Shown here: positions 1 through 64,000 of the stretch, piece after piece | Layout of the letters: every line of letters begins with the position of its first letter | Numbering within the stretch: position 1 is the first letter of the stretch | NCBI GenBank assembly: GCA_902761755.1 | Contig: CACWLP010000020.1 | Span: 21,660-85,659 of the forward strand | DNA: 64,000 nucleotides | Direction: 5' to 3' | Source of the DNA: an uncultured Eubacteriales bacterium | Lineage (GTDB): Bacteria; Bacillota; Clostridia; Christensenellales; Aristaeellaceae | Program-made: the position numbers and the translations under genes | Notes under the pieces: generated by a model | Told to the model about the DNA's origin: nothing | Seen by the model: the letters and a program-made list of their open reading frames with translations, nothing else | The model's database searches: none

Positions 1-22
1 CTCTGACCCAAAAACATAAACA

Positions 23-324
23 GAGGATGTTGCATAAAGCCGATCTGCAACATCCTCTTTGTTTGCAGGGATATTGGTTCTCATAAAAGAATGAGCAGCA
101 GTGAATACCGGGAAACCGAAGAACCCCGGGGTGATTTGGAGGGGCCGCAGCCCCTCCAAGTATAATCCGCAGCAGCGAAGCGTGCGCTGCGAGGAGCATT
201 TTTGCTAAAGCAGAGCATGCCCTGCGGGAGCAACCGGGAGTCCCGCAGGGACGAGAGGAAAAGGCGTTTTATGTCGATCAAATGGAGGATCCATTTGATC
301 GAAGGGGCTGTGCAACAGCCCCTT
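23..324 (+). repeat. Hairpin-rich dispersed element, family A copy 1
   Basis: This gene-free stretch fills most of bases 1-338. It opens with a 12-bp hairpin (23-34 with 46-57, followed by TTTGTTT, terminator-like). Next come a small CTCAT/ATGAG hairpin, then the 62-nt core (136-197), then an ATCAAATGG/CCATTTGAT hairpin, and finally AAGGGGCTGT/ACAGCCCCTT (302-324). The same order recurs at 26102-26351, differing mainly by an extra stretch of about 45 nt here near 231-277. It ends 14 bases before the stop codon of the minus-strand c-di-GMP gene. Its upstream neighbour lies outside the window. No coding frame is credible. Confidence 0.85.
136..197 (+). ncRNA. 62-nt structured core, copy 1 (candidate RNA)
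   Basis: The core runs in order: 9-bp stem TTGGAGGGG/CCCCTCCAA closed by loop CCGCAG; 12-nt linker ending AATCCGCA; 19-nt hairpin GCAGCG/CGCTGC; then GAGGAGC. Copies at 26215-26276 and 33072-33133 have exactly the same segment lengths. Whether it acts as RNA or as a DNA palindrome is inference; the repetition and base pairing are seen directly. Confidence 0.55.
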
Positions 325-338
325 GTTTGCCGCGGGCG

Positions 339-3218
339 TCACACTTCCCGCAGCACCGTGATGTATTCCACACCCAGGCTTTCGTCCGTCACCCGGTCCG
401 TCTTCAGGTGCAGGCGGATGTGGCGGCCGTTGGGCAGATGCACCGTAAATTCCCGCTCGTAGGCGGCCGTGTGATCGGCGAAATAGGCGCCGATCTGATC
501 GTGGCTCAGCGTGTTCCCGTCCTCCACCCACTGGTAGATGGTGCCGTCGTTGAGAGCGCGGTCAAATTCGTCCCAGGGCAGGCCGCAGCGCTCCTCCAGC
601 CCGTGCACCACCAGCTCCAGCCGCAGCCCTTCCCGGCTGTGCCGGGTGAACACGATGGTATCCGAAGAGAAGCGGGCCAGAATGCGCATCTGGTTGCGCA
701 GCATCATGACCTCCGTCACGTCCACCACCACGCACTGCCAGCAGGTCGGGCCGTACAGATCGGTGAGCTGGCTCTGCTCCGCCACGTACAGGTATTCCCC
801 CTCCTTTGTGATCAGCCGGTAGGGGCGCACCCGCTTCTGCGTGCCGTCCACCAGCGCCTGGGCGTCGTGAAGCACGCGGCTGCGGTCCTCGGGATGGATC
901 ATGTTGATCAGCCGATTCTGGAACCGGGCGCGTATCTCCCGGGCGGTAAAGCCCGTCATGGTCAGGAAATTGCGGCTGATGTACTGGAATTCAAAGCCGT
1001 CCTCCTGGCTGCAGCGGAAATAGCCGCCGGGAATATCGGTATTCAGGTACTGCAATTCCGTCACGTCCTGGGAGGAGCCGTAAAACCGCACCCCCCGGAC
1101 GTCTTCCCCGATATAATACAGATGCACCTGGATCCAGACGATGACGCCGTTGGGCTTGTAAATGCGGAAGATGCCCCCCGCGCCGTTCATCCGATCCCTG
1201 GCGGCGGCCTTCATCATCAGGAAGAACCGCTCCCGGTCCTCGGGGTATACGTAATCCTGCATGCCGTGGATCCGCTGGTTCAGCATGTCCAGCTCGATCC
1301 CCACCATCAGATAAAACTGCTGATTGTAGCGGACGATATCCACCTGATCGTCCTTCCACACATAGAAGGCCACGGGGCCCAGGATGTTGTTGAGCATGGC
1401 GTCGCTGAACACGTTTTCATCCAGGAATTCCCGCACGTGCAGCTCCTGATTGGCCTTCACCTGGAAGCCGTGCAGATCGATCCTGGATTCGTCCGCGATC
1501 AGCGCCTCGAATTCCCCGGGGGCCACGGGCCGATGGAAGAAATAGCCCTGCATGTACCGGCAGCCCAGATCGGACAGGAACACCACCTGCTCCTGGCTTT
1601 CCACGCCCTCCACGATCACAGGGGTGGAGAGGGTCTTGGCCATGTTGATGACCGATTCCAGGATGCTGATGCCCTTGCGCTCCTCCTGCTGGCCCAGGCG
1701 AAGGAACTGGGCGTCCAGCTTGATCACGTCCACGTTCAGGGAGCTGAGCATGTTCAGGGAGGAGTATCCGCTGCCGAAATCGTCCATCAGCACCAGGAAG
1801 CCCATTTCCCGCAGGCGCTTCACCGTGCTCCGCACGGTTTCCGTATCTTCCACGTAGGCGGATTCTGTGATTTCGATCTTCAGCAGCCCGGCGTCCAGGC
1901 CGTACTTGTGCAGCAGGGACAGGAGGAACTCGGGCACGTCGATGACGAACAGGTCGATGGGCGACACGTTCACGGAGATGGGCACGGGCTTTCCGCCCCG
2001 GTCGATGAAATCCCGCAGCCATTTGCACACCGATTCCCAGATGAATTTATCCAGATTCGTCACGATGCCGTGGCGCTCCAGAATGGGCACGAACACCGCC
2101 GGCGGCACCCACCGCCCGTCCGACCGGCGCCACCGGGCCAAGGACTCCGCCCCCACGATCTTCCGGCTGGATACCCGGCACTGCGGCTGCAGCCAGAAGG
2201 AAATCTCGCCGTTTTCCAGGGCGTGCTGGAAATCCACCAGCAGGTGGTATTCCTCCATGGTTTTCCGTCGCAGCGTGCCGTCGTACACGCGGATGCGGGC
2301 GTGCACGTTGCCCTTGATCTCCTCCGCGGTCATGGCCGCATGGTTGAACACCGAGCCGATGGGCTCCGCATCGTCGTCCATCAGGCTGATGCCGAACAGG
2401 GGCGTAAAGCCCACCGTCTTGCTGACGGCCACCACCACGTCCTTGAGTTCCTGATACAGTGCATCGATCCGGGGACGGTCATAGGGCGTCATGAGGCAGA
2501 AATCATCCTGCCCGCGATACCCCGCCAGACCGTCCGTTTCCCGAGACGTTCTGAGCAGGATCTCGCCGAACCTGCGCAGCACAAACAGGCCGTTTTCCCG
2601 GCCGTGCCAGTCGGTAAACAGCTTGAAATGGTCAATGTCAATGGCGATCAGGCACCAGTTTTTCTTTTCCTGCCTCCGCTTCTGCTCCCCCAGGACGAAA
2701 AAGTCCCGCTCCCGGAGCAGGCCGGTCAGCTCGTCCCGCTGCAGGTTCGTTTTGCCTGTGGGCAGCGTTTCCAGGGGGATGACCCCGTCCTGGGAGGCAT
2801 CGTACACATAACACCGCGCCGTGCCCCGATTCATGCCGAAGCGCGGGCCGCCCACCACCACGCTTCGGGCGGCGCACCAGGCGCCGTCCACCGTTTCCAG
2901 GCGGATCTCCATCCAGATCACGCCGGGCATTTCGGCGTTTTCCAGCTGCGCGGCCAGGTTTTCCGGGGCCATCAGGCGGCGGTAGGTCTCCCGGTCGTCC
3001 GGGTGCACCATTTTTTCATAGGTATATTCAAACAGCGTGCTGTAGGCGCCCTCGGACGGCGTGATCCTGAACCGGCCCTCCGTGCGCGCCATGTTGCTGT
3101 ACCGGTCCGCCTGCACGTCAACAACCGCCATTTCATCAAATGACGTTTCGTCCAGGTATTCCAGCACCTGCGCCGCAGGCAGCTTTTCCAGCAGCAGCCT
3201 CAGCAGCTCCCTTTTCAT
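339..3218 (-). CDS. GGDEF-EAL-PAS cyclic-di-GMP signalling protein
   Basis: A soluble 959-residue protein with no membrane segment. It has an N-terminal PAS-like region (about 25-135), a GGDEF domain (about 165-320), an EAL domain (about 330-580), then two or three PAS-like sensor domains (about 600-959). The cyclase signature reads GQDDF instead of GGDEF, so cyclase activity is probably lost or weak. The phosphodiesterase residues look intact: E of ESLAR, N of NVSP, EITES, DDFG, IKLD, VEGVE and the final QGYFFHRP. It most likely hydrolyses c-di-GMP under control of its C-terminal PAS sensors, with the GGDEF domain possibly sensing GTP. The start has a purine-rich GGGGGGAA site upstream. It is a single-gene unit with its own promoter at 3378-3406. 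Confidence 0.93.
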   Translation of the reverse strand: MKRELLRLLLEKLPAAQVLEYLDETSFDEMAVVDVQADRYSNMARTEGRFRITPSEGAYSTLFEYTYEKMVHPDDRETYRRLMAPENLAAQLENAEMPGVIWMEIRLETVDGAWCAARSVVVGGPRFGMNRGTARCYVYDASQDGVIPLETLPTGKTNLQRDELTGLLRERDFFVLGEQKRRQEKKNWCLIAIDIDHFKLFTDWHGRENGLFVLRRFGEILLRTSRETDGLAGYRGQDDFCLMTPYDRPRIDALYQELKDVVVAVSKTVGFTPLFGISLMDDDAEPIGSVFNHAAMTAEEIKGNVHARIRVYDGTLRRKTMEEYHLLVDFQHALENGEISFWLQPQCRVSSRKIVGAESLARWRRSDGRWVPPAVFVPILERHGIVTNLDKFIWESVCKWLRDFIDRGGKPVPISVNVSPIDLFVIDVPEFLLSLLHKYGLDAGLLKIEITESAYVEDTETVRSTVKRLREMGFLVLMDDFGSGYSSLNMLSSLNVDVIKLDAQFLRLGQQEERKGISILESVINMAKTLSTPVIVEGVESQEQVVFLSDLGCRYMQGYFFHRPVAPGEFEALIADESRIDLHGFQVKANQELHVREFLDENVFSDAMLNNILGPVAFYVWKDDQVDIVRYNQQFYLMVGIELDMLNQRIHGMQDYVYPEDRERFFLMMKAAARDRMNGAGGIFRIYKPNGVIVWIQVHLYYIGEDVRGVRFYGSSQDVTELQYLNTDIPGGYFRCSQEDGFEFQYISRNFLTMTGFTAREIRARFQNRLINMIHPEDRSRVLHDAQALVDGTQKRVRPYRLITKEGEYLYVAEQSQLTDLYGPTCWQCVVVDVTEVMMLRNQMRILARFSSDTIVFTRHSREGLRLELVVHGLEERCGLPWDEFDRALNDGTIYQWVEDGNTLSHDQIGAYFADHTAAYEREFTVHLPNGRHIRLHLKTDRVTDESLGVEYITVLREV

Positions 3219-3377
3219 TCGATTCCCCCCGATGGCCTGAAAGACGCGCCCGGGCCTGAAAGCGATTTCCGGCGGGTCGCCCCGTAAAGATAAAAACCCT
3301 TCCGGTCTTCATCCTGATTCCGTTTTCAGCGTACCGTTTTTTTCAGCGCACGCGCTTTCGCTTCATGGGCTGGATTA

Positions 3378-3406
3378 ATTGTAACATAACTGTTACATAA
3401 TTGCAA
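3378..3406 (-). promoter_or_regulatory. Promoter of the c-di-GMP gene with operator-like palindrome
   Basis: Minus-strand TTGCAA (3401-3406), 17-bp spacer, TACAAT (3378-3383). The spacer carries a perfect inverted repeat, TGTAACA (3380-3386), 4 bp, TGTTACA (3391-3397). A dimeric regulator bound there would block RNA polymerase. The regulator is unknown. Confidence 0.6.
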
Positions 3407-3443
3407 GCAATTCTTTCCATTTAACCCGGATCCCGCCGGCGTA

Positions 3444-4595
3444 TCAGCGGATCACCCCGGCGCTGATCTTGAGGGCCAGCACCCTTTCCACGCTTTGATC
3501 GATCCGGTCCCAGGTAAGGCTCCCCGTATCCAGGGCGCGGAAAACCGCCTGGACGGCGGCGGGCAGATCCGCGGGCAGGAAAACCAGGTCCGCCCCCGCC
3601 TGCAGCGCCAGGACCGCGGCTTCCCCGGGTTTATAAAAGCTGACGATGCAGGGCATGCGCAGGGATTCGGTGATCACCACGCCGTCATAGCCCATTTCCT
3701 GCCGGAGGATGCCGATCATCCGGGGGGACAGGGAGGCGGGCACATCGTCCCCCAGGCTCCGGGCGACACCGTGGCTCATCATGATCATTTCCGCTCCCGC
3801 GTCGATCAGATCCGCATAAGGCAAAAATTCCGTCCGCCGCATATCCTCCAGGCTGCGGCGGTTCACCGCCGTGCCGTAATAATTCTTCTTGCCCAGGCTG
3901 CCGTCGTTGGGGAAGTGCCCGAAGCAGGGGATCACACCCTCTGCCCGCAGCCCCTCCGCAAAGCCCCCGGCCAGGAGGGATACCCGGGCGGGGTCCGCGC
4001 CGAAGGTGCGGCCCGATACGTCGCTCTCCGCCGCGATCTGCATATCCAGCGGCACGGCGAGATCCAGATTGATCCCCAGGGGCGCAAGGTAGCCGCCGAT
4101 GTACGCCCCCGCGCTCCGGGCTTCTTCCGCATCTCCGGGTAGTTCCTCCGGCCCCGGCGCATAAGGCCGGCCCAGCTTGTTGGCCACCCGGGACAGGCTG
4201 CCCCCTGCTTCGTGCACGCCGATGAACAGGGGCTGCATCCCCGCCGCCCGGGCCTGGGCCTGCAGGGAAGCGGTCAGGGCCGCCAGCTGCGTTTCCGAGG
4301 CAATGTTCTGCCCGTAGAGCGCCACGCCCCCCACGGGATACCGGGAAAAAACGTTGCCCTCCGGCAGCGCGAGGGTGTACTTTTCCCCCGTCAGCATTTC
4401 CGGCGTCACCAGAAACAGCTGGCAGACCTTTTCCTCCTCCGTCATCAGCCGCATCAGCGCCCGGGCCTGGCGACGGGGATCGGGGCGCAGGACGCTGTCA
4501 TCCTCCACCACCACAAAGCTGTCCTCCTCCCCCCGGGAGCAGAACGGCAGCCCCAGCAGCGCCAGGGCGAGCACCAGGCACAAAAAACGGCGCAC
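3444..4595 (-). CDS. Degenerate glycoside hydrolase family 3 (NagZ-like) secreted protein
   Basis: 383 residues from a GTG start placed 8 bp after AAGGAGG; the frame continues upstream to 4646 without such a site. The N-terminus MRRFLCLVLALALLGLP is a signal peptide. The rest follows the GH3 beta-N-acetylhexosaminidase TIM barrel (NVFSRYPVGG, HEAGGSLSRV, AEMIMMSHG, GYDGVVITESLRM, QAGADLVFL). Two catalytic motifs are altered. The usual KHFPGHGD loop reads GHFPNDGS at about residue 221, losing the dyad histidine. The nucleophile motif TDDLxM reads TESLRM at about 306, replacing Asp with Glu. It may be a binding protein or have changed chemistry. Confidence 0.85.
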   Translation of the reverse strand: MRRFLCLVLALALLGLPFCSRGEEDSFVVVEDDSVLRPDPRRQARALMRLMTEEEKVCQLFLVTPEMLTGEKYTLALPEGNVFSRYPVGGVALYGQNIASETQLAALTASLQAQARAAGMQPLFIGVHEAGGSLSRVANKLGRPYAPGPEELPGDAEEARSAGAYIGGYLAPLGINLDLAVPLDMQIAAESDVSGRTFGADPARVSLLAGGFAEGLRAEGVIPCFGHFPNDGSLGKKNYYGTAVNRRSLEDMRRTEFLPYADLIDAGAEMIMMSHGVARSLGDDVPASLSPRMIGILRQEMGYDGVVITESLRMPCIVSFYKPGEAAVLALQAGADLVFLPADLPAAVQAVFRALDTGSLTWDRIDQSVERVLALKISAGVIR

Positions 4596-4653
4596 GGCGG
4601 CAACCTCCTTTTTCCGTATTGTATCACACCCGGAAAAAACGCGCAACGTAAGA

Positions 4654-4701
4654 CGGACGGAACGCCGGAAAAGCGCTTGTCCCCGCCTGCGGAATCATGT
4701 A
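4654..4701 (+). repeat. 48-bp direct repeat, copy 1 (duplicated promoter segment)
   Basis: Identical over 48 bp to 4996-5043. It contains the same TTGTCC -35 hexamer as the pepC promoter, but the -10 position here reads TAATAT because the sequence diverges just after the repeat. Confidence 0.9.
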
Positions 4702-4995
4702 ATATCAGAAATATATCATGTCATGTAATATCAGAAATATATCATGTATATAGAGATATATCATAAATAGAGATATATCATGTAATATCAGAGATATAGA
4801 AGAAACAACAGAAAGGCTTCCCCTTGAGGGGAAGCTGTCACCGAAGGTGACTGATGAGGTGGCCACCTCATCCGAGCCGCTTCGCGGCCCACCTTCCCCT
4901 CCAGGGGAAGGCTTTTCGCAAGATCTTTCGCTTGTCCCCGAAAGCAAGGCTTCCCGGGAACGCTGTTCACGCTTTTTCCCATTCATGCGTGCTCC
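4702..4995. mobile_element. Insert between 48-bp repeats: AT-rich tandem repeats plus MITE-like palindrome
   Basis: Bases from about 4696 to 4800 are AT-rich tandem repeats; a CATGTAATATCAG unit recurs at 4696, 4722 and 4779. They are followed by an imperfect inverted repeat with arms 4813-4862 and 4863-4914. Each arm contains smaller hairpins: CTTCCCCT/AGGGGAAG at 4818-4835 and 4893-4910, GTCACC/GGTGAC at 4837-4851, GCCGC/GCGGC at 4876-4888. There is no transposase frame. From memory, similar CTTCCCCT-type palindromes are scattered in many Clostridia genomes; whether this is the same family needs a search. The 492-bp gap between the two flanking genes contains nothing else apart from the pepC promoter. 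Confidence 0.6.
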
Positions 4996-5043
4996 CGGAC
5001 GGAACGCCGGAAAAGCGCTTGTCCCCGCCTGCGGAATCATGTA
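4996..5043 (+). repeat. 48-bp direct repeat, copy 2 (carries the working promoter)
   Basis: Perfect match to 4654-4701. This copy runs into TATAAT at 5042-5047 and so forms the functional version of the promoter. Confidence 0.9.
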
Positions 5044-5047
5044 TAAT
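5019..5047 (+). promoter_or_regulatory. Promoter of the pepC-card1 operon
   Basis: TTGTCC (5019-5024), 17-bp spacer, TATAAT (5042-5047), 40 bp ahead of the pepC start. It is placed to transcribe the five closely spaced genes to 10910. Confidence 0.75.
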
Positions 5048-5087
5048 GGTACGGGAAACCATTCACAAAAGAAAGGAAGCCGTTCTT

Positions 5088-6422
5088 ATGAATAAAACGC
5101 CGATCACCCAGGCAAGCCTGGACGCCTGGTCCCACGCTTACCGCACGTCCGACGCCCGGCGCATCGCCACCCTGGCCCTGAGCAAGCAGGACGTGATGGA
5201 CGCCTGCTATTCCCCCGTGCCCCAGCTGAACCGCAGGCGCAAATTCTCCCTGGAGATCGAAACGCTGCCCGTCACCAATCAGGAACACAGCGGCCGCTGC
5301 TGGCTCTTCGCCGCGCTGAACGTGCTGCGCGAGCGCATCGCCAAAACGCTGAACCTCAAGAATTTTGAGCTGTCCCAGAGCTACATGGCCTTCTGGGACA
5401 AATTCGAGCGCGCCAATTATTTCCTGGAGGCCATGGTGGAAACCGCCTCCCTGCCCACCGACGACCGCACGGTCTCCTTCCTGCTGCAGACCGGGGTGCA
5501 CGACGGCGGCCAGTGGGATATGTTCGCCAACATCGTAAGCAAATACGGCGTGGTGCCCAAGGACGTGTTCGGGGAAACCTACCAGTCCGCCAACACCCGG
5601 AATATGAACCACCTGCTGAACCGCAGCCTGAAGGCCTGCGCGGTGAAGCTGCGGGCCCTCGTTGCCCGGAACGCCTCCCCGGAGGAGATCCGCGGGGAGA
5701 AGGAAAGGATGCTGGGGGATATCTACGGCTTCCTCTGCTCCTGCTACGCCGAGCCGCCCCGGGCTTTTGATTTCGAATATACCGACAAGGACGGCGTTTA
5801 TCACATCGAAAAGGGCATGACGCCCCGGGCCTTCACCGAAAAATACGTGGGCGGCCTGCTGAACGACACCGTCAGCATCATCAACGCCCCCACCCGGGAC
5901 AAGCCATACCACAAAACCTATACCGTGAAATTCCTGGGCAACGTGGTGGGCGGCCGCCCTGTAAAGCACCTGAACCTGACCATGGACGAATTCAAGCAGT
6001 GCGTGATCCGCCAGCTGCAAGCGGGCAAGGTGGTCTGGTTCGGCAGCGACGTGGGCAAGTTCGGCGACCGGGAAGCGGGCATCTGGGACGACGGGAGCTT
6101 CAACGCGCCGCTGCTCACCGGGCTGGACCTGGAGATTTCCAAAGAAGACAGCCTGGATTACGGCTTTGCCGCCATGAACCACGCCATGGTGATCACCGGG
6201 GTGAACCTGGACGAGGGCCGGCCCACCCGCTGGAAGATCGAAAACAGCTGGGGCGACGCCCACGGGGACAAGGGATACTACATCTGCTCGGACAGCTGGT
6301 TCGACCAGTATGTGTTCCAGGCGGCGGTGGAAAAGGAATACCTTTGCGATCTGGCCGCCTTCGCCGAGCAGGAGCCCATCGTCCTGGAGCCCTGGGATCC
6401 CATGGGCACCCTGGCGGAATAA
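5088..6422 (+). CDS. pepC: Aminopeptidase C (bleomycin hydrolase family, C1B)
   Basis: 444 residues, the normal size for this cytosolic cysteine aminopeptidase, which removes N-terminal residues from peptides and works as a hexamer. The papain-type triad is intact: Cys in SGRCWLFAALN (about residue 70), His in AMNHAMVITG (about 365) and Asn in ENSWGD (about 386). The chosen ATG follows AAAGGAAG. An in-frame extension upstream is rejected because it covers the promoter and the 48-bp repeat. First gene of a tightly packed plus-strand operon; the next start lies 10 bp after the stop. Confidence 0.96.
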   Translation: MNKTPITQASLDAWSHAYRTSDARRIATLALSKQDVMDACYSPVPQLNRRRKFSLEIETLPVTNQEHSGRCWLFAALNVLRERIAKTLNLKNFELSQSYMAFWDKFERANYFLEAMVETASLPTDDRTVSFLLQTGVHDGGQWDMFANIVSKYGVVPKDVFGETYQSANTRNMNHLLNRSLKACAVKLRALVARNASPEEIRGEKERMLGDIYGFLCSCYAEPPRAFDFEYTDKDGVYHIEKGMTPRAFTEKYVGGLLNDTVSIINAPTRDKPYHKTYTVKFLGNVVGGRPVKHLNLTMDEFKQCVIRQLQAGKVVWFGSDVGKFGDREAGIWDDGSFNAPLLTGLDLEISKEDSLDYGFAAMNHAMVITGVNLDEGRPTRWKIENSWGDAHGDKGYYICSDSWFDQYVFQAAVEKEYLCDLAAFAEQEPIVLEPWDPMGTLAE

Positions 6423-6432
6423 GGAGCGAACC

Positions 6433-6816
6433 GTGAGAATCGAGCATGCCGCCCTGTACGTTTTCGACCCGGAGGGCGCACGGGATTTCTTCGTCCGCTT
6501 CTTCGGCGGAAAGGCGAACGCGGGGTATCACAACAAAACCACCGATTTCCGTTCGTACTTCCTCTCCTTTGACGGCGGCGCGCGCCTGGAGATCATGACC
6601 CGCCCGAGCCTCAGGGCCTCCGATCCCGGCGCGCTGCGCACGGGCTATGCCCATCTGGCCTTCAGCGCCGGCAGCCGGGCGCAGGTGGACGCCCTGACGG
6701 AACGGCTGCGCCAGGCGGGTTATCCCGTTCTCTCCGGCCCCCGGGTCACCGGCGACGGCTATTACGAAAGCTGCGTGGCGGGCTTTGAGGGCCATCCCAT
6801 CGAAATCACCGAATAA
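6433..6816 (+). CDS. VOC (glyoxalase/bleomycin-resistance fold) protein
   Basis: 127 residues from a GTG start; the ribosome-binding site TAAGGAG overlaps the pepC stop codon. A single vicinal-oxygen-chelate module: it opens RIEHAALYVFDPEGARDFFVRFF and ends FEGHPIEITE, with the typical beta-alpha-beta-beta-beta pattern. The substrate cannot be told: lyase, dioxygenase-like or drug-binding roles all occur in this family. It is flanked by pepC and a MATE exporter. Confidence 0.88.
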   Translation: MRIEHAALYVFDPEGARDFFVRFFGGKANAGYHNKTTDFRSYFLSFDGGARLEIMTRPSLRASDPGALRTGYAHLAFSAGSRAQVDALTERLRQAGYPVLSGPRVTGDGYYESCVAGFEGHPIEITE

Positions 6817-6834
6817 TCGGCACCGGAGAAAAAA

Positions 6835-8181
6835 ATGACCGTCGATCGCAAGGCATTCTACGGCCGGCTGCGGCATCTGACGCTGCCCTTCGCTTTCCAG
6901 AGCCTGATGCTGGCCTCCGTCGCCGCCGCGGACGCGCTGATGCTGGGCAGCGTGGACCAGGTTGAAATGGCGGCGGTGTCCCTGGCCACCCAGATCCAGT
7001 TCATCCAGAACATGTTCCTCAGCGCCGTGGTAGGGGCGGGGGGCATCCTGGGGGCGCAGTACTGGGGCAAGAAAGATCAGAAAGCCGTGGAGGACCTGCT
7101 GCACATCATGCTGCGGTTTGCCGGCGCGGTTTCGCTGCTGTTTTTCGCGGGGTGCGAACTGATCCCCGAAGCGCTGATGCGCATTTTCTCCCACGATGAG
7201 CCCATCATCCTGATCGGCGCGGAATACCTGCGGGTGGCCGGCTGGTCCTACCTGCTGACCGGGATCTCCCAATGCTACCTGATCGCCATGAAGGTGACGG
7301 ACCGGGCGGCGCCCAGCGCCTGGATCTCCTCCGCCGCCGTGGGGCTCAACATCGTATTCAACGCCCTGCTGATCTTCGGCGTGCCCGGGGTGGTGGACCC
7401 CATGAACGCCCGGGGCGCGGCCGCGGCCACCACCCTGGCCCGTGGGATCGAGCTGTCGCTGTGCCTGATCGTATCGGAAATCCCCGGCTATCTCCGGCCG
7501 ATCTTTCGGCGGCTGTTCGCAAGGCGCAGGCAGCTGGAAAAGGATTTCCTGCGCCAATGCCTGCCGCTGATGGGCGGGGCGCTGTTCTGGGGCGTGGGCT
7601 TCACTTCGTACACCGCCATCATGGGCCATATGGGCAAGGACGCCGCTGCCGCCGGCGCCGTGGCCGCCGTGGTCCGGGATCTGATCTGCTGCGTCTGCGA
7701 CGGCATCGGCAACGCCGCCAGGATCATGGTGGGCAACGAGCTGGGGGCGGGCAACCTGGAAAAGGGCAAGGCCTACGGCCTGAAGCTCACCAACGTATCC
7801 TTTGTCATCGGCTTTTGCTCCACCGCCGCGGTGCTGGCCCTGACGCCCCTGATCACCCATCTGGTGAAGCTGACGGAGGACGCCCAGGAGCATTTGACCG
7901 GCATGATGCTCATCCTGGCGGTGTACATGATCGGCCGCTGCGTCAACACCGTCACCATCAACGGCGTGCTGGACGGCGGAGGCGATACGGTGTTCGACAT
8001 GTATTCCCTGGCGGTGTGCATGTGGGGCGTCGCCATTCCCCTGGCGCTGCTGGGGGCCTTCGCGTTCCAATGGCCCGTGCTGGCGGTGTACGCCTGCACC
8101 TGCCTGGACGAGGTGGGCAAGATCCCCTGGGTGATGGTCCGGCTGAAAAAATTCAAATGGGTCAGAAATCTGACCCGATAA
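6835..8181 (+). CDS. MATE-family multidrug/Na+ antiporter
   Basis: 448 residues with about twelve hydrophobic segments in two six-helix halves, as expected for MATE (NorM/DinF type) exporters that push organic cations or metabolites out of the cell using a Na+ or H+ gradient. Recognisable family segments include LMLGSVDQVEMAAVSLATQ near the start, FLSAVVGAGGILGAQYWGKKD, and VGNELGAGNLEKGKAYG in the second half. It lies 18 bp after the VOC gene. The substrate is unknown. Confidence 0.92.
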   Translation: MTVDRKAFYGRLRHLTLPFAFQSLMLASVAAADALMLGSVDQVEMAAVSLATQIQFIQNMFLSAVVGAGGILGAQYWGKKDQKAVEDLLHIMLRFAGAVSLLFFAGCELIPEALMRIFSHDEPIILIGAEYLRVAGWSYLLTGISQCYLIAMKVTDRAAPSAWISSAAVGLNIVFNALLIFGVPGVVDPMNARGAAAATTLARGIELSLCLIVSEIPGYLRPIFRRLFARRRQLEKDFLRQCLPLMGGALFWGVGFTSYTAIMGHMGKDAAAAGAVAAVVRDLICCVCDGIGNAARIMVGNELGAGNLEKGKAYGLKLTNVSFVIGFCSTAAVLALTPLITHLVKLTEDAQEHLTGMMLILAVYMIGRCVNTVTINGVLDGGGDTVFDMYSLAVCMWGVAIPLALLGAFAFQWPVLAVYACTCLDEVGKIPWVMVRLKKFKWVRNLTR

Positions 8182-8202
8182 ACATGAAAGGAGGCGCCCA
8201 TC

Positions 8203-9756
8203 GTGCCGCGCATGCCCCAATGGCTTGAAACCGCCGTGTTTTACGAGATCTATCCCCAATCCTTCCAGGATACGGACGGGGACGGCGTCGGGGATCTGCA
8301 GGGGATCATCCGCCGCCTGGACTACGTCAAGGACCTGGGCTGCACCGCCCTGTGGCTGAATCCCTGCTTTGCTTCCCCCTTCCTGGACGCGGGCTACGAC
8401 GTATCGGATTATCTGCAGATCGCCCCGCGCTACGGCACCAACGGGGACGCGAAAAGGCTGTTTGAGGAGGCGCACCGCCGGGGGCTGCGGGTTCTGTTGG
8501 ATCTGGTGCCCGGCCACACCTCCTGGGAGCATCCCTGGTTCAAGGCCTCCATGCAGGCGGAGAAGAACGAATACACCGACCGCTATATCTGGACCGACTG
8601 CATCTGGGAGGAGCCCGCGGGCTGCGCTTCCCTGCGGGGCATCAGCCCCCGGGACGGCAGCTGCGCGGTGAATTTCTTCACCCATCAGCCCGCCCTGAAT
8701 TACGGCTTCCTGCACCCGGAAAAGCCCTGGCAGCAGCCCATGGATGGCCCGGGGCCTCTGGCGACCCGGGAAGCCATGCGGGACGTGATGCGCTTCTGGC
8801 TGGATCTGGGCTGCGACGGCTTCCGGGTGGATATGGCGGGCTCCCTGGTGAAGGGCGACCCGGAGGGCAAGGGCACCGTCGCCCTGTGGCGGGATTTCCG
8901 GGCGTTCCTGGACCGGGAATACCCCGACGCCGCCCTGGTATCCGAATGGGGCGAGCCGGACAAGAGCCTGCAGGGCGGCTTCCACATGGATTTCCTTCTG
9001 CCCTGGGGCCCCACCCATTACAACGATCTGTTCCGGTGCGCCTCCCCCTTCTTTGCCGGCAAAGGCGACGCGTCGGTATTCGTGGAGAAGTACTGGGCCA
9101 GCTATGAAAAAACGGAAAAGAAGGGCCTGATCTGCATCCCCTCCGGCAATCACGATATGGACCGGCTGGCCCGCTTCATCCAGGGGGACAGCCTGAAAAT
9201 CGCCTTCGCTTTCCTGCTCAGCATGCCCGGCGCGCCCTTCATTTACTATGGGGACGAGATCGGCATGCGGTACGTGGAAGGCCTGGTTTCCGTGGAAGGC
9301 GGCTACGGCCGCACGGGCAGCCGTTCCCCCATGCAGTGGGACGAAAGCGAAAACGCCGGCTTTTCCTCCGCGCCGAAGGAAAAGCTGTATATCCCCCAGG
9401 ACCCGTCCCCGGACCGGCCTACCGCCGCCGCCCAGTGCGGCGATCCCGCCTCCCTCCGCAGCGAGATCCGGCGGCAGATCGCGGTGCGCAAAACCCATCC
9501 CGCGCTGCAGAGCCGGGGGGAGATCCGCTTTGTTTCGGACGGCGCGCCGGGCACGCCCCTTTCCTATGAACGAACTGCGGAGGGCGAGCGCGTGCTCGTA
9601 GCCCTGAACCCCGCCGATGAAGCGCGCTTCTGCCCCCTGACGGGGAATGTGCGCAAAACGCTGTATCAGCTGGGCGAAGCGCCCGCCGCGGAAGGAGGCC
9701 GGCTGCGCCTGGCGCCCCGGTCCGCGGCCTGGCTGCTGCTGGGAGAAAGCCAATGA
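8203..9756 (+). CDS. GH13 alpha-glucosidase/amylase-family enzyme
   Basis: 517 residues from a GTG start 8 bp after AAAGGAGG. It opens with the GH13 hallmark AVFYEIYPQSFQDTDGDGVG. Catalytic residues are visible: nucleophile Asp in GFRVDMAG (about 210), acid/base Glu in VSEWGE (about 248) and transition-state Asp in GNHDMDR (about 318). A short C-terminal beta domain follows. No signal peptide is visible, so it probably acts on imported alpha-glucosides in the cytoplasm. Exact specificity (oligo-1,6-glucosidase, maltase or transferase) cannot be read by eye. Its last four bases overlap the start of the CARF nuclease gene. Confidence 0.93.
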   Translation: MPRMPQWLETAVFYEIYPQSFQDTDGDGVGDLQGIIRRLDYVKDLGCTALWLNPCFASPFLDAGYDVSDYLQIAPRYGTNGDAKRLFEEAHRRGLRVLLDLVPGHTSWEHPWFKASMQAEKNEYTDRYIWTDCIWEEPAGCASLRGISPRDGSCAVNFFTHQPALNYGFLHPEKPWQQPMDGPGPLATREAMRDVMRFWLDLGCDGFRVDMAGSLVKGDPEGKGTVALWRDFRAFLDREYPDAALVSEWGEPDKSLQGGFHMDFLLPWGPTHYNDLFRCASPFFAGKGDASVFVEKYWASYEKTEKKGLICIPSGNHDMDRLARFIQGDSLKIAFAFLLSMPGAPFIYYGDEIGMRYVEGLVSVEGGYGRTGSRSPMQWDESENAGFSSAPKEKLYIPQDPSPDRPTAAAQCGDPASLRSEIRRQIAVRKTHPALQSRGEIRFVSDGAPGTPLSYERTAEGERVLVALNPADEARFCPLTGNVRKTLYQLGEAPAAEGGRLRLAPRSAAWLLLGESQ

Positions 9757-10910
9757 AAACCCTGATTGAGCTCTATGACGAGCGGCCCATCGAAAACGTG
9801 CTGGCCACGGAAATGTTCCGTCCGGAGGAAACGGTGCTGGTGTGCCCGCCGGAGATCGCCGGGAACCACGCCTTCCGCCGGGCGCTGGAAACGTACTTCG
9901 CCCGCCGGGGCTGCCAGGTCCGCCTGTCCTTCGTTTCCGCAAGCCTGCTGGACGCGGTGAAGGTGGAAAAAACGCTGCGCCGCGTGCTGGACAGCCGGGA
10001 GGACTGCGCCATCGACATTTCCGGCGGCGGCGATGCGGCGCTGTTCGCCGCGGGGGCCATTTCGGGCGAAACCCCGGTGTTCACCTACAGCCGGCGGAAG
10101 AACGCCTTCTTTGAAATCAAAAACGCCCCCTTCGCCCGGAACCTGCCCTGCACCGTGCGGCTGGACGCGGAAAGCTGCTTCCTGATGGCGGGTGGCACGC
10201 TGCTGCCGGGCCGGGAGGACAATCAGGAACTGCCCCGCCGCCTGGCGGAGATCGGCACCCTGTTCCGGATCTACGCCGCCCACCGCCGGGTCTGGAACCG
10301 CCAGATCGGCTACATCCAGCGCCTATCCGCCGCCGACAGCCTGGCCGCCCGGGGCAAGCGCACGGGCCGGGGGGAAAACGGCGTCGTTACGGCGGACGAA
10401 TCCCTGCTGCGGGATTTTGCGGACGCCGGGCTGATCCTGGATCTTTCCCTGGACGGGGAGGAGGTTTCCTTCCGCTTTCCGGACGCCATGACCCGCTTCT
10501 GGCTGCGGGACATGGGCTCGGTGCTGGAATTGCAGGTATACCGGGCGTGCCTGGCGGCGGGCTGCTTTGACGACGTGATCCTCAGCGCGGTGGTGCAGTG
10601 GAACGCCGACGCGAAAAAGCGCAACGCCGTCACCAATGAAATCGACGTGATGGCCGTCCGGGGCGTGCAGCCGGTGTTCATCAGCTGCAAGACCGCCGAA
10701 ATCAAAACCGAAGCCCTCAACGAGCTGGCGATCCTGCGGGACCGGTTCGGGGGCAAGGGCTCCCGGGCGGTGATCGTCACCTCCGCCCCGGAAGCAAAGG
10801 GCCGGCCCCAGATGCGCCGCCGGGCGGCGGAACTGGACATCGAAGTGATCGACTGGAACGACCTGAAGCTGAACCGCCTGATCCCCCGGCTGAGAAAAGG
10901 GCCGGCGTAG
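9753..10910 (+). CDS. Card1/Can2-type CARF nuclease (DUF1887 family)
   Basis: 385 residues. The N-terminal part (about 1-145) has a CARF-like Rossmann pattern (GNHAFRRALETYFARRGC, AIDISGGGDAALFAAGA). The C-terminal part (about 255-385) is a PD-(D/E)xK nuclease: ELQVYRACLAAG, NEIDVMAVRG (Asp at about 297), PVFISCKT (Lys at about 313), then ELAILRDRFGGKGSRAVIVT. Known Card1 and Can2 proteins bind cyclic oligoadenylate made by type III CRISPR complexes and then cut DNA and RNA. The size matches Card1. The usual Glu two before the lysine is Ser here. The start overlaps the GH13 stop (ATGA), so it is cotranscribed with metabolic genes; no cas10 or array is present. Confidence 0.88.
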   Translation: MKTLIELYDERPIENVLATEMFRPEETVLVCPPEIAGNHAFRRALETYFARRGCQVRLSFVSASLLDAVKVEKTLRRVLDSREDCAIDISGGGDAALFAAGAISGETPVFTYSRRKNAFFEIKNAPFARNLPCTVRLDAESCFLMAGGTLLPGREDNQELPRRLAEIGTLFRIYAAHRRVWNRQIGYIQRLSAADSLAARGKRTGRGENGVVTADESLLRDFADAGLILDLSLDGEEVSFRFPDAMTRFWLRDMGSVLELQVYRACLAAGCFDDVILSAVVQWNADAKKRNAVTNEIDVMAVRGVQPVFISCKTAEIKTEALNELAILRDRFGGKGSRAVIVTSAPEAKGRPQMRRRAAELDIEVIDWNDLKLNRLIPRLRKGPA

Positions 10911-10920
10911 AGGAAGTATA

Positions 10921-10988
10921 AAGCAAAAAACCGAAGGACAAAGCGGAAATGAGCCTGCTCTTTTTCTCACTTGTCCTTCGGCTTTTTT
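10921..10988. terminator. Bidirectional intrinsic terminator
   Basis: An 11-bp stem (CCGAAGGACAA at 10931-10941 with TTGTCCTTCGG at 10971-10981) is flanked by an A-run on the left and a T-run at 10983-10988. It can stop both the pepC-card1 operon and the minus-strand pot operon. Confidence 0.8.
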
Positions 10989-11041
10989 ATGCTTCGGGAT
11001 CCTGCCCGGTCAGCCGGATCCGCCAAATTTTCGGGAAAGCC

Positions 11042-12283
11042 CTATTTCGCCGGCTCCGGCACCTGCTCGGATACGCCGAAGCCCGTCATGCTGCCCACCA
11101 CGCGGGTGGAGAAGTTGCCCCGGCGGTTGACCCTTTCGCCCATGAACACCAGGATGGCCGTGCCGCCGCCGTCCAGGTTCAGCGCTTCCTGCACGCCCCT
11201 TTCCAGCATGCGCTCCGCCAGCCACCGGATCTCCGCGCCCTTGGACCGCTCCTGCCGCCCTTCCACACAGAGCACGAAATAATGATACGGCTCGATCATG
11301 CCCAGGGCGATCCGCGGCTCATGGTAATGGTTTTTGTCCTTCAATACCGCTTCCGACAGCGCCCCGTCCTGCACCAGGATGGGGCCGAAGGAATAGGTGG
11401 AAACAACGCCCATATCCAGGTATTCCTGGGCGGTGTGGGATTTTCGGGAAAAGGTCTTCATGCTGCCGTCGCCGAACACCGCCAGCACGTCCAGGCTGCA
11501 CACGCTGAAGGGCGTTTTATCGTCCGTGGCGATCACCTGGCCCTCCCGGATGATGATGCCGGCGGAGCCGTCCACCTTCTCGTTGATCCGGTGGCCGTAA
11601 TGATCGTCGGACAGGGCCAGCACGATCCTGTTCTGCCGGGCGAAAAGCAGCGGGTCGATCAGCTTGGTGCCGGCCGGCCGTTTGCCGTTGGGCTGGGTAT
11701 AGGAAACCAGCGGCGATTCCGGGCTGCAATGAATGTCCGCCTCGTACCACACCAGGGGCGTCCATTGATCCGTATACCGGGTGATTTCGATATACAGGGA
11801 GGCGGAGGCGTAGACCCATTTTCCCGCCTCGGCATCCGCGAAAATGAATTCCTCGCCCTCCGCCGCGTCCGCCAGAAAGCCCTCCTCCGTCTGGGGGGGC
11901 ATGGGGATGGGCGTGGGCGCGGGGGTGGGCACGGGAGTGGGCGGCGGCACCGGGGAGGGCGTGGGGCCCATGGTGCCGGGCACGCATTTCCCCGAATACA
12001 CCAGCGCCTGCAATTCCGCGTCGGCCTCGCCGGTTTCTTCCAGGCCGTTGTTCTTCTGCAGCAGCTTCACCCGTTCCGCCGTCAGGGAATTGTACTGGTC
12101 GGACACGTTCTTGTCCTTGAAGTACCCCAGCCAGTACATGGCGGTCTTGAACTGCTTCACGTCCTGGCCCTCTGTGCCCACCTTCAGGGTGCGGTATTCC
12201 TCCGCGCAGGCAGACGCGCAGAGGCTGATGAGCAGCATGCACATCAGCCCCGCGCAGAGGATCAGCCATTTCTTACTTCGCAT
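11042..12283 (-). CDS. Secreted phosphodiester glycosidase (NAGPA domain) with peptidoglycan-binding-like domain
   Basis: 413 residues. Signal peptide (1-27), a peptidoglycan-binding-like module (about 30-97: LKVGTEGQDVKQFKTAMYWLGYF, LLQKNNGLEETG), a proline-rich linker (about 107-135), then a NAGPA/DUF2233 phosphodiester-glycosidase domain ending in NLDGGGTAILVFMG and GSMTGFGV. Family members remove GlcNAc-phosphodiester caps or act on similar sugar phosphodiesters, here probably in the cell wall. It overlaps the end of potD by 11 bp and is the last gene of the pot operon, although it has no obvious polyamine role. Confidence 0.9.
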   Translation of the reverse strand: MRSKKWLILCAGLMCMLLISLCASACAEEYRTLKVGTEGQDVKQFKTAMYWLGYFKDKNVSDQYNSLTAERVKLLQKNNGLEETGEADAELQALVYSGKCVPGTMGPTPSPVPPPTPVPTPAPTPIPMPPQTEEGFLADAAEGEEFIFADAEAGKWVYASASLYIEITRYTDQWTPLVWYEADIHCSPESPLVSYTQPNGKRPAGTKLIDPLLFARQNRIVLALSDDHYGHRINEKVDGSAGIIIREGQVIATDDKTPFSVCSLDVLAVFGDGSMKTFSRKSHTAQEYLDMGVVSTYSFGPILVQDGALSEAVLKDKNHYHEPRIALGMIEPYHYFVLCVEGRQERSKGAEIRWLAERMLERGVQEALNLDGGGTAILVFMGERVNRRGNFSTRVVGSMTGFGVSEQVPEPAK

Positions 12284-13367
12284 TTTTTACCTGGCCCCAG
12301 AACGAATTGTAGATCGTCAGCTTATCGTCGGGGATATCGTGGAAGAATTCGCAGCGCTGGATCACGTCCGGCGAGGGATTGATGGTGGTGTTCTCGGTAT
12401 AGTCCTCGCCCATCAGCTCGATGGCCGCGGCGTTGGGGGAGGAATACCAGATGTATTCGCAGTTCTTCTTGGCGATGTCCGGGCGGCACAGGAAGTTGAT
12501 CAGCTTTTCGGCGTTTTCCTTGTTCTTCGCCGTGGCGGGGATCACCATGGGATCGATCCACACGTTGCTGCCTTCCTTGGGCACCGCGTAGGCCAGATCC
12601 TCGTTCTTTTCCATGGCGTAAAGGGCGTCGCCGGAGTACACCACGGCCAGGGCCGCTTCGCCCGCCACCATCTTGTCCTTGGTTTCATCCACGTAATAGG
12701 CCTTTACCATGGGCTTCTGCTCGATCAGCTTATCCGTGGCGGCCTTCAGTTCGGGCACTTCCCGGGTGTTCATGGAATAGCCCAGGTATTTGAGGGTCAC
12801 GCCCATGGTGTCGCGGATGGAATCCAGCATGAAAATATTGTCGGCATACTTTTCATTCCACAGGATGCCCCAGGAATCCACCGGATCGCTCACCAGCTTG
12901 GTATTGTACAGGATGCCCACGGTGCCCCACATGAAGGGCACGCTGTATTTGTTCTCGGGGTCGTAATCCGGGTTCACCAGGTCCTTGCTGATGTTGGAGA
13001 AATTGGGCACGTTATCGAAATTGATCTCCGCCAGCATGTTTTCCCTGATCATGCGTTCCACGCAGTAATCGGAGGGGAACACCAGGTCATAGGCGCCGGG
13101 GCTGACCCGCACCTGCACCATCATGTCCTCGTTGGTGGTGAAGTACATCCTGTTCACGTGGATGCCGGTTTCCTGCTCGAAAAGATCGAACACCTCTTCG
13201 TCCATGTAGTCGTACCAGTTGTACACGTTCACCACCTTGCCGGTGGCCGGGACCTGCTCCGTGCTGGTCGCAGGCGTTTCGGCGCCCTTCTTGGGCAGCA
13301 CAAAAATCAGGATGGCGGCAACGGCAATCAGGGCAACCAGAGCGATGATCAGGCCTTTCTTTTTCAT
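12273..13367 (-). CDS. potD: Spermidine/putrescine ABC transporter substrate-binding protein
   Basis: 364 residues. The PotD core starts VVNVYNWYDYMDEEVFDLFEQETGIHV and contains YDLVFPSDYCVERM, VPFMWGTVGILYN and a C-terminal PATAKNKENAEKLINFLCRP. It captures polyamines outside the membrane and delivers them to PotBC. The N-terminal hydrophobic stretch (about 6-24) is not followed by a lipobox cysteine, so the protein is probably tethered by an uncleaved helix rather than a lipid. It lies 27 bp after potC. Confidence 0.95.
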   Translation of the reverse strand: MKKKGLIIALVALIAVAAILIFVLPKKGAETPATSTEQVPATGKVVNVYNWYDYMDEEVFDLFEQETGIHVNRMYFTTNEDMMVQVRVSPGAYDLVFPSDYCVERMIRENMLAEINFDNVPNFSNISKDLVNPDYDPENKYSVPFMWGTVGILYNTKLVSDPVDSWGILWNEKYADNIFMLDSIRDTMGVTLKYLGYSMNTREVPELKAATDKLIEQKPMVKAYYVDETKDKMVAGEAALAVVYSGDALYAMEKNEDLAYAVPKEGSNVWIDPMVIPATAKNKENAEKLINFLCRPDIAKKNCEYIWYSSPNAAAIELMGEDYTENTTINPSPDVIQRCEFFHDIPDDKLTIYNSFWGQVKNAK

Positions 13368-13394
13368 GGGTCGCGTCCTCCATTCAAAAAATGA

Positions 13395-14162
13395 TTATTT
13401 TTCCTGGCTGTCGGTCCGCTTGTTGACCAGCAGCAGCAATACCAGCAGAACCACGAACATGAGCGCCGACAGGGCGTTCATGGTGGGCTTGATGCCCTTG
13501 CGGGCCTGCGAGTAAATGAGGGTGGACAGGTTCTGCACCAGGGGCGAAGTGGTGAAATAGCTGATGGTGAAATCGTCCAGGGAGAGGGTGAAGGCCAGCA
13601 TGGCGCCGGTGATCACCCCCGGCATCACCTCGGGCAGGATCACGTGGAACAGGGCGTACATGGGCGTCGCCCCCAAGTCCAGCGCCGCTTCGTAGCTGTT
13701 CTTGTTCATCTGCTGCAGTTTGGGCATCACCGACAGGATCACGTAGGGCACGTCGAAGGTGATGTGGGCCAGCAGCATGGTCACGTATCCGCGCTCCACC
13801 TGGGTGAAGATGAACAGGAGCATCAGGCTGATGCCGGTGACGATATCCGGCATGGTCATGGGGATGTTGTTCAGCGTCAGCATCAGGGCCTGGGGCCGCT
13901 TGCGCATGGCGTGGATGCCGATGGCCGCCAATGTGCCCAGCACGGTGGAGAACAGGGCCGCCAGCACGGCGATGCTCACTGTGATCCACAGGGCGTTCAT
14001 GATGTTGGGATCGTCAAAGAGCTTGCCGTACCAGATGAGGGAAAAGCCTTCCCATTTGGCGCGGCTCTCCCCCGCGTTGAAGGACTGGATGATCAGCACC
14101 ACGATGGGGATGTAGAGGAACAGAAGGATCAGGCCCAGATAAATGCGCTTGAGCGTTTTCAT
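13395..14162 (-). CDS. potC: Spermidine/putrescine ABC transporter permease
   Basis: 255 residues with six predicted membrane helices. It starts [20 protein letters not shown], a typical PotC N-terminus. The EAA loop is visible as YEAALDLGATPMYALFHVILPEVMPG. The ATG overlaps the potB stop (ATGA, 14159-14162), which fixes the start and rejects a longer upstream frame. It forms the inner-membrane channel with PotB. Confidence 0.95.
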   Translation of the reverse strand: MKTLKRIYLGLILLFLYIPIVVLIIQSFNAGESRAKWEGFSLIWYGKLFDDPNIMNALWITVSIAVLAALFSTVLGTLAAIGIHAMRKRPQALMLTLNNIPMTMPDIVTGISLMLLFIFTQVERGYVTMLLAHITFDVPYVILSVMPKLQQMNKNSYEAALDLGATPMYALFHVILPEVMPGVITGAMLAFTLSLDDFTISYFTTSPLVQNLSTLIYSQARKGIKPTMNALSALMFVVLLVLLLLVNKRTDSQEK

Positions 14163-15178
14163 ACGATGCCGCCCCCTTCCCCTTCGGGATCCGCCTTGCG
14201 CAGAAGCCCCAGGGACGCCAGGATCAGGATCATCATGATCAGGCTCAGGGCGCTGCCCACATTCCATTCGTTCAGGCTGGTGGAAAGGAATTTCGCTTCG
14301 ATCAGATCGCCGAACAGCTGCACCTTGCCGCCGCCCAGCAGCCGGGAGATATAGAAGGTGGTGACGGCGGGCATGAACACCATCGTGATGCCGCTGACCA
14401 CCCCGGGCACCGACAGGGGCAGCGTGACCTTATAGAAGGTGTGCCATTTGTCGCACCCCAGGTCCATGGCGGCTTCGGACAGCTTGTAATCCATTTTGTT
14501 GAGCACGTTGTAAATGGGGAACACCATGAAGGGCAGGAAATTGTACACCATGCCCAGCTGCACCGCCGCCAGGTTGTTCAGCAGCTTCTGCCTGCCCACG
14601 CCCATCATTTCCAGCACGTTATTGATCAGGCCGTTGTCCTCCAGCAGGCTCATCATGGCGATGGTGCGCAGCAGGAAATTCATCCACATGGGCACGATGA
14701 AAAGGATCACCAGGGTGGGCCCCAGCTTGAATTCCCGGTCGGCCATGATATGCGCCGCGGGATAGCCCAGCAGCAGGCAGATGGCGGTGCACAGGAAGGC
14801 CATCCACAGGGAGAACACCAGGGTGTCGATGTTGATGGCGTTCCGGGCCAGGCCCAGGTCCTCCAGCGAAAGCCCCATGGCCAGGTAGCTTTCCAGCTCC
14901 TTCGGGTCTATGGCCTTGCGGGCGTTGTAATTGCTGTCCCAGAAATTCTTGAAATTATCCAGGGTGAAATTCCCCGCCGGATCGGTGAAGGAGAAATACG
15001 CCACCAGCAGGCAGGGGATCACCGTGAAAAGCGCCAGCCACAGCACGTAGGGCGATGCGAACAGCGGGCGCTTGAACCCGCGGTTCTTCTTCACGTACAT
15101 GCCCACCAGCGTCAGGAACGCCGCCAGGCCCGCGCCCATCACCCAGTAGCCCCAAACGGGCACCTGAAAATCGGTCAT
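14159..15178 (-). CDS. potB: Spermidine/putrescine ABC transporter permease
   Basis: 339 residues. A single N-terminal helix ([21 protein letters not shown]) precedes the usual PotB core, making it longer than a minimal PotB. The EAA loop reads [26 protein letters not shown], the contact site for PotA. The C-terminus ends [17 protein letters not shown]. Its start overlaps the potA stop by 4 bp and its end overlaps potC by 4 bp, so the permease genes are translationally coupled. Confidence 0.95.
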
Positions 15179-16254
15179 TGCGCGTCTTCCTCCTGCGGCT
15201 GCTTGTTCTCTTCCTGCATGGGGTGCATGATGTGGATGTTGAAGGGCACCACCGACAGGCCCACCCGGCTGCCTTCCGGCTGCATGGTGGTGGAATGGAC
15301 CTTCCAGATGGAGTGGCCCGCGTCGATCATCATTTCGTAATGCACGCCCTTGAAGAGCACGGACTTGATCACGCCCGTCACCTGGCCCACGTCCTCGCCC
15401 ACCAGCAGCACGTCCTCAGGCCGGATCACCACGTCCACAGGCTTGTCCTCCCCGAAGCCGGAGTCCACGCAGGGGAAGTCCGCGCCGCAGAAATGCACCA
15501 TTTCGTCCCGCACCATGGTGCCGGAAAAGATGTTGCTTTCCCCGATGAAGTTGGCCACGAAGGCGTTGCTGGGCTCGTCGTAAATGGATTTGGGCGTGCC
15601 GATCTGCAGGATGTTGCCCCCCTGCATCACCACGATGGTGTCGCTCATGGTGAGGGCTTCCTCCTGATCGTGGGTGACGTAGAGGAAGGTGATGCCCAGG
15701 CGCTGCTGCATGGATTTGAGCTCCAGCTGCATTTCCTTGCGCAGCTTCAGGTCCAGCGCGCCCAGGGGCTCGTCCAGCAGCAGCACCTCGGGCTCGTTCA
15801 CCAGGGCCCTGGCGATGGCGATGCGCTGCTGCTGCCCGCCGGAGAGGGATTCCACGCTGCGCTTGCCGAAGCCGGAGAGGTTCACCAGGTCCAGCATGTA
15901 ATCCACTTTTTTCTGGATCTCCGCCGCCGACATTTTTTTGATCTTGAGCCCGAAGGCGATGTTGTCCTTCACGTTCAGGTGGGGAAACAGGGCGTACTTC
16001 TGGAACACCGTGTTCACCCGGCGCCTGTAGGGCGGGATTTCGGAAATATCCTGGCCGTCGAAGATCACCCGGCCGCTGTCGGCCCTTTCAAAGCCGCCGA
16101 TGATGCGCAGCGTGGTGGTCTTCCCGCAGCCGGAGGGGCCCAGCAGGGTGACGAATTCCTTCTGGCGGATGTAGAGGTTGATATGGTTGAGCACCGTGAC
16201 GCCGTCGTAGGCTTTTGAAATATCCTCCAGGGTGATGAGGCGCTTATCTTCCAT
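15175..16254 (-). CDS. potA: Spermidine/putrescine ABC transporter ATPase
   Basis: 359 residues. Walker [11 protein letters not shown] (about 39-48), signature LSGGQQQR, Walker [14 protein letters not shown]-loop [12 protein letters not shown], then a C-terminal TOBE regulatory domain (about 280-345). It drives polyamine import with PotBCD. It begins 18 bp after the regulator gene and overlaps potB by 4 bp. Confidence 0.96.
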
Positions 16255-16272
16255 CGTGCGGATCCCCCTTGA

Positions 16273-16815
16273 TCAGAATGTGGGCGGCGTGGACACCCAG
16301 AGCAGCTGGGCCTTGCGCTTCCCCGTGTTTTCCACCCAATGCACCGCGCCGGGATGCAGGGAAAAGCTCTCCCCCGCCCGGACCCGCAGCATCTTTCCGT
16401 CCACGTGCAGCGTCAGGGTACCCCCCAGCACGTAGCCGAATTCCTCGCCCTCGTGGGGCGGCAGCTCCTGGGTGCGGCCGCCTTCCCCCAGCTCCACCAG
16501 GATGGGCTCCATATCGTTCTTCTGGGCGCTGGGCACCAGCCAGGTGATGCTGCCCCGGAGGGTTTCCCCGTCTTCCTTGACGAACATATCGTTCCGGGAA
16601 AAGACGTATTTTTCGTCCCCCGTCTCGGAAAAGAATTCCTTGAGATTGCTGCCCAGGCATTCCAGCATGTCCGTCAGCGTGGCGATGGAGGGCGAGGCCA
16701 GGTCCCTTTCCACCTGGGAAATGAACCCCTTGCTCAGCTCGCACCGGTCCGCCACCTCTTCCTGGGTCAGCTGCCGCTGCAGCCGCAGCTGCTTGAGCTT
16801 TTCGCCGATTTTCAC
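16273..16815 (-). CDS. XRE-family regulator with cupin domain (PuuR-like)
   Basis: 180 residues from a GTG start behind AAAGGGGGGA. The N-terminal helix-turn-helix (about 1-60: QRQLTQEEVADRCELSKGFISQVERDLASPS) is followed by a cupin sensor (about 105-175: PHEGEEFGYVLGGTLTLHV, LHPGAVHWVENTG). Such regulators precede potABCD in many Firmicutes and are thought to sense polyamines. First gene of the six-gene operon. Two identical-type palindromes in its leader are the likely operators, implying self-control. A longer frame to 16860 is rejected since it has no ribosome-binding site and would translate an operator. Confidence 0.92.
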   Translation of the reverse strand: MKIGEKLKQLRLQRQLTQEEVADRCELSKGFISQVERDLASPSIATLTDMLECLGSNLKEFFSETGDEKYVFSRNDMFVKEDGETLRGSITWLVPSAQKNDMEPILVELGEGGRTQELPPHEGEEFGYVLGGTLTLHVDGKMLRVRAGESFSLHPGAVHWVENTGKRKAQLLWVSTPPTF

Positions 16816-16841
16816 CCGCGTCCCCCCTTTCCGCAAAAAAT

Positions 16842-16858
16842 GTTTAGATAAACTAAAC
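16842..16858. promoter_or_regulatory. Operator 1, GTTTAG-N5-CTAAAC
   Basis: A perfect 6-bp-arm palindrome with a 5-bp spacer in the leader of the regulator-pot operon. It matches the second site 34 bp away, centre to centre. Confidence 0.75.
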
Positions 16859-16875
16859 ATTTTCCTCAGCCGTCG

Positions 16876-16892
16876 GTTTAGAAAAACTAAAC
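16876..16892. promoter_or_regulatory. Operator 2, GTTTAG-N5-CTAAAC
   Basis: Second copy of the palindrome, just downstream of the expected transcription start. Arms are identical to operator 1; only the spacer differs (AAAAA versus ATAAA). Confidence 0.75.
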
Positions 16893-16907
16893 TTTTCAGC
16901 AGAAAAC

Positions 16908-16936
16908 ATTAAACCACAGATACGGCTCCGTGTCAA
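16908..16936 (-). promoter_or_regulatory. Promoter of the pot operon
   Basis: Minus-strand TTGACA (16931-16936), 17-bp spacer, TTTAAT (16908-16913). Transcription would begin near 16901, upstream of both operators, so repression would work by blocking initiation or elongation. Confidence 0.8.
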
Positions 16937-16969
16937 TATCCCTTTTTCGTTTTTTCCCCTTTTTCCGGC

Positions 16970-16997
16970 AAAAAACCCCGGGGCAAAAACCCCGGGG
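16970..16997 (-). terminator. Intrinsic terminator after the SH3b gene
   Basis: CCCCGGGG occurs twice around a short A-rich loop (16976-16997). Read on the minus strand it is followed by a T-run, ending the transcript of the gene that stops at 17035. Confidence 0.75.
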
Positions 16998-17034
16998 CCT
17001 GCAGCGTGCCGTTTCATCCGAAAAAGATTTGTTT

Positions 17035-18363
17035 TTATCGCAGATACCAGGAAATCATCCATCCCTCCTGGCCGTTCACCCGGATGCGGCACCAGGTATC
17101 GCCCCTTTCCAGCAGCTCCACCACCGTGCCGCTGGGGATCTGGGCGATGACGTTGTCCTCCTCGCTGTGGGGGCGGGAGCGGAGGTTCACGAAGGAATTG
17201 TTGGGCTGGGTCACGGTGGCGGTGCCGGGCACGGGGGTCGGCGCGGGAGTGGTGCCGGGGGCCGGCGTGGGCGTCACCACGACGCCGGGAGGCGTGGTGG
17301 TGAGGAACTGGCGCATCATATAGCCGTTCTGTCCCGCCACCGTCACCTGGCACCAGTTGCCCACCGTGTTCCATACGGAAACGGCGGTGCCGTTGGGATA
17401 CAGGCCCAGGGAAGCGGAGGACATGCTGACGTTCTCCCGCAGGTGCAGCTTGCCCGAATTGCCGGTGGCCACATACATGGTCACCGCCACAGGCGCGGGC
17501 GCGGGGCTGGCGCCCGGTTCGGGCGTGGGGGACGGCACGGGCACAGGGGAGGGCACGGGGGCCGGGCCGCCGTTGACCGTGGACAGGAAGCCCATCATCA
17601 TATAGCCCTGCAGCCCGCCCACCTGCACCTGGGCCCAGCCGTTGCCCAGGGGGATGGCCTGCACCGCGGTGCCGTTGGGGAACAGCCCCAGGGACCGGGA
17701 CGAGGTGCTGGTCGCTTCCCGCAGATGCAGCTTGCCGGAATTGCCGGTCCAGACGTACAGCGTGGTGGCCCTGGCAGGATCAAAGGGCGGAGGGGTGGGC
17801 TGCCCGGGCACGGGCGCCGGCGCCGGGGAACTGCCGGAAAGGAACTGCAGCATCATATAGCCCTGCAGTCCGCCCACCCGGACGAAGGCGAAATTGCCCA
17901 CCCGGGCCGTCACCTGCACCGCGGTGCCGTTGGGGAACAGCCCCAGGGACCGGGAGGCAGTGGTGGGCTGCTCCCGCAGGTGCAGCTTGCCCGTATTGCC
18001 CGTCCGGACGTACAGGGTGGTATCCTCCGTGGGCACGGGGGTCACCACCGTCCAGGGCACGGCCGTGGGAACGGGCCCCACGGGAGGAACGGCGGTAAGG
18101 CAGCTCAGGAGCATAAAGCCGTTCTGCCCGCCCACCGTCACAGTGGCCCAGCCGTTCTGGGTGCTGTGCACCGTAATGGGCGTGCCGTTGGCGTACAGCC
18201 CCAGGGAAGCAGCCTGCACGCTGGGCTGGGTGCGCAGGTGCAGCCGCCCGGTGTTGCCGGTGCGCACATACATGGTGGTATCTTCCGCCAGGGCCGCGGT
18301 CAGCGGCAGCGTCAGCGCCGCCAGCAGCGCCAGCACGAAAACGATCCTGATCAGCTTTTTCAT
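17035..18363 (-). CDS. Secreted protein with five SH3b repeats
   Basis: 442 residues. A signal peptide (MKKLIRIVFVLALLAALTLP, cleaved near ALAED) is followed by four closely similar SH3b modules of about 60 residues, each opening like TLYVRTGNTGKLHLRE and ending with GGLQGYMMLQFL or similar. A more divergent fifth module ends the protein (VNLRSRPHSEEDNVIAQIP). Proline-rich linkers separate the modules. SH3b modules usually bind cell-wall peptides. The start follows AAGGAAG and gives a clean signal peptide; an in-frame extension to 18516 covers the promoter and is rejected. Confidence 0.9.
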   Translation of the reverse strand: MKKLIRIVFVLALLAALTLPLTAALAEDTTMYVRTGNTGRLHLRTQPSVQAASLGLYANGTPITVHSTQNGWATVTVGGQNGFMLLSCLTAVPPVGPVPTAVPWTVVTPVPTEDTTLYVRTGNTGKLHLREQPTTASRSLGLFPNGTAVQVTARVGNFAFVRVGGLQGYMMLQFLSGSSPAPAPVPGQPTPPPFDPARATTLYVWTGNSGKLHLREATSTSSRSLGLFPNGTAVQAIPLGNGWAQVQVGGLQGYMMMGFLSTVNGGPAPVPSPVPVPSPTPEPGASPAPAPVAVTMYVATGNSGKLHLRENVSMSSASLGLYPNGTAVSVWNTVGNWCQVTVAGQNGYMMRQFLTTTPPGVVVTPTPAPGTTPAPTPVPGTATVTQPNNSFVNLRSRPHSEEDNVIAQIPSGTVVELLERGDTWCRIRVNGQEGWMISWYLR

Positions 18364-18414
18364 AATTTGTTCGCTTCCTTTCGGGGATGCGCAGGGCCTG
18401 CCTGCTTGATGATC

Positions 18415-18443
18415 AGTATACCATATCCCGCCATGGATTCCAA
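18415..18443 (-). promoter_or_regulatory. Promoter of the SH3b gene
   Basis: Minus-strand TTGGAA (18438-18443), 17-bp spacer, extended -10 TGG-TATACT (hexamer 18415-18420). Confidence 0.7.
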
Positions 18444-18591
18444 TAGCTGCCGGGGCAAAAACCGCGTGTTTTACACTGGTTACAATTTTCTTTCTTTTTC
18501 GCGCAAAGCGAAACAAACGCCCCCTTTGCCCCGTCTGTACTATATATGGCCTTTCCCGGCGCTTTATGCCGCCCGGAAAGATTTTTTATAG

Positions 18592-18616
18592 AAAAAGCCG
18601 GACCCGTCAGGATCCG
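18592..18616 (-). terminator. Intrinsic terminator after galM
   Basis: Minus-strand CGGATCC / GGGTCCG stem with a TGAC loop (18599-18616), followed by a T-run (18592-18596 as A on the plus strand). Confidence 0.7.
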
Positions 18617-18631
18617 ACTCCGTCTTTCATT

Positions 18632-19684
18632 TCAACGGACAGAGAAGGTGTATACAGTCGCGGTCCTGTACACATCCCCCGCTTTGAGGACGGTGGAGGG
18701 GAATTCCGGATGGTTGGGGCTGTCGGGGTAATGCTGGGTCTCCAGCGCGGCCCCGGCAAAATTGCCGTAATGCGCGCCGCCCTTGCCGGTCTGATCCATG
18801 GTCTGGGCGCTGTAGAACTGGATGCCCGGCTCCTCCGTCAGCACCCGCATTTCCCGGCCACTGCCCGCGTCATAGAGCACGGCGGCTTCCTTCATGCCCT
18901 CGCCCCGGAGCACGTAGTTGATATCGTAGCCCGCCACGTTCTCCATCAGGTGGCATTCCCCCATCCGGGCGATGCCGTCGCCGATGCGGGTGGGCGTGCG
19001 CAGGTCCAGGGGTGTGCCGGCCACGTCTGCGTATTTCCCGTTGGGGATCAATTCGTCGTCCACGTCGGTGACGCAGTCGGCGTTGATCTGCAGCGTATGG
19101 CCCAGGATGTTCCCCACCCCGGCCCCCGCCAGGTTCCAGTAAGCGTGGTTGGTCAGGTTCACCACGGTGTCCTTGTCGGACTGGGCAAGATACCGGATGG
19201 TCAGGGCGTTTTGATCGTCCCAGGCGTAGGTCACCTGCACCCGCAGCTTTCCGGGGTATCCTTCCTCGCCGTCGTGGGCCACGTAGGTGAGCACCAGGGC
19301 GTCCTCGCCCTCGGCCTCCAGGATCTGCCCCTTCCACCATTTCTTGTCAAAGCCCTCGCGGCCGCCGTGAAGGCTGTTTTTCCCGTCGTTGGGAAACAGG
19401 GTGTATTCCTGCCCGTTCAGGGAAAAGCGGCTGCCGCCGATGCGGTTGCCGTAGCGCCCCACGATGGCGCCCAGAAAGCCGGGCTTCTGATCGTATTCCT
19501 CCAGGGTGTCAAAGCCCAGGCACACGTCGGCCAGCTTTCCTTCCCGGTCCGGCACCCGGACGGACACCAGATGCGCCCCGAAATCCAGCACGGAAACGGA
19601 CGCGCCGTTTTGATTCGTCAGGGTATACAGCGTCATTGGACGGCCGATCTGGTCGATGCCGAAGGGCTTCATGGTGATGCTCAT
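18632..19684 (-). CDS. galM: Aldose 1-epimerase (mutarotase)
   Basis: 350 residues, the usual size. It interconverts alpha and beta anomers of galactose or glucose in the cytoplasm. Family motifs are present: GAIVGRYGNRIGGSRF, NSLHGGREGFDKKWW (catalytic His region), VNLTNHAYWNLAG (second His) and EEPGIQFYSAQ (catalytic Glu region). A strong GAGGAGGAA ribosome-binding site precedes the ATG. It is a single-gene unit; a minus-strand TATAAT at 19728-19733 is its likely -10, with a weak -35. Confidence 0.95.
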   Translation of the reverse strand: MSITMKPFGIDQIGRPMTLYTLTNQNGASVSVLDFGAHLVSVRVPDREGKLADVCLGFDTLEEYDQKPGFLGAIVGRYGNRIGGSRFSLNGQEYTLFPNDGKNSLHGGREGFDKKWWKGQILEAEGEDALVLTYVAHDGEEGYPGKLRVQVTYAWDDQNALTIRYLAQSDKDTVVNLTNHAYWNLAGAGVGNILGHTLQINADCVTDVDDELIPNGKYADVAGTPLDLRTPTRIGDGIARMGECHLMENVAGYDINYVLRGEGMKEAAVLYDAGSGREMRVLTEEPGIQFYSAQTMDQTGKGGAHYGNFAGAALETQHYPDSPNHPEFPSTVLKAGDVYRTATVYTFSVR

Positions 19685-19811
19685 GCCGTATTCCTCCTCG
19701 AAACGCTTATGCGTTGCTCACATGCTTATTATATGCTATTTTTTTCCGCTTGAAAAGCATAAATTTTCAAACAAACGGAAAAACTGATGCCATCCAGGAG
19801 GCGATGAATCC

Positions 19812-20783
19812 ATGCAGACCAGATCCGTTCTATTCCGTCCCCGTCCCCGGCTTTTCGCGCTGTGCGCGCTGGGCGCGCTTCTGCTGCTGGGCGCGGGAGC
19901 AATATTCACCCTGACCGCCGCAAAGAAAAGCTCCCCTGTGCTCGCCCGCACGGAGGAATGGGAGGTGCGCCAAGGCGCGCCGGACGCCGCGGGAAAGAGA
20001 ACGCTGCTGCGGGGAAAAGGCCTGGCCCTGGGCGAAGCGGCGCTGATCAGCCCGCTGCATCCCCTGGACGGCGCCTTTCCCGCCCCCAGCACCCGCACCG
20101 TCACCGCCATGGTGGGCACGTATCTCAACGCCGAGGAAACCGCGGCGCTCCGGGAGGAGGTGATCTACGCCCTGTGCGCCATGGAATTTGATCATCCCTT
20201 CAGCCGGGACGTGCGGATCACCGAGGGCGCGCTTTCCGCCGCCCAGATGGAAGACCGCCGCCGGGACGCCCTGCGGCGCTACACCGGCATCCTGCCCGTC
20301 AGCGAAGCCCTGGACAGCGCCGTGACGGCCGCCCCCGGCCCCGCCGAAAGCGATCACCGCACGGGGCTTTCCCTGGATATCCGGCTGCTGGGCCCGCTGG
20401 ACATGAGCCGGGCCGACCCCCTGCTGCGCAGCGAAACCGGGGAATGGCTGGCCGAAAATATGTGGCGCTACGGCTTCATCCGCCGCTATGCCCCCGGAAG
20501 GAGCGAGGAAGGGAACTGCGAAAACATCCACCTGCTCTACACCGGGCGCATCCACGCCGCCGCCATGCACCTCCTGGGCCTGGGGCTGGAAGACTATCTT
20601 TCCCTGCTCCACCGGGAAGGGAAAATCACCCTGCTGCACGGCGGCGCGCCCTGGGCCGCCGTATACTGTTTCCCCGCGGACGGAACGCTCACCGTTTCCG
20701 TGCCGGCGGAGGGCAGCGTCAGCGCGGGGCTGGACAACACCGGCTGGGCCGTGGCCGCCGTTTCGTTCGGGTATATTCCCTGA
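19812..20783 (+). CDS. VanY-type D-alanyl-D-alanine carboxypeptidase (M15B)
   Basis: 323 residues. An N-terminal membrane anchor (about 13-38) places the catalytic domain outside. The zinc peptidase motifs are intact: SDHRTGLSLDI (SxHxxGxxxD, about residue 180) and ENIHLLYTG (ExxHxxY, about 237). Family members trim the terminal D-Ala of peptidoglycan stem peptides. A C-terminal stretch of about 60 residues (LTVSVPAEGSVSAGLDNTGW) looks like a small beta domain. It converges on the DUF4340 gene with only 2 bp between stop codons. Contrast the inactive relative at 37161-38312. Confidence 0.9.
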   Translation: MQTRSVLFRPRPRLFALCALGALLLLGAGAIFTLTAAKKSSPVLARTEEWEVRQGAPDAAGKRTLLRGKGLALGEAALISPLHPLDGAFPAPSTRTVTAMVGTYLNAEETAALREEVIYALCAMEFDHPFSRDVRITEGALSAAQMEDRRRDALRRYTGILPVSEALDSAVTAAPGPAESDHRTGLSLDIRLLGPLDMSRADPLLRSETGEWLAENMWRYGFIRRYAPGRSEEGNCENIHLLYTGRIHAAAMHLLGLGLEDYLSLLHREGKITLLHGGAPWAAVYCFPADGTLTVSVPAEGSVSAGLDNTGWAVAAVSFGYIP

Positions 20784-20785
20784 GG

Positions 20786-22243
20786 TTACGGCGCTTCCTG
20801 CGCCTGCCCGAGCCAGCTGCGGCTTGTATAGAACAGCGCCGTGCCGTCCACGCAGAGGGCGTCGTGCAGGCTGTCATAGGAGTACAGGGCGATTTCCCGG
20901 CTGACCGAATTGCTCCGGAGCACGATCACCGCCTCCGGATCACCCTGGGGCTGATACCCTTCCGGCAGCCGGCCCTCGCTCCCGATGGACTGCAGCTTCA
21001 GATACCAGGTGAGGAACGCCTCCTGATCCACGATTTCGCCCTCCGGATCCCGGGTCACTTCGCATTCGTAGAGGGTGCGGCCGTATTCGTCCACGGCGAT
21101 CTGATTGTTTTCCGTCACGCTCTCCACCAGCGCCACCCGGTAGGCCTTCCGCACCTCTCCCGATGCAAAGGAAACGCGCTGCAGATCGTTGGCGGGAAAA
21201 TTCACCGGCCTGAGCAGCAGCAGCCCGTCGGCGTTCATCTCCTTCCAGAAGCCCAGCAGGAAATTGCTGGCCCGGAACACCCGGCCTTTCCACAGCACGT
21301 ACACGCCGCTTTCCCCGGTATCGTCTCCCACCAGCAGGGTATACTCCTTCTCCGGCACGTCCAGCGTCACCTGTTCCCCCGTGGCGGCTTCGCCGGTGAT
21401 CACCGTGGGCGCCTGGGTCAGCGTCACGGTCAGGGCGGGCGCATCCAGCCCATACAGGGACAGATCGGTTTCTTCCGCGCTCCCCAGGCACATATCGAAG
21501 GCCATGTCGCCGATTTTTTTCAGCAGCGCGTCCATCCGCGCAAGATCCGCGGGATATCGGTACGGCTTTTCCAGGATCCAGCCGCTGGGGGTGTAGCGCG
21601 CGTCCAGCACGGCGTCCCCTTCCACGCGGATCCGGTCCAGCAGGGAAGGGTCCAGCCGGGGCTGATCGAAGGCCCGGAAGTAATCCCGTTCCCGGAAGAA
21701 GGGCTCGCATTCCGCCTCCAGCACGGTGTACACCGTATTTTTCCCCTCCGCCATGGCGTAGCGCTGGGGCGTTTCCTCGGGGCTCAGATCCCCGAACAGC
21801 ACGGTTTTTTCCTCCCCGTCCGCATACCGGACGGTGAGGCGCAGCGCCGGGGCCGCAAGGCCGAAATCCGCAAGCGCCGCGCTTCCCTCCCCGTCCCATA
21901 CGGTCTGCGCCGCCGTCACCTCCGCGGCCATCATTTCGATCTCTTCGATCAGTCCTTCCTCCAGCGCTATGGTTTCCATGCCCTCCGGGATCAGGCTTTC
22001 CCCCGCCCGGACCAGGCGGAAGCCCGCGCCCTCCCGGGGCCGGCACTCGATTTCCCGGATCTCCGCGGCGGGCCGGTCCAGCAGATTCACCTGGGCGGGC
22101 TGCTCCGGCGGAGGCGGCAGCTGGGTTTCCGGGCGCAGCAAAACCGCCGCGATCCCCGCGGCGAGGGCCGCCGCCAGGAACAGCAGCAGCACCGTCCGTT
22201 TTTTCATCGGGCGCTTTTCTTTTTTCCGGGGCGCTTTTTCCAT
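20786..22243 (-). CDS. DUF4340 protein of a Gld-type ABC system
   Basis: 485 residues. One N-terminal membrane helix (RTVLLLFLAAALAAGIAAVLL), then a long extracytoplasmic region with repeated DUF4340-like strands (VLFGDLSPEETPQRYAM, DAVLDARYTPSGWILEKPY, YTLLVGDDTGESGVYVLW). DUF4340 genes are regularly found with GldA/F/G-like ABC exporters; their role is unknown. It begins 1 bp after the GldG-like gene's stop, with AGAAGGA as ribosome-binding site. The start at MEKAPRKKEKRP was chosen for that spacing. Confidence 0.85.
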   Translation of the reverse strand: MEKAPRKKEKRPMKKRTVLLLFLAAALAAGIAAVLLRPETQLPPPPEQPAQVNLLDRPAAEIREIECRPREGAGFRLVRAGESLIPEGMETIALEEGLIEEIEMMAAEVTAAQTVWDGEGSAALADFGLAAPALRLTVRYADGEEKTVLFGDLSPEETPQRYAMAEGKNTVYTVLEAECEPFFRERDYFRAFDQPRLDPSLLDRIRVEGDAVLDARYTPSGWILEKPYRYPADLARMDALLKKIGDMAFDMCLGSAEETDLSLYGLDAPALTVTLTQAPTVITGEAATGEQVTLDVPEKEYTLLVGDDTGESGVYVLWKGRVFRASNFLLGFWKEMNADGLLLLRPVNFPANDLQRVSFASGEVRKAYRVALVESVTENNQIAVDEYGRTLYECEVTRDPEGEIVDQEAFLTWYLKLQSIGSEGRLPEGYQPQGDPEAVIVLRSNSVSREIALYSYDSLHDALCVDGTALFYTSRSWLGQAQEAP

Positions 22244-22244
22244 A

Positions 22245-23711
22245 TCACAGGTTCCTTCTGGGCCACAGCACCAGCGCCGCCGCAAGGATCACCAGCAGCG
22301 GCAGCAGCGCGATCACGATCACGGGCGCCGTGAGGCTCTTCACTGTCAGCCCCTCCCGCAATGCGTTTTTGGGCAGGATATTCAGGTTCAGCGTTTCCCC
22401 GCCCTGCAGCGTGCGCACCGCCTGGAGCAGAAAGGCCGAAGCGTCGGTGTTGTTTTTCACCCATTCGTCGGTGAATACCGTCAGGTTGCCGATGATGAAC
22501 AGGTGGCTCACCTTGCCGCTGTCCTCGATCCGGTCGGCCCACAGCGCCAGGGGGAACACGCCTTCCTCGTCCCCGGGCTGCTGCTCGGACAGGCTGGCGC
22601 CGTCCTGGTAATTGCGGATAAAAGCGTCACCGGTGAGCAGCACGGGGAACAGGCTCACGTTCCCGGGCGAGGGAGATTCCGGGCGGAAGGCCCTCGCGCC
22701 GCCCAGCAGCAGGATATCTTTTCCCGCCTCCAGCAGAGGCCGGGTCATCTGGGTATCCTGCATGTACGGCAGCAGATACACGGGCAGCCCGTTGTAATAG
22801 CTGTCCCGGGCGCTTTCCTTGGCAATCGCCAGCCCGGGGCGGCAGGAAACGCCCCAGGACCGGAGCAGCGCGTTATAGTTTTCCATATCCAGGGGATCGG
22901 AATACTGGCTCACGATGAACAGATCCCCGCCCTGATCCGAAAACGCAGAAATCTTTTCCAGGTCCTCTTCGGTGAGATCAAACCGGGGCGAGAGGATCAT
23001 GAGCACCCCCTCCGGGTCCAGCGCGTCCCCGGCGTTCAGGTTCACCGTGCGGCTTTCAAAGCCGCCGGCGGCCAGGGTTTCCCTGAGCGGCGCCGCGTCC
23101 TCCTCCGTCACCTCGCCGTGGCCGAAGAGGATCTGCACGCAGGGCAGCTCGTCCCGGGATACGTAAAGCACCGCTTCCGTCAGGCTTTTTTCATAGGTAT
23201 AGCCCGCCGCGCTGAAAGCGCCCGCCTCCACATCGTAGGAATACACGTAATAGTCGTCCTCGTTGAGGATCCGGGTGCGGCCCGTCTCATCGCAGTGGAC
23301 GATCACGCATTCCTCCGTCACCTGCCTTTCCCCCGCCGAATCCCGGTAGGCCGTGGCGAAGGCCGGGGAGCGCACCAGGCTTTCCTCCGTCCAGACGACG
23401 TGGGGCGTGGCGGCGGCATAGCGGTCCAGCAGGGAAAGCAGCGTTTTATCGCCCCCCGCCGCGGGGGTCAGGGCATAGATGCGCACGTCCTTGTCCAGCT
23501 GGGAAAGCACCGCGTCCGTTACTTCCCCCTGGGTGGTGGCGGCATTGAAGGACAGGTCCGCCTGGAGGGCATAGCGCTTTTCCAGCACGTCCGCCAGCGC
23601 GGCGATCAGGAGCACCAGGATCACCGCCGCGGCCGTCAGCAGCACGGAAAAGCCGCCGCAGCGCAGTTTTCTGTTGTTTTTCAGGCGTTCCGCCCACTTT
23701 TTTCCGCTCAT
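22245..23711 (-). CDS. GldG-like ABC system component
   Basis: 488 residues with one membrane helix near each end (about 20-43 and 460-482) and a large outside domain. The central part (ADLSFNAATTQGEVTDAVLSQLDKDVRIYALTP, VLMILSPRFDLTEEDLEKISAFSDQGGDLFIV) matches the GldG/IFT52-type ABC-associated family. These proteins accompany an ABC-2 permease and ATPase; in Bacteroidota they act in gliding, and in Firmicutes the function is unknown. The ATG overlaps the permease stop (23708-23711). A longer frame to 23915 is rejected because it covers the permease gene. Confidence 0.86.
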   Translation of the reverse strand: MSGKKWAERLKNNRKLRCGGFSVLLTAAAVILVLLIAALADVLEKRYALQADLSFNAATTQGEVTDAVLSQLDKDVRIYALTPAAGGDKTLLSLLDRYAAATPHVVWTEESLVRSPAFATAYRDSAGERQVTEECVIVHCDETGRTRILNEDDYYVYSYDVEAGAFSAAGYTYEKSLTEAVLYVSRDELPCVQILFGHGEVTEEDAAPLRETLAAGGFESRTVNLNAGDALDPEGVLMILSPRFDLTEEDLEKISAFSDQGGDLFIVSQYSDPLDMENYNALLRSWGVSCRPGLAIAKESARDSYYNGLPVYLLPYMQDTQMTRPLLEAGKDILLLGGARAFRPESPSPGNVSLFPVLLTGDAFIRNYQDGASLSEQQPGDEEGVFPLALWADRIEDSGKVSHLFIIGNLTVFTDEWVKNNTDASAFLLQAVRTLQGGETLNLNILPKNALREGLTVKSLTAPVIVIALLPLLVILAAALVLWPRRNL

Positions 23712-24421
23712 GACTGCGCCTCGCTCCACCGCCGGGCGTCCAGCACCCTGACGCTCAGAAACAGCATAATGAAAATGAACAGCACGTAATACAGCAGGCT
23801 GGACAGGCTCAGCTGCCCCCGCACGAAGGGCGCGAAGCGCCGGTACAGGCTCAGGAAATTCAGCGCGGAACGGACGAGCCCCGCCGACGCGTCGGCCAGC
23901 ACGTCCGCCAGCCACATCACCAGGTTCACCCCCACTCCCACCAGCGCCGCGGTCATCTGGCTGCGGGCGAAGCAGGAAAGGAGCAGATCCATGGCCGCGA
24001 AAGCGCAGCCCTGCAGCAGCAGCCCCAGGTACGCCGCCGCCGTTTCCCCGAAGTACAGTTTTCCGTACACCGCCACCAGCAGGGGGTATACCCCCGTCAG
24101 CGCCACCGTCAGCAGGATCACCGTGCAGGCCGCCAGGTATTTCCCCAGCACCATTCCCGTCAGGGTGCAGGGCGAAGCGTAAAGCATCCGGTCCGTGCCG
24201 CTGCGCCTTTCACCGGCGATGAGGCGCATGGTGAGCACCGGGGTCAGCAGCACCCACAGGTAGCTCAGCTGCGCCAGCAGCATCAGCAGATTCCCGCTCC
24301 GGGCGGCCAGATTGCCCACGCCGAAAAAAATCCCGCCCAGCGTCAGGAACACGCCCAGGAACACATAAGCGGCGGGGGTGAAAAAATAACTCTGCATTTC
24401 CCGCCGGTACACGGCGCCCAT
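23708..24421 (-). CDS. ABC-2 type permease (Gld-type)
   Basis: 237 residues with six membrane helices. The N-terminus MGAVYRREMQSYFFTPAAYVFLGVFL is typical of GldF-like ABC-2 permeases, as is LTPVLTMRLIAGERRSGTDRML. It forms the channel of an exporter with the ATPase encoded just upstream (18 bp gap). The gene overlaps the GldG-like start by 4 bp. Confidence 0.92.
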   Translation of the reverse strand: MGAVYRREMQSYFFTPAAYVFLGVFLTLGGIFFGVGNLAARSGNLLMLLAQLSYLWVLLTPVLTMRLIAGERRSGTDRMLYASPCTLTGMVLGKYLAACTVILLTVALTGVYPLLVAVYGKLYFGETAAAYLGLLLQGCAFAAMDLLLSCFARSQMTAALVGVGVNLVMWLADVLADASAGLVRSALNFLSLYRRFAPFVRGQLSLSSLLYYVLFIFIMLFLSVRVLDARRWSEAQS

Positions 24422-24439
24422 ATCCGCGCCCCCTTTCCC

Positions 24440-25372
24440 TCAGTCTTGTTCCCTTTCCGTGACCCGGAGGAAGATCTCCTCCAGGCTGTCCTCCACCGGG
24501 GTCAGCCGCAGCAGCGGCCAGCCGTTCCGGGAAAGCAGCGCGAACAGCTCCCTTTCCGGTTCGCCCTCCGCCGCGGGCGTGAGAACCACCTGGGTCAGCC
24601 CCGGCTCGCTTCCGCGCTCCGTTTCGGCGGCCTTCACGCTTTTCAGGCTCCGCAGCGCCGGCAGCAGCGCCTGTTCCCCGCAGGCGATCAGCGCCCGCAG
24701 GGGCTTTTTCTCTCCGGCGCTTTCCCTTAGGTCCCGGTCGCACACCACCCGGCCCTGATGCAGGATGATCACCCGGTCGCAGATCTGCTGCACTTCGCTG
24801 AGAATGTGGGAGGAAAACAGGATCGTGTGCTCCCCGGCCAGGGCGCGGATCAGCGCCCGCATTTCGCTGCTCTGCCTGGGGTCCAGCCCGGAAGTGGGCT
24901 CGTCCAGGATCAGGGCGTCCGGCGTGCCGCACAGGGCCTGGGCCACGCCCACCCGCTGCCGGTAGCCCTTGGACAGATTGCCGATCTTCCGGCCGGCCAC
25001 GTCCGCAAGCCCCGTTTTTTCCATGACCTCTTTCAAATGCGCATCCATGCCGCGCTTTTCCACCTGCCGGAGCCGGCAGGCGAATTTCAGGTATTCCCGC
25101 ACCGTCATTTCATCGTACATGGGCGCCTGCTCCGGCAGATACCCGATGAGCCGCTTGGCCTGCCGGGGCGCCATCGTCACGTCGTATCCCCCCACGGTCA
25201 CGCTGCCGGCGGAGGGCGCCAGGCATCCGCACAGGATGTTCATGGCGGTGGATTTTCCCGCCCCATTCTGGCCCAGCAGCCCCACCGCCTGCCCCCGGGG
25301 CACCGAAAAAGAAACCTCCCGCAGGGCCCGGTGCGCTCCGTAGCGCTTGGATACCGCCTGAAACGCAATCAT
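24440..25372 (-). CDS. ABC transporter ATPase (Gld-type exporter)
   Basis: 310 residues. Walker A GQNGAGKSTAMN (about 35-46), signature LSKGYRQRVGVAQAL, Walker B ALILDEPTSGLDP, H-loop FSSHILSEVQ. A C-terminal tail of about 90 residues follows, as in GldA/CcmA-like exporters. First gene of the four-gene minus-strand operon ending at 20786. The start has GGGAGG upstream; an extended TGA-TATAAT -10 lies at 25412-25417. Confidence 0.94.
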   Translation of the reverse strand: MIAFQAVSKRYGAHRALREVSFSVPRGQAVGLLGQNGAGKSTAMNILCGCLAPSAGSVTVGGYDVTMAPRQAKRLIGYLPEQAPMYDEMTVREYLKFACRLRQVEKRGMDAHLKEVMEKTGLADVAGRKIGNLSKGYRQRVGVAQALCGTPDALILDEPTSGLDPRQSSEMRALIRALAGEHTILFSSHILSEVQQICDRVIILHQGRVVCDRDLRESAGEKKPLRALIACGEQALLPALRSLKSVKAAETERGSEPGLTQVVLTPAAEGEPERELFALLSRNGWPLLRLTPVEDSLEEIFLRVTEREQD

Positions 25373-25480
25373 GGCAAACCTCCCGTTTTCCTCGCCGCAC
25401 GGCGTGATCCTATTATATCACACCTTGGCCCGTTTTGCGTAAACATTTTGTAAAGACGGATCCGGTAAGACGGATTGTGC

Positions 25481-25509
25481 TTTACGAACGGGCTGATTTG
25501 TGGTATAAT
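25481..25509 (+). promoter_or_regulatory. Promoter of the small membrane-protein gene
   Basis: TTTACG (25481-25486), 17-bp spacer, extended -10 TGG-TATAAT (hexamer 25504-25509). It is divergent from the Gld-type ABC operon. Confidence 0.7.
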
Positions 25510-25596
25510 AAGTTTTACTCACCCACCGGAAAAAGAAAACGCGGGTGATTCCAGCGCTATTTCCCCACTTTTCTGGCGAAAGAAGGCGAAGAAACC

Positions 25597-26082
25597 ATGA
25601 TGTACGGGAAAACCAGGCCCCGGGTGTCCATGCAGCGGGGCGATTTGAAACTGCAGCGCAACGTACTGATCCTCGTTTGCATCGCGCTGTTCATCGCGGT
25701 GGCCGTGCTGACGTACGTGGTCATCCGGAATTCCGTTTACCGCCGGAACGCCCAGCTCCAGTTCCATCAGCGGGCGATCAGCGCCGCCGCCACCGCGGTG
25801 GACGAGGTGAGCCGCCTCAACGGCTCCACCACGTCCTCCACCGCGGCGCAGCTTGCCCGGGTGCGCCAGCAGGTGTATTACATGGAGCAGCTCAATCAGA
25901 TCAGCATCGCCCTGTCCGGGGAGGGCGGCCGGCTGGTGCCCGCGGAGCAGTTCGAGGCGCTGGATAAGGATCTGGACGAGTTTGAGGCCCTGGCCCAGCG
26001 ATCCACCATTTCCACCCTGGATACCCGCGCCGATCTGCTGGAGCATCTGAGCGCAGTGCAATCCGTGCTGGAGCGGCGCTGA
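25597..26082 (+). CDS. Small membrane protein with coiled-coil tail, function unknown
   Basis: 161 residues. A basic N-terminus (about 1-20), one strong membrane helix (NVLILVCIALFIAVAVLTYVVI, about 22-44), then an extracytoplasmic helical tail rich in Gln, Ala and Leu (QFHQRAISAAATAVDEVSRL, VRQQVYYMEQLNQISIAL). No family is recognised. The layout resembles FtsL/DivIC-like or other bitopic proteins but no specific match can be claimed. A dispersed family A element begins 20 bp after its stop. Confidence 0.8.
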   Translation: MMYGKTRPRVSMQRGDLKLQRNVLILVCIALFIAVAVLTYVVIRNSVYRRNAQLQFHQRAISAAATAVDEVSRLNGSTTSSTAAQLARVRQQVYYMEQLNQISIALSGEGGRLVPAEQFEALDKDLDEFEALAQRSTISTLDTRADLLEHLSAVQSVLERR

Positions 26083-26101
26083 AAAAACCGGTACGCAGAA
26101 A

Positions 26102-26351
26102 GAGGATGTTGCGTAAAGCCAATCTGCAATATCCTCTTTGTTTACAGGGATATTGGTTCTCATAGACGAATGAGCAACAGTGAATACCAGGAAATCAAAG
26201 AATCCCGGGGTGGTTTGGAGGGGCCGCAGCCCCTCCAAGCGGAATCCGCAGCAGCGACCTGTGCGCTGCGAGGAGCATTTTTGCGAAGCAGAGCATGCCC
26301 TGCGAGAGCAATGGAGGATCCATTTGATCGAAGGGGCTGTGCAACAGCCCC
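26102..26351 (+). repeat. Hairpin-rich dispersed element, family A copy 2
   Basis: It aligns over nearly its whole length with 23-324, lacking about 45 nt of that copy. It begins with GAGGATGTTGC paired to GCAATATCCTC, where one C of copy 1 is T here, giving a G-T wobble that keeps the stem. The core lies at 26215-26276. It ends with AAGGGGCTGT/ACAGCCCC and a T-run that reaches the stop codon of the minus-strand DUF3343 gene. It lies between converging genes. Confidence 0.85.
26215..26276 (+). ncRNA. 62-nt structured core, copy 2 (candidate RNA)
   Basis: Same order and lengths as 136-197. Differences from that copy fall in the linker (GCGG instead of GTAT before AATCCGCA) and in the loop of the second hairpin (ACCTGTG instead of AAGCGTG). 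All paired bases are kept. Confidence 0.55.
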
Positions 26352-26357
26352 CCTTTT

Positions 26358-26630
26358 TTATAATCTGGATACAACCGGTCTTTCCCATCCGCTGCGGTCC
26401 ACCCGGTAGAAGCCGATCAGGTTCCCGGGGCGGCTGCGCTGATACGCGTCCAGCACCGCCTGGGCGTCCCGCAGGTCGAACCGGACGGACAGCCCGCAAC
26501 CGACGCTCACGTCCCGGGGGGTGGAAACCACCTGGCTGTCGATGCCCGCCCGGCGCAGCGCCGCGTCGAAGCGCATCACCTGCTGGCGGCTGCGGAAGGC
26601 GGCGATGCCGAATGTTTCATGGCTGGTCAT
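26358..26630 (-). CDS. DUF3343 protein (putative Se/S carrier)
   Basis: 90 residues. The compact domain contains the conserved cysteine motif VGCGLSVRF (about residue 45) expected for DUF3343, a family often encoded beside cysteine-desulfurase-like genes and suggested to carry sulfur or selenium. GAGGAGGGG precedes the ATG. It is divergent from the desulfurase-family gene 81 bp away. The adjacent repeat's T-run touches its stop codon. Confidence 0.85.
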   Translation of the reverse strand: MTSHETFGIAAFRSRQQVMRFDAALRRAGIDSQVVSTPRDVSVGCGLSVRFDLRDAQAVLDAYQRSRPGNLIGFYRVDRSGWERPVVSRL

Positions 26631-26711
26631 GCTTTTCCCCTCCTCCTCATACAGTGTATGAGCGGGAACGGCCGCGGGTGCCTTTCCGCGCCGACGAAGG
26701 AGGAGCAGCCC

Positions 26712-27842
26712 ATGATCTATCTGGACAACGCGGCCACCACCTGGCCCAAACCCCCGGAGGTGATCCGGGCAGTCAGCGGCGTGATGGAAAAAATCGGCGG
26801 CAACCCGGGCCGGGCGGGCCACCGCTTCGCCCTGGCCGGCGGGCGCATTCTGGAAAACTGCCGGGAATTGGCGGCGCATCTGGCGGGCGTTTCCGCCCCG
26901 GAGCAGGTGATTTTCTGCCTCAACTGCACCGACGCCCTGAACACCGCCATCCGGGGCACCCTCCACGAGGGGGACGAGGTGCTGGTCTCCCACGCGGAGC
27001 ACAACGCGGTAATGCGTCCCCTGATGGGCTATCACGACGCGGGAAAGATCACGGTGCGCATCCTGCCCCCGGAGCAGGACGGGCTGCTGTCCCCCGATAC
27101 GGTGCTCTCCGCCATTGGCCCGAAAACGGCCCTGATGGTCCTCAGCCACGCCAGCAACGTCACCGGCATCCTCCAGCCGGCCCGGGCCATCGCCGACGTC
27201 TGCCGCAGCCGGGGCGTTCCCCTGCTGCTGGACGCCGCCCAGACCGCCGGCACCGAGGACCTTTCCGCCGTCGGGGCGGACATGATCGCCATGCCGGGGC
27301 ACAAGGGGCTGCTGGGGCCCATGGGCACGGGGCTGCTGTGCCTGGGAAGGGGCATGCTGCCCCGCCCCTTCCGGGAAGGCGGCACGGGATCGGCCTCCGA
27401 AAGCATGCGCCAGCCCGATATGCTCCCCGACCGGCTGGAAAGCGGCACGGCGAACCTGCCGGGCATCGCGGGGCTGTGCCAGGGGATCAAATTCGTGCTG
27501 CGCCACCGCACGGCCATGGCGGATTACGAGCAGGCGCTGCGCCGCCGGCTGTGGGAGGGGCTTCAAAACATCCCCGGCGTCGCGGTGCTGGGCGGGGACG
27601 AAAGCGTGCCCCACGCCGGAGTGCTCAGCTTCAACATCCGGGATCTGGACAGCGGCCGCGTGGCGGACGAACTGGACAGAAGCGGCATCGCCGTCCGGGG
27701 CGGGCTGCACTGCGCTCCCTCCGTTCACGCCTGGCTGGGCACCACCCAGACCGGCGCGGTCCGGTCCAGCCTGGGGCCCTTCAATACGGAAGCCGACGTG
27801 GACGCCCTGCTGTCCGCTGCGGAAAAAATCGCAAAAGGCTGA
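26712..27842 (+). CDS. Cysteine desulfurase family PLP aminotransferase
   Basis: 376 residues. It starts MIYLDNAATTWPKPPEV, the standard opening of the family. The PLP lysine is in PGHKGLLGPMGTG, after LLLDAAQTAGTEDL. The catalytic cysteine is in RGGLHCAPSVHAWLGT, class II type. It removes sulfur (or selenium) from cysteine to form a persulfide. No IscU or SufU partner is nearby; the DUF3343 protein encoded back to back is the obvious acceptor candidate. GAAGGAGGAGCAGCCC precedes the start. In-frame upstream sequence to 26619 lies in the shared promoter region and is excluded. Confidence 0.93.
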   Translation: MIYLDNAATTWPKPPEVIRAVSGVMEKIGGNPGRAGHRFALAGGRILENCRELAAHLAGVSAPEQVIFCLNCTDALNTAIRGTLHEGDEVLVSHAEHNAVMRPLMGYHDAGKITVRILPPEQDGLLSPDTVLSAIGPKTALMVLSHASNVTGILQPARAIADVCRSRGVPLLLDAAQTAGTEDLSAVGADMIAMPGHKGLLGPMGTGLLCLGRGMLPRPFREGGTGSASESMRQPDMLPDRLESGTANLPGIAGLCQGIKFVLRHRTAMADYEQALRRRLWEGLQNIPGVAVLGGDESVPHAGVLSFNIRDLDSGRVADELDRSGIAVRGGLHCAPSVHAWLGTTQTGAVRSSLGPFNTEADVDALLSAAEKIAKG

Positions 27843-27904
27843 CCGTATAAGCGCCTTCCCCGCCGGGCATACTGATCCCATCAGCCAGAAGGGGGGGTAC
27901 GCCC

Positions 27905-28450
27905 ATGCCAGCAGCGGAAAACCGGCTCTGGGACGCTTTCGCGGCGGAGTGCGCCGCGTACATGAAATATACCTTCTACGCCCAGGCGGCGCGGAAGGAA
28001 GGCTATCAGCAGATCGCGGACATCTTCGAGGAAACCGCCAAGAACGAGCAGGCCCACGCCCGGCTGTGGCTCACCGCCCTGGGCCGGCTTCCCGACGGCA
28101 CTCAGCCGGGCGATACCGAAAAATGCCTCCGCGCCGCCATTCAGGGGGAGCATACCGAATGGACGGAGCAGTATCCCGAATGCGCCCGGGAGGCAGGCGA
28201 AGCCGGGGACGCCGCGCTGCAGCGCCAGTTCGAGGGCGTGGGGGCCGTGGAGGCCTCCCACGAGCAGCGGTTCCAGACCCTGCTGGACCGGCTGCTTACC
28301 GGCACCGTATTCGCCCGGCGGGAAGGGGACGTGCCCGTGTGGCGCTGCCGGTTCTGCGGCCATCTGCACACCGGCATGGATGCCCCTTCCCCCTGCCCCG
28401 TGTGCCGGTATCCCCAGCTCTATTTTGAAATCAACGCCGTCAATTACTGA
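27905..28450 (+). CDS. rbr: Rubrerythrin
   Basis: 181 residues. An N-terminal four-helix di-iron domain carries two ligand motifs (ETAKNEQAHARLW and VEASHEQRF), and a C-terminal rubredoxin-like knuckle carries CRFCG and CPVCRYPQLYF. It reduces hydrogen peroxide using electrons from NAD(P)H via redox partners, as is typical of strict anaerobes. It follows the desulfurase gene by 62 bp and a strong AAGGGGGG site precedes the ATG. Confidence 0.95.
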   Translation: MPAAENRLWDAFAAECAAYMKYTFYAQAARKEGYQQIADIFEETAKNEQAHARLWLTALGRLPDGTQPGDTEKCLRAAIQGEHTEWTEQYPECAREAGEAGDAALQRQFEGVGAVEASHEQRFQTLLDRLLTGTVFARREGDVPVWRCRFCGHLHTGMDAPSPCPVCRYPQLYFEINAVNY

Positions 28451-28487
28451 CGCCGGGCCCGCAAAGTATTTCAAAACTTTTACGTTT

Positions 28488-28518
28488 CTGTGTCGGTTCT
28501 TGTTGCAATCCGACACAG
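28488..28518. promoter_or_regulatory. 9-bp inverted repeat over the MoxR promoter
   Basis: CTGTGTCGG (28488-28496) and CCGACACAG (28510-28518) enclose 13 bp that include the -35 hexamer. It could be an operator, or a weak terminator of the rubrerythrin transcript since ATTTTGTT follows. Sequence alone does not decide. Confidence 0.5.
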
Positions 28519-28531
28519 ATTTTGTTATACT
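28503..28531 (+). promoter_or_regulatory. Promoter of the MoxR-DUF58-transglutaminase operon
   Basis: TTGCAA (28503-28508), 17-bp spacer, TATACT (28526-28531), about 70 bp before the start codon. Confidence 0.7.
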
Positions 28532-28603
28532 GTTCTGTGGCCGGGACAAGCCTTCCGGCCCGAGAAAAAGATTTTTCTGTTCCATGAAAGGAGCGTACGC
28601 CTT

Positions 28604-29563
28604 ATGCAGTCCACCCCCGCCCAGCCCAGGCCGCTGGTTTATGCCCTGCAGCAGAATATCCGGCAAGTGATCGTCGGCAAGGACGAGGCCATCGAGCTCA
28701 TGCTCATCGCCCTGATCTGCCGGGGCCACGTGCTGATCGAGGACGTGCCGGGAGTGGGCAAGACCACCATGGCCGCCGCCCTGGCCAAATCCCTGCAGTG
28801 CTCCTTCAAGCGCATCCAGTTCACCCCGGACGTGACGCCCTCGGACGTGACGGGCTTCACCATGGTGAACATCCAGACCGGGGAAATGGAATTCAAGCCC
28901 GGCGCGGTGATGAGCCAGATCGTGCTGGCGGATGAGATCAACCGCACCTCCCCCAAGACCCAGTCTTCCCTGCTGGAAGTGATGGAGGAGGGCCAGGTGA
29001 CCGTGGACGGCGTCACCCATACGCTGCCCCGGCCCTTCATGGTGCTGGCCACCCAGAACCCGGTGGATTTCGTGGGCACCTATCCCCTGCCCGAAGCGCA
29101 GATGGACCGGTTTTTCCTGCGCATTTCCGTGGGCTATCCCACGGTGGAGGAGGAAATCGACGTGCTGGAGCGTTACTCCGGCCAGACCACGCCTATCCAG
29201 TCCCTCCAGCCCGTGTGCGGCGCCCAGGAGATCATCGCCATGCAGGAGCAGCTGGGCACGGTGTACGCCAGCCGGGAAGCCCGCAGCTACGTGGCCACCA
29301 TCACGGCCCAGACCCGGGATCACGCCGCGCTGCAGCTGGGCGCGTCCCCCCGGGGCTCCATCGCGCTGCTGCGGGCGGCCCAGGCCTGCGCCCTGCTGTC
29401 CGGGCGGGATTACGTGCTGCCCGACGATATCCGCCGCATGGCCCTGCCGGTGCTGTCCCACCGGCTGATCCTCACCCCGGAAGCCCGGATGAAGGGCGTA
29501 TCGGCCCAGCAGGTTTTGTCCCAGCTGATCGAAACCGTGCCGGTGCCCACCGGCCGGTCATGA
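28604..29563 (+). CDS. MoxR-family AAA+ ATPase
   Basis: 319 residues. Walker A EDVPGVGKTTMAAAL, Walker B VLADEINRTSPKTQSSLLEVM, sensor LATQNPVDF, and a C-terminal helical lid (DYVLPDDIRRMALPVLSHRL). MoxR ATPases act as chaperones that activate partner proteins with VWA or DUF58 domains, and the next gene encodes a DUF58 protein. The ATG at 28604 follows GAAAGGAG; a longer frame from 28490 includes the promoter and is rejected. Its stop overlaps the DUF58 start. Confidence 0.94.
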   Translation: MQSTPAQPRPLVYALQQNIRQVIVGKDEAIELMLIALICRGHVLIEDVPGVGKTTMAAALAKSLQCSFKRIQFTPDVTPSDVTGFTMVNIQTGEMEFKPGAVMSQIVLADEINRTSPKTQSSLLEVMEEGQVTVDGVTHTLPRPFMVLATQNPVDFVGTYPLPEAQMDRFFLRISVGYPTVEEEIDVLERYSGQTTPIQSLQPVCGAQEIIAMQEQLGTVYASREARSYVATITAQTRDHAALQLGASPRGSIALLRAAQACALLSGRDYVLPDDIRRMALPVLSHRLILTPEARMKGVSAQQVLSQLIETVPVPTGRS

Positions 29564-30711
29564 CAGGCCGGGGCGCGGCGGCCCTCGCCGCCCTGGCGAC
29601 CAGCGCGGTGTGCGCGCTGTCGCTGGGCAATCTGCTGTATCTGTATATCGCGCTGCTGCTTCTGCTGCTGCTGCTTTACGGGCTGGTCAGCTGCCTGTGG
29701 GCCCGGCGCACCGCCGAATGCCGCCAGTTTTTAAGCGCGTCCTCCGTTCCCCGGGGCGGCAGCGCCATGCTGACCGCCCAGGTTTATCATGCCTGTCCGC
29801 TGCCGGTAGCGGCCCTGCGGGGGGAATACCTGTGGGGAAATCAAACGGAGGAATGCGAGTTTTCCGCCGCGCCCTTCAAGCCGGTCAGCCGCCGGGTGAG
29901 CCTGAGCGCCCGGCACGTGGGCTGCTTTGACGCCGGGATGCGCGTCCTTTGGGTGCAGGATCTGTTCGGCCTGTTCCGCATGAAAAAAACGCCGGCCTCC
30001 GGGGACGCGGTGCTTTCCGTGCTGCCCCGGCCTTTTGATATCGAAAAGCCGCGCTTCACCCTGGGGGACGACGGCAGCGCCGCCCTGGGCCGCACCCAGG
30101 AGGATTACAACGCGCCGGAGGACGTGCGCGCCTACCGCCCCGGCGACGCCATGAAGCGCATCCACTGGAAGCTGAGCTCCCGGAAACGGGAGCTGCTGGT
30201 GCGCCGGTTCGAGACTCCCGCCCCGCCGGACACCCTGATCCTCCTGGACTGCGATACCCCCCGGGGCGGCGAAGGGGTGCCCGAAGGCAAGGAAAGCCTG
30301 AGGGACGCCCTGTGCGAAACCGCGGTGGCCGTGGCCCGGATGCAGATGGCGGACGGCAGTCCCGTCCGGCTGCCCATTTACGGCGCCCGGGCCAACGAAT
30401 TCGCCTCCGACCAGGCCGAGGGCCTGACGCTGCTGCAGGAAATGCTGGCGGCCCAGCCCTTCGGCGGCGGGGAGGATTTTTCCCGGGTGCTGAACCTGGA
30501 ACTGCGCCGGATGCGGCGCACCGGCGCCGCGGTCATCATCACCACCCGCCTGGACGCCCAGATCGTGGAGGGGGTCAGCCACATCCGCCGCATGGGCCCC
30601 AGCGCCCGGCTGTATCTGGTCACCTATACCCCGGACGATCCCGCCTGCCAGCCCTACGTATCCCGGCTGCAGCATCATCTGGTGGAGGTCTGCTATGTCA
30701 CGCCCGCGTGA
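29560..30711 (+). CDS. DUF58 membrane protein (VWA-like)
   Basis: 383 residues. Two close N-terminal membrane helices (about 4-45) are followed by a cytoplasmic region with the DUF58 signature EDVRAYRPGDAMKRIHWKLSSRKRELLVRRFE and a VWA-like fold (TLILLDCDTP, AAVIITTRLDAQ). It is the expected partner of the MoxR ATPase and overlaps it by 4 bp (ATGA). The next gene starts inside its last 17 bases. Confidence 0.92.
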   Translation: MTGRGAAALAALATSAVCALSLGNLLYLYIALLLLLLLLYGLVSCLWARRTAECRQFLSASSVPRGGSAMLTAQVYHACPLPVAALRGEYLWGNQTEECEFSAAPFKPVSRRVSLSARHVGCFDAGMRVLWVQDLFGLFRMKKTPASGDAVLSVLPRPFDIEKPRFTLGDDGSAALGRTQEDYNAPEDVRAYRPGDAMKRIHWKLSSRKRELLVRRFETPAPPDTLILLDCDTPRGGEGVPEGKESLRDALCETAVAVARMQMADGSPVRLPIYGARANEFASDQAEGLTLLQEMLAAQPFGGGEDFSRVLNLELRRMRRTGAAVIITTRLDAQIVEGVSHIRRMGPSARLYLVTYTPDDPACQPYVSRLQHHLVEVCYVTPA

Positions 30712-32968
30712 ATGGGATTGGAAAGAATCCGTCACGGTTTATCTGACGGCTTTGCTGCTGGCCTTGGGGATGAGCCTGCTCTTTTACAAGGCCCTCTTCC
30801 CCCAGCAGGCCGTCTGGCCGTCCGTGGCCTGGTGCGCCCTTTTTTGCCTGATTCTTCATGTTTTTTTCTCGCTGCGCTTCCGCTTCAAATGGCTCATCGG
30901 CGTGGCGGCGTTCGCCGCGCCTTTGGTCTGGCTGGCGCTGGACGGCGGCCCGCTGTACCCCGTGATCCAGGGGGTCAAGGCGGCGTCCCTGTCCTTCTCC
31001 ACGGTGCCGGAAGCCGCCGCGCCCTATGCGTCCCAGCTGCGCTGGGCGATGTGCCTGCTGTTCTCCCTGCTGGCTTCCTCCCTGGCCTGGGACCGGACGC
31101 TGCCCCTGGCCCTGTTCTCCGTCGTCGCGGTGACCGTGCTCTCCTTTGTGCTGGGCGCCCGGGCGCAGCTGCTGCTCTATGTGCTGCCCGCCGCGGCGGG
31201 GCTGCTTTTGCTGCTGGCGGGCAACGAAGGCAAGCGTCCCGTTGTGGTGATCGCAGCCTGCGCCCTGGCGGGCGGCGCGTTCCTGCTGCTGCCTCCCGCG
31301 CCCCGGACCGTGCAGCCCCTGGAAAAGGCCGCCACCGACCTGCGCCAGTTCGTGGAGGATTATCTGCTGTTCAACGAATTCCGCAGCACCTTTTCCCTGA
31401 CCACCGAGGGCTACCAGCCCCTGGATAACCGCCTGGGCGGCAAGGCCCAGCCCTCCCACCGGGAAGTAATGGAAGTGACGGGGGACCGCACCGTGTTGCT
31501 GCGGGGCCGGGCGTATGACGATTACTCCGGCCTCAACTGGTACGATACCCTGGCGTCCCGGCGCTTCCTGTATGCCTCCCCCCGGTTTACCGCCCAGCGG
31601 GACGAACTGTTCGATCTGGTGCGGCCCCTGGCCGGCGATCTGCCCCAGGCGGCCACCCTGTCCGTCCGGATGCTGGGGGACGCCACCACCACCCTGTTCA
31701 CCCCCTGCCGCACGCTGAGCATGCAGATGGAAAGCGACCGGATGGTGCTGTATTACAACCTGGCCTCCGAGCGCTTCATCACCCGCAACCTGGCCCTGGA
31801 GGACCGCTACTCCCTCACTTATCTGCCCTTTGCCCCGGGCCAGCCCGAAACAAGCGCCGCGATCGCAGCCTGCGCGGACAGGAACGACCCCCATTACGAT
31901 CAGATCGCCGGGCAGTACCTGGAAATCCCCCGCCACATCCAGCAGGAAATCTACGATATCGCCGCCAAAGCCACCGAAAACGCCCAGACGCCCTATGAAA
32001 AGGCCCTGGCTATCCAGCGCTATCTGCAGACGAATTACCGCTATAATCTGAACGTGGCCACCCCGCCGGAGGGAGTGGATTTCGCCGCGTGGTTCCTCAT
32101 CGGGGAGAAGGAAGGCTACTGCACCTATTTCGCCACCGCCATGACGCTGCTGTGCCGCATTTCCGGCATCCCCGCCCGGTACGTGACGGGCTACCTGGCC
32201 GTGCCGGACGAAAGCGGGAAAGCGGTGGTGACGGGAGAAAACGCCCACGCCTGGACGGAGATTTACCTGAACGGCTTCGGCTGGCTGGATATCGACGCCA
32301 CGCCCCGGGGCGACAACCGCCCGGGCAGCGACAGCGGCGAGGACGCGCCGGATCATCAGCCCTCTCCGCCGCCGTCCCCGTCGCCCTCCCCGGCGCCCAG
32401 CCCCACGCCGCCGCCCTCCGCGCCCCAGGAGACCCCCACCCCGGAACCGCCGCCCTCCGCCCCGCCGGACAGCGACAGCCCGGACGCGCCTACGCCCACG
32501 CCGGAGCCGCCCGCCCCCGGGGAAACCCCCGCGCCGGAGCCGGATCGGAAGGACCCGGACACGCCCGGAAAGCAGCCGCCCTTCCCCTGGTGGATCCTTT
32601 TGATCCTGCTTTTCGCCGCGCTGCTGGCGCTGCGCCTGTATTTCACCGAGCCCCTCCGCCGCGCCGGGAAGCACCCGGAAAAGGCGGCGGCGATCCTCTT
32701 CGGGGCCATCGGCGCCCTGCTGGCCGCCCGTCGGCTGCGCCGCGGGCCCGCCGAAACGCTGCACGCATTCGCCGCCCGGGCGGATATCCCCCTCCGGGCA
32801 AAGAGCCTGCCTGAGATCACGCCCCTGGCGGACAGCTACGCCGCCCAGCTTTACGGCCGCCATCCCGCCGACCCCGCGCCCTTCGCAGATGCGTACCGCG
32901 CCCTGCGGAGCCGGGCCTCCCGCTGGACGCGGTTCCGCCTTGCGGTCAAACGGATATTCGGCAGATGA
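30695..32968 (+). CDS. Membrane transglutaminase-like protein (TgpA type)
   Basis: 757 residues. A cluster of N-terminal membrane helices (about 12-200) precedes an outside transglutaminase-like domain with an intact triad: Cys in GYCTYFATAM (about 474), His in ENAHAWTEIY (about 517) and Asp in LDIDATPRG (about 533). A proline-rich linker (about 549-630), one more helix (PFPWWILLILLFAALLALRL) and a C-terminal DUF4129-like tail follow. The MoxR-DUF58-transglutaminase trio is a common but poorly understood envelope module. A family B element starts 46 bp after the stop. Confidence 0.92.
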   Translation: MSRPREWDWKESVTVYLTALLLALGMSLLFYKALFPQQAVWPSVAWCALFCLILHVFFSLRFRFKWLIGVAAFAAPLVWLALDGGPLYPVIQGVKAASLSFSTVPEAAAPYASQLRWAMCLLFSLLASSLAWDRTLPLALFSVVAVTVLSFVLGARAQLLLYVLPAAAGLLLLLAGNEGKRPVVVIAACALAGGAFLLLPPAPRTVQPLEKAATDLRQFVEDYLLFNEFRSTFSLTTEGYQPLDNRLGGKAQPSHREVMEVTGDRTVLLRGRAYDDYSGLNWYDTLASRRFLYASPRFTAQRDELFDLVRPLAGDLPQAATLSVRMLGDATTTLFTPCRTLSMQMESDRMVLYYNLASERFITRNLALEDRYSLTYLPFAPGQPETSAAIAACADRNDPHYDQIAGQYLEIPRHIQQEIYDIAAKATENAQTPYEKALAIQRYLQTNYRYNLNVATPPEGVDFAAWFLIGEKEGYCTYFATAMTLLCRISGIPARYVTGYLAVPDESGKAVVTGENAHAWTEIYLNGFGWLDIDATPRGDNRPGSDSGEDAPDHQPSPPPSPSPSPAPSPTPPPSAPQETPTPEPPPSAPPDSDSPDAPTPTPEPPAPGETPAPEPDRKDPDTPGKQPPFPWWILLILLFAALLALRLYFTEPLRRAGKHPEKAAAILFGAIGALLAARRLRRGPAETLHAFAARADIPLRAKSLPEITPLADSYAAQLYGRHPADPAPFADAYRALRSRASRWTRFRLAVKRIFGR

Positions 32969-33013
32969 CCCCGATGGCCGCGGATGCGGAAAACCTGCTT
33001 CTATACAACAATC

Positions 33014-33224
33014 GCTCCCGGGCGGCAATCCGCCCGGGAGTCAGACTGTCGACAAAATACCCCTGGGATGCATCGAAGGGCCGCAGTCCTTCGATTTTAA
33101 ATCCGCAGGACCGGCTTTGCCGGTCCGAGGAGCGGTCAATCGAAAGACTGCTTTAGCTGGCTTTCGATGGCAGGGTGTCGACTTTGTCGACACCCTGGCT
33201 CCCGGGCGGCAATCCGCCCGGGAG
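33014..33224 (+). repeat. Hairpin-rich element, family B
   Basis: It occupies most of the 305-bp gene-free stretch 32969-33273 between converging genes. Each end is the same 27-bp hairpin sequence (33014-33040 and 33198-33224: CTCCCGGGCGG, AAT, CCGCCCGGGAG inside it). Within lie the 62-nt core (33072-33133), an 8-bp hairpin (ATCGAAAG at 33139-33146 with CTTTCGAT at 33161-33168) and a 12-bp hairpin CAGGGTGTCGAC/GTCGACACCCTG (33171-33196). Outside the core it shares almost no primary sequence with family A. Confidence 0.8.
33072..33133 (+). ncRNA. 62-nt structured core, copy 3 (candidate RNA)
   Basis: Stem 1 is ATCGAAGGG/TCCTTCGAT with the same CCGCAG loop; the linker has the same 12-nt length ending AATCCGCA; hairpin 2 is GGACCGGC/GCCGGTCC in the same 19-nt span; GAGGAGC follows. 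Both stems differ in sequence from family A but keep pairing, which is covariation. Confidence 0.6.
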
Positions 33225-33273
33225 CTCCTTTCTGTTATGGGTTCAGGGCCGCAGAAAGGCTCTGACGCGCTTT

Positions 33274-34269
33274 TTATCCGTTCCCGTCCAGGGTGGTATC
33301 GTAATCCAAATATTCCACCGTGCCGTCCAGGGCGTTGACCTCCACGGTGTAGATCCCGTCGCCCTCCTGCCAGCCGTCCTCGGCCAGTGATTGGAAGGTC
33401 ATGTGAAAAACGGGGTGGCCGTCCGGGTGACCGGCGCTGAAATACGCCGGGAAAAACACGGTATCCTCAAACTGCAATCGCGCCTGCTGCTCCCCGTTCA
33501 GGCCGTAGGCGTCGATCACGCCCTGGCGTCCCAGCCCGACCAGCTCCTCCCGGGTGAACGCGGACCTTTCTTCGCTGGCCTTTCCCGCCTCCTGCAGCCC
33601 TTTCATGAGCTGATCCGCCTGGGCCTGGATTTCCGCGTCGGTTTCTTGCATCCATTCCTCAGTTTCCGCCGCCGGAGCGTCCGCCTCATCCATACCGCCG
33701 TACAGATCCACGTTCTCTCCGCGGATTTTTTGATAGAACCGGTTCATATCATGGGTCGCGGCGGTGATCTTCACCATCTCTCCCAGCTGCTCCGCGCCCC
33801 AGGCCTCCGCGTCGAAGCCGCCGGTTGTGTCCTTTCCCTCCAGCGTCCACGAAACGTTTTCCACCTGCCCATCCGTCACCCGCACCAGATAAGACCCCAG
33901 CTTTTCTCCCAGCTCGTCCCCCCGGTCATAGGTGACGCGCCAATGCCGGCCGTCGTTCCCTTGAGAATCCTGGCTGAAAAACCCCAGCATGGCAGCCGTC
34001 AGGCCGTATTTTTCCTCCAGCGCCTGATTCGCCAGCCTTTTCGCGTCCACCCGGGGAGACAGCAGCCCCCGGCCGACGGCATAGGCCGTAACGGCGGTCA
34101 GAACCAGCGCGGCGATCAGCATGGCGGGAAGCCGCTTTTTCCTTCGGGCGGGGGCGGCTTTCTCCGCTTCGGCCAGCACCCGCCGGGCAAGAAACGGATC
34201 TCCCTTCAGGCCGGACAGCCCCACGTCGAACGCCCGGCAGATCAGGGCGCGTTCTTTCCGCTCATTCAT
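33274..34269 (-). CDS. Membrane protein paired with a sigma factor (putative anti-sigma)
   Basis: 331 residues. A cytoplasmic N-terminus of about 45 residues (ICRAFDVGLSGLKGDPFLARRVLAEAEKAAPARRKKR), one membrane helix (LPAMLIAALVLTAVTAYAVG), then an outside region with two PepSY-like stretches (WRVTYDRGDELGEKLGSYLVRV and YTVEVNALDGTVEYLDYD). It overlaps the sigma-factor gene by 8 bp, the usual arrangement for a membrane anti-sigma protein. No zinc anti-sigma motif (HxxxCxxC) is present, so regulation of the sigma factor is inference. Confidence 0.75.
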   Translation of the reverse strand: MNERKERALICRAFDVGLSGLKGDPFLARRVLAEAEKAAPARRKKRLPAMLIAALVLTAVTAYAVGRGLLSPRVDAKRLANQALEEKYGLTAAMLGFFSQDSQGNDGRHWRVTYDRGDELGEKLGSYLVRVTDGQVENVSWTLEGKDTTGGFDAEAWGAEQLGEMVKITAATHDMNRFYQKIRGENVDLYGGMDEADAPAAETEEWMQETDAEIQAQADQLMKGLQEAGKASEERSAFTREELVGLGRQGVIDAYGLNGEQQARLQFEDTVFFPAYFSAGHPDGHPVFHMTFQSLAEDGWQEGDGIYTVEVNALDGTVEYLDYDTTLDGNG

Positions 34270-34780
34270 TTTCCTCTCCCCCTTCCAATGCGGCGCGCAG
34301 TTTTTCCCGCGCCTGCCGCAATCGCACGGACACCGTGGACTGGGCCACGCCCAGCGCCGCGGCGATCTCCTGCACCGTCATATCCTGCCAGTAATACAGC
34401 GTCACCGCTTCCCGGTACCGCTTGGGCAGCGCCAGCACCGCGGCCATCAGATCCACCGCCTCGTCGTCCCGAACCTCCGCCGCCAGCGGCATCTCCTCCG
34501 GTGTTATCCGCCGGTCCACCCGGCGGAACCAGGCGCTGCGGCGCATGCTGCGGCATACGTTCACGGCAATGCGGATCAGCCAGGTTTTCTCGCTGCATTC
34601 GCCCCGGAACCGGTCCATCGCCCAGTATGCTTTCAGAAATGTTTCCTGCACCGCGTCCCGGGCGGCTTCCCGATCCCGGAGATACACATAGCATAATTTC
34701 AGCAGCGTATCCTGCCAGGCTTCCGCCAGTTCCGCCAGCCGCTCCTTTTTCCCGTCCGCAGCGCTGCCTGCTTCCTGCAT
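34262..34780 (-). CDS. ECF-type RNA polymerase sigma factor
   Basis: 172 residues. Region 2 contains YVYLRDREAARDAVQETFLKAYWAMDRFRGECSEKTW and region 4 contains LPKRYREAVTLYYWQDMTVQEIAAALGVAQSTVSVRLRQAREKLRAAL, the standard ECF layout. The start follows AAAGGAGGC. Its gene overlaps the membrane-protein gene, suggesting release of the sigma factor in response to an envelope signal. No self-recognised promoter could be identified upstream with confidence. Confidence 0.94.
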   Translation of the reverse strand: MQEAGSAADGKKERLAELAEAWQDTLLKLCYVYLRDREAARDAVQETFLKAYWAMDRFRGECSEKTWLIRIAVNVCRSMRRSAWFRRVDRRITPEEMPLAAEVRDDEAVDLMAAVLALPKRYREAVTLYYWQDMTVQEIAAALGVAQSTVSVRLRQAREKLRAALEGGEENE

Positions 34781-34847
34781 CCGTCCGTCGCCTCCTTTCA
34801 TCTGTACTGACGCGGCAGGGGCGCGTTTTTTTCGGTTTCCGCCGCGC

Positions 34848-34876
34848 AAAAAACGCCGGAGCGAATCGCTCCGGCG
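34848..34876 (-). terminator. Intrinsic terminator after the MsmX/UgpC-type ATPase gene
   Basis: CGCCGGAGCG/CGCTCCGGCG stem (34854-34876) followed on the minus strand by a six-base T-run (34848-34853). Confidence 0.85.
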
Positions 34877-34892
34877 TTTTGGAACCCGGGGA

Positions 34893-36014
<1,122 letters not shown>

Positions 36015-36264
36015 AGACTGAATCCTCCTTCATTTCATGCGTGTTCGGGCGGAGCCGGACGCCCACGCCCCTGTCTGCGGATATTATACCGTCTTTTTCT
36101 CCGTTTTACCATTCCAAAAACCTCACAAATTTTTCCGTATTCCTTCGTGCATATGTTGTATCCGCTGGGAGCAAGGCGGCCGGTTTTCGCCATCGTCTAT
36201 TGACAAGACGCCCGCTCCGCGCCATAATATGCACAAAAAAAGGTGTGCAAAAGGAGGCGCGAAC

Positions 36265-37002
36265 ATGGGCGACGAAACCATCCTCAAGCTCAGGGACCTG
36301 CTGGCAGGCTCCCGCCGCGCGGTTTTCTTCGGCGGCGCCGGCGTATCCACGGAAAGCGGCATCCCGGATTTCCGCAGCACGGACGGGCTGTACCACCAGC
36401 AGTGGCGCTATCCCCCGGAAACCATCCTGAGCCACGATTTCTTTCTTTCCCGGACGGAAGAATTCTATGATTTTTACCGGCAGAAGATGCTCTTCCCCGA
36501 CGCGAAGCCCAACGCCGCCCATCTGGCCCTGGCGGAGCTGGAAGGCCGGGGCGTCCTTTCCGCGGTGATCACCCAGAATATCGACGGATTGCACCAGGCC
36601 GCCGGCAGCAAGCACGTGGTGGAGCTCCACGGCTCGGTGCTGCGCAATCACTGCACCCGCTGCGGCCGCGCTTTCTCCCTGCAGGAGATCCTCTCCTCCT
36701 CCGGCGTTCCCAAATGCCCCTGCGGCGGAACGATCAAGCCCGACGTGGTGCTTTACGGCGAGCAGCTCCCCGCCGAGGCCATCGAGGACGCCCTGGACTG
36801 CATCGCCCGGGCGGACCTGCTCATCATCGGCGGCACCTCCCTGGCGGTGTACCCCGCCGCGGGCTTCGTGCAGGGCTATTCCGGCCCCCTGGTGATCATC
36901 AACCGCTCTCCCACCCCCATGGACCGCCGGGCCGATCTGCTCATCTCCCGGCCCATCGGCGAGACGCTGGCCGCCGTAATGGCCGGGTTCGATGAAAAAT
37001 GA
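36265..37002 (+). CDS. cobB: NAD-dependent protein deacetylase (sirtuin)
   Basis: 245 residues. Sir2 motifs are intact: GAGVSTESGIPDFRS (NAD binding), TQNIDGLHQAAG, catalytic His in VVELHGS, and a zinc knuckle with CTRC and CPCGG. GTSLAVYPAAG completes the NAD site. It removes acyl groups from lysines using NAD. The start follows AAAGGAGGC; an in-frame extension upstream overlaps the divergent promoter region and is rejected. Confidence 0.95.
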   Translation: MGDETILKLRDLLAGSRRAVFFGGAGVSTESGIPDFRSTDGLYHQQWRYPPETILSHDFFLSRTEEFYDFYRQKMLFPDAKPNAAHLALAELEGRGVLSAVITQNIDGLHQAAGSKHVVELHGSVLRNHCTRCGRAFSLQEILSSSGVPKCPCGGTIKPDVVLYGEQLPAEAIEDALDCIARADLLIIGGTSLAVYPAAGFVQGYSGPLVIINRSPTPMDRRADLLISRPIGETLAAVMAGFDEK

Positions 37003-37040
37003 CATAAAATCTGTAACATTTTCTCCCGTTCTTTTCGATA

Positions 37041-37082
37041 TATATCAAAAATATATTGACATTTCGTAATATTTTTGATATA
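37041..37082. promoter_or_regulatory. 14-bp inverted repeat around the -35/-10 of the VanY-like gene
   Basis: A perfect AT-rich inverted repeat: TATATCAAAAATAT at 37041-37054 and ATATTTTTGATATA at 37069-37082. The arms bracket the -35 hexamer and run into the -10. It could be a repressor site or a cruciform-prone sequence. Confidence 0.65.
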
Positions 37083-37084
37083 AG
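37056..37084 (+). promoter_or_regulatory. Promoter of the VanY-like gene
   Basis: TTGACA (37056-37061), 17-bp spacer, TATAAG (37079-37084). It lies in an AT-rich patch unlike its surroundings. Confidence 0.8.
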
Positions 37085-37160
37085 TAAGCAGGAGAATTGT
37101 CATTTTCCACAAAGAACTATCAACGATGGCGAGAAAAGCGCCATGGAAGGGGATAAGAAA

Positions 37161-38312
37161 ATGGCCAAGGTTCGCAGGAATGACCAACGCGGGAAAAGCG
37201 CCTATGTCACATTGGCGATTATCCTGGTCCTGCTGCTGCTGGTGACGGTTGGCTGCTATCTTTTGAAGCAATGGGCGGACAAGGATTACAACGAGCGCCA
37301 GGCCCAGGCGGAGACGGAAGCCAACAGGATCAACGACCAGCTGAGAGAGGATTACGCGAAAGCCAAAGCGGAAGAAAGGGCGAAGAGCCAGGAGAAAAAA
37401 GTGGAAACGCCCCAGCGCCCCGCTCCCAAGGGCGAAGGCTGGGAAGTGCTGGATCTGAGTTCTTTCCCCATCAGCAATACCCGGACCCTCTCCGTGACCC
37501 GGAAAGACCTGGTCAAGGGCGGCATGCTGCTGCTCAATCACTGGTATTCCCAGCCCGCGGATTTCCCGGAAGCTGACCTGATTTCCGTGCATACCTCCAA
37601 GAACGGCATCCCGGTGAAGAATTCCAGCGTCAAGCTGTTCCCCGCCGCCGTCACCGCCCTGGAAGAAATGCTCAAAGCCGCCAACGACGCCGGGCTGGAC
37701 GGCTACCTGATCGACGAGGGCTACCGCACCAACGAGACTCAGCAAGGCTATTACGATAAGGAAGCCGCCCATTACGCCGAAAAGCTCAGCGGCGACGCCC
37801 TGCGGGACAAGGTCAGCCAGACGGTGAACTACCCCGGCACCAGCGAATACCAGAGCGGCCTGTCTTTCCGGGTGGACCGGTATAAAAAAGACGACAAGGA
37901 GTTCATGAACAAAAAGTTCAAGGACATGGAACAGTCCGACTGGCTGCTGGAGCACAGCTGGGAATACGGCATCATTTTCCGTTTCCCGGTGCAGGGCTAT
38001 CCCAATGCCACGGTCACCGATAAGGGCTGGAAGACCGGGGAACACAAGCAGCTGAGCATCTACCGCTACGTGGGCAAGGCCAACGCCGCGGTGATGCACA
38101 TCATGGATTTCTGCATGGAAGAATACATCGAGTATCTGGCCCGTCATCCCCACATCGCGGTATACCAGGACGGCGTCCTCAAGTATGAGATCACCTGGAC
38201 GGAGGACACGAACCCCACCGGCGACGTGACGGCGACCACCGCCGCCAACGCCCGGGAAACCATCGTATCCACCGACAACTGCGGCGGCATCATCGTGGCC
38301 ATCGCTTACTGA
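37161..38312 (+). CDS. VanY-family protein lacking the zinc site (likely pseudo-enzyme)
   Basis: 383 residues. A basic N-terminus, one membrane helix (SAYVTLAIILVLLLLVTVGCYLL), a charged coiled-coil stretch (about 37-90), then an outside M15B-like domain recognisable from DAGLDGYLIDEGYRTNETQQGYYD and a WLLEHSWEYGIIFRFP segment. The zinc motif SxHxxGxxxD reads SEYQSGLSFRV (about residue 228), and ExxHxRYVG reads QLSIYRYVG (about 297). Both His ligands, the Asp ligand and the catalytic Glu are gone. It may bind stem peptides without cutting. The start was chosen for GGAAGGGG at 8 bp; 37143 is an alternative. Confidence 0.85.
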   Translation: MAKVRRNDQRGKSAYVTLAIILVLLLLVTVGCYLLKQWADKDYNERQAQAETEANRINDQLREDYAKAKAEERAKSQEKKVETPQRPAPKGEGWEVLDLSSFPISNTRTLSVTRKDLVKGGMLLLNHWYSQPADFPEADLISVHTSKNGIPVKNSSVKLFPAAVTALEEMLKAANDAGLDGYLIDEGYRTNETQQGYYDKEAAHYAEKLSGDALRDKVSQTVNYPGTSEYQSGLSFRVDRYKKDDKEFMNKKFKDMEQSDWLLEHSWEYGIIFRFPVQGYPNATVTDKGWKTGEHKQLSIYRYVGKANAAVMHIMDFCMEEYIEYLARHPHIAVYQDGVLKYEITWTEDTNPTGDVTATTAANARETIVSTDNCGGIIVAIAY

Positions 38313-38334
38313 CAAACGGAAAAAGCAAAAACGC

Positions 38335-38364
38335 AGCCCTTCGGACGGATCCGTCCGAAGGGCT
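38335..38364. terminator. Bidirectional terminator palindrome
   Basis: A perfect 30-bp palindrome (AGCCCTTCGGACGGA and its complement) lies between the converging VanY-like and RNase J genes. T-rich sequence on either side is modest. Confidence 0.7.
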
Positions 38365-38389
38365 TGTTCTTTGGCCTTTTGTTTCTTTT

Positions 38390-40054
38390 TTATCCCAGGT
38401 CCACGATGATGGGCAGGATCATGGGGTTGCGCTTGATCTTTTCATAAATGTAATGGTGCAGCTCGTCCTTGATGCGGTTTTTGATGCTGGGCCAGTCGCT
38501 GCCCTCGATGCGGCCGTAGCTGGCGATGATGGAGCGCACCACCTCCCGGGTGGATTCGATGATGTCCTCGTTCTCCCGGACGTAAACGAAGCCGCGGCTG
38601 ATCACGTCGGGGCCGGAAACCAGCACGCCGTTGGTGCGGTCGAAGGCCATCGCCACGATGATCAGGCCGTCCTGGCTCAGATGCCTGCGGTCCCGCAGCA
38701 CCACGTTGCCCACGTCCCCGATGCCCAGGCCGTCCACCAGCACTTCGCCGGTGGGCACCGTTTCGCCCAGGGACAGGCTTTCCCGGTTCATTTCGATCAC
38801 CTGGCCCGCGGAGGGGAGCACGATGTTCTTCCGGTCCATGCCCATGGCCTCCGCCAATTCCGCGTGCTGCCAGAGCATGCGGTATTCCCCGTGGACGGGG
38901 ATGAAATACTGGGGCCGCACCAGGGCGTGCATCAGCTTGATCTCCTCCTGGCAGGCGTGGCCGGATACGTGCACCTCCGCCATGGCCTCGTAAATCACCT
39001 CGGCGCCGCAGCGGTATAGCTGATTGATCACCCGGGAAACGAATTTTTCATTGCCGGGGATGGGCGTGGCGGAAATGATCACCTTGTCGCTGGGCTTGAT
39101 CTGCAGCTTGCGGTGCTCGGAATAAGCCATGCGGGTCAGGCCGCTCATGGGCTCGCCCTGGCTGCCGGTGGTGAGGATCAGCAGCTCGTCGTCCCGGTAG
39201 GAATCCAGATCGTCCATTTCCAGCAGGTATCCTTCGGGGATCACCAATTCGCCCAGCTGCATGGCCACCCGGCTGACGGAAATCATGCTGCGGCCAACGA
39301 AGCACACCTTGCGGCCGAAGCGGATGGCGCTGTCGATCACCTGCTGCAGCCGGTTGATATTGCTGGCGAACATGGCCACGATCACCCGGCCTTGGGCGTT
39401 GCGGAACTGGTTGATGAAAGTGTCGCCGATCTTGCGCTCGCTCATGGTATAGCCCGGGCGCTCGATGTTGGTGCTTTCGCACAGCAGGGCCATCACCCCC
39501 GCGTCCCCGGCGGCGGCCAGGGCGCTCAGATCGGTCACTTCCCCGTCCACGGGAGTAAAGTCGATCTTGAAGTCCCCGGAATGCACCACCACCCCGGCGG
39601 GGCAGGAAATGATCAGGGCGCAGGCGCCGGGGATGGAATGGCTCACCTTCACGAATTTCACCGTGAATTTCCCGATCTTCACTTCGTCCCGGGGCATCAC
39701 GGGGTTCATCTGGATGCCGTTCACCCGGTGCTCCCGGAGCTTCAGGTCGATCAGCGCCAAGGTCAGCCGGGTGCCCCAGATGGGGGCGGGCACCTGCTGC
39801 AGCACGTAGGGCGTGGCGCCGATATGGTCCTCATGCCCGTGGGTGAACACGTAACCCCGCACCCGGTCCTTGTTGTCCACCAGGTACGTCACGTCCGGGA
39901 TCACCAGGTCGATGCCCAGCATATCCTCGTTGGGGAAGATGCTCCCCACGTCCACCACCAGGATATCGTCTTCATATTCCAGAACCGTCAGGTTCTTTCC
40001 GATCTCATCCACGCCTCCCAGCGGAATGATCCTCAGTTTGCTTGACTGCGCCAT
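38390..40054 (-). CDS. rnj: Ribonuclease J
   Basis: 554 residues, the full length of RNase J1/J2. The metallo-beta-lactamase motif FTHGHEDHIGA (about 75) holds the zinc ligands; the CPSF/beta-CASP region and RNase-J C-terminal domain follow (TGSQGEPMSGL, VSGHACQEEIKLMHALVRPQYFIPVHGEYRML). It degrades and matures RNA by 5-prime exonuclease and endonuclease action. AAAGGAGGC precedes the ATG. It is a single-gene unit with a leader of about 115 nt. Confidence 0.96.
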   Translation of the reverse strand: MAQSSKLRIIPLGGVDEIGKNLTVLEYEDDILVVDVGSIFPNEDMLGIDLVIPDVTYLVDNKDRVRGYVFTHGHEDHIGATPYVLQQVPAPIWGTRLTLALIDLKLREHRVNGIQMNPVMPRDEVKIGKFTVKFVKVSHSIPGACALIISCPAGVVVHSGDFKIDFTPVDGEVTDLSALAAAGDAGVMALLCESTNIERPGYTMSERKIGDTFINQFRNAQGRVIVAMFASNINRLQQVIDSAIRFGRKVCFVGRSMISVSRVAMQLGELVIPEGYLLEMDDLDSYRDDELLILTTGSQGEPMSGLTRMAYSEHRKLQIKPSDKVIISATPIPGNEKFVSRVINQLYRCGAEVIYEAMAEVHVSGHACQEEIKLMHALVRPQYFIPVHGEYRMLWQHAELAEAMGMDRKNIVLPSAGQVIEMNRESLSLGETVPTGEVLVDGLGIGDVGNVVLRDRRHLSQDGLIIVAMAFDRTNGVLVSGPDVISRGFVYVRENEDIIESTREVVRSIIASYGRIEGSDWPSIKNRIKDELHHYIYEKIKRNPMILPIIVDLG

Positions 40055-40420
40055 AAAAGCCTCCTTTCAGGGTATTGGTTAATACAAGAAAAACGATCTT
40101 TCATCGTATCCGATCCTTATTCAGAACTGCCCCGGAAAGGGCGCTGCAAGACGGACAATAACCAATCTGGGATTATTATACCATAGGATCCGGAAAAATA
40201 CCAGATTGATTTTTGACGAAATATGGCCTGTTTTCTGCATCAATATGAATAAATTGCACAAAGCGCGGCGTTTTTGCGCCCGGAAACGCCATCCCCATGG
40301 CGGGGATGGATACCAAATAATGACAGCGGCGGCCAGCCGGAGTTTTTCCTTCCTCGGGCGTTGTCCCCGGGCGGCGGATATGCTATAATGAGAAACGGAT
40401 TTCTGTGCGGAGGTGCTTCC
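40055..40420. other. Gene-free stretch: rnj leader and divergent promoters
   Basis: Contains the rnj leader and extended -10 (TGG-TATAAT on the minus strand, hexamer 40175-40180, weak -35). In that leader an 8-base inverted repeat (40074-40081 and 40159-40166) could close a long stem whose 3-prime arm sits next to the ribosome-binding site. The right part holds the promoter of the dipeptidase operon (40361-40389). No small gene or other RNA is recognisable in 40205-40360. Confidence 0.5.
40361..40389 (+). promoter_or_regulatory. Promoter of the dipeptidase-rlmH operon
   Basis: TTGTCC (40361-40366), 17-bp spacer, extended -10 TGC-TATAAT (hexamer 40384-40389). It shares the TTGTCC -35 with the pepC promoter. 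Confidence 0.75.
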
Positions 40421-41341
40421 TTGATCCTTTGCGACACCCATGCGGACACCCTCTACGTCCGCGCCATGCACCCGGAGCGTCCCTGCGACGTGACGAAGGA
40501 AAAGGCGGCGCGGGGCGGCGTCAGCGTGCAGACGTTGGCGCTGTACGTGGGCGGCAGCCCGGCGCTTCCCGATATCGCCCGGGCGTTCGCCGGGATGTTC
40601 GCCCAGGCGGAGGCGCTGGAAGCATCCGGCTGGAAGCGCATCGGGGATTACCGGGACGCCCGGGAGGGGGAATGCGCCTTCCTGCTTTCGGTGGAGGGCT
40701 GCGATCTGTTGGGGGAAGACCCTTCGCTGCTCTCTCTCTGGCGGAAAAAAGGCGTGCGGATGGCGGCGCTGTGCTGGAATTATGAAAACGCCCTGGGCAC
40801 CCCCGCCGTCCGGGACCAGGACGCGCCCCTGACCCCCTTCGGCCGGGAGGCAGTAAAAGAAATGCTGCGCCTGGGCATTGCCCCGGACGTGAGCCACCTG
40901 AACCGGCGCGGATTCCGGGACCTGACGGACATGGGGATCGCGCCGATCGCGTCCCATTCCTGCTGCGCCGCGCTCTGCCCCCACCCCCGGAACCTGACCG
41001 ACGATCAGCTCAAAGCCCTGTTTTCCGCCGGGGGCTACGTGGGCGTGAATTTTTATCCCCTGTTCCTGGACGCCCGCGGCCGGGCCGGGCTGGACACCGT
41101 GTGCCGCCACGTGCTGCACATGCTGGATCTGGGCGGCGAAGGGCGCGTGGGCTTCGGATCGGACTTCGACGGCATCGAAAAAAAGCCCCGGGGCCTTGCC
41201 GGGCCCCAGGATTTTCCCGCCCTGCTCCGGGCGCTGGAAAAACGGGGCGTCACGGGGGATCTGCTCCGGGGGATCGCAGGGGAAAACCTGCTGCGGTATT
41301 ACGACCGGATCGACCCAAAACCTGAACGAAAGAAGGAATGA
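40421..41341 (+). CDS. Membrane dipeptidase (M19 family)
   Basis: 306 residues from a TTG start 6 bp after CGGAGGT. An in-frame ATG upstream sits in the -10 hexamer and cannot be used. Zinc-site motifs are intact: CDTHADTLY, SVEGCDLL, PDVSHLNRRGF, SHSCCAALCPHPRN and VGFGSDFDG. Bacterial members hydrolyse dipeptides, including L-D and D-D forms; there is no signal peptide here, so it acts in the cytoplasm. First gene of a six-gene operon ending at rlmH. Confidence 0.94.
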   Translation: MILCDTHADTLYVRAMHPERPCDVTKEKAARGGVSVQTLALYVGGSPALPDIARAFAGMFAQAEALEASGWKRIGDYRDAREGECAFLLSVEGCDLLGEDPSLLSLWRKKGVRMAALCWNYENALGTPAVRDQDAPLTPFGREAVKEMLRLGIAPDVSHLNRRGFRDLTDMGIAPIASHSCCAALCPHPRNLTDDQLKALFSAGGYVGVNFYPLFLDARGRAGLDTVCRHVLHMLDLGGEGRVGFGSDFDGIEKKPRGLAGPQDFPALLRALEKRGVTGDLLRGIAGENLLRYYDRIDPKPERKKE

Positions 41342-41344
41342 CCC

Positions 41345-42049
41345 TTGCTCGGCATCATCGGCGCCATGGACAAAGAGGTGGACACCCTGCGCGCCGCCAT
41401 GACGGACACCCGGGAGGAAAAAATCGGCTTCACCCGCTGCACGGTGGGCACGCTCTGGGAAACGCAGGTGTGCCTGGCCCAGTGCGGCATCGGCAAGGTC
41501 CACGCCGCCCTGTGCGCCCAGGCCCTGATCCTGCGGCATCCCGTGGACGCGCTGCTGAACATCGGCGTAGCCGGGGCGCTGCGCCCCTCCCTGGGGATCG
41601 GGGACGCGGTAATCGCTTCCTCCGCCGTGCAGCACGATATCGACACCTCTCCCCTGGGTGACCCGCCGGGCATGATCTCCGGCCCCAACATCGTGCACAT
41701 CCCCTGCGATCCGGCCCTTTCCGCCCTGCTGCGCCGGGCCGCGCAGGAGGCGGATCTGCGCTGGGAGGAAGGCGCCGTCGCCACCGGGGATCAGTTCATC
41801 ACCGGCACGGAAAACAAGCGGCGCATCGCGGAAGCCTTCGGCGCCGCCGCCTGCGATATGGAGGGCGGGGCCATCGCCCAGTGCTGCTATGAGATGGGCG
41901 TGCCCTACGCCGCCTGCCGCCTGATCTCGGACACCCGGGACGGCGACGAAAGGGAGTACATGGAAAAGGCGGCCCTGGCCTGCAAAAACGAAGAAACGCT
42001 GCTGCGGAAATTCCTTCCGCTGTACCGGCAAACCAAGGAGGAAAAATAA
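41345..42049 (+). CDS. mtnN: 5-methylthioadenosine/S-adenosylhomocysteine nucleosidase
   Basis: 234 residues from a TTG start 3 bp after the dipeptidase stop, with AAGGAA overlapping that stop. Typical opening MLGIIGAMDKEV, core LNIGVAGALRPSLGIGDAVIAS, and the catalytic region DMEGGAIAQCCYEMGVPYAACRLISDT. It splits MTA and SAH to adenine and the thio-sugar, supporting methyl-group and polyamine metabolism, which fits with the pot genes elsewhere in the window. Confidence 0.95.
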   Translation: MLGIIGAMDKEVDTLRAAMTDTREEKIGFTRCTVGTLWETQVCLAQCGIGKVHAALCAQALILRHPVDALLNIGVAGALRPSLGIGDAVIASSAVQHDIDTSPLGDPPGMISGPNIVHIPCDPALSALLRRAAQEADLRWEEGAVATGDQFITGTENKRRIAEAFGAAACDMEGGAIAQCCYEMGVPYAACRLISDTRDGDEREYMEKAALACKNEETLLRKFLPLYRQTKEEK

Positions 42050-42050
42050 A

Positions 42051-42515
42051 ATGGACAAGTGGGATCAGCGGTTTATGGATCTGGCCCGGACGGTATCCAC
42101 CTGGACCAGCTGCTTCGCTCCGGGGCGGGCCATCGGTGCCGTCATCGTCAAGGACAAGCGCATCATGACCACCGGCTACAACGGCGCCCCCGCGGGGATG
42201 AAGACCTGCCGGGAAAAGGGCGAATGCCTGCGGCGGAAGCTGGGCATCGAAAGCGGCACCCGGGCGGAGGTGTGCTACGCCGCCCACGCCGAGCAGAACG
42301 CCATCCTGCAGGCCGCGAAGCTGGGCATCAGCATCGACGGCGCCACGCTGTACTGCACCCACCAGCCCTGCTCCATCTGCGCCAAAATGATCGTCAACGC
42401 CGGCATCCGCCGGGTGGTGTACGAACAGGGATATCCCGATCCCTTCACCCTGGAGATTTTCGGGGAAACCGGCGTAAAGCTGGAAAGGTATCCGGAGGAG
42501 GAGGAAACGCCGTGA
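42051..42515 (+). CDS. dCMP deaminase (ComEB type)
   Basis: 154 residues. The zinc-dependent cytidine-deaminase motif is complete: HAEQNAIL with the catalytic Glu and PCSICAKMIV with two Cys ligands; VVYEQGYPDPFTLEIF matches the dCMP branch. It converts dCMP to dUMP for thymidylate synthesis. It follows mtnN by one base and its stop overlaps the next GTG start. Confidence 0.94.
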   Translation: MDKWDQRFMDLARTVSTWTSCFAPGRAIGAVIVKDKRIMTTGYNGAPAGMKTCREKGECLRRKLGIESGTRAEVCYAAHAEQNAILQAAKLGISIDGATLYCTHQPCSICAKMIVNAGIRRVVYEQGYPDPFTLEIFGETGVKLERYPEEEETP

Positions 42516-43576
42516 AAAAGCCCGTCGCCCTGCTGCTGGCCCTGGTCTGCCTGCTTTCCGCCCTGCCCTCCGCCCTGGCATCCCAGGAGGGCCCCCAGCC
42601 CATCCCCGTCCTCGCCCCGGAGGACCGCACCCCCACGCCTCCCGGCATCCACCATTATCTGCTGATCTGCCTGGACAAATGGGATTATACCCTGCGGAAC
42701 CAGTGGGTCAAGGATATCTGGGACGAAACCTACGACACCAACACCGACGGGCTGATCCTGGTGACCGTCAATGAAAACGACGGCTCCGTGAAGCTCACCA
42801 GCTTCATCCGGGATATGCTCATCCAGCGGCCGGACGGCGAATACGGCCGCATCAACAATTTCCTTTACGCCAATCCCACCACCCAGACCGGCGGCTGGGC
42901 CTGGGTGAACAAGAAAAGCGACGCCGAGGCTTTCCAGGCCCTGGTGGACACCATCAACAGCCACTTCGATCTGAACATCGAAAAATTCATCGTTATGGAT
43001 TTCCGGCAGGTGCAGAACATCATCGACGCCGTGGGCGGCGTGGACGTGGAGATCACCAACCGGGAAGCGCGGAAGCTGTTCCTCTACCCCATCGGCGCGT
43101 CCGCCACCGTCCCTTCCCTGCAGGAAGGCTCCCGGGGCGGGGTGTACCACATGACCGGCTACGCCGCGGTGATCTACATGCGCATCCGCAAGATCGAAAC
43201 CAAGGCGTACCTCCACGCCGACGGCACCACCCACAGCGACAACCAGGATTACGGCCGCACCTACCGGGACCGGATGGTGCTCACCGCCCTGGCGGACAGC
43301 CTCAAGGACGTGACCTGGGACCGGGCCGCCGCATTGCTGGACGTGATCCTTTCCAACACCGTCTACACCAACATGACCACCCGGGATTTTGAGGAAGCGC
43401 TGACGCTGGCCATGGCCCTGCGGGGCGCTCCGGTGCAGCACATCCGCATGCCCGCCGACGGCACGAAATACTGGGAAAGCGGCTATGCCGGCATGGCCAC
43501 CAAGGAAATCGACTATTTGGGGAACCGCGCCGTGCTGCACGATTTCCTGTTCGGCTTTACGGTGGTGGACGAATGA
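42512..43576 (+). CDS. LytR-CpsA-Psr family cell-wall ligase
   Basis: 354 residues from a GTG start that overlaps the deaminase stop (GTGA). Signal peptide (KKPVALLLALVCLLSALPSALAS), then an LCP domain: TDGLILVTVNENDGSVKLTSFIRDML, EKFIVMDFRQVQNIIDAVGGVDVEI, MTGYAAVIYMRIRK and DYGRTYRDRMVLTAL. LCP proteins transfer wall polymers such as teichoic acids from lipid carriers to peptidoglycan, or to protein. The absence of a retained N-terminal helix would make it secreted rather than anchored, which is slightly unusual for the family. Confidence 0.92.
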   Translation: MKKPVALLLALVCLLSALPSALASQEGPQPIPVLAPEDRTPTPPGIHHYLLICLDKWDYTLRNQWVKDIWDETYDTNTDGLILVTVNENDGSVKLTSFIRDMLIQRPDGEYGRINNFLYANPTTQTGGWAWVNKKSDAEAFQALVDTINSHFDLNIEKFIVMDFRQVQNIIDAVGGVDVEITNREARKLFLYPIGASATVPSLQEGSRGGVYHMTGYAAVIYMRIRKIETKAYLHADGTTHSDNQDYGRTYRDRMVLTALADSLKDVTWDRAAALLDVILSNTVYTNMTTRDFEEALTLAMALRGAPVQHIRMPADGTKYWESGYAGMATKEIDYLGNRAVLHDFLFGFTVVDE

Positions 43577-44217
43577 TCGAAGCAGTCATTTTCGATATGG
43601 ACGGCCTGCTCACCGACAGCGAGGCCCCGGGGCTCACGGGCATCCAGGTGTGCGGCCGGCTCCAGGGATACGAGATCCCTCTGGAGCACGTGCGCAGGAC
43701 CATCGGGATCAACGCCAAAGCCGCCAGCGACTTCTATCATCAGTATTATCCCGGGCTGGACACGGACAGGCTGTTCGCCGATTTCACGGAATATATGCAC
43801 GCCCTGGCCCGGGAAGGAAAGATCCAGCTGAAAAAGGGCGCCCGGGAGCTGCTCAGAGCGCTCCGGGAGCGGGGCATCCCCTGCGCCGTGGCCTCCTCCA
43901 GCTATCCGGAAACCATCCGGCTCTACCTGGAAAAGCAGGGGATCGCGGATGATTTTGCCGCCCTGGTATCCGCCAACGGCGAAACCCGGTCCAAGCCCGC
44001 GCCGGACATTTTCCTCAAGGCTGCCGGCCTCCTGGGCGCCGCCCCGGAAAACTGCCTGGTGCTGGAGGACTCCGTGAACGGCGTAAAAGCCGGCCGGGCC
44101 GCGGGCATGACGGTGTGCATGATCCCGGACCTGATCCCCTTCACCCCCGAGCTGGCCCCGTATTGCGATCACGTGCTGCCGGACCTTTCCGCCGTGATCC
44201 CCCTGGTGACGGCATGA
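43573..44217 (+). CDS. HAD-family phosphatase (beta-phosphoglucomutase-like)
   Basis: 214 residues. HAD motif I IFDMDGLLTDSE, motif II AVASSS, motif III lysine in RSKPAPDIF and motif IV VLEDSVNGVKAG are all present, with the small helical cap after motif I. The subfamily includes beta-phosphoglucomutases and sugar-phosphate phosphatases; the substrate is unknown. It overlaps the LCP gene and rlmH by 4 bp each. Confidence 0.92.
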   Translation: MIEAVIFDMDGLLTDSEAPGLTGIQVCGRLQGYEIPLEHVRRTIGINAKAASDFYHQYYPGLDTDRLFADFTEYMHALAREGKIQLKKGARELLRALRERGIPCAVASSSYPETIRLYLEKQGIADDFAALVSANGETRSKPAPDIFLKAAGLLGAAPENCLVLEDSVNGVKAGRAAGMTVCMIPDLIPFTPELAPYCDHVLPDLSAVIPLVTA

Positions 44218-44690
44218 ACGGGGCCATCGTGTGCGTAGGGCGGCTGCGGGAAAAATACTGGGCCGACGCCGCCGCGGAATACCTGAAGCGCCTGTCCCGC
44301 TTCGGAAAAATGGAAATCGTGGAGCTGCCGGATCTCCCGGAGCCCGCGGGCGCCTCCGACGCGGACCGGCAGCGGATCATCGCCCGGGAAGGGGAAGCGA
44401 TCCTCAGCCGCCTGAAGCCCGGCGATCACGTGATCGCCCTTTGCGTGGACGGCCCGCAGTACGAAAGCGAGCGCTTCGCCCAGCGCCTGGCCCAGTGCGG
44501 CCTGACCGGGCAGCGCACGGCGTTCGTGATCGGCGGCTCCCTGGGCCTTTCCCCCGCGGTGCTCCAAAGGGCGGACGAAAAAATGTCCCTGTCCAAAATG
44601 ACCTTTCCCCACCAGCTGGCCCGGGTGCTGCTGCTGGAGCAGATCTACCGCGCCTGCAAAATCAACGCCGGCGAAAAATATCATAAATAA
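44214..44690 (+). CDS. rlmH: 23S rRNA pseudouridine-1915 N3-methyltransferase
   Basis: 158 residues, the family length. The SPOUT-fold knot is visible in FVIGGSLGLSPAVL and KMTFPHQLARVLLLEQIYRACKINAGEKYHK, where the C-terminal YHK is characteristic. It methylates the 70S ribosome at position 1915 of 23S rRNA. It is the last gene of the operon; a strong terminator follows at 44733-44761. Confidence 0.97.
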   Translation: MNGAIVCVGRLREKYWADAAAEYLKRLSRFGKMEIVELPDLPEPAGASDADRQRIIAREGEAILSRLKPGDHVIALCVDGPQYESERFAQRLAQCGLTGQRTAFVIGGSLGLSPAVLQRADEKMSLSKMTFPHQLARVLLLEQIYRACKINAGEKYHK

Positions 44691-44732
44691 CGGCGTTTTG
44701 CGAAAAGACTGTCGTTTTCCGGGTTGTTTTGT

Positions 44733-44761
44733 CGCCCCTGTCATAAGGGGCGGCTTTTTTT
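44733..44761 (+). terminator. Intrinsic terminator after rlmH
   Basis: CGCCCCT/AGGGGCG stem (44733-44739 with 44746-44752) followed by a seven-base T-run. Confidence 0.85.
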
Positions 44762-44861
44762 CGTAAACATATAAACGGCGCCCTTCCCTGTCCGCCCCCC
44801 TGCCGCCCTTCTATCCGGGCATGCAAACGCATACCGTAGAGCGGGAAGGGGGAAAAAGAAA

Positions 44862-45647
44862 ATGAAAACGCAGGGAAAGGCAAAGCGCTTCCTGGCCGCG
44901 GGCGGGCTGTGGATCCTGGCGCTGCTGTGCGGCGTCACCGGGATCTACGCCCTGAACGGCCGCACCGCGGAGGTGGCCGCCCGGAAGCGCGAGCTGCCCA
45001 TCTATTCCGTGGAGCGCGGGGACAATCTGATCGCCGTCAGCTTCGACGCCGCCTGGGGCGGGGACAATACCGAAAGGCTGCTGGAGATCCTCCGGGAAAA
45101 CGGCGTGAAGGCCACCTTTTTCCTGGTGGACACCTGGGTGCAAAGGTATCCCGGACTGGTGAAGGAGCTCGCCGCCCAGGGCCATGAGATCGGCAGCCAC
45201 TCCACCACCCATCCCCAGATGAGCCGGCTGAGCCGGGGGAAGATCCTGCAGGAGCTCACCACCGTGGCGGACCACATCGAAGCTCTCACCGGCGCGCGGC
45301 CCACGCTGTTCCGGGCGCCCTACGGGGATTACAGCAACGACGTGGTGCTGACCGCCCGGGGCGCGGGCTACGAGGTGATCCAGTGGAGCGTGGATTCCCT
45401 GGACTGGAAAAACCGCGGCGCGGAGGACCTGATTCGCCGGGCTACCCGCAATGTAAAAAGCGGCGACATCGTGCTGTTTCACAACGATGCCAAATATATC
45501 CTGGATGCGCTGCCCGCCATCCTCAAAAGCTATCGGGAGCAGGGGCTCACCCCGGTGCCCGTATCCCAGCTCCTGCTGCCCGGAAATACCACCATCGACG
45601 CGCAGGGCCGCCAGCGCCCCGCGCCTACGACAGTACCGGAGGTGTAA
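44862..45647 (+). CDS. Polysaccharide deacetylase (PdaB-like)
   Basis: 261 residues. An N-terminal membrane anchor (about 8-28) and a CE4 NodB-homology domain: motif 1 AVSFDAAWGGDNT, metal-binding HSTTHPQM, RAPYGDYSNDV and VLFHNDAKY. The AAWGGDN form of motif 1 resembles the sporulation-type PdaB branch, which acts on peptidoglycan or chitooligomers, rather than standard TFDDGP enzymes. It is placed between the rlmH operon terminator and the OB-fold gene, whose ribosome-binding site overlaps its end. Confidence 0.92.
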   Translation: MKTQGKAKRFLAAGGLWILALLCGVTGIYALNGRTAEVAARKRELPIYSVERGDNLIAVSFDAAWGGDNTERLLEILRENGVKATFFLVDTWVQRYPGLVKELAAQGHEIGSHSTTHPQMSRLSRGKILQELTTVADHIEALTGARPTLFRAPYGDYSNDVVLTARGAGYEVIQWSVDSLDWKNRGAEDLIRRATRNVKSGDIVLFHNDAKYILDALPAILKSYREQGLTPVPVSQLLLPGNTTIDAQGRQRPAPTTVPEV

Positions 45648-45654
45648 GCATAGC

Positions 45655-46314
45655 ATGGATACCGAAAACAACCAACTCACTCTCTGCGGCGTGATCGACA
45701 CGGACCCCGTGCTGGACCACGAGGTGCTGGGCGAAAGATTTTACCGCATGGACCTGAAGGTGCCCCGCCTGTCCGGAGCGTCAGACCTTTTGCCCGTCAC
45801 CGTCAGCGAACGGCTGATGAACAGCCAGGTGGCGGCGGGCACGCGGCTGTGCGTGGTGGGGCAGCTTAGATCCTACAACAAGGTGGTGGCCGGCAGCGGA
45901 AGGCTTTTGCTCACCGCCTTCGCCCAGCATCTGCTTCCCCCCGACAGCGCCGAAAACCCCAACGTCATCCGTCTGACCGGCGCCATCTGCAAGCCGCCCT
46001 CCTTCCGCACCACGCCCTTCGGCCGGGAAATCGCGGACCTGATGCTGGCGGTGAACCGCGCCTTCGGAAAGAGCGATTACATCCCCTGCATCGCCTGGGG
46101 CCGCACCGCCCGGTACGCCTCCGGCCTGGCCGTGGGGGACCGGCTGGAAATCCAGGGCCGGTTCCAGAGCCGGGAATACCAAAAGCAGCTGCCCGACGGC
46201 ACGGTGCTGAACCGCACGGCCTACGAGGTTTCCATCAGCCGCCTCACCGCCCTGCAGGACGCGCCCCTCTCCCCCCGTCCCGCCGCTTCCTCCCAGGAAA
46301 ACGCCCTCCAATAA
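45655..46314 (+). CDS. Single-stranded DNA-binding-like protein with two OB folds
   Basis: 219 residues. Two SSB-type OB folds in tandem: the first (about 8-95) includes GVIDTDPVLDHEVLGERFYRMDLKVPR and GTRLCVVGQLRSYN; the second (about 103-200) includes IRLTGAICKPPSFRTTPFGREIADLMLAVNR, IPCIAWGRTARYASGL and LEIQGRFQSREYQKQ. The short proline-rich tail lacks the acidic DDDIPF-like end of replicative SSB, so it is probably an auxiliary protein. GGAGGTG overlaps the preceding stop. Confidence 0.88.
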   Translation: MDTENNQLTLCGVIDTDPVLDHEVLGERFYRMDLKVPRLSGASDLLPVTVSERLMNSQVAAGTRLCVVGQLRSYNKVVAGSGRLLLTAFAQHLLPPDSAENPNVIRLTGAICKPPSFRTTPFGREIADLMLAVNRAFGKSDYIPCIAWGRTARYASGLAVGDRLEIQGRFQSREYQKQLPDGTVLNRTAYEVSISRLTALQDAPLSPRPAASSQENALQ

Positions 46315-46336
46315 AAATGGGGCTGTTACACAGCCT

Positions 46337-46374
46337 GAGCCGTCCGGCTGCCCGGATGGCTCTCTGCATTTTTT
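46337..46374 (+). terminator. Probable terminator after the OB-fold gene
   Basis: GAGCCGTCCGG/CCGGATGGCTC hairpin (one G-T pair) with T-run at 46369-46374, six bases past the stem. A preceding GGCTGT/ACAGCC hairpin (about 46321-46334) resembles the last hairpin of family A elements. Confidence 0.55.
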
Positions 46375-46544
46375 CACGATACCATTATACATGAGATTTT
46401 CCCATGAATCGTCCCGCTATTTGGACAATTCGCGGTGGCGGGTTTTGCCCCGCAATGATATAATGGCAAAGGCTCCAGAAACTGTGAGCCTTGAGTTCCC
46501 AACTTTCAAGTTATTGAACCAATAACGGGCCGGCAAAGAGTAAC

Positions 46545-46573
46545 TTGACACTTCTTCTCATGGATGCTATAAT
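46545..46573 (+). promoter_or_regulatory. Consensus promoter of the lipoprotein gene
   Basis: TTGACA (46545-46550), 17-bp spacer, TGC-TATAAT (hexamer 46568-46573). Both hexamers match consensus exactly, with an extended -10. A second TATAAT at 46459-46464 lacks a -35. Confidence 0.85.
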
Positions 46574-46599
46574 ACTTTAAACTGATGAAAGGAAGGGAT

Positions 46600-47091
46600 A
46601 TGAAAATGAAGAATAAAGTGGCAATTGTCGCTATGCTGCTGGTGGCGCTGCTGCTGCTGGCCTCCTGTGGCGGCCAGAACAGCGGGGAAAAGAAACTGAC
46701 AACCGCAGACATCGAAGGAACATGGACTGTGTCTGATAAGTCCGTCCATTCGAAAGACTTCCTATCGTTAGACGGATTCATTCTGAAACCGGATACCAGC
46801 GCTGTCCTGATTCTCAGAGGCGGAAAAATCACCTGGGAATGGGAAGCCCAGGACGGAAAGCACACCAGCGAAGCCGGCGCCTATGAAGTGAAAGACGGTG
46901 ACGTGTTCTTCAGCAGCGTCAGATTAAGCGGCAAACTGGAAGGCAAGACCCTGACCCTGACCCAGGTGGCCGCGCCGAAGGGGGAAGGCGCATTCATATA
47001 CAATGAGGAAGACGGTGCATACCATAAGGTAGACGATCCGTCCTTTATCGAGGTGCCCGATAAATCTGTTCTGGTCCTGGAAAGAAAGTAA
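46600..47091 (+). CDS. Small lipoprotein, function unknown
   Basis: 163 residues. A lipoprotein signal peptide (VAIVAMLLVALLLLASCGGQ) has a clear lipobox LASC at about residue 20. The mature part begins with ADIEGTWTVSD and is beta-rich (GGKITWEWEAQDGKHTSEAGAYEVKDGDVFFSSVRL), reminiscent of lipocalin-like or DUF-type copper-resistance beta sandwiches, but no family is assigned. The gene and its flanks have visibly lower GC than their neighbours, and the promoter is perfect consensus. The start follows GAAAGGAAG. Confidence 0.85.
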   Translation: MKMKNKVAIVAMLLVALLLLASCGGQNSGEKKLTTADIEGTWTVSDKSVHSKDFLSLDGFILKPDTSAVLILRGGKITWEWEAQDGKHTSEAGAYEVKDGDVFFSSVRLSGKLEGKTLTLTQVAAPKGEGAFIYNEEDGAYHKVDDPSFIEVPDKSVLVLERK

Positions 47092-47154
47092 TTCAGCAAT
47101 CAGACGGTATCGGGCTTTCCTGATACGCGTCACAGACAAAAAACCTGCGGATCA

Positions 47155-47220
47155 TAATATGAAAACCAATATCCCTGTAAACAAAGAGGATGTTGCAGAT
47201 TGACTTTATGCAACATCCTC
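47155..47220 (-). repeat. Partial family A element, inverted copy 3
   Basis: On the minus strand it matches the first 65 or so bases of the family A element (first hairpin, TTTGTTTACAGGGATATTGGT and on). The 12-bp stem (47186-47197 with 47209-47220) and following T-rich run would terminate cysK, whose stop is 21 bp away. The 62-nt core is absent here. Confidence 0.85.
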
Positions 47221-47241
47221 TTTTCTTTGCTTCTGTTCCTG

Positions 47242-48174
47242 TTAATCCGCAAACAGCGGGGTGGACAGATACCGATCGCCGGTGTCGGGCAGCAGGGCCA
47301 CGATGGTCTTGCCCTGATTCTCGGGGCGCTTGGCCAGCTCGATGGCGGCCCAGGCCGCGGCGCCGGCGGAAATGCCCACCAGCACGCCCTCTTTTTTGCC
47401 GATCAGCCGACCGACGGCGAACGCGTCCTCATGATCCACGGGGATGATCTCATCGTACACGGAGGTATCCAGCACCTGCGGCACGAAGCCCGCGCCGATG
47501 CCCTGGATCTTGTGGGGGCCGGGCGCGCCGCCGCTGAGCACGGGCGACGCCGTGGGCTCCACCGCCACCACCTTCACCGCGGGCTTTTTTTCCTTCAGGT
47601 ATTTCCCGGTGCCCGTCACAGTGCCGCCGGTGCCCACGCCCGCCACGAAGATATCCACCTGCCCGTCGGTATCCGCCCAGATTTCCGGGCCGGTGGTGGC
47701 GTAATGGATGGCCGGGTTAGCGGGATTGACGAACTGGCCGGGGATGAAGCTGCCCGGGATCTCCTTGGCCAGCTCCTCCGCCTTGGCGATGGCGCCCTTC
47801 ATGCCCTTGGCGCCTTCGGTGAGCACGATCTCCGCGCCGTAGGCCTTCGCCAGCTGGCGGCGCTCCACGCTCATGGTTTCCGGCATGGTCAGGATCATGC
47901 GGTAGCCCCGGGCCGCCGCCACAGAAGCCAGGCCGATGCCGGTGTTGCCGGAGGTGGGCTCGATGATCACGGCGCCGGGCTTCAGAAGGCCCTTTTCCTC
48001 CGCGTCGTCGATCATGGCTTTGGCGATCCTGTCCTTGACGGACCCGGCGGGATTCAGGTATTCCAGCTTCACCAGCACCTTCGCCTGCAGCCCCAGTTCT
48101 TTTTCGATATTCGTGATCTCCAGCAGCGGGGTATTCCCGATCAGCTGATCCGCGGACGTATAAATACGGCTCAT
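47242..48174 (-). CDS. cysK: Cysteine synthase A
   Basis: 310 residues starting [20 protein letters not shown]; the ATG at 48174 has GGAGG 8 bp upstream, so the ATG at 48189 is rejected. PLP lysine in [14 protein letters not shown], substrate loop [19 protein letters not shown], and the C-terminal [11 protein letters not shown] are present. It makes cysteine from O-acetylserine and sulfide. It is divergent from an Rrf2 regulator, which probably controls it through the palindrome at 48277-48302. Confidence 0.96.
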
Positions 48175-48276
48175 GTTTTCATCCTCCATTTTTTAATTCT
48201 TTTTTATTTGTGACTCCGCCGCGCTTCCGCGCCCCGACATCGTCCCGTTTGGAAAAACATGCGCCTGTTCATCCAA

Positions 48277-48302
48277 ATTACCCACCTTTCAAATAGGTTA
48301 AT
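48277..48302. promoter_or_regulatory. Rrf2-type operator at the cysK start of transcription
   Basis: A 26-bp imperfect palindrome with ends ATTACCC and GGTTAAT (ATTAnCC/GGnTAAT). It spans the expected +1 of cysK. A similar AATAGGTTGAAT occurs right after the -10 of the regulator's own promoter (48402-48412). Confidence 0.65.
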
Positions 48303-48305
48303 GGC

Positions 48306-48334
48306 ATTATATGCCGCCCGCCGCCGCCTGTCAA
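48306..48334 (-). promoter_or_regulatory. cysK promoter
   Basis: Minus-strand TTGACA (48329-48334), 17-bp spacer, TATAAT (48306-48311). Both hexamers are consensus. Confidence 0.85.
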
Positions 48335-48373
48335 TCCCCCGCGCCGTATTTTCATTGTATTTTGCCCGCGGCG

Positions 48374-48403
48374 TTGAAAATCCCATCAACCCCGTGGTAT
48401 AAT
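48374..48403 (+). promoter_or_regulatory. Promoter of the Rrf2 regulator gene
   Basis: TTGAAA (48374-48379), 18-bp spacer, extended -10 TGG-TATAAT (hexamer 48398-48403). Confidence 0.75.
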
Positions 48404-48433
48404 AGGTTGAATTCGGGAAGAGGAGGCGGGAGG

Positions 48434-48904
48434 ATGATCATGGTTTCCACCAAAGGGCGCTACGCCCTGCGGGTGATGGTGGACCTGGCGAAGAACCAGG
48501 GGGACGGCTACCTGCCGCTCAAGGAGATCGCCCAGCGTCAGGGCATTTCCGAAAAATACCTGGAAAGCGTATTGAAGGGCCTGGTGTCGGGCAAGATGCT
48601 CACCGGCGTCCGGGGCAAGGGCGGCGGCTACCGCCTGAGCCGGAGGCCCGAGGAATATACCGTGGCGGACATCCTGCGCCTGACGGAAGGGGAGCTGGCG
48701 GCGGTGGCCTGCCTGGAAAAGGGCGCGCTTCCCTGCCCCCGGCAGCAGGATTGCCCCACGCTGCCCCTGTGGCGGAACCTGAACGCCCTGGTGCAGGATT
48801 ATTTTTCCTCCGTCACCCTCCGGGATCTGGCCGGGAACGTTCAGGAAAGCGCCGACAGCGAGGCGGCTGCCCTCTCCGCGTCCGCGGACCGCACCAGCAC
48901 GTAA
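48434..48904 (+). CDS. Rrf2-family transcriptional regulator
   Basis: 156 residues. Winged-helix N-terminus MVSTKGRYALRVMVDLA with recognition region PLKEIAQRQGISEKYLESVLKGL and GVRGKGGGYRLSR. The sensor region has three cysteines (ACLEKGALPCPRQQDCPT), the spacing expected for an iron-sulfur IscR-like sensor, whereas CymR proteins lack cysteines. Divergence from cysK suggests control of cysteine or iron-sulfur metabolism. The start follows AGGAGG. Its last 64 bases overlap the converging ACT gene. Confidence 0.92.
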   Translation: MIMVSTKGRYALRVMVDLAKNQGDGYLPLKEIAQRQGISEKYLESVLKGLVSGKMLTGVRGKGGGYRLSRRPEEYTVADILRLTEGELAAVACLEKGALPCPRQQDCPTLPLWRNLNALVQDYFSSVTLRDLAGNVQESADSEAAALSASADRTST

Positions 48905-49194
48905 TCCGTATCATAGGTCGATACCGCAAACACCGGGATGCCCGCATCGCGCAGGCATCCCGTGATTTTTGCCAGAACGCCCACCAAAGAAAAATCCAGC
49001 GGCCCGGGCAGGCGGAAGCACCGCCAGCCGTCCTCCCGCTTCAGGGCGTTTGCCGGGCACGCCTCCGTGGGGCACACCAGGGATTTTTCCGTATCCGTAA
49101 CGGCGAAGAACGTAAACGGGACAGACAGATCCGCGTCCCCGGCGTCCCGGATCCGGCACACGCTGAATTCCCCGTTAAGCCATTCAACGTTCAT
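48841..49194 (-). CDS. ACT-domain protein
   Basis: 117 residues. The C-terminal half has the ACT pattern LDFSLVGVLAKITGCLRDAGIPVFAVSTYDTDYVLVRSADAERA, as in CASTOR-like/ACT-7 small proteins that bind amino acids. The N-terminus (NGEFSVCRIRDAGDADLSVPFTFFAVTDTEKSLVCP) also fits this family. It is cotranscribed after mutY, with an 11-bp overlap, and runs 64 bp into the 3-prime end of the converging Rrf2 gene. Confidence 0.88.
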   Translation of the reverse strand: MNVEWLNGEFSVCRIRDAGDADLSVPFTFFAVTDTEKSLVCPTEACPANALKREDGWRCFRLPGPLDFSLVGVLAKITGCLRDAGIPVFAVSTYDTDYVLVRSADAERAAASLSALS

Positions 49195-50230
49195 TCCGTT
49201 TTCCCTCCAGCAGCTCCGCCGCCCATTTTTTCGCCGCCCGCATGGCGGTGGGAACGGGCAGCGCGTTCATTTCGGAAAGGGTCACGAACCGCCCTTCCCG
49301 GCAGGCCGCGCTTTCCGCTTCATAATGATATACCGTCATGTTCCAGATCCGGTGGGTGAATACGTGCCGGGCCTCCCCCATCTTTCCCCGGGGAACGGCC
49401 CGGATGCCCAGGGCCCCCATGGCCTTCTCCGCATCCATCATGTTCCCCGCGTTTTCCGTCAGGTGATACACCCACAGGCCCTGGAGCAGCGTCTCCGTCC
49501 GCTGCCGCATCCAGACCGTATCTTGATAGGTAATCAGCGCCACTGTCACGCCGATCTCCCGGGGCGGGTCCGCCGCCGCCTTCACGGGCAGCGCGTCCGC
49601 GTCCCCGGCCCGGCAGGCGTCGCACAGCAGCCTGAGGGGGCAGCGGTCGCAGTCCGGCGTGCCGGGAGTGCACACCGTGGCGCCCAGATCCATCAGCGCC
49701 TGGTTGAAATCCCCGCACCGCACGGGGGGCATATCCTCCGCCGCCAGCGCCGCCAGTTTCTTCCGCACAGAAGGGATGCCCACGTCCTCCCGGACGCCGT
49801 GGAACCGGGAAAACACCCGGGTCAGATTCCCGTCCACCGCGGGACAGGGGAGGCCGAAGGCGATGGAGGCTACCGCCGCCGCCGTGTACGCCCCGACCCC
49901 GGGCAGCGCCCGGAGGGCCGCTTCGTCGGCGGGGAAAACGCCGCCGTGCCGGGATACGATGATTTTCGCCGCCCGGTGCAGGTTCCGGGCCCGGGAATAA
50001 TAGCCCAGCCCTTCCCAGCACTTGAGCACGTCCTCTTCCTCCGCCTCCGCCAGGGCGAACACATCCGGGAACCGGGCAAGGAAGCGCGTATAATACGCCC
50101 CCACGGTTTCCGTGCGGGTCTGCTGCAGCATGATTTCGCTCACCCAGACGCGGTAAGGGTCAGCCGTGCCCCGAAAGGGCAGCTTCCGTCCGTTTTGGTC
50201 ATACCAGGCCAGCAGCAGCGCGGAAAACAC
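49184..50230 (-). CDS. mutY: A/G-specific adenine DNA glycosylase
   Basis: 348 residues from a GTG start with GGAGGAG upstream; the longer frame to 50275 lacks a site. Catalytic Glu in SEIMLQQTRTETV (about 33), helix-hairpin-helix LPGVGAYTAAAV and Asp in PAVDGNLTR (about 134), four-cysteine iron-sulfur loop CTPGTPDCDRCPLRLLC (about 195-211), and a C-terminal NUDIX-like recognition domain (VTVALITYQDTVWMRQR). It removes A mispaired with oxidised G. An extended TGC-TATAAT -10 lies at 50264-50269. Confidence 0.96.
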   Translation of the reverse strand: MFSALLLAWYDQNGRKLPFRGTADPYRVWVSEIMLQQTRTETVGAYYTRFLARFPDVFALAEAEEEDVLKCWEGLGYYSRARNLHRAAKIIVSRHGGVFPADEAALRALPGVGAYTAAAVASIAFGLPCPAVDGNLTRVFSRFHGVREDVGIPSVRKKLAALAAEDMPPVRCGDFNQALMDLGATVCTPGTPDCDRCPLRLLCDACRAGDADALPVKAAADPPREIGVTVALITYQDTVWMRQRTETLLQGLWVYHLTENAGNMMDAEKAMGALGIRAVPRGKMGEARHVFTHRIWNMTVYHYEAESAACREGRFVTLSEMNALPVPTAMRAAKKWAAELLEGKRNER

Positions 50231-50413
50231 GGCTTCTCCCTCCTCCCCGTTCTTTTGCCGATCATTATAGCACATCGCGGCCCGGAATTGAATATCGAAA
50301 ATGAAATCATGCGTTTTTCAAAGATATTTCAAGAAAACATGGCATTATCCGCCGATATTTCAAGATATTTTCCGATATTCCGGATTATTCCATGAATTCG
50401 GCGCATTCGCCAG

Positions 50414-50442
50414 TTGCGCCCCGGGCGTTTATGAAGTACACT
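50414..50442 (+). promoter_or_regulatory. groESL promoter
   Basis: TTGCGC (50414-50419), 17-bp spacer, TACACT (50437-50442), placing +1 just before the CIRCE element. Confidence 0.65.
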
Positions 50443-50455
50443 ATGCAAGGATGAT

Positions 50456-52472
<2,017 letters not shown>

Positions 52473-52503
52473 TCGCGCCGCAAAGGTTTTTCCAAATCCC
52501 TGA

Positions 52504-52526
52504 GGGCCGCTCCGGCGGCCCTTTTT
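52504..52526 (+). terminator. Intrinsic terminator after groEL
   Basis: GGGCCGC, TCC, GGCGGCCC hairpin followed by five Ts. Confidence 0.85.
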
Positions 52527-52539
52527 CAATGCCCGGGCA

Positions 52540-52568
52540 TTGACCGGGGCGGCAAAGTCATGTATAAT
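52540..52568 (+). promoter_or_regulatory. Promoter of the YARHG gene
   Basis: TTGACC (52540-52545), 17-bp spacer, TATAAT (52563-52568). Confidence 0.75.
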
Positions 52569-52633
52569 TTTCCTGAAAACAGCAATGGTTGGAAACGCCG
52601 AAAGAGCCGGAATACAAAAAGGAGGTCTGTCGC

Positions 52634-53542
52634 ATGAAAAAAACCGTGGCCGTGCTGGTTTTGCTTTCTCTCCTGTTCACCTGTGCCTTCCCCGCGCTGG
52701 CGGATCAGATGTACCTGATCCCGGACAGCAACACCCGCCGCCTCACCGAGGAAGAGCTCTGGGAGTGGGACCGGGAATCCCTCAGCTATATTTTCAATGA
52801 AATTTTCGCCCGGCACGGCTATGTGTTCTCCCCGGGCGGCAAATACGACATGTGGTTCCGTTCCCAGCCCTGGTATACCCCCAACGCGAACCCGGATAAT
52901 CAGCACCAGGTTTATCCCAAGGTTTCCAATCTGGAATGGGACAATTACAACACCATCAAAAAAGTGATCGAGCAAATGGACGCCGCGGGCGAAAAATGGC
53001 ATACCCCGGGGAAAAAATGCTACTCCGATTATACGCCTCCCCTTTCGGGGCTGATGCTGTCCGGCTTCTCCTTTGTCAATCTGAAAGCGGATCAGACCCT
53101 GCCGGTCTATTCCGCCCCCAGCTTTGACGCCTGGCGCGGGGCCAACGGCAAGGCCGCCGTGAGCACCAACGGCGCGGTATACGCCGCGGGCTGGGAAAGC
53201 GGCTGGCTGCTGGTTTTCTATGAAACCAACAACCACTCCATCCGCGTGGGCTACGTTCATCCCTCCAGCATCACGGGCCGCGTGGACTGCAGCACCATGC
53301 TGCAGTTTGACCGAGAAACCGCCGCCGTGCTCAGCGCCGTGACGCTGACGGACGATCCGCTCATGTCCAACACCGCCATCCGCACCCTCCGTCAGGGCGA
53401 TTCCGTGATCTTCCTCACTTCCATGACCAATCAGAACGGCCAGATCTGGGATTACGTGGAAACCGCGGCGGAAGGAAAAACCGTCCGCGGCTTCATCCCC
53501 CACGGCGCTCTGCAATTGACCGATGCCTCCTTGGATTTCTGA
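52634..53542 (+). CDS. Secreted YARHG-domain protein
   Basis: 302 residues. Signal peptide (KKTVAVLVLLSLLFTCAFPALA), then a YARHG domain (about 35-115: LTEEELWEWDRESLSYIFNEIFARHGYVF and WYTPNANPDNQHQVYPKVSNLEWDNY). The C-terminal two thirds look like SH3-type modules (LPVYSAPSFDAWRGANGKAAVSTNGAVYAAG, GYVHPSSITG, VETAAEGKTVRGFIPHG). YARHG proteins are extracellular and of unknown function. The start follows AAAAGGAGG. Confidence 0.9.
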   Translation: MKKTVAVLVLLSLLFTCAFPALADQMYLIPDSNTRRLTEEELWEWDRESLSYIFNEIFARHGYVFSPGGKYDMWFRSQPWYTPNANPDNQHQVYPKVSNLEWDNYNTIKKVIEQMDAAGEKWHTPGKKCYSDYTPPLSGLMLSGFSFVNLKADQTLPVYSAPSFDAWRGANGKAAVSTNGAVYAAGWESGWLLVFYETNNHSIRVGYVHPSSITGRVDCSTMLQFDRETAAVLSAVTLTDDPLMSNTAIRTLRQGDSVIFLTSMTNQNGQIWDYVETAAEGKTVRGFIPHGALQLTDASLDF

Positions 53543-53565
53543 TCCTTTTCCGCGCATCAAACGGA

Positions 53566-53603
53566 CAAAAAAGGCCTTCCGCAGCTTGCGGAAGGCTTCT
53601 TTT
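53566..53603. terminator. Bidirectional intrinsic terminator
   Basis: GCCTTCCGCA/TGCGGAAGGC stem (53574-53596) with an A-run on the left and T-rich run on the right, between converging genes. Confidence 0.8.
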
Positions 53604-53615
53604 GATCCGCCGGGA

Positions 53616-54464
53616 TCACAGCGCTTCGTATATGTCCTTCATGGCCCGGGCGTCCTCCGCCATGGTGCCGTGGCATTCGCAGATGATCCGCGCCCGATAG
53701 CCCCGCGCCTTCAGCAGCGGCGCCAGAAGCTCAAACCGCGGGCCGTACTGCGCCTCCGCGAAGGTGCGGTGCCGCTTTTCGCCCTTTTCCGTAAACTCAA
53801 TGGTGGAAAAATGCACGTGCATGTCCCTGGCCCTTTCAAGGCCCAGAGCGCCTTCCACAGCGTCCAGCACCTTGGCGAAATCCTCCGTTTCCTTCAGGCC
53901 CCCGCCGCTCAGGGCGTGGAGGTGGGCAAAATCCACGCAGGGGATCAGCCTTTCGTCCGTCAGGCAGAATTCCAGCGTCTCCGCTAAGTTCCCGATCTGG
54001 CTTGGCCGGCCCATGGTTTCGGGGCAGAGATGGATTTCGCCCAGCCCAGCGTCCTCCAGCCGGGCATACGCCTCCCGGATCCCCGCGCGGCAGTTGCGCA
54101 GCGCTTCCTGGCGCTCCATTTTCATCACCGCGCCCACGTGCACCACTGCCCGGTCGCCCCCCAGGCGCTTCACCAGCCGCGCGCTCTCCAGGATATCCCG
54201 GAAGGAGTTTTCCCGCTTTGCCGGATCGGGATTGGCCAGGTTGATGAAGTACGGCGCGTGGGCGCTCACCGTGACGCCGTATTTCCGGGCTTCCTCCGCG
54301 ATCTTATCCGCCGTATCCTCCCGGAGCTGCACGCCCCGGCCGAAGGAATATTCATAGGCGTTCAGCCCCATGGCATGCAGCCACGCCGGGGCCTGCCAGC
54401 TGGCTTTATATCCCTGGGCATAAAAGGAATCGGAATTGCCCGCGGGGCCGAACAAAATGCTCAC
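53616..54464 (-). CDS. Endonuclease IV-like TIM-barrel protein
   Basis: 282 residues. The AP-endonuclease family 2 barrel shows metal-ligand motifs SAHAPYFINLAN, VVHVGA, LCPETMGRPSQ, CVDFAHLHA, MHVHFST and ICECHG. The opening FGPAGNSDSFYAQGY also fits the Nfo branch (usual length 270-285). It would cut at abasic sites in DNA. It is the third gene of a minus-strand operon and overlaps the phosphoesterase gene by 4 bp. Confidence 0.9.
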   Translation of the reverse strand: MSILFGPAGNSDSFYAQGYKASWQAPAWLHAMGLNAYEYSFGRGVQLREDTADKIAEEARKYGVTVSAHAPYFINLANPDPAKRENSFRDILESARLVKRLGGDRAVVHVGAVMKMERQEALRNCRAGIREAYARLEDAGLGEIHLCPETMGRPSQIGNLAETLEFCLTDERLIPCVDFAHLHALSGGGLKETEDFAKVLDAVEGALGLERARDMHVHFSTIEFTEKGEKRHRTFAEAQYGPRFELLAPLLKARGYRARIICECHGTMAEDARAMKDIYEAL

Positions 54465-55189
54465 AGGTTTTTCCTCACGGTGCCGTTATTCCGGGCGTAC
54501 ACCCCGGTCCGGATCTCCTGGATAAACGCTTCCCAGTTATGCAGCCCCTTTTTCCCGGCCTCCTCCGCATCCCGGACGGCCCGCTCGCGGTCGTAGGGCA
54601 CGGTGATGAGGGCGATATCCAGGGGCGTTTTTTCCTCCCCGTCCACGTCGCCCCGCAGGATGGCGTACTGGGCCATGGCCACGCCCAGGCCGTTGCCCAC
54701 GCTGCCGGTATTGAACAGGATCCCCTTTCCCAGCACCCGCATGCCCTGGCGGTGTACGTCGGCATAGCCCACCGCGTCGTAATCCGGCGCAAAATACGGG
54801 GAAAGCAGGTCGTATTCGTCGTGCACGGAATAGGGCTGGGGCATGGTGGGCCGGCCGTGGAACAGGCGCATTTTCCGCCCGGAAATGCGGCAGACGTATT
54901 CCAGGGGAAATTCCGTCAGCATCCGCAGCCGCTTTTCTCCCAGCTGCCGGTAATAGAATTCGTCCTTGGGGAACAGCTTTTTCCCGATCCCCTCGTCCCA
55001 GTTCCCCTGCAGAATAAATTCGCACCGGCTGACCGCCCAATCGAAGGTTTCGGCGGAGGAAGGACCCTTCCCCACCACGTCCCCCAGGCACCAGATCCGC
55101 CCGATCCCCCGGGCGCGCAGGTCGGCGTCCACCGCCTCCGTGGCGGGGAGATTGCCGTGCAGATCGGCCACCAGCGCGATTTCCGTCAT
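54461..55189 (-). CDS. Metallophosphoesterase
   Basis: 242 residues. Calcineurin-like metal motifs: IALVADLHGNLPA, CLGDVVGKGP, LQGNWDEGI, then VGYADVHRQGM and FNTGSVGNGLG. This YfcE/MJ0936-like group hydrolyses small phosphodiesters; the substrate is unknown. The Asn-Trp-Asp in the third motif replaces the usual GNHD. The start was chosen for GGAGGCG and the 4-bp overlap with the C26 gene. Confidence 0.9.
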   Translation of the reverse strand: MTEIALVADLHGNLPATEAVDADLRARGIGRIWCLGDVVGKGPSSAETFDWAVSRCEFILQGNWDEGIGKKLFPKDEFYYRQLGEKRLRMLTEFPLEYVCRISGRKMRLFHGRPTMPQPYSVHDEYDLLSPYFAPDYDAVGYADVHRQGMRVLGKGILFNTGSVGNGLGVAMAQYAILRGDVDGEEKTPLDIALITVPYDRERAVRDAEEAGKKGLHNWEAFIQEIRTGVYARNNGTVRKNL

Positions 55190-55887
55190 TCGTTGCACGC
55201 CTCCGTAAACGCATTGAAGATTGCCTGCTGCTCCGGGTGCTTTTCGCACATGCTCTCCGGGTGCCACTGCACCCCCAGGGCGAAGCGCTTTCCCGGCATT
55301 TCGATCCCCTCGATCAGCCCGTCCGGGGCGATGGCGCAGGGCAAAAGCCCCTGTCCCAGCGCCTTGATCCCCTGGTGATGGCGGCTGTTGACCGCAAGGG
55401 CCTCCACCCCCAGAACGCGGCGCAGCAGCCGCCCCTCCGGGAGCAGCACGTCATGGGCCGCCTCCCGGGGCACATCCTCCCGGGGATGGCGCACCATCCC
55501 CGCGCACTGCGCCGCGATGTCCTGGTACAGCGTGCCGCCCAGGGCGCAGTTCATCACCTGCAGCCCCCGGCAGACGGCCAGCACCGGCACGTCCCGGTCC
55601 AGGGCCAGGCGCAGCAGGTCCATTTCCATCCAGTCCCGCTCCGGCGACACTTCGCCGCAGCAGGGCAGCTTTTCTTCCCCGTACATCCGCGGGTCGATAT
55701 CCCCGCCGCCGGAGAACAGCAGCCCGTCCACCCGGGATACGATCTCCTCCCAGGCGAACACGTCCCCCGTCAGCGGCAGCAGCACCGGCACGGCCCCCGC
55801 CCGGCTCACCGCGTCCATGTAATCCCGGTTCACGGTCACTTTGCCCTTTTCCCGGTCCCAGTCGGGCGTGATCCCGATCAAAAGCAT
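55186..55887 (-). CDS. Class I glutamine amidotransferase-like hydrolase (peptidase C26)
   Basis: 233 residues. The triad is clear: nucleophile Cys in VLAVCRGLQVMN, His and Glu in GVQWHPESM. FSGGGDIDPRMYGEE is typical of the gamma-glutamyl-GABA hydrolase (PuuD-like) branch, which cleaves gamma-glutamyl amides, in some bacteria as part of putrescine breakdown. A link to the pot genes is possible but not shown by context. First gene of the three-gene minus-strand operon. Confidence 0.92.
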   Translation of the reverse strand: MLLIGITPDWDREKGKVTVNRDYMDAVSRAGAVPVLLPLTGDVFAWEEIVSRVDGLLFSGGGDIDPRMYGEEKLPCCGEVSPERDWMEMDLLRLALDRDVPVLAVCRGLQVMNCALGGTLYQDIAAQCAGMVRHPREDVPREAAHDVLLPEGRLLRRVLGVEALAVNSRHHQGIKALGQGLLPCAIAPDGLIEGIEMPGKRFALGVQWHPESMCEKHPEQQAIFNAFTEACNE

Positions 55888-55913
55888 TTTCTTTCCCCCT
55901 TTTTCCCGTTTTC

Positions 55914-55942
55914 ATGATAATGCGGCGGCGGGGAATTGTCAA
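55914..55942 (-). promoter_or_regulatory. Promoter of the C26-phosphoesterase-endonuclease operon
   Basis: Minus-strand TTGACA (55937-55942), 17-bp spacer, TATCAT (55914-55919). Confidence 0.8.
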
Positions 55943-56002
55943 GAAAACCGGCGCGTCCCGCCTCCGATGCTGTTTTTAATTTGTCCTTTCCGCACGGCCC
56001 GC

Positions 56003-56031
56003 TTGCACCGGCCTTTGGCTTTTCATATAAT
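56003..56031 (+). promoter_or_regulatory. Promoter of the lysA-like gene
   Basis: TTGCAC (56003-56008), 17-bp spacer, TATAAT (56026-56031). Confidence 0.75.
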
Positions 56032-56078
56032 GGACCAGACCGCACTGCCGCAGCAGCGGCAAAAGCGCGGAAGTAAGG

Positions 56079-57326
56079 ATGGATTCGTGTATGCCGAATT
56101 TCCGTTTGCCGGACGAAGTGTTTGAAGAGGCCGCCCGCCGCTTTCCCACGCCCTTTCATCTGTATGACGAGCAGGGCATCCTGGATACCGCGAAGAAGCT
56201 GAACGCGGCCTTTTCCTGGGCCCCGCATTTTCAGGAATATTTCGCCGTGAAGGCCCTGCCCAACCCGGCGGTGCTGAAATTATACCATCAGGTGCACTGC
56301 GGGCTGGACTGCTCCAGCGAATGCGAATTGCTCCTGGCGGAAATGGCGGGCTTTTCCGGGGAGGACATCATGTTCAGCGCCAACGCCATGCCTCCGGAGG
56401 AGCTGGCCCACGCGAGGCGGCTGAACGCCATCGTGAATCTGGACGACCTGAGCGATATCGATCTGCTTTCCGCCAACGGCGGCATCCCGGAAACGGTGTG
56501 CGTGCGCTATAACCCCGGCGGGAGCTTCACATTGGGCAACGCCATCATGGGCGAGCCCGGCGAATCCAAATACGGCTGGACCAAGGAGCAGATGCGGGAG
56601 GGCCTGCCCCGGCTCAAGGCTCTGGGGGCGAAGAAATTCGGCCTGCACGCTTTCCTGGCCAGCAGCACCATGGACAATTCCTACTACCCCCGCCTGGCGG
56701 GCATCCTGTTCGATCTGGGGGCGGAAATGGAAAAGGAAACGGGGCTGCAGCTCGCCTTCATCAACCTCTCCGGCGGCATCGGCATCCCCTACCGCCCGGA
56801 GGAAACGGAAACGGATATCCTGCAGGTAGGCGAAGGCGTCCGGCAGGAGTACGCCCGGGTGTTCGGCGATCCCGCAAAGGGCCGCGTGGGCATCAAGGCG
56901 GAATTGGGCCGCTATATGACCGGCCCTCACGGCTGGCTGGTCACCCATGCGGTGCACGAAAAGAAGATCTACAAGGATTATATCGGCGTGGACGCCTGCG
57001 CCGCCAACCTGATGCGCCCGGCCATGTACGGCGCGTACCACCACATCCACGTCTGCGGCAAAAGGAACGCCCCCGCGGATCACATGTACGACGTCACCGG
57101 CTGCCTGTGCGAAAACAACGATAAATTCGCCATCGACCGGATGCTGCCGGAAATCCAGATCGGGGATCTTGTGGTGATCCACGATACCGGCGCCCACGGC
57201 TTTTCCATGGGCTATCAGTACAACGGCCGCCTCCGCAGCGCCGAGGTGCTCTATACCAAGGACGGCGATTTCAGATTGATCCGCCGGGCCGAGACCCCGG
57301 AGGATTATTTCGCCACGCTGGTATAA
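56079..57326 (+). CDS. lysA: Diaminopimelate decarboxylase-like PLP enzyme
   Basis: 415 residues. Fold-III PLP decarboxylase: PLP lysine in EYFAVKALPNPA, HAFLASSTMDNSYYP, INLSGGIGIPYRP, and the intersubunit cysteine in VTGCLCENNDKF. Overall length and motifs fit the LysA group, which makes lysine from meso-diaminopimelate; related BtrK-like or carboxynorspermidine decarboxylases are alternatives. Start at 56079 (GGAAG 6 bp upstream) or at the ATG at 56091 cannot be decided. Confidence 0.88.
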   Translation: MDSCMPNFRLPDEVFEEAARRFPTPFHLYDEQGILDTAKKLNAAFSWAPHFQEYFAVKALPNPAVLKLYHQVHCGLDCSSECELLLAEMAGFSGEDIMFSANAMPPEELAHARRLNAIVNLDDLSDIDLLSANGGIPETVCVRYNPGGSFTLGNAIMGEPGESKYGWTKEQMREGLPRLKALGAKKFGLHAFLASSTMDNSYYPRLAGILFDLGAEMEKETGLQLAFINLSGGIGIPYRPEETETDILQVGEGVRQEYARVFGDPAKGRVGIKAELGRYMTGPHGWLVTHAVHEKKIYKDYIGVDACAANLMRPAMYGAYHHIHVCGKRNAPADHMYDVTGCLCENNDKFAIDRMLPEIQIGDLVVIHDTGAHGFSMGYQYNGRLRSAEVLYTKDGDFRLIRRAETPEDYFATLV

Positions 57327-57345
57327 TCTGTTCGTTCATCCCTTG

Positions 57346-57375
57346 CCGCCCGGGCGTCCTGCCGGGCGGTTTTTT
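57346..57375 (+). terminator. Intrinsic terminator after lysA
   Basis: CCGCCCGG/CCGGGCGG stem (57346-57353 with 57362-57369) followed by a six-base T-run. Confidence 0.85.
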
Positions 57376-57405
57376 GCTGCAAATGTAAAAACACACCATC
57401 CCCGA

Positions 57406-57434
57406 TGGACAAGCGCTTCCCGGGCTGGTATAAT
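57406..57434 (+). promoter_or_regulatory. Promoter of the large secreted unknown
   Basis: TGGACA (57406-57411), 17-bp spacer, extended -10 TGG-TATAAT (hexamer 57429-57434). Confidence 0.75.
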
Positions 57435-57485
57435 CCAGATATACCCTCTGTTTCACCGCGGACCATCCGGGAGGAGAGAGCACAA

Positions 57486-59564
57486 ATGAAAAAGATCGCC
57501 GCATGTTTCCTGGCCGCGCTGCTTCTGCTTTCCGTCTGCCTGCCCACGCAGGCGGCGGAGGTGAACCCGCTGGATTTCGACCCCATGGAGGTGTTCCAAG
57601 GCCTCATCGGCAGCGTATATTTCGCCCTGCCCGGCGCCCCCGTCCTCATCCGCGACGCGGATTACCCGGGGCAGTGGACGGACAGCTTCCAGCTCCTGGG
57701 CAACTGCTACGAAGACGGGGCCGAATACCAGCTGCGCACCGCGGATATCAGCCCCTGGATCGCCGCCAACCAGGAGGAATACCCCGAGGACAGCTATGAA
57801 GAAAACGCCCTGCAGGCCATGTTCAGCTACGCGTCGTTCATGATCGAATTCATGGGCGGAAAAATCACCGATTCTCAGGCCGCCTTCGAGGAGGATTATC
57901 TATACCTGAAATTCAATTACACCTACCCCGACACCCCCGGCGAGGAATATAGTGCCTCCTGCATCCTGGACGGCACCCGGGCAGTATGCCTGTGCGCGGA
58001 GCAGTGCGGGCACGGGAAGGAGGCCCTCTCCCGCCTGGCCCCCGCCACGGAGGAGCAGAAGGCCGCCTTCGCCGCGCGGCAGCCCGAAACAGTCAATTAC
58101 TTCGGCTTGTCCGTCACCTTCCCCTGCGCGCCTTCTGTCTCTGAAAAGGAAAACAGCGTCACGGCCCTGTGCTTTCCCGAGGATTTCACCCTGGTCATCG
58201 CCGATTACATCCCCGTGAGGGTTTCCATCGGCGCATCGGAGGAGGAGGTAAAGCCCTCTTTGCAGTATCTGGCGGACCGGGAAATGCAGGGCCTGGGCGG
58301 AGAAAAAGCAAATGAAGGGACGCTTTCCGGCAGCGCGGACACCCTGTGGCAGTTTACCTTTACCGGAACGGGAAACCTGGGATACGGGGAGCCCTTCGCA
58401 CAGTCCTGGGTGGGCATGATCTGCATAAGCGAAAACGGCGTCTGGTATTTCAAGGCCTCGGATACCGAAACCGGCCGGGCCTTCATCCGGTCCATCCGTT
58501 TGGCGGAGGAAACCCCCGACAGCGCGGATACCGGTCTTGATATTCAGCAGGCCGCAGCCCTTTCGGAGGACAGGCAGGACGACGGCGGCCCCGCCACCCT
58601 TTATCAGTTCGCCCGCGATCTTGACGTTCTGTTTACGGATCACGCCTATAACGTCGCCGTGGATGCGCAGGATCTTTGGATCAGCCTGGCCTTCTATTCC
58701 GACGGGGCCTGGCGGCGGGCGGTGACCGTGAACGACGGGCTGATCTTCGCGGTGCTGACTCTGTCCTCGGACAGTGATACCGCCTTCGTCAACGGCCTGC
58801 GCGTCTACGGGACCTACGACGCGGACCCGAACGCCTTCCTGGCCTTCGCCGCCTGCTGCGCCGAGGCCGCGGAGGGCGGCACGGCCCGGGAGAAGCTTTC
58901 GCAGTTCATCGCCGATCCCATAGAAGGGAACATCCTCCCGACCGGCCGCTATCAGGCGCAGTACGCCGTCATGAACCCGGAGCACACGGATCTTTACTAC
59001 AAAACGGTGATCCTCACCGCCCGCCAGCCCGCGCCTCAGGAAAACAGCATTCCCGCCATGGGGGAGGGGGATTCGCCCTCCCCCATCGCCGAATCCTTCA
59101 TGACCGCCGGGGAATTCCTCAGCCGCTGGGAGAAAATGAACCAATCCGCCTACGACGGCGCGTTCCCCCTGACGCTGTATGCCGGGGAGGCGCTGGAGGA
59201 CGGGGATTACATGCAGCCGGGGCTGTTCGGCGGGGCCACCATGGTGGTGCTGTATCTGGACGGCCCGGAGGAGGACGCCCGGATCTCCCAGATCATGGTA
59301 ATCGATTTTTCCGATACCCCGCCCATGGCTTTCCTGGGCGGCCTGCTGAGTTTCTACGCCGTTTCCGGCATTCCGGACGACATCTACGCCGCCATGTGCA
59401 TGGCCATCACCGATCATCCCCTGTACGACGATCTGGCGGACTTGAGCCCCATCATCGCGTGGAACGGCTGCATGTACCAGCTGGGCTATATCGACAGCAT
59501 GGAAAACGACGAGGACATGCTGGCCGCCGCCTGGATCACGGGCATTCCGGAAACGGCCGATTGA
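57486..59564 (+). CDS. Large secreted protein, function unknown
   Basis: 692 residues. Signal peptide (KKIAACFLAALLLLSVCLPTQAA), then an acidic, aromatic-rich outside region with no cysteine-rich or repeat pattern. Segments resemble each other weakly, such as the YFALPGAPVLIRDADYPGQW and YFGLSVTFPCAPSVSEKEN parts, hinting at duplicated beta-rich modules. A short linker with a palindromic reading (MGEGDSPSPIAES, about 520-532) separates a C-terminal domain (about 535-692). I recognise no family. The start follows GGGAGGAGAG. An in-frame extension to 57405 would cover the promoter. Confidence 0.82.
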   Translation: MKKIAACFLAALLLLSVCLPTQAAEVNPLDFDPMEVFQGLIGSVYFALPGAPVLIRDADYPGQWTDSFQLLGNCYEDGAEYQLRTADISPWIAANQEEYPEDSYEENALQAMFSYASFMIEFMGGKITDSQAAFEEDYLYLKFNYTYPDTPGEEYSASCILDGTRAVCLCAEQCGHGKEALSRLAPATEEQKAAFAARQPETVNYFGLSVTFPCAPSVSEKENSVTALCFPEDFTLVIADYIPVRVSIGASEEEVKPSLQYLADREMQGLGGEKANEGTLSGSADTLWQFTFTGTGNLGYGEPFAQSWVGMICISENGVWYFKASDTETGRAFIRSIRLAEETPDSADTGLDIQQAAALSEDRQDDGGPATLYQFARDLDVLFTDHAYNVAVDAQDLWISLAFYSDGAWRRAVTVNDGLIFAVLTLSSDSDTAFVNGLRVYGTYDADPNAFLAFAACCAEAAEGGTAREKLSQFIADPIEGNILPTGRYQAQYAVMNPEHTDLYYKTVILTARQPAPQENSIPAMGEGDSPSPIAESFMTAGEFLSRWEKMNQSAYDGAFPLTLYAGEALEDGDYMQPGLFGGATMVVLYLDGPEEDARISQIMVIDFSDTPPMAFLGGLLSFYAVSGIPDDIYAAMCMAITDHPLYDDLADLSPIIAWNGCMYQLGYIDSMENDEDMLAAAWITGIPETAD

Positions 59565-59571
59565 CCCCATC

Positions 59572-59600
59572 TTGCATTTTTCCGAAAAACCGGGTATAAT
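59572..59600 (+). promoter_or_regulatory. Promoter of the riboswitch-like leader
   Basis: TTGCAT (59572-59577), 17-bp spacer, TATAAT (59595-59600). Transcription should start near 59607, giving a leader of about 160 nt to the attenuator. Confidence 0.8.
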
Positions 59601-59606
59601 CTGATC

Positions 59607-59765
59607 AGCGCATGACGCAAACCCGAGTGAATCTCTCATGACGGCCAGCGGACGGCGCGGAAAATCAGTTTCCCTTGCGGGCAGGGATGCGTCCGGGCCC
59701 AAGAGCGAAAGGAGGCAGGACAGATTCGTTTCAGGACGCATGGCGCTTGTCGCCGTGCGTTTTTT
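59607..59765 (+). promoter_or_regulatory. Riboswitch-like transcription attenuator leader
   Basis: Three competing pairings are visible. GACGCA (59614-59619), with CCC (59622-59624), can pair GGG-A-TGCGTC (59684-59693), closing an aptamer-like domain of about 80 nt with small internal hairpins (for example GGAAA/TTTCC at 59659-59673). ATGCGTCC (59687-59694) can instead pair GGACGCAT (59734-59741). That 3-prime arm is also part of the terminator ACGCATGGCG/CGCCGTGCGT (59736-59760) with a T-run to 59765. Closing the first stem would free the terminator. The ligand class is not recognised. Confidence 0.65.
59736..59765 (+). terminator. Attenuator terminator before the TM1266 gene
   Basis: 10-bp stem ACGCATGGCG/CGCCGTGCGT (one G-T pair), CTTGT loop, six Ts, 20 bp before the next start codon. 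Its position upstream of the gene marks it as regulatory rather than an end-of-operon signal. Confidence 0.8.
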
Positions 59766-59785
59766 CCATCAAAGGAGGGAAAACT

Positions 59786-60037
59786 ATGCCGGCGGAGGAC
59801 CGCATCGGGTTCCTGGGCATCGTGATCGAGGATCTGGCCCAGGCTTCCAAAGTAAACCAGGTGATCTCCCAATACCAGGAAATCGTCACCGGGCGCATCG
59901 GCGTGCCGGATCACGAGCGGGGCATGGCGGTGATCGGCCTTCTGCTCCGGGGGAGCGATACGCAGGTGGGCGCGTTCACCGGAAAGCTGGGCAACATCCC
60001 CGGCGTGCAGGTGAAAAGCGCAATGACAAAACATTGA
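59786..60037 (+). CDS. TM1266-family protein (iron-only hydrogenase system putative regulator)
   Basis: 83 residues, the family size. RIGFLGIVIED, RIGVPDHERGMAVIGLLLRGSDTQVGAFTGKLGNIPGVQVKSAMTK is the ACT/NikR-C-like fold typical of TM1266. The family is often encoded with [FeFe]-hydrogenase maturation genes; none is seen here. Start follows AAAGGAGGG. It is first behind the attenuator leader and 20 bp before an ABC substrate-binding gene. Confidence 0.88.
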   Translation: MPAEDRIGFLGIVIEDLAQASKVNQVISQYQEIVTGRIGVPDHERGMAVIGLLLRGSDTQVGAFTGKLGNIPGVQVKSAMTKH

Positions 60038-60057
60038 AAGAAAGAAGGAATCGAACC

Positions 60058-61020
60058 ATGAAAAAGATCATCAAAACCATCGCCGTCCTGGCGCTGGTCC
60101 TGTCCCTGACGGCGGTGGCATGCACCGCCGATACCACCCCGGCCCGCCCCGTCCGGGTGGCCGCGCTGAAGGGCCCCACCGGCATGGCCGTGGCCCACAT
60201 GATGAAGCAGAACGAGGGCGCATACGAATTCCTCATCGAATCCCAGCCCGCCAACGTCAACGCCCTGATCATTTCCGGCCAGGCGGACATCGCCGCCGTG
60301 CCCATCAACGCCGGCGCGGTGCTCTATAACAAGACCGAGGGCGGCGTCAAGGCCCTCTCCCTCATCACCCGGGGCATGCTCTATGTGCTGGAAAAGGGCG
60401 AAAGCATCCAGTCCGTTTCCGACCTGGCGGGCAGGACTGTCGCCGCCGCCGGCCAGGGCGCCACGCCGGAATACGTGATGAACTACATCCTGGAAACCAA
60501 CGGGGTGGACGCGAAGGTGGAATACTTCTCCGAGCACGCGGAGGTGGTGGCCCGGGCGCTGGCGGGCCAGGCGGACGTGGTGCTGCTGCCCGAGCCCATG
60601 GTGACCAACCTGCTCATTAAGGACAGCAGCTACCGCAAGGCCCTGGACGTGACCGAGCTGTTCGGCGACGCCGCCCGGCAGAACGGCCTGGAGGACGCCC
60701 AGCTCTCCATGAGCGTGGTGATCGTGCGCCGGGAATTCCTGGAAAGCAATCCCGAGGCCGTGGCGCAGTTCATGCAGGATCTGGAGGCCTCCATCGCCTT
60801 CGCCAACGAAAACGTGCACGAAGCCGCCCAGGAAATCGCCGAACTGGAGATCATTCCCGCTGCGGCGGTGGCGGAAAAGGCCCTGCCCTCCTGCACGCTG
60901 GTGTTCATTTCCGGCGAGGACATGCAGGCCCAGGCCGCGCCCCTCTACGACATCCTTTTCGCCGCCAATCCCCAGTCCGTGGGCGGCAAAGTGCCGGACG
61001 ACGGGTATTATTTCAAGTAA
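60058..61020 (+). CDS. ABC transporter substrate-binding protein (NitT/TauT/THI5-like)
   Basis: 320 residues. Signal peptide ending TAVACTAD, where the cysteine could be a non-standard lipobox. The mature protein has the two-lobed NMT1/SsuA-like pattern (VRVAALKGPTGMAVAHMMKQ, LIISGQADIAAVPINAGAVLYNK, VSDLAGRTVAAAGQGATPEYVMNYIL, ALAGQADVVLLPEPM). Relatives bind small organics such as taurine, pyrimidine precursors or nitrate; the ligand is unknown. No permease or ATPase follows within the window. It is co-transcribed with the TM1266 gene, under the same leader. Confidence 0.9.
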   Translation: MKKIIKTIAVLALVLSLTAVACTADTTPARPVRVAALKGPTGMAVAHMMKQNEGAYEFLIESQPANVNALIISGQADIAAVPINAGAVLYNKTEGGVKALSLITRGMLYVLEKGESIQSVSDLAGRTVAAAGQGATPEYVMNYILETNGVDAKVEYFSEHAEVVARALAGQADVVLLPEPMVTNLLIKDSSYRKALDVTELFGDAARQNGLEDAQLSMSVVIVRREFLESNPEAVAQFMQDLEASIAFANENVHEAAQEIAELEIIPAAAVAEKALPSCTLVFISGEDMQAQAAPLYDILFAANPQSVGGKVPDDGYYFK

Positions 61021-61055
61021 GCAGCTCCCTTCAGGAAAAAGCTGACGCATCGTTC

Positions 61056-61104
61056 ACCCGCTTCGTGATCCCGAAACTGTTTTCCGGGGCGCGAAGCGGG
61101 TTTT
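61056..61104 (+). terminator. Probable terminator after the substrate-binding gene
   Basis: 10-bp stem ACCCGCTTCG (61056-61065) with CGAAGCGGGT (61092-61101), long loop, then TTTT. Confidence 0.55.
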
Positions 61105-61212
61105 CTTTGCCGGAAAATTGCCATCGTTCCCCTGCGTCACGTATCAATGAATGCCAGCCCCGTTTCTGCCGTTTTTCCGCGTATTCCGGGCGTCCTCCCG
61201 GCGATATCGGCG

Positions 61213-61241
61213 TTGACGCTAAGCGGGAAATCGGTTATAAT
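61213..61241 (+). promoter_or_regulatory. Promoter of the FecR-MBG gene
   Basis: TTGACG (61213-61218), 17-bp spacer, TATAAT (61236-61241). Confidence 0.75.
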
Positions 61242-61247
61242 ATTCTG

Positions 61248-61404
61248 GGAAAATGGGGATGGATGGGCAAGCCCCGGCATCCTTTGCAAAAGCAGCGGAT
61301 CCGCCCGCCGTTTTTCTTCCGGGCACGTTCCCGGCCGATGCGTTTTCCCGGCCGGATTTCGCCTGTGCAGCGCCTTGACGCGCTGGAAAAGAAGGGAGCC
61401 ATTT
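61248..61404 (+). other. Leader of the FecR-MBG gene
   Basis: About 157 nt of untranslated leader within the 384-bp gene-free stretch 61021-61404. It contains a GGATG/CATCC hairpin enclosing GGGC/GCCC (about 61257-61282) and several short GC stems further on, but no T-run and no recognised riboswitch motif. Confidence 0.4.
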
Positions 61405-63852
61405 ATGAACATTCCGCTCCGGAAAAAAATCTTTCTTTCCGCCGCTGCGGTCCTGCTGATCGCCGTGCTTCTGTGCGGCGCCGCAGCCGAAACGGAAGAA
61501 TACGCCGCCCAGACCATGCGCCTGCTGCAGTACACGGGCGACGTGCAGATCCTGGACGCCGAGGGCAGCCCCCGGTTCGTGATGGAAAACGTGCGCTTCT
61601 CCAGCGGCGAAACCATGATGACCGGCGAAAGCAGCCTGGCCTCCGTGGGCCTGGACGAAAGCAAGATCGTCACCGTGGACGAGCTGAGCAGCGTGGAATT
61701 CATCCAGCAGGAAGGCCACATCCTTCTGTCCCTCAAGGAAGGCACGCTGCTGCTGGACGTGGAAAAAAAGCTGGATGAAAACGAGGCCGTAGACATCCAG
61801 ACCTCCACCATGACCGTAGGCATCCGCGGTACCATCGTGGGCCTGTCCGTGCTGCAGCCCACCCCGGATGTACAGAATCCCGGGGCGGAGAAAGGCCGGC
61901 AGAGCGACGGCCACGGCCAGATCGTTATGCTGTGGATGATGGCCGGCGTCGGTCATGTGGAATACGTGGACAGCCAGGGCAACCGGAACACGTTCCGTGC
62001 TGCCGCCGGCACCGCGGTCATCATTGCGGACCGTGACGGGGACGGCACGGCGGATTCCCAGCCGGGAGTGCAGCAAATCTCGGAAATGACCGTGCCGGAC
62101 TGCTTTGTGGATTATCTGCGGGACAATCCGGCTGCGCTTCAGCGCGTGACGGAAGAAACCGGGCTGACCCTGGATGATCTTGCGAACGGCGCCGGCGAAA
62201 GCCTCCTGGGTGCGGGAACCGCCGGCTTCGATTATGCCGCCTCCGGCGACTGGCGCTGGCCCTCCAAGGTCACGCTGGTAGCCCAGAGCGCCACGAAAAT
62301 GTACGACGGCAAGCCCCTTTCCCGGCCCGACGTGCTGGTGGACGGCCTTCCCGTGGGGCTTTTCTGCTCTGTCGCCGTCGCCGGTGAGCAGACCGACGCC
62401 GGCAGCAGCGGCAACGTCATCAAAAGCTATGCGATCTATAACGCAAATAACGAGAACGTAACGGATCATTTTACGAATATCGAAACCGTGAACGGCACCC
62501 TCACCGTGGAAAAAGCCCAGCTCACCGTGTGGACCGACAGCGCCGGAAAAACCTATGACGGCACGCCGCTGACGGCGAAGGAAGCAAAGCTGCACCGGGT
62601 GCCCGGCTATGAGAAGAACGACGCCCCCTGGAAAAACAGCTCCTTCCTGGTTTCCCCCAACGTCAACGAACAAACCCTCTACGGCATCTGCGGCACCGTG
62701 ATCGTCCACGGCAAAAGCCCCCTCACCGGCGCCACCCAGGATATCCCGGTGAGCGCCGGCGAAAAGCTGACCATCTATCTGAACAGCACCGGAGAAACCA
62801 TCCGGTTTGAAAAAACCGCCATTGCCGCCGCAGACCTTCCCCTGGACCTGGTAAAGCTGTATCTGGACAATCCGGATCTGCTGGCACAGGCCTGCGAACA
62901 GACGGGATGGACCAAGGCCGACATCGAAAAACGGAAAACGGCCCTGGAAAGCGCGAATGCCGCGGAGCTTGTGTCCCGGGACGGCCTGAACGTCAGCGCC
63001 GCCGGCGCGGACAGCCTGATCCTGGACTTTACCGATGTGCAGATCCACGTCGACTCCTCCGTCACCAATTACGACGGCCGCGCCCTGGGACCCCAGGAAG
63101 CGAAGTTCATCTCCATCCCCCTGGACCCCACCATCACCGTGACCGCCATCGGCAGCCAGACCGACGTGGGCACCAGCAAAAACGGCTATGAAATCAAATG
63201 GGGCGACGCCAACAAAAATAACTATACCGTGGTGGAGGACCTGGGCACCCTGACGGTCTACCCCGCCGCCCTCACCGTCACCACCGGGTCGGCCAGCAAA
63301 GCCTATGACGGCACGCCGCTGAGTTGCGAAGAGGCTTCCGTCACCGGCCTGGTGGGCGGCGAAACCGCCACCGTCACCGCCACCGGCAGCCAGACGGAGG
63401 TGGGCGCCTCCGACAATACCTACACCCTCGCCTGGGGCACCGCCAAGGAGAGCAACTATGCCGTAACGGACAGCCTGGGCACCCTGACAGTCAGCCCCGC
63501 CGCCCTCACCGTCACCACCGGGTCGGCCAGCAAAGCCTATGACGGCACGGCCCTCACCGCCCCCGCCGGAATCACCGGCCTGGTGGGCGGCGAAACCGCC
63601 ACAGCCACCGCCACCGGCAGCCAGACGGACGTGGGCACGTCCAATAATACGTACACCCTTTCCTGGGGCACCGCCAAGGCGGGCAACTATACCGTAACGG
63701 AAGCCCGTCACCTTCACCGCGGCCTCCGCCAGCAAGACCTACGACGGATCTCCCCTCACCGACAGCAGCGTGACCGCGGCGGGTCTCCCCGCGGGTTATA
63801 CCTGCACCGCCGCCGCCACCGGCACCCAGACGGACGCCGGCAGCAGCGATAA
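61405..63852 (+). CDS. Secreted FecR-domain protein with MBG repeats, frameshifted
   Basis: 815 residues as read. Signal peptide (1-25), a FecR-like domain (about 33-150: LLQYTGDVQILDAEGSPRF, LSLKEGTLLLDVEKK, STMTVGIRGTIVGL), then MBG modules of 80-100 residues opening with patterns like TGSASKAYDGTPLS and ending SLGTLTVSPAALTV. Two modules are near identical. MBG modules form adhesin-like stalks. At about 63703 the reading frame leaves the repeat pattern: after NYTVTE the residues become ARHLHRGLRQQ and the frame stops at 63852. The proper module continues in another frame (see 63704-64000). Start follows GAAGGGAGCC. Confidence 0.8.
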   Translation: MNIPLRKKIFLSAAAVLLIAVLLCGAAAETEEYAAQTMRLLQYTGDVQILDAEGSPRFVMENVRFSSGETMMTGESSLASVGLDESKIVTVDELSSVEFIQQEGHILLSLKEGTLLLDVEKKLDENEAVDIQTSTMTVGIRGTIVGLSVLQPTPDVQNPGAEKGRQSDGHGQIVMLWMMAGVGHVEYVDSQGNRNTFRAAAGTAVIIADRDGDGTADSQPGVQQISEMTVPDCFVDYLRDNPAALQRVTEETGLTLDDLANGAGESLLGAGTAGFDYAASGDWRWPSKVTLVAQSATKMYDGKPLSRPDVLVDGLPVGLFCSVAVAGEQTDAGSSGNVIKSYAIYNANNENVTDHFTNIETVNGTLTVEKAQLTVWTDSAGKTYDGTPLTAKEAKLHRVPGYEKNDAPWKNSSFLVSPNVNEQTLYGICGTVIVHGKSPLTGATQDIPVSAGEKLTIYLNSTGETIRFEKTAIAAADLPLDLVKLYLDNPDLLAQACEQTGWTKADIEKRKTALESANAAELVSRDGLNVSAAGADSLILDFTDVQIHVDSSVTNYDGRALGPQEAKFISIPLDPTITVTAIGSQTDVGTSKNGYEIKWGDANKNNYTVVEDLGTLTVYPAALTVTTGSASKAYDGTPLSCEEASVTGLVGGETATVTATGSQTEVGASDNTYTLAWGTAKESNYAVTDSLGTLTVSPAALTVTTGSASKAYDGTALTAPAGITGLVGGETATATATGSQTDVGTSNNTYTLSWGTAKAGNYTVTEARHLHRGLRQQDLRRISPHRQQRDRGGSPRGLYLHRRRHRHPDGRRQQR

Positions 63853-64000
63853 TACCGTATCGTCCTATGCGATCCTGAAGGACGGCAGCGACGTGACGGC
63901 TAATTTCTCCAACGTGAGCACAGCGGCGGGCACCCTGACAGTCAGCCCCGCGCCCCTCACCGTCACCACCGGATCGGCCAGCAAAGCCTACGACGGCACG
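63704..64000 (+). pseudogene. Continuation of the MBG protein in a shifted frame, cut by window end
   Basis: Reads PVTFTAASASKTYDGSPLTD, then GYTCTAAATGTQTDAGSSDN and TLTVSPAPLTV, TTGSASKAYDGT, i.e. true MBG modules, open to the edge. The expected join (a DLGTLTVSPA-like stretch of about 30 bases) is missing, and its loss is not a multiple of three. Either a real deletion between repeats, phase variation, or a repeat-collapse sequencing error. Confidence 0.75.

What the first reader, a model, noticed from the sequence alone, without database searches (positions are those of the whole stretch)
136..33133. A 62-nt core recurs three times with fixed geometry and covarying stems
Copies at 136-197, 26215-26276 and 33072-33133 each have a 9-bp stem with loop CCGCAG, a 12-nt linker ending AATCCGCA, a 19-nt hairpin, then GAGGAGC. 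Between families A and B both stems are rewritten yet still pair, while loop, linker and tail stay constant. That is the mark of a conserved structure under selection or a mobile palindromic element with its own recognition. Neighbouring hairpins differ, so the core is the shared unit. I do not recognise it as a known RNA class.
Basis: seen in the sequence. Interest (0 to 1): 0.8.

Follow-up and report, generated by a model that had tools for sequence, protein, structure and literature searches.

The report
Terminator-duplicating mini-transposon with structured core
The repeated hairpin unit is part of a small mobile DNA element of uncultured Clostridia that appears to jump into the hairpins that end genes, copying the whole hairpin as it lands, and its own hairpin-rich interior keeps its base pairing while its sequence drifts.

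Summary
In detail: three 62-nt cores lie where stated, with rewritten but pairing stems, and no Rfam family matches. The core is part of a ~250-nt non-autonomous transposable element with six hairpins and ~15-bp terminal inverted repeats. Window copy 3 is an internally deleted copy (33042-33197) between two identical 27-bp terminator-like hairpins. Of 75 copies tested, 31 show such a locus-specific repeat (control 4 of 886). IS1182-family insertion sequences in the same genus have similar ends and the same whole-hairpin duplication at 4 of 5 loci with both flanks. I read the element as a MITE moved by an IS1182-type transposase that targets terminator hairpins and duplicates them; the related IS1272 is reported to delete them. 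Partner copies were confirmed in only 2 of 29 genus genomes. Stem covariation is strong (218 double-change cells, shuffled 72). A covariance model finds the core in 29 of 29 genus genomes and 133 of 250 family genomes. Whether the core acts as RNA or DNA is unresolved. Copies 1 and 2 are a related subfamily without hairpin duplication. Transposition is inferred, not shown.

The parts
136..197 (+). 62-nt core, copy 1 (family A)
   Evidence: model hit 124-209, 63.3 bits
23..322 (+). family A unit, copy 1 (300 nt), from hairpin 23-57 to hairpin 304-322
   Evidence: ends shared with other family A copies of this genome
26215..26276 (+). 62-nt core, copy 2 (family A)
   Evidence: model hit 26203-26298, 63.3 bits
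26102..26351 (+). family A unit, copy 2 (250 nt)
   Evidence: no model hit beside the end of the orthologous downstream gene in 12 of 12 relatives with flank held
33072..33133 (+). 62-nt core, copy 3 (family B)
   Evidence: model hit 33060-33155, 75.1 bits
33042..33197 (+). whole element, copy 3 (156 bp, internally deleted relative to ~250-bp copies)
33042..33056 (+). 5' terminal inverted repeat CAGACTGTCGACAAA
33183..33197 (-). 3' terminal inverted repeat, CAGGGTGTCGACAAA on the - strand, part of a terminal hairpin
33014..33040 (+). first copy of the duplicated target, a 27-bp terminator-like hairpin
   Evidence: 27 of 27 identical to 33198-33224
33198..33224 (+). second copy of the duplicated target hairpin
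30695..32968 (+). gene running towards copy 3 (transglutaminase-core domain)
33274..34269 (-). ORF converging on copy 3
   Evidence: no Pfam match
25597..26082 (+). ORF running towards copy 2
   Evidence: no Pfam match
26358..27881 (-). ORF converging on copy 2 (Pfam Se_S_carrier match at residues 426-480)
   Evidence: its end region matches all 29 genus genomes' DNA
339..3218 (-). PAS/GGDEF/EAL gene ending beside copy 1

Best explanation
The core belongs to a MITE: a non-autonomous transposable element of about 250 bp that an IS1182-family transposase moves in trans. SHOWN: the element has ~15-bp terminal inverted repeats similar to those of IS1182-family elements of the same genus. Many copies are bracketed by two copies of a hairpin that differs from locus to locus, with A-rich sequence before and T-rich sequence after, as in a bidirectional intrinsic terminator. 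IS1182 elements of the genus show the same whole-hairpin duplication. [quoted passage not shown] 2017 (PMC5678879). INFERRED: the landing is mild for the host, because each convergent gene still meets a hairpin with a U-tract on the far side, so the element is read as an untranslated 3' extension. SHOWN: the interior folds into six hairpins whose stems covary. INFERRED: the interior is kept for its structure, either as DNA hairpins used in transposition or as RNA.
For: Repeat beside the ends in 31 of 75 tested sequences at score 14 or more and 25 of 75 at 20 or more, against 4 of 886 and 0 of 886 mismatched pairs (the 75 include the chance match L010, and for L063 the partner of the repeat is the element's own P5 rather than an outer flank). 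31 of 44 copies with both ends found have a repeat of 14-38 bp (median 25, 31 different sequences, 21 perfect), A-rich before and T-rich after. End motif CAGNNTGTCGANAAA: 44 in G000, 56 in G002, 31 in G021, control 0-1 in each. IS elements of 1478-1588 bp with a DUF772 + DDE_Tnp_1_6 protein (NCBIfam IS1182, 420 and 431 bits, cut-off 270) and perfect hairpin duplications of 22, 33, 32 and 25 bp at 4 independent loci. Sites without the element: 2 relatives with a single hairpin, read by eye; 12 of 12 relatives at copy 2. The same duplication in 4 of 14 loci outside the genus, in g6, g12 and g32. Covariation. IS1182 elements are reported as over-represented between convergent genes (PMC9208149, passages).
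Against: The IS1182 partner was confirmed by ends and flanks in only 2 of 29 genus genomes (G020, G027) although all 29 carry the element; none was found in the window's own genome (PF05598 0; PF13751 0). The genomes are incomplete and high-copy repeats break assembly, but this is a weak co-distribution. IS and MITE ends differ at 1-4 of 15 positions. One of 5 IS loci with both flanks (L150) has different hairpins on its two sides. Family A copies, including window copies 1 and 2, show no locus-specific duplication, and 44 of 75 tested sequences lack one. Outside the genus 10 of 14 loci showed none, among them 0 of 4 in other families. In several genomes the end motif is no more frequent than its control (e.g. 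G025 1 against 3, G016 0 against 5). No transposition event was observed.
Confidence: 0.8

Rival explanations
1. It is mainly a structured RNA (sRNA or 3'-UTR element) spread by ordinary duplication and recombination; the flanking hairpins are its own terminators.
For: Six hairpins with covariation and conserved unpaired motifs; somewhat more G-U than A-C mispairs, 40 against 21 cells, p = 0.02 if cells were independent; folding z-score -9.83 on the element strand.
Against: The flanking hairpins differ between loci yet match each other within a locus; ends similar to those of an IS that lacks the core; the G-U excess shrinks to 31 against 20 distinct-context events, p = 0.16; the opposite strand folds almost as well, z -8.20; no orientation bias to the T-tract (10 T-richer, 16 A-richer, 5 equal).
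Confidence: 0.1
2. A REP/BIME system moved by a RAYT (Y1 transposase).
For: A RAYT-like Y1 protein exists in the own genome (L052), and a marginal model hit (18.7 bits, E 0.004-0.017) lies between its 3' end and the next gene; intergenic palindromes at gene ends.
Against: Y1_Tnp matches in 6 of 18 genomes with the exact core pattern and 4 of 11 without; 19 of 29 genomes carry the element without a Y1_Tnp match; no model hit in 8 other Y1_Tnp loci; Y1 enzymes are not expected to duplicate targets (recalled).
Confidence: 0.03
3. Hairpins were duplicated by replication slippage or template switching at terminators, and the element is passive filler.
For: Hairpins are slippage hot spots (recalled); one copy (L228) has its second hairpin as the reverse complement of the first.
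Against: Duplications abut terminal inverted repeats; the same arrangement surrounds IS1182 elements that encode a transposase.
Confidence: 0.04

Closest known systems
IS1272 / TnSha1 (IS1182 family): Wan et al. 2017 PMC5678879 (abstract, passages, part 1 of 2 of the Discussion) and Furi et al. 2016 PMC4923244 (passages)
   Same: IS1182-family transposase; 16-bp terminal inverted repeats (IS1272); targets are inverted repeats or terminator hairpins, and no primary-sequence consensus was found for TnSha1
   Different: They delete or replace the target hairpin and leave no duplication; here the whole hairpin is duplicated, which Wan et al. draw only as a hypothetical pathway
ISPse1 (IS1182 family), PMC3281130 (passages)
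   Same: same transposase family, 16-bp inverted repeats
   Different: listed with a 4-bp duplication
Bacterial MITEs and the pneumococcal BOX / RUP / SPRITE repeats (review PMC10969869, passages)
   Same: short, structured, many copies; SPRITE is named for its terminator-like sequence
   Different: no whole-terminator duplication in the passages seen; their sequences were not compared with this core
REP/BIME with RAYT (PMC2817692, search listing only)
   Same: intergenic palindromes in many copies
   Different: different enzyme; a target duplication is present here

Membership tests
MITE of an IS1182-family element | no transposase gene, short length | tested here: met
   44 copies with both ends, 134-358 bp; 34 of them 225-262 bp
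MITE of an IS1182-family element | terminal inverted repeats shared with an autonomous element | tested here: met
   similar, not identical: MITE CAGACTGTCGACAAA, IS ends differ at 1-4 of 15 positions
MITE of an IS1182-family element | same target and same target duplication as the autonomous element | tested here: met
   hairpin duplications in 31 of 44 MITE copies and 4 of 5 IS loci
MITE of an IS1182-family element | autonomous element in the same genome | tested here: inconclusive
   none found in G000, which is 73% complete; G020 and G027 carry both the IS and the element
MITE of an IS1182-family element | mobilisation in trans | not testable with these tools
   needs an assay
IS1182 family (the partner) | transposase matches the curated IS1182 model above cut-off | tested here: met
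   NF033551, 420 and 431 bits, cut-off 270
Rfam structured RNA | hit above a family's gathering score | tested here: not met
   0 hits in the window and in 4 loci; the weak matches are all below gathering score
REP/RAYT system | RAYT gene associated with the repeats | tested here: not met
   6 of 18 against 4 of 11 genomes; model hit in 1 of 9 Y1_Tnp loci, marginal

The most novel reading that the evidence does not exclude
A family-wide structured element (P1-P2-P3 core with conserved junctions plus further hairpins) uses an IS1182-type transposase that reads target shape rather than sequence and duplicates whole terminators, and the core is itself a functional structured nucleic acid: either DNA hairpins recognised by the same shape-reading transposase, or an RNA carried into gene 3' ends between a stop codon and a re-created terminator.
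Probability: 0.4. Interest if true: 0.8.

Novelty: new variant of a known kind. Interest (0 to 1): 0.62.

Why it matters
Terminator targeting by IS1182 elements is known, but the cases I read about destroy the hairpin. A lineage that duplicates it would show that one transposase family can have both outcomes, would give natural evidence for a pathway so far only drawn, and would explain how elements reach tens of copies per genome at gene ends with little harm. The covarying core, without an Rfam entry and found in 30 of 50 sampled genera of one family of uncultured Clostridia, is a structured element whose level of action, DNA or RNA, can be tested directly.

Tried and rejected
RAYT/REP system: Y1_Tnp not associated with the repeat. 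Known RNA: five Rfam scans. Five other DUF772 transposase loci of the genus (L133-L137): no such ends or flanking duplications found; L138-L144 were checked for the ends only. Flanking-gene orientation by longest ORF: unreliable in a G+C-rich genome, not used. First hairpin test in other genera: my fuzzy pattern took wrong positions; redone from model coordinates. A fuzzy core pattern used proved far too permissive (it fires in 9 of 10 loci, IS and RAYT loci included); it flagged L245, and the covariance model does not, so I use the model result. RNA against DNA by wobble asymmetry: inconclusive. Paper searches on hairpin- or terminator-targeting insertion sequences and MITEs: in the listings and the papers opened I saw no report of whole-terminator duplication. 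The library holds open-licence papers only; one review asked for was not held.
Full report
OBSERVATION. The three cores are in the window exactly as described. In the window's genome (G000, 2.2 Mb, 46 contigs, 73% complete) the pattern CCGCAGN{4,14}AATCCGCA occurs 25 times, reversed control 0; one of the 25 (L010) showed no stems on reading. A stricter pattern occurs in 18 of 100 genomes searched, own included, all in the same genus.

ANATOMY. Of 91 distinct copies held, 44 had both ends located (134-358 bp), and 34 of these lie between 225 and 262 bp. Their alignment runs from CAGACTGTCGACAAA to about TTTTTCGACACNCTG with hairpins P1 (the CCGCAG loop), P3 (closed by TTCC), a long bulged P4, P5, and P6 at the 3' end; P2 is only weakly recovered there but is clear on the core alignment (88.8% of cells paired with MAFFT columns; 97% when read from the stem base). 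Of 67 base pairs found on both strands, 39 show two or more Watson-Crick types, each in at least 2 sequences. On 60 distinct cores 95.0% of cells pair (shuffled 80.1%), with 218 double-change cells (shuffled 72.2, sd 9.1) and covariation score 0.427 (shuffled 0.164), 0 of 500 shuffles each; sliding the partner by 1-3 columns drops pairing to 35.5-59.6%; the number of pairs with a double change (12 against 10.2) and of further pair types (27 against 27.7) do not exceed the shuffles. On 51 distinct P1+P2 sequences, P1 is 96% and P2 97% paired, shuffled means 76% and 63%. In the predicted fold GGAU before P1 pairs with AUCC of the linker, which may explain why the linker is conserved (inference).

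MOBILITY. Just outside the ends lie two copies of a hairpin that differs from locus to locus. Of 75 tested sequences (the chance match L010 included), 31 have such a repeat at score 14 or more and 25 at 20 or more; mismatched pairs of flanks give 4 and 0 of 886. For one of the 31, L063, the repeat's partner is the element's own P5. Of the 44 copies with both ends, 31 have a repeat of 14-38 bp, median 25, all 31 different in sequence and 21 perfect; 12 scored none (in most of these a hairpin stands on one side, by eye) and 1 had too little flank. The 8 nt before hold a mean of 4.5 A and the 8 nt after 4.3 T, with no preferred orientation (10 T-richer, 16 A-richer, 5 equal). Window copy 3 is one of these: hairpins at 33014-33040 and 33198-33224 around an internally deleted element at 33042-33197. 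Empty sites: of 7 relatives printed at the gene before copy 3, G009 and G019 show, by eye, one terminator hairpin and no element (in G009 a small extra ORF intervenes), and G017 has an element fragment (model hit 29.4 bits). At the gene after copy 2, none of 12 relatives with flank held has a model hit beside the gene end (13 of the 28 relatives matched were fetched, one without flank).

PARTNER. PF05598 (DUF772) matches 12 of 29 genus genomes. Two of those loci, L131 (G020) and L132 (G027), carry a transposase matching the IS1182 model (420 and 431 bits, cut-off 270) and are bracketed by perfect hairpin duplications. A scan of genome contigs gave 22 loci, of which L145 and L146 repeat the flanks of L132 and L131. 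Of 5 independent full-length loci with both flanks, 4 have perfect duplications of 22, 33, 32 and 25 bp and L150 has different hairpins on its two sides; L148 and L151 end just beyond the 3' end. IS ends differ from CAGACTGTCGACAAA at 1-4 of 15 positions; the closest are CAGACCGTCGACAAA and CAGACTGTCAACAAA. None of the 9 IS1182 loci has a model hit, so the core is not part of the IS.

SPREAD. A covariance model of P1-P3 (its E-values are rough) matches 29 of 29 genus genomes at E <= 0.001 with 2-76 copies (in G028 only to 1e-4); 133 of 250 family genomes and 30 of 50 genera (19 of the 133 are of this genus); and at E <= 1e-5 14 of 297 genomes drawn from the order, 8 of 125 genera, 7 of the 14 in other families (f23, f10, f33; the last two weak). 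Of 24 such loci with enough flank, 9 have a hairpin repeat at score 12 or more (control 6 of 552, maximum 13): 5 of 10 in the genus and 4 of 14 outside it (g6 1, g12 2, g32 1; 0 of 4 in other families); 14 more loci had too little flank. In the g32 copy (L194) the ends differ from CAGACTGTC while the duplication is kept. Of the 22 titles, 20 are Clostridia or Clostridiales MAGs, several with rumen or gut in the title; one is a Candidatus Ventricola and one an Actinomycetales bin.

COPIES 1 AND 2. They belong to a G000 subfamily (A; 17 cores among the fetched loci and window) with its own end hairpins and no per-locus duplication. In the 13 of 17 copies whose two ends my pattern found, the 14 nt before hold a mean of 7.2 A and the 14 nt after 6.0 T (the window is 19% A and 18% T). 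That would fit replacement of a terminator hairpin, as reported for IS1272, but no empty site proves it.

RNA OR DNA. On pairs common to both strands there are 40 G-T and 21 A-C cells (p = 0.02 if independent), or 31 and 20 distinct-context events (p = 0.16). A 256-nt stretch of L044 that covers most of an intact element and 26 nt of its flank folds far better than shuffles on both strands (z -9.83 and -8.20). I leave this open.

LITERATURE. IS1272/TnSha1 target inverted repeats or terminators and delete them (PMC5678879: abstract, passages, part 1 of 2 of the Discussion; PMC4923244: passages). Whole-hairpin duplication is drawn in PMC5678879 only as pathway b. An IS1182 member with a 4-bp duplication is tabulated in PMC3281130 (passages). 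PMC9208149 (passages) reports IS1182 among families over-represented between convergent genes. My recollection that IS1182 duplications of 0-60 bp are tabulated elsewhere comes from no call.

Noticed in passing
L109 33-1515 (G028): An element with the same kind of ends, and hairpins with the stem GGCG(T/C)CGTATGACGCCG on both sides, that carries an APH-family phosphotransferase gene: possible cargo carried by the same ends.
   Followed up: partly
L228 (G240): The second copy of the duplicated hairpin is the reverse complement of the first (the loop is flipped). Of the 31 genus repeats tested, 29 fit the direct orientation better and 2 the inverted one by 1-2 letters only.
   Followed up: partly
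L211 and L212 (viral contigs): Two contigs called viral carry the core, L211 twice; it may be host sequence in the contig or an element on a phage.
   Followed up: no
L052 1388-1483 (G000:C17): A marginal, P1-like model hit (18.7 bits) between the 3' end of a RAYT-like Y1 transposase gene (1441-1989, - strand; name recalled) and the next gene.
   Followed up: partly
L149 3949 and 3990: One IS1182 copy has its 3' terminal repeat twice in tandem.
   Followed up: no
L131 1380-1420: The IS1182 reading frame of this copy is interrupted by a stop near its start, compared with L132.
   Followed up: no
G000 contigs C13, C17 and C20, starts: Contigs begin inside family B copies, so assembly breaks on this repeat and copy numbers are probably lower bounds.
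   Followed up: no
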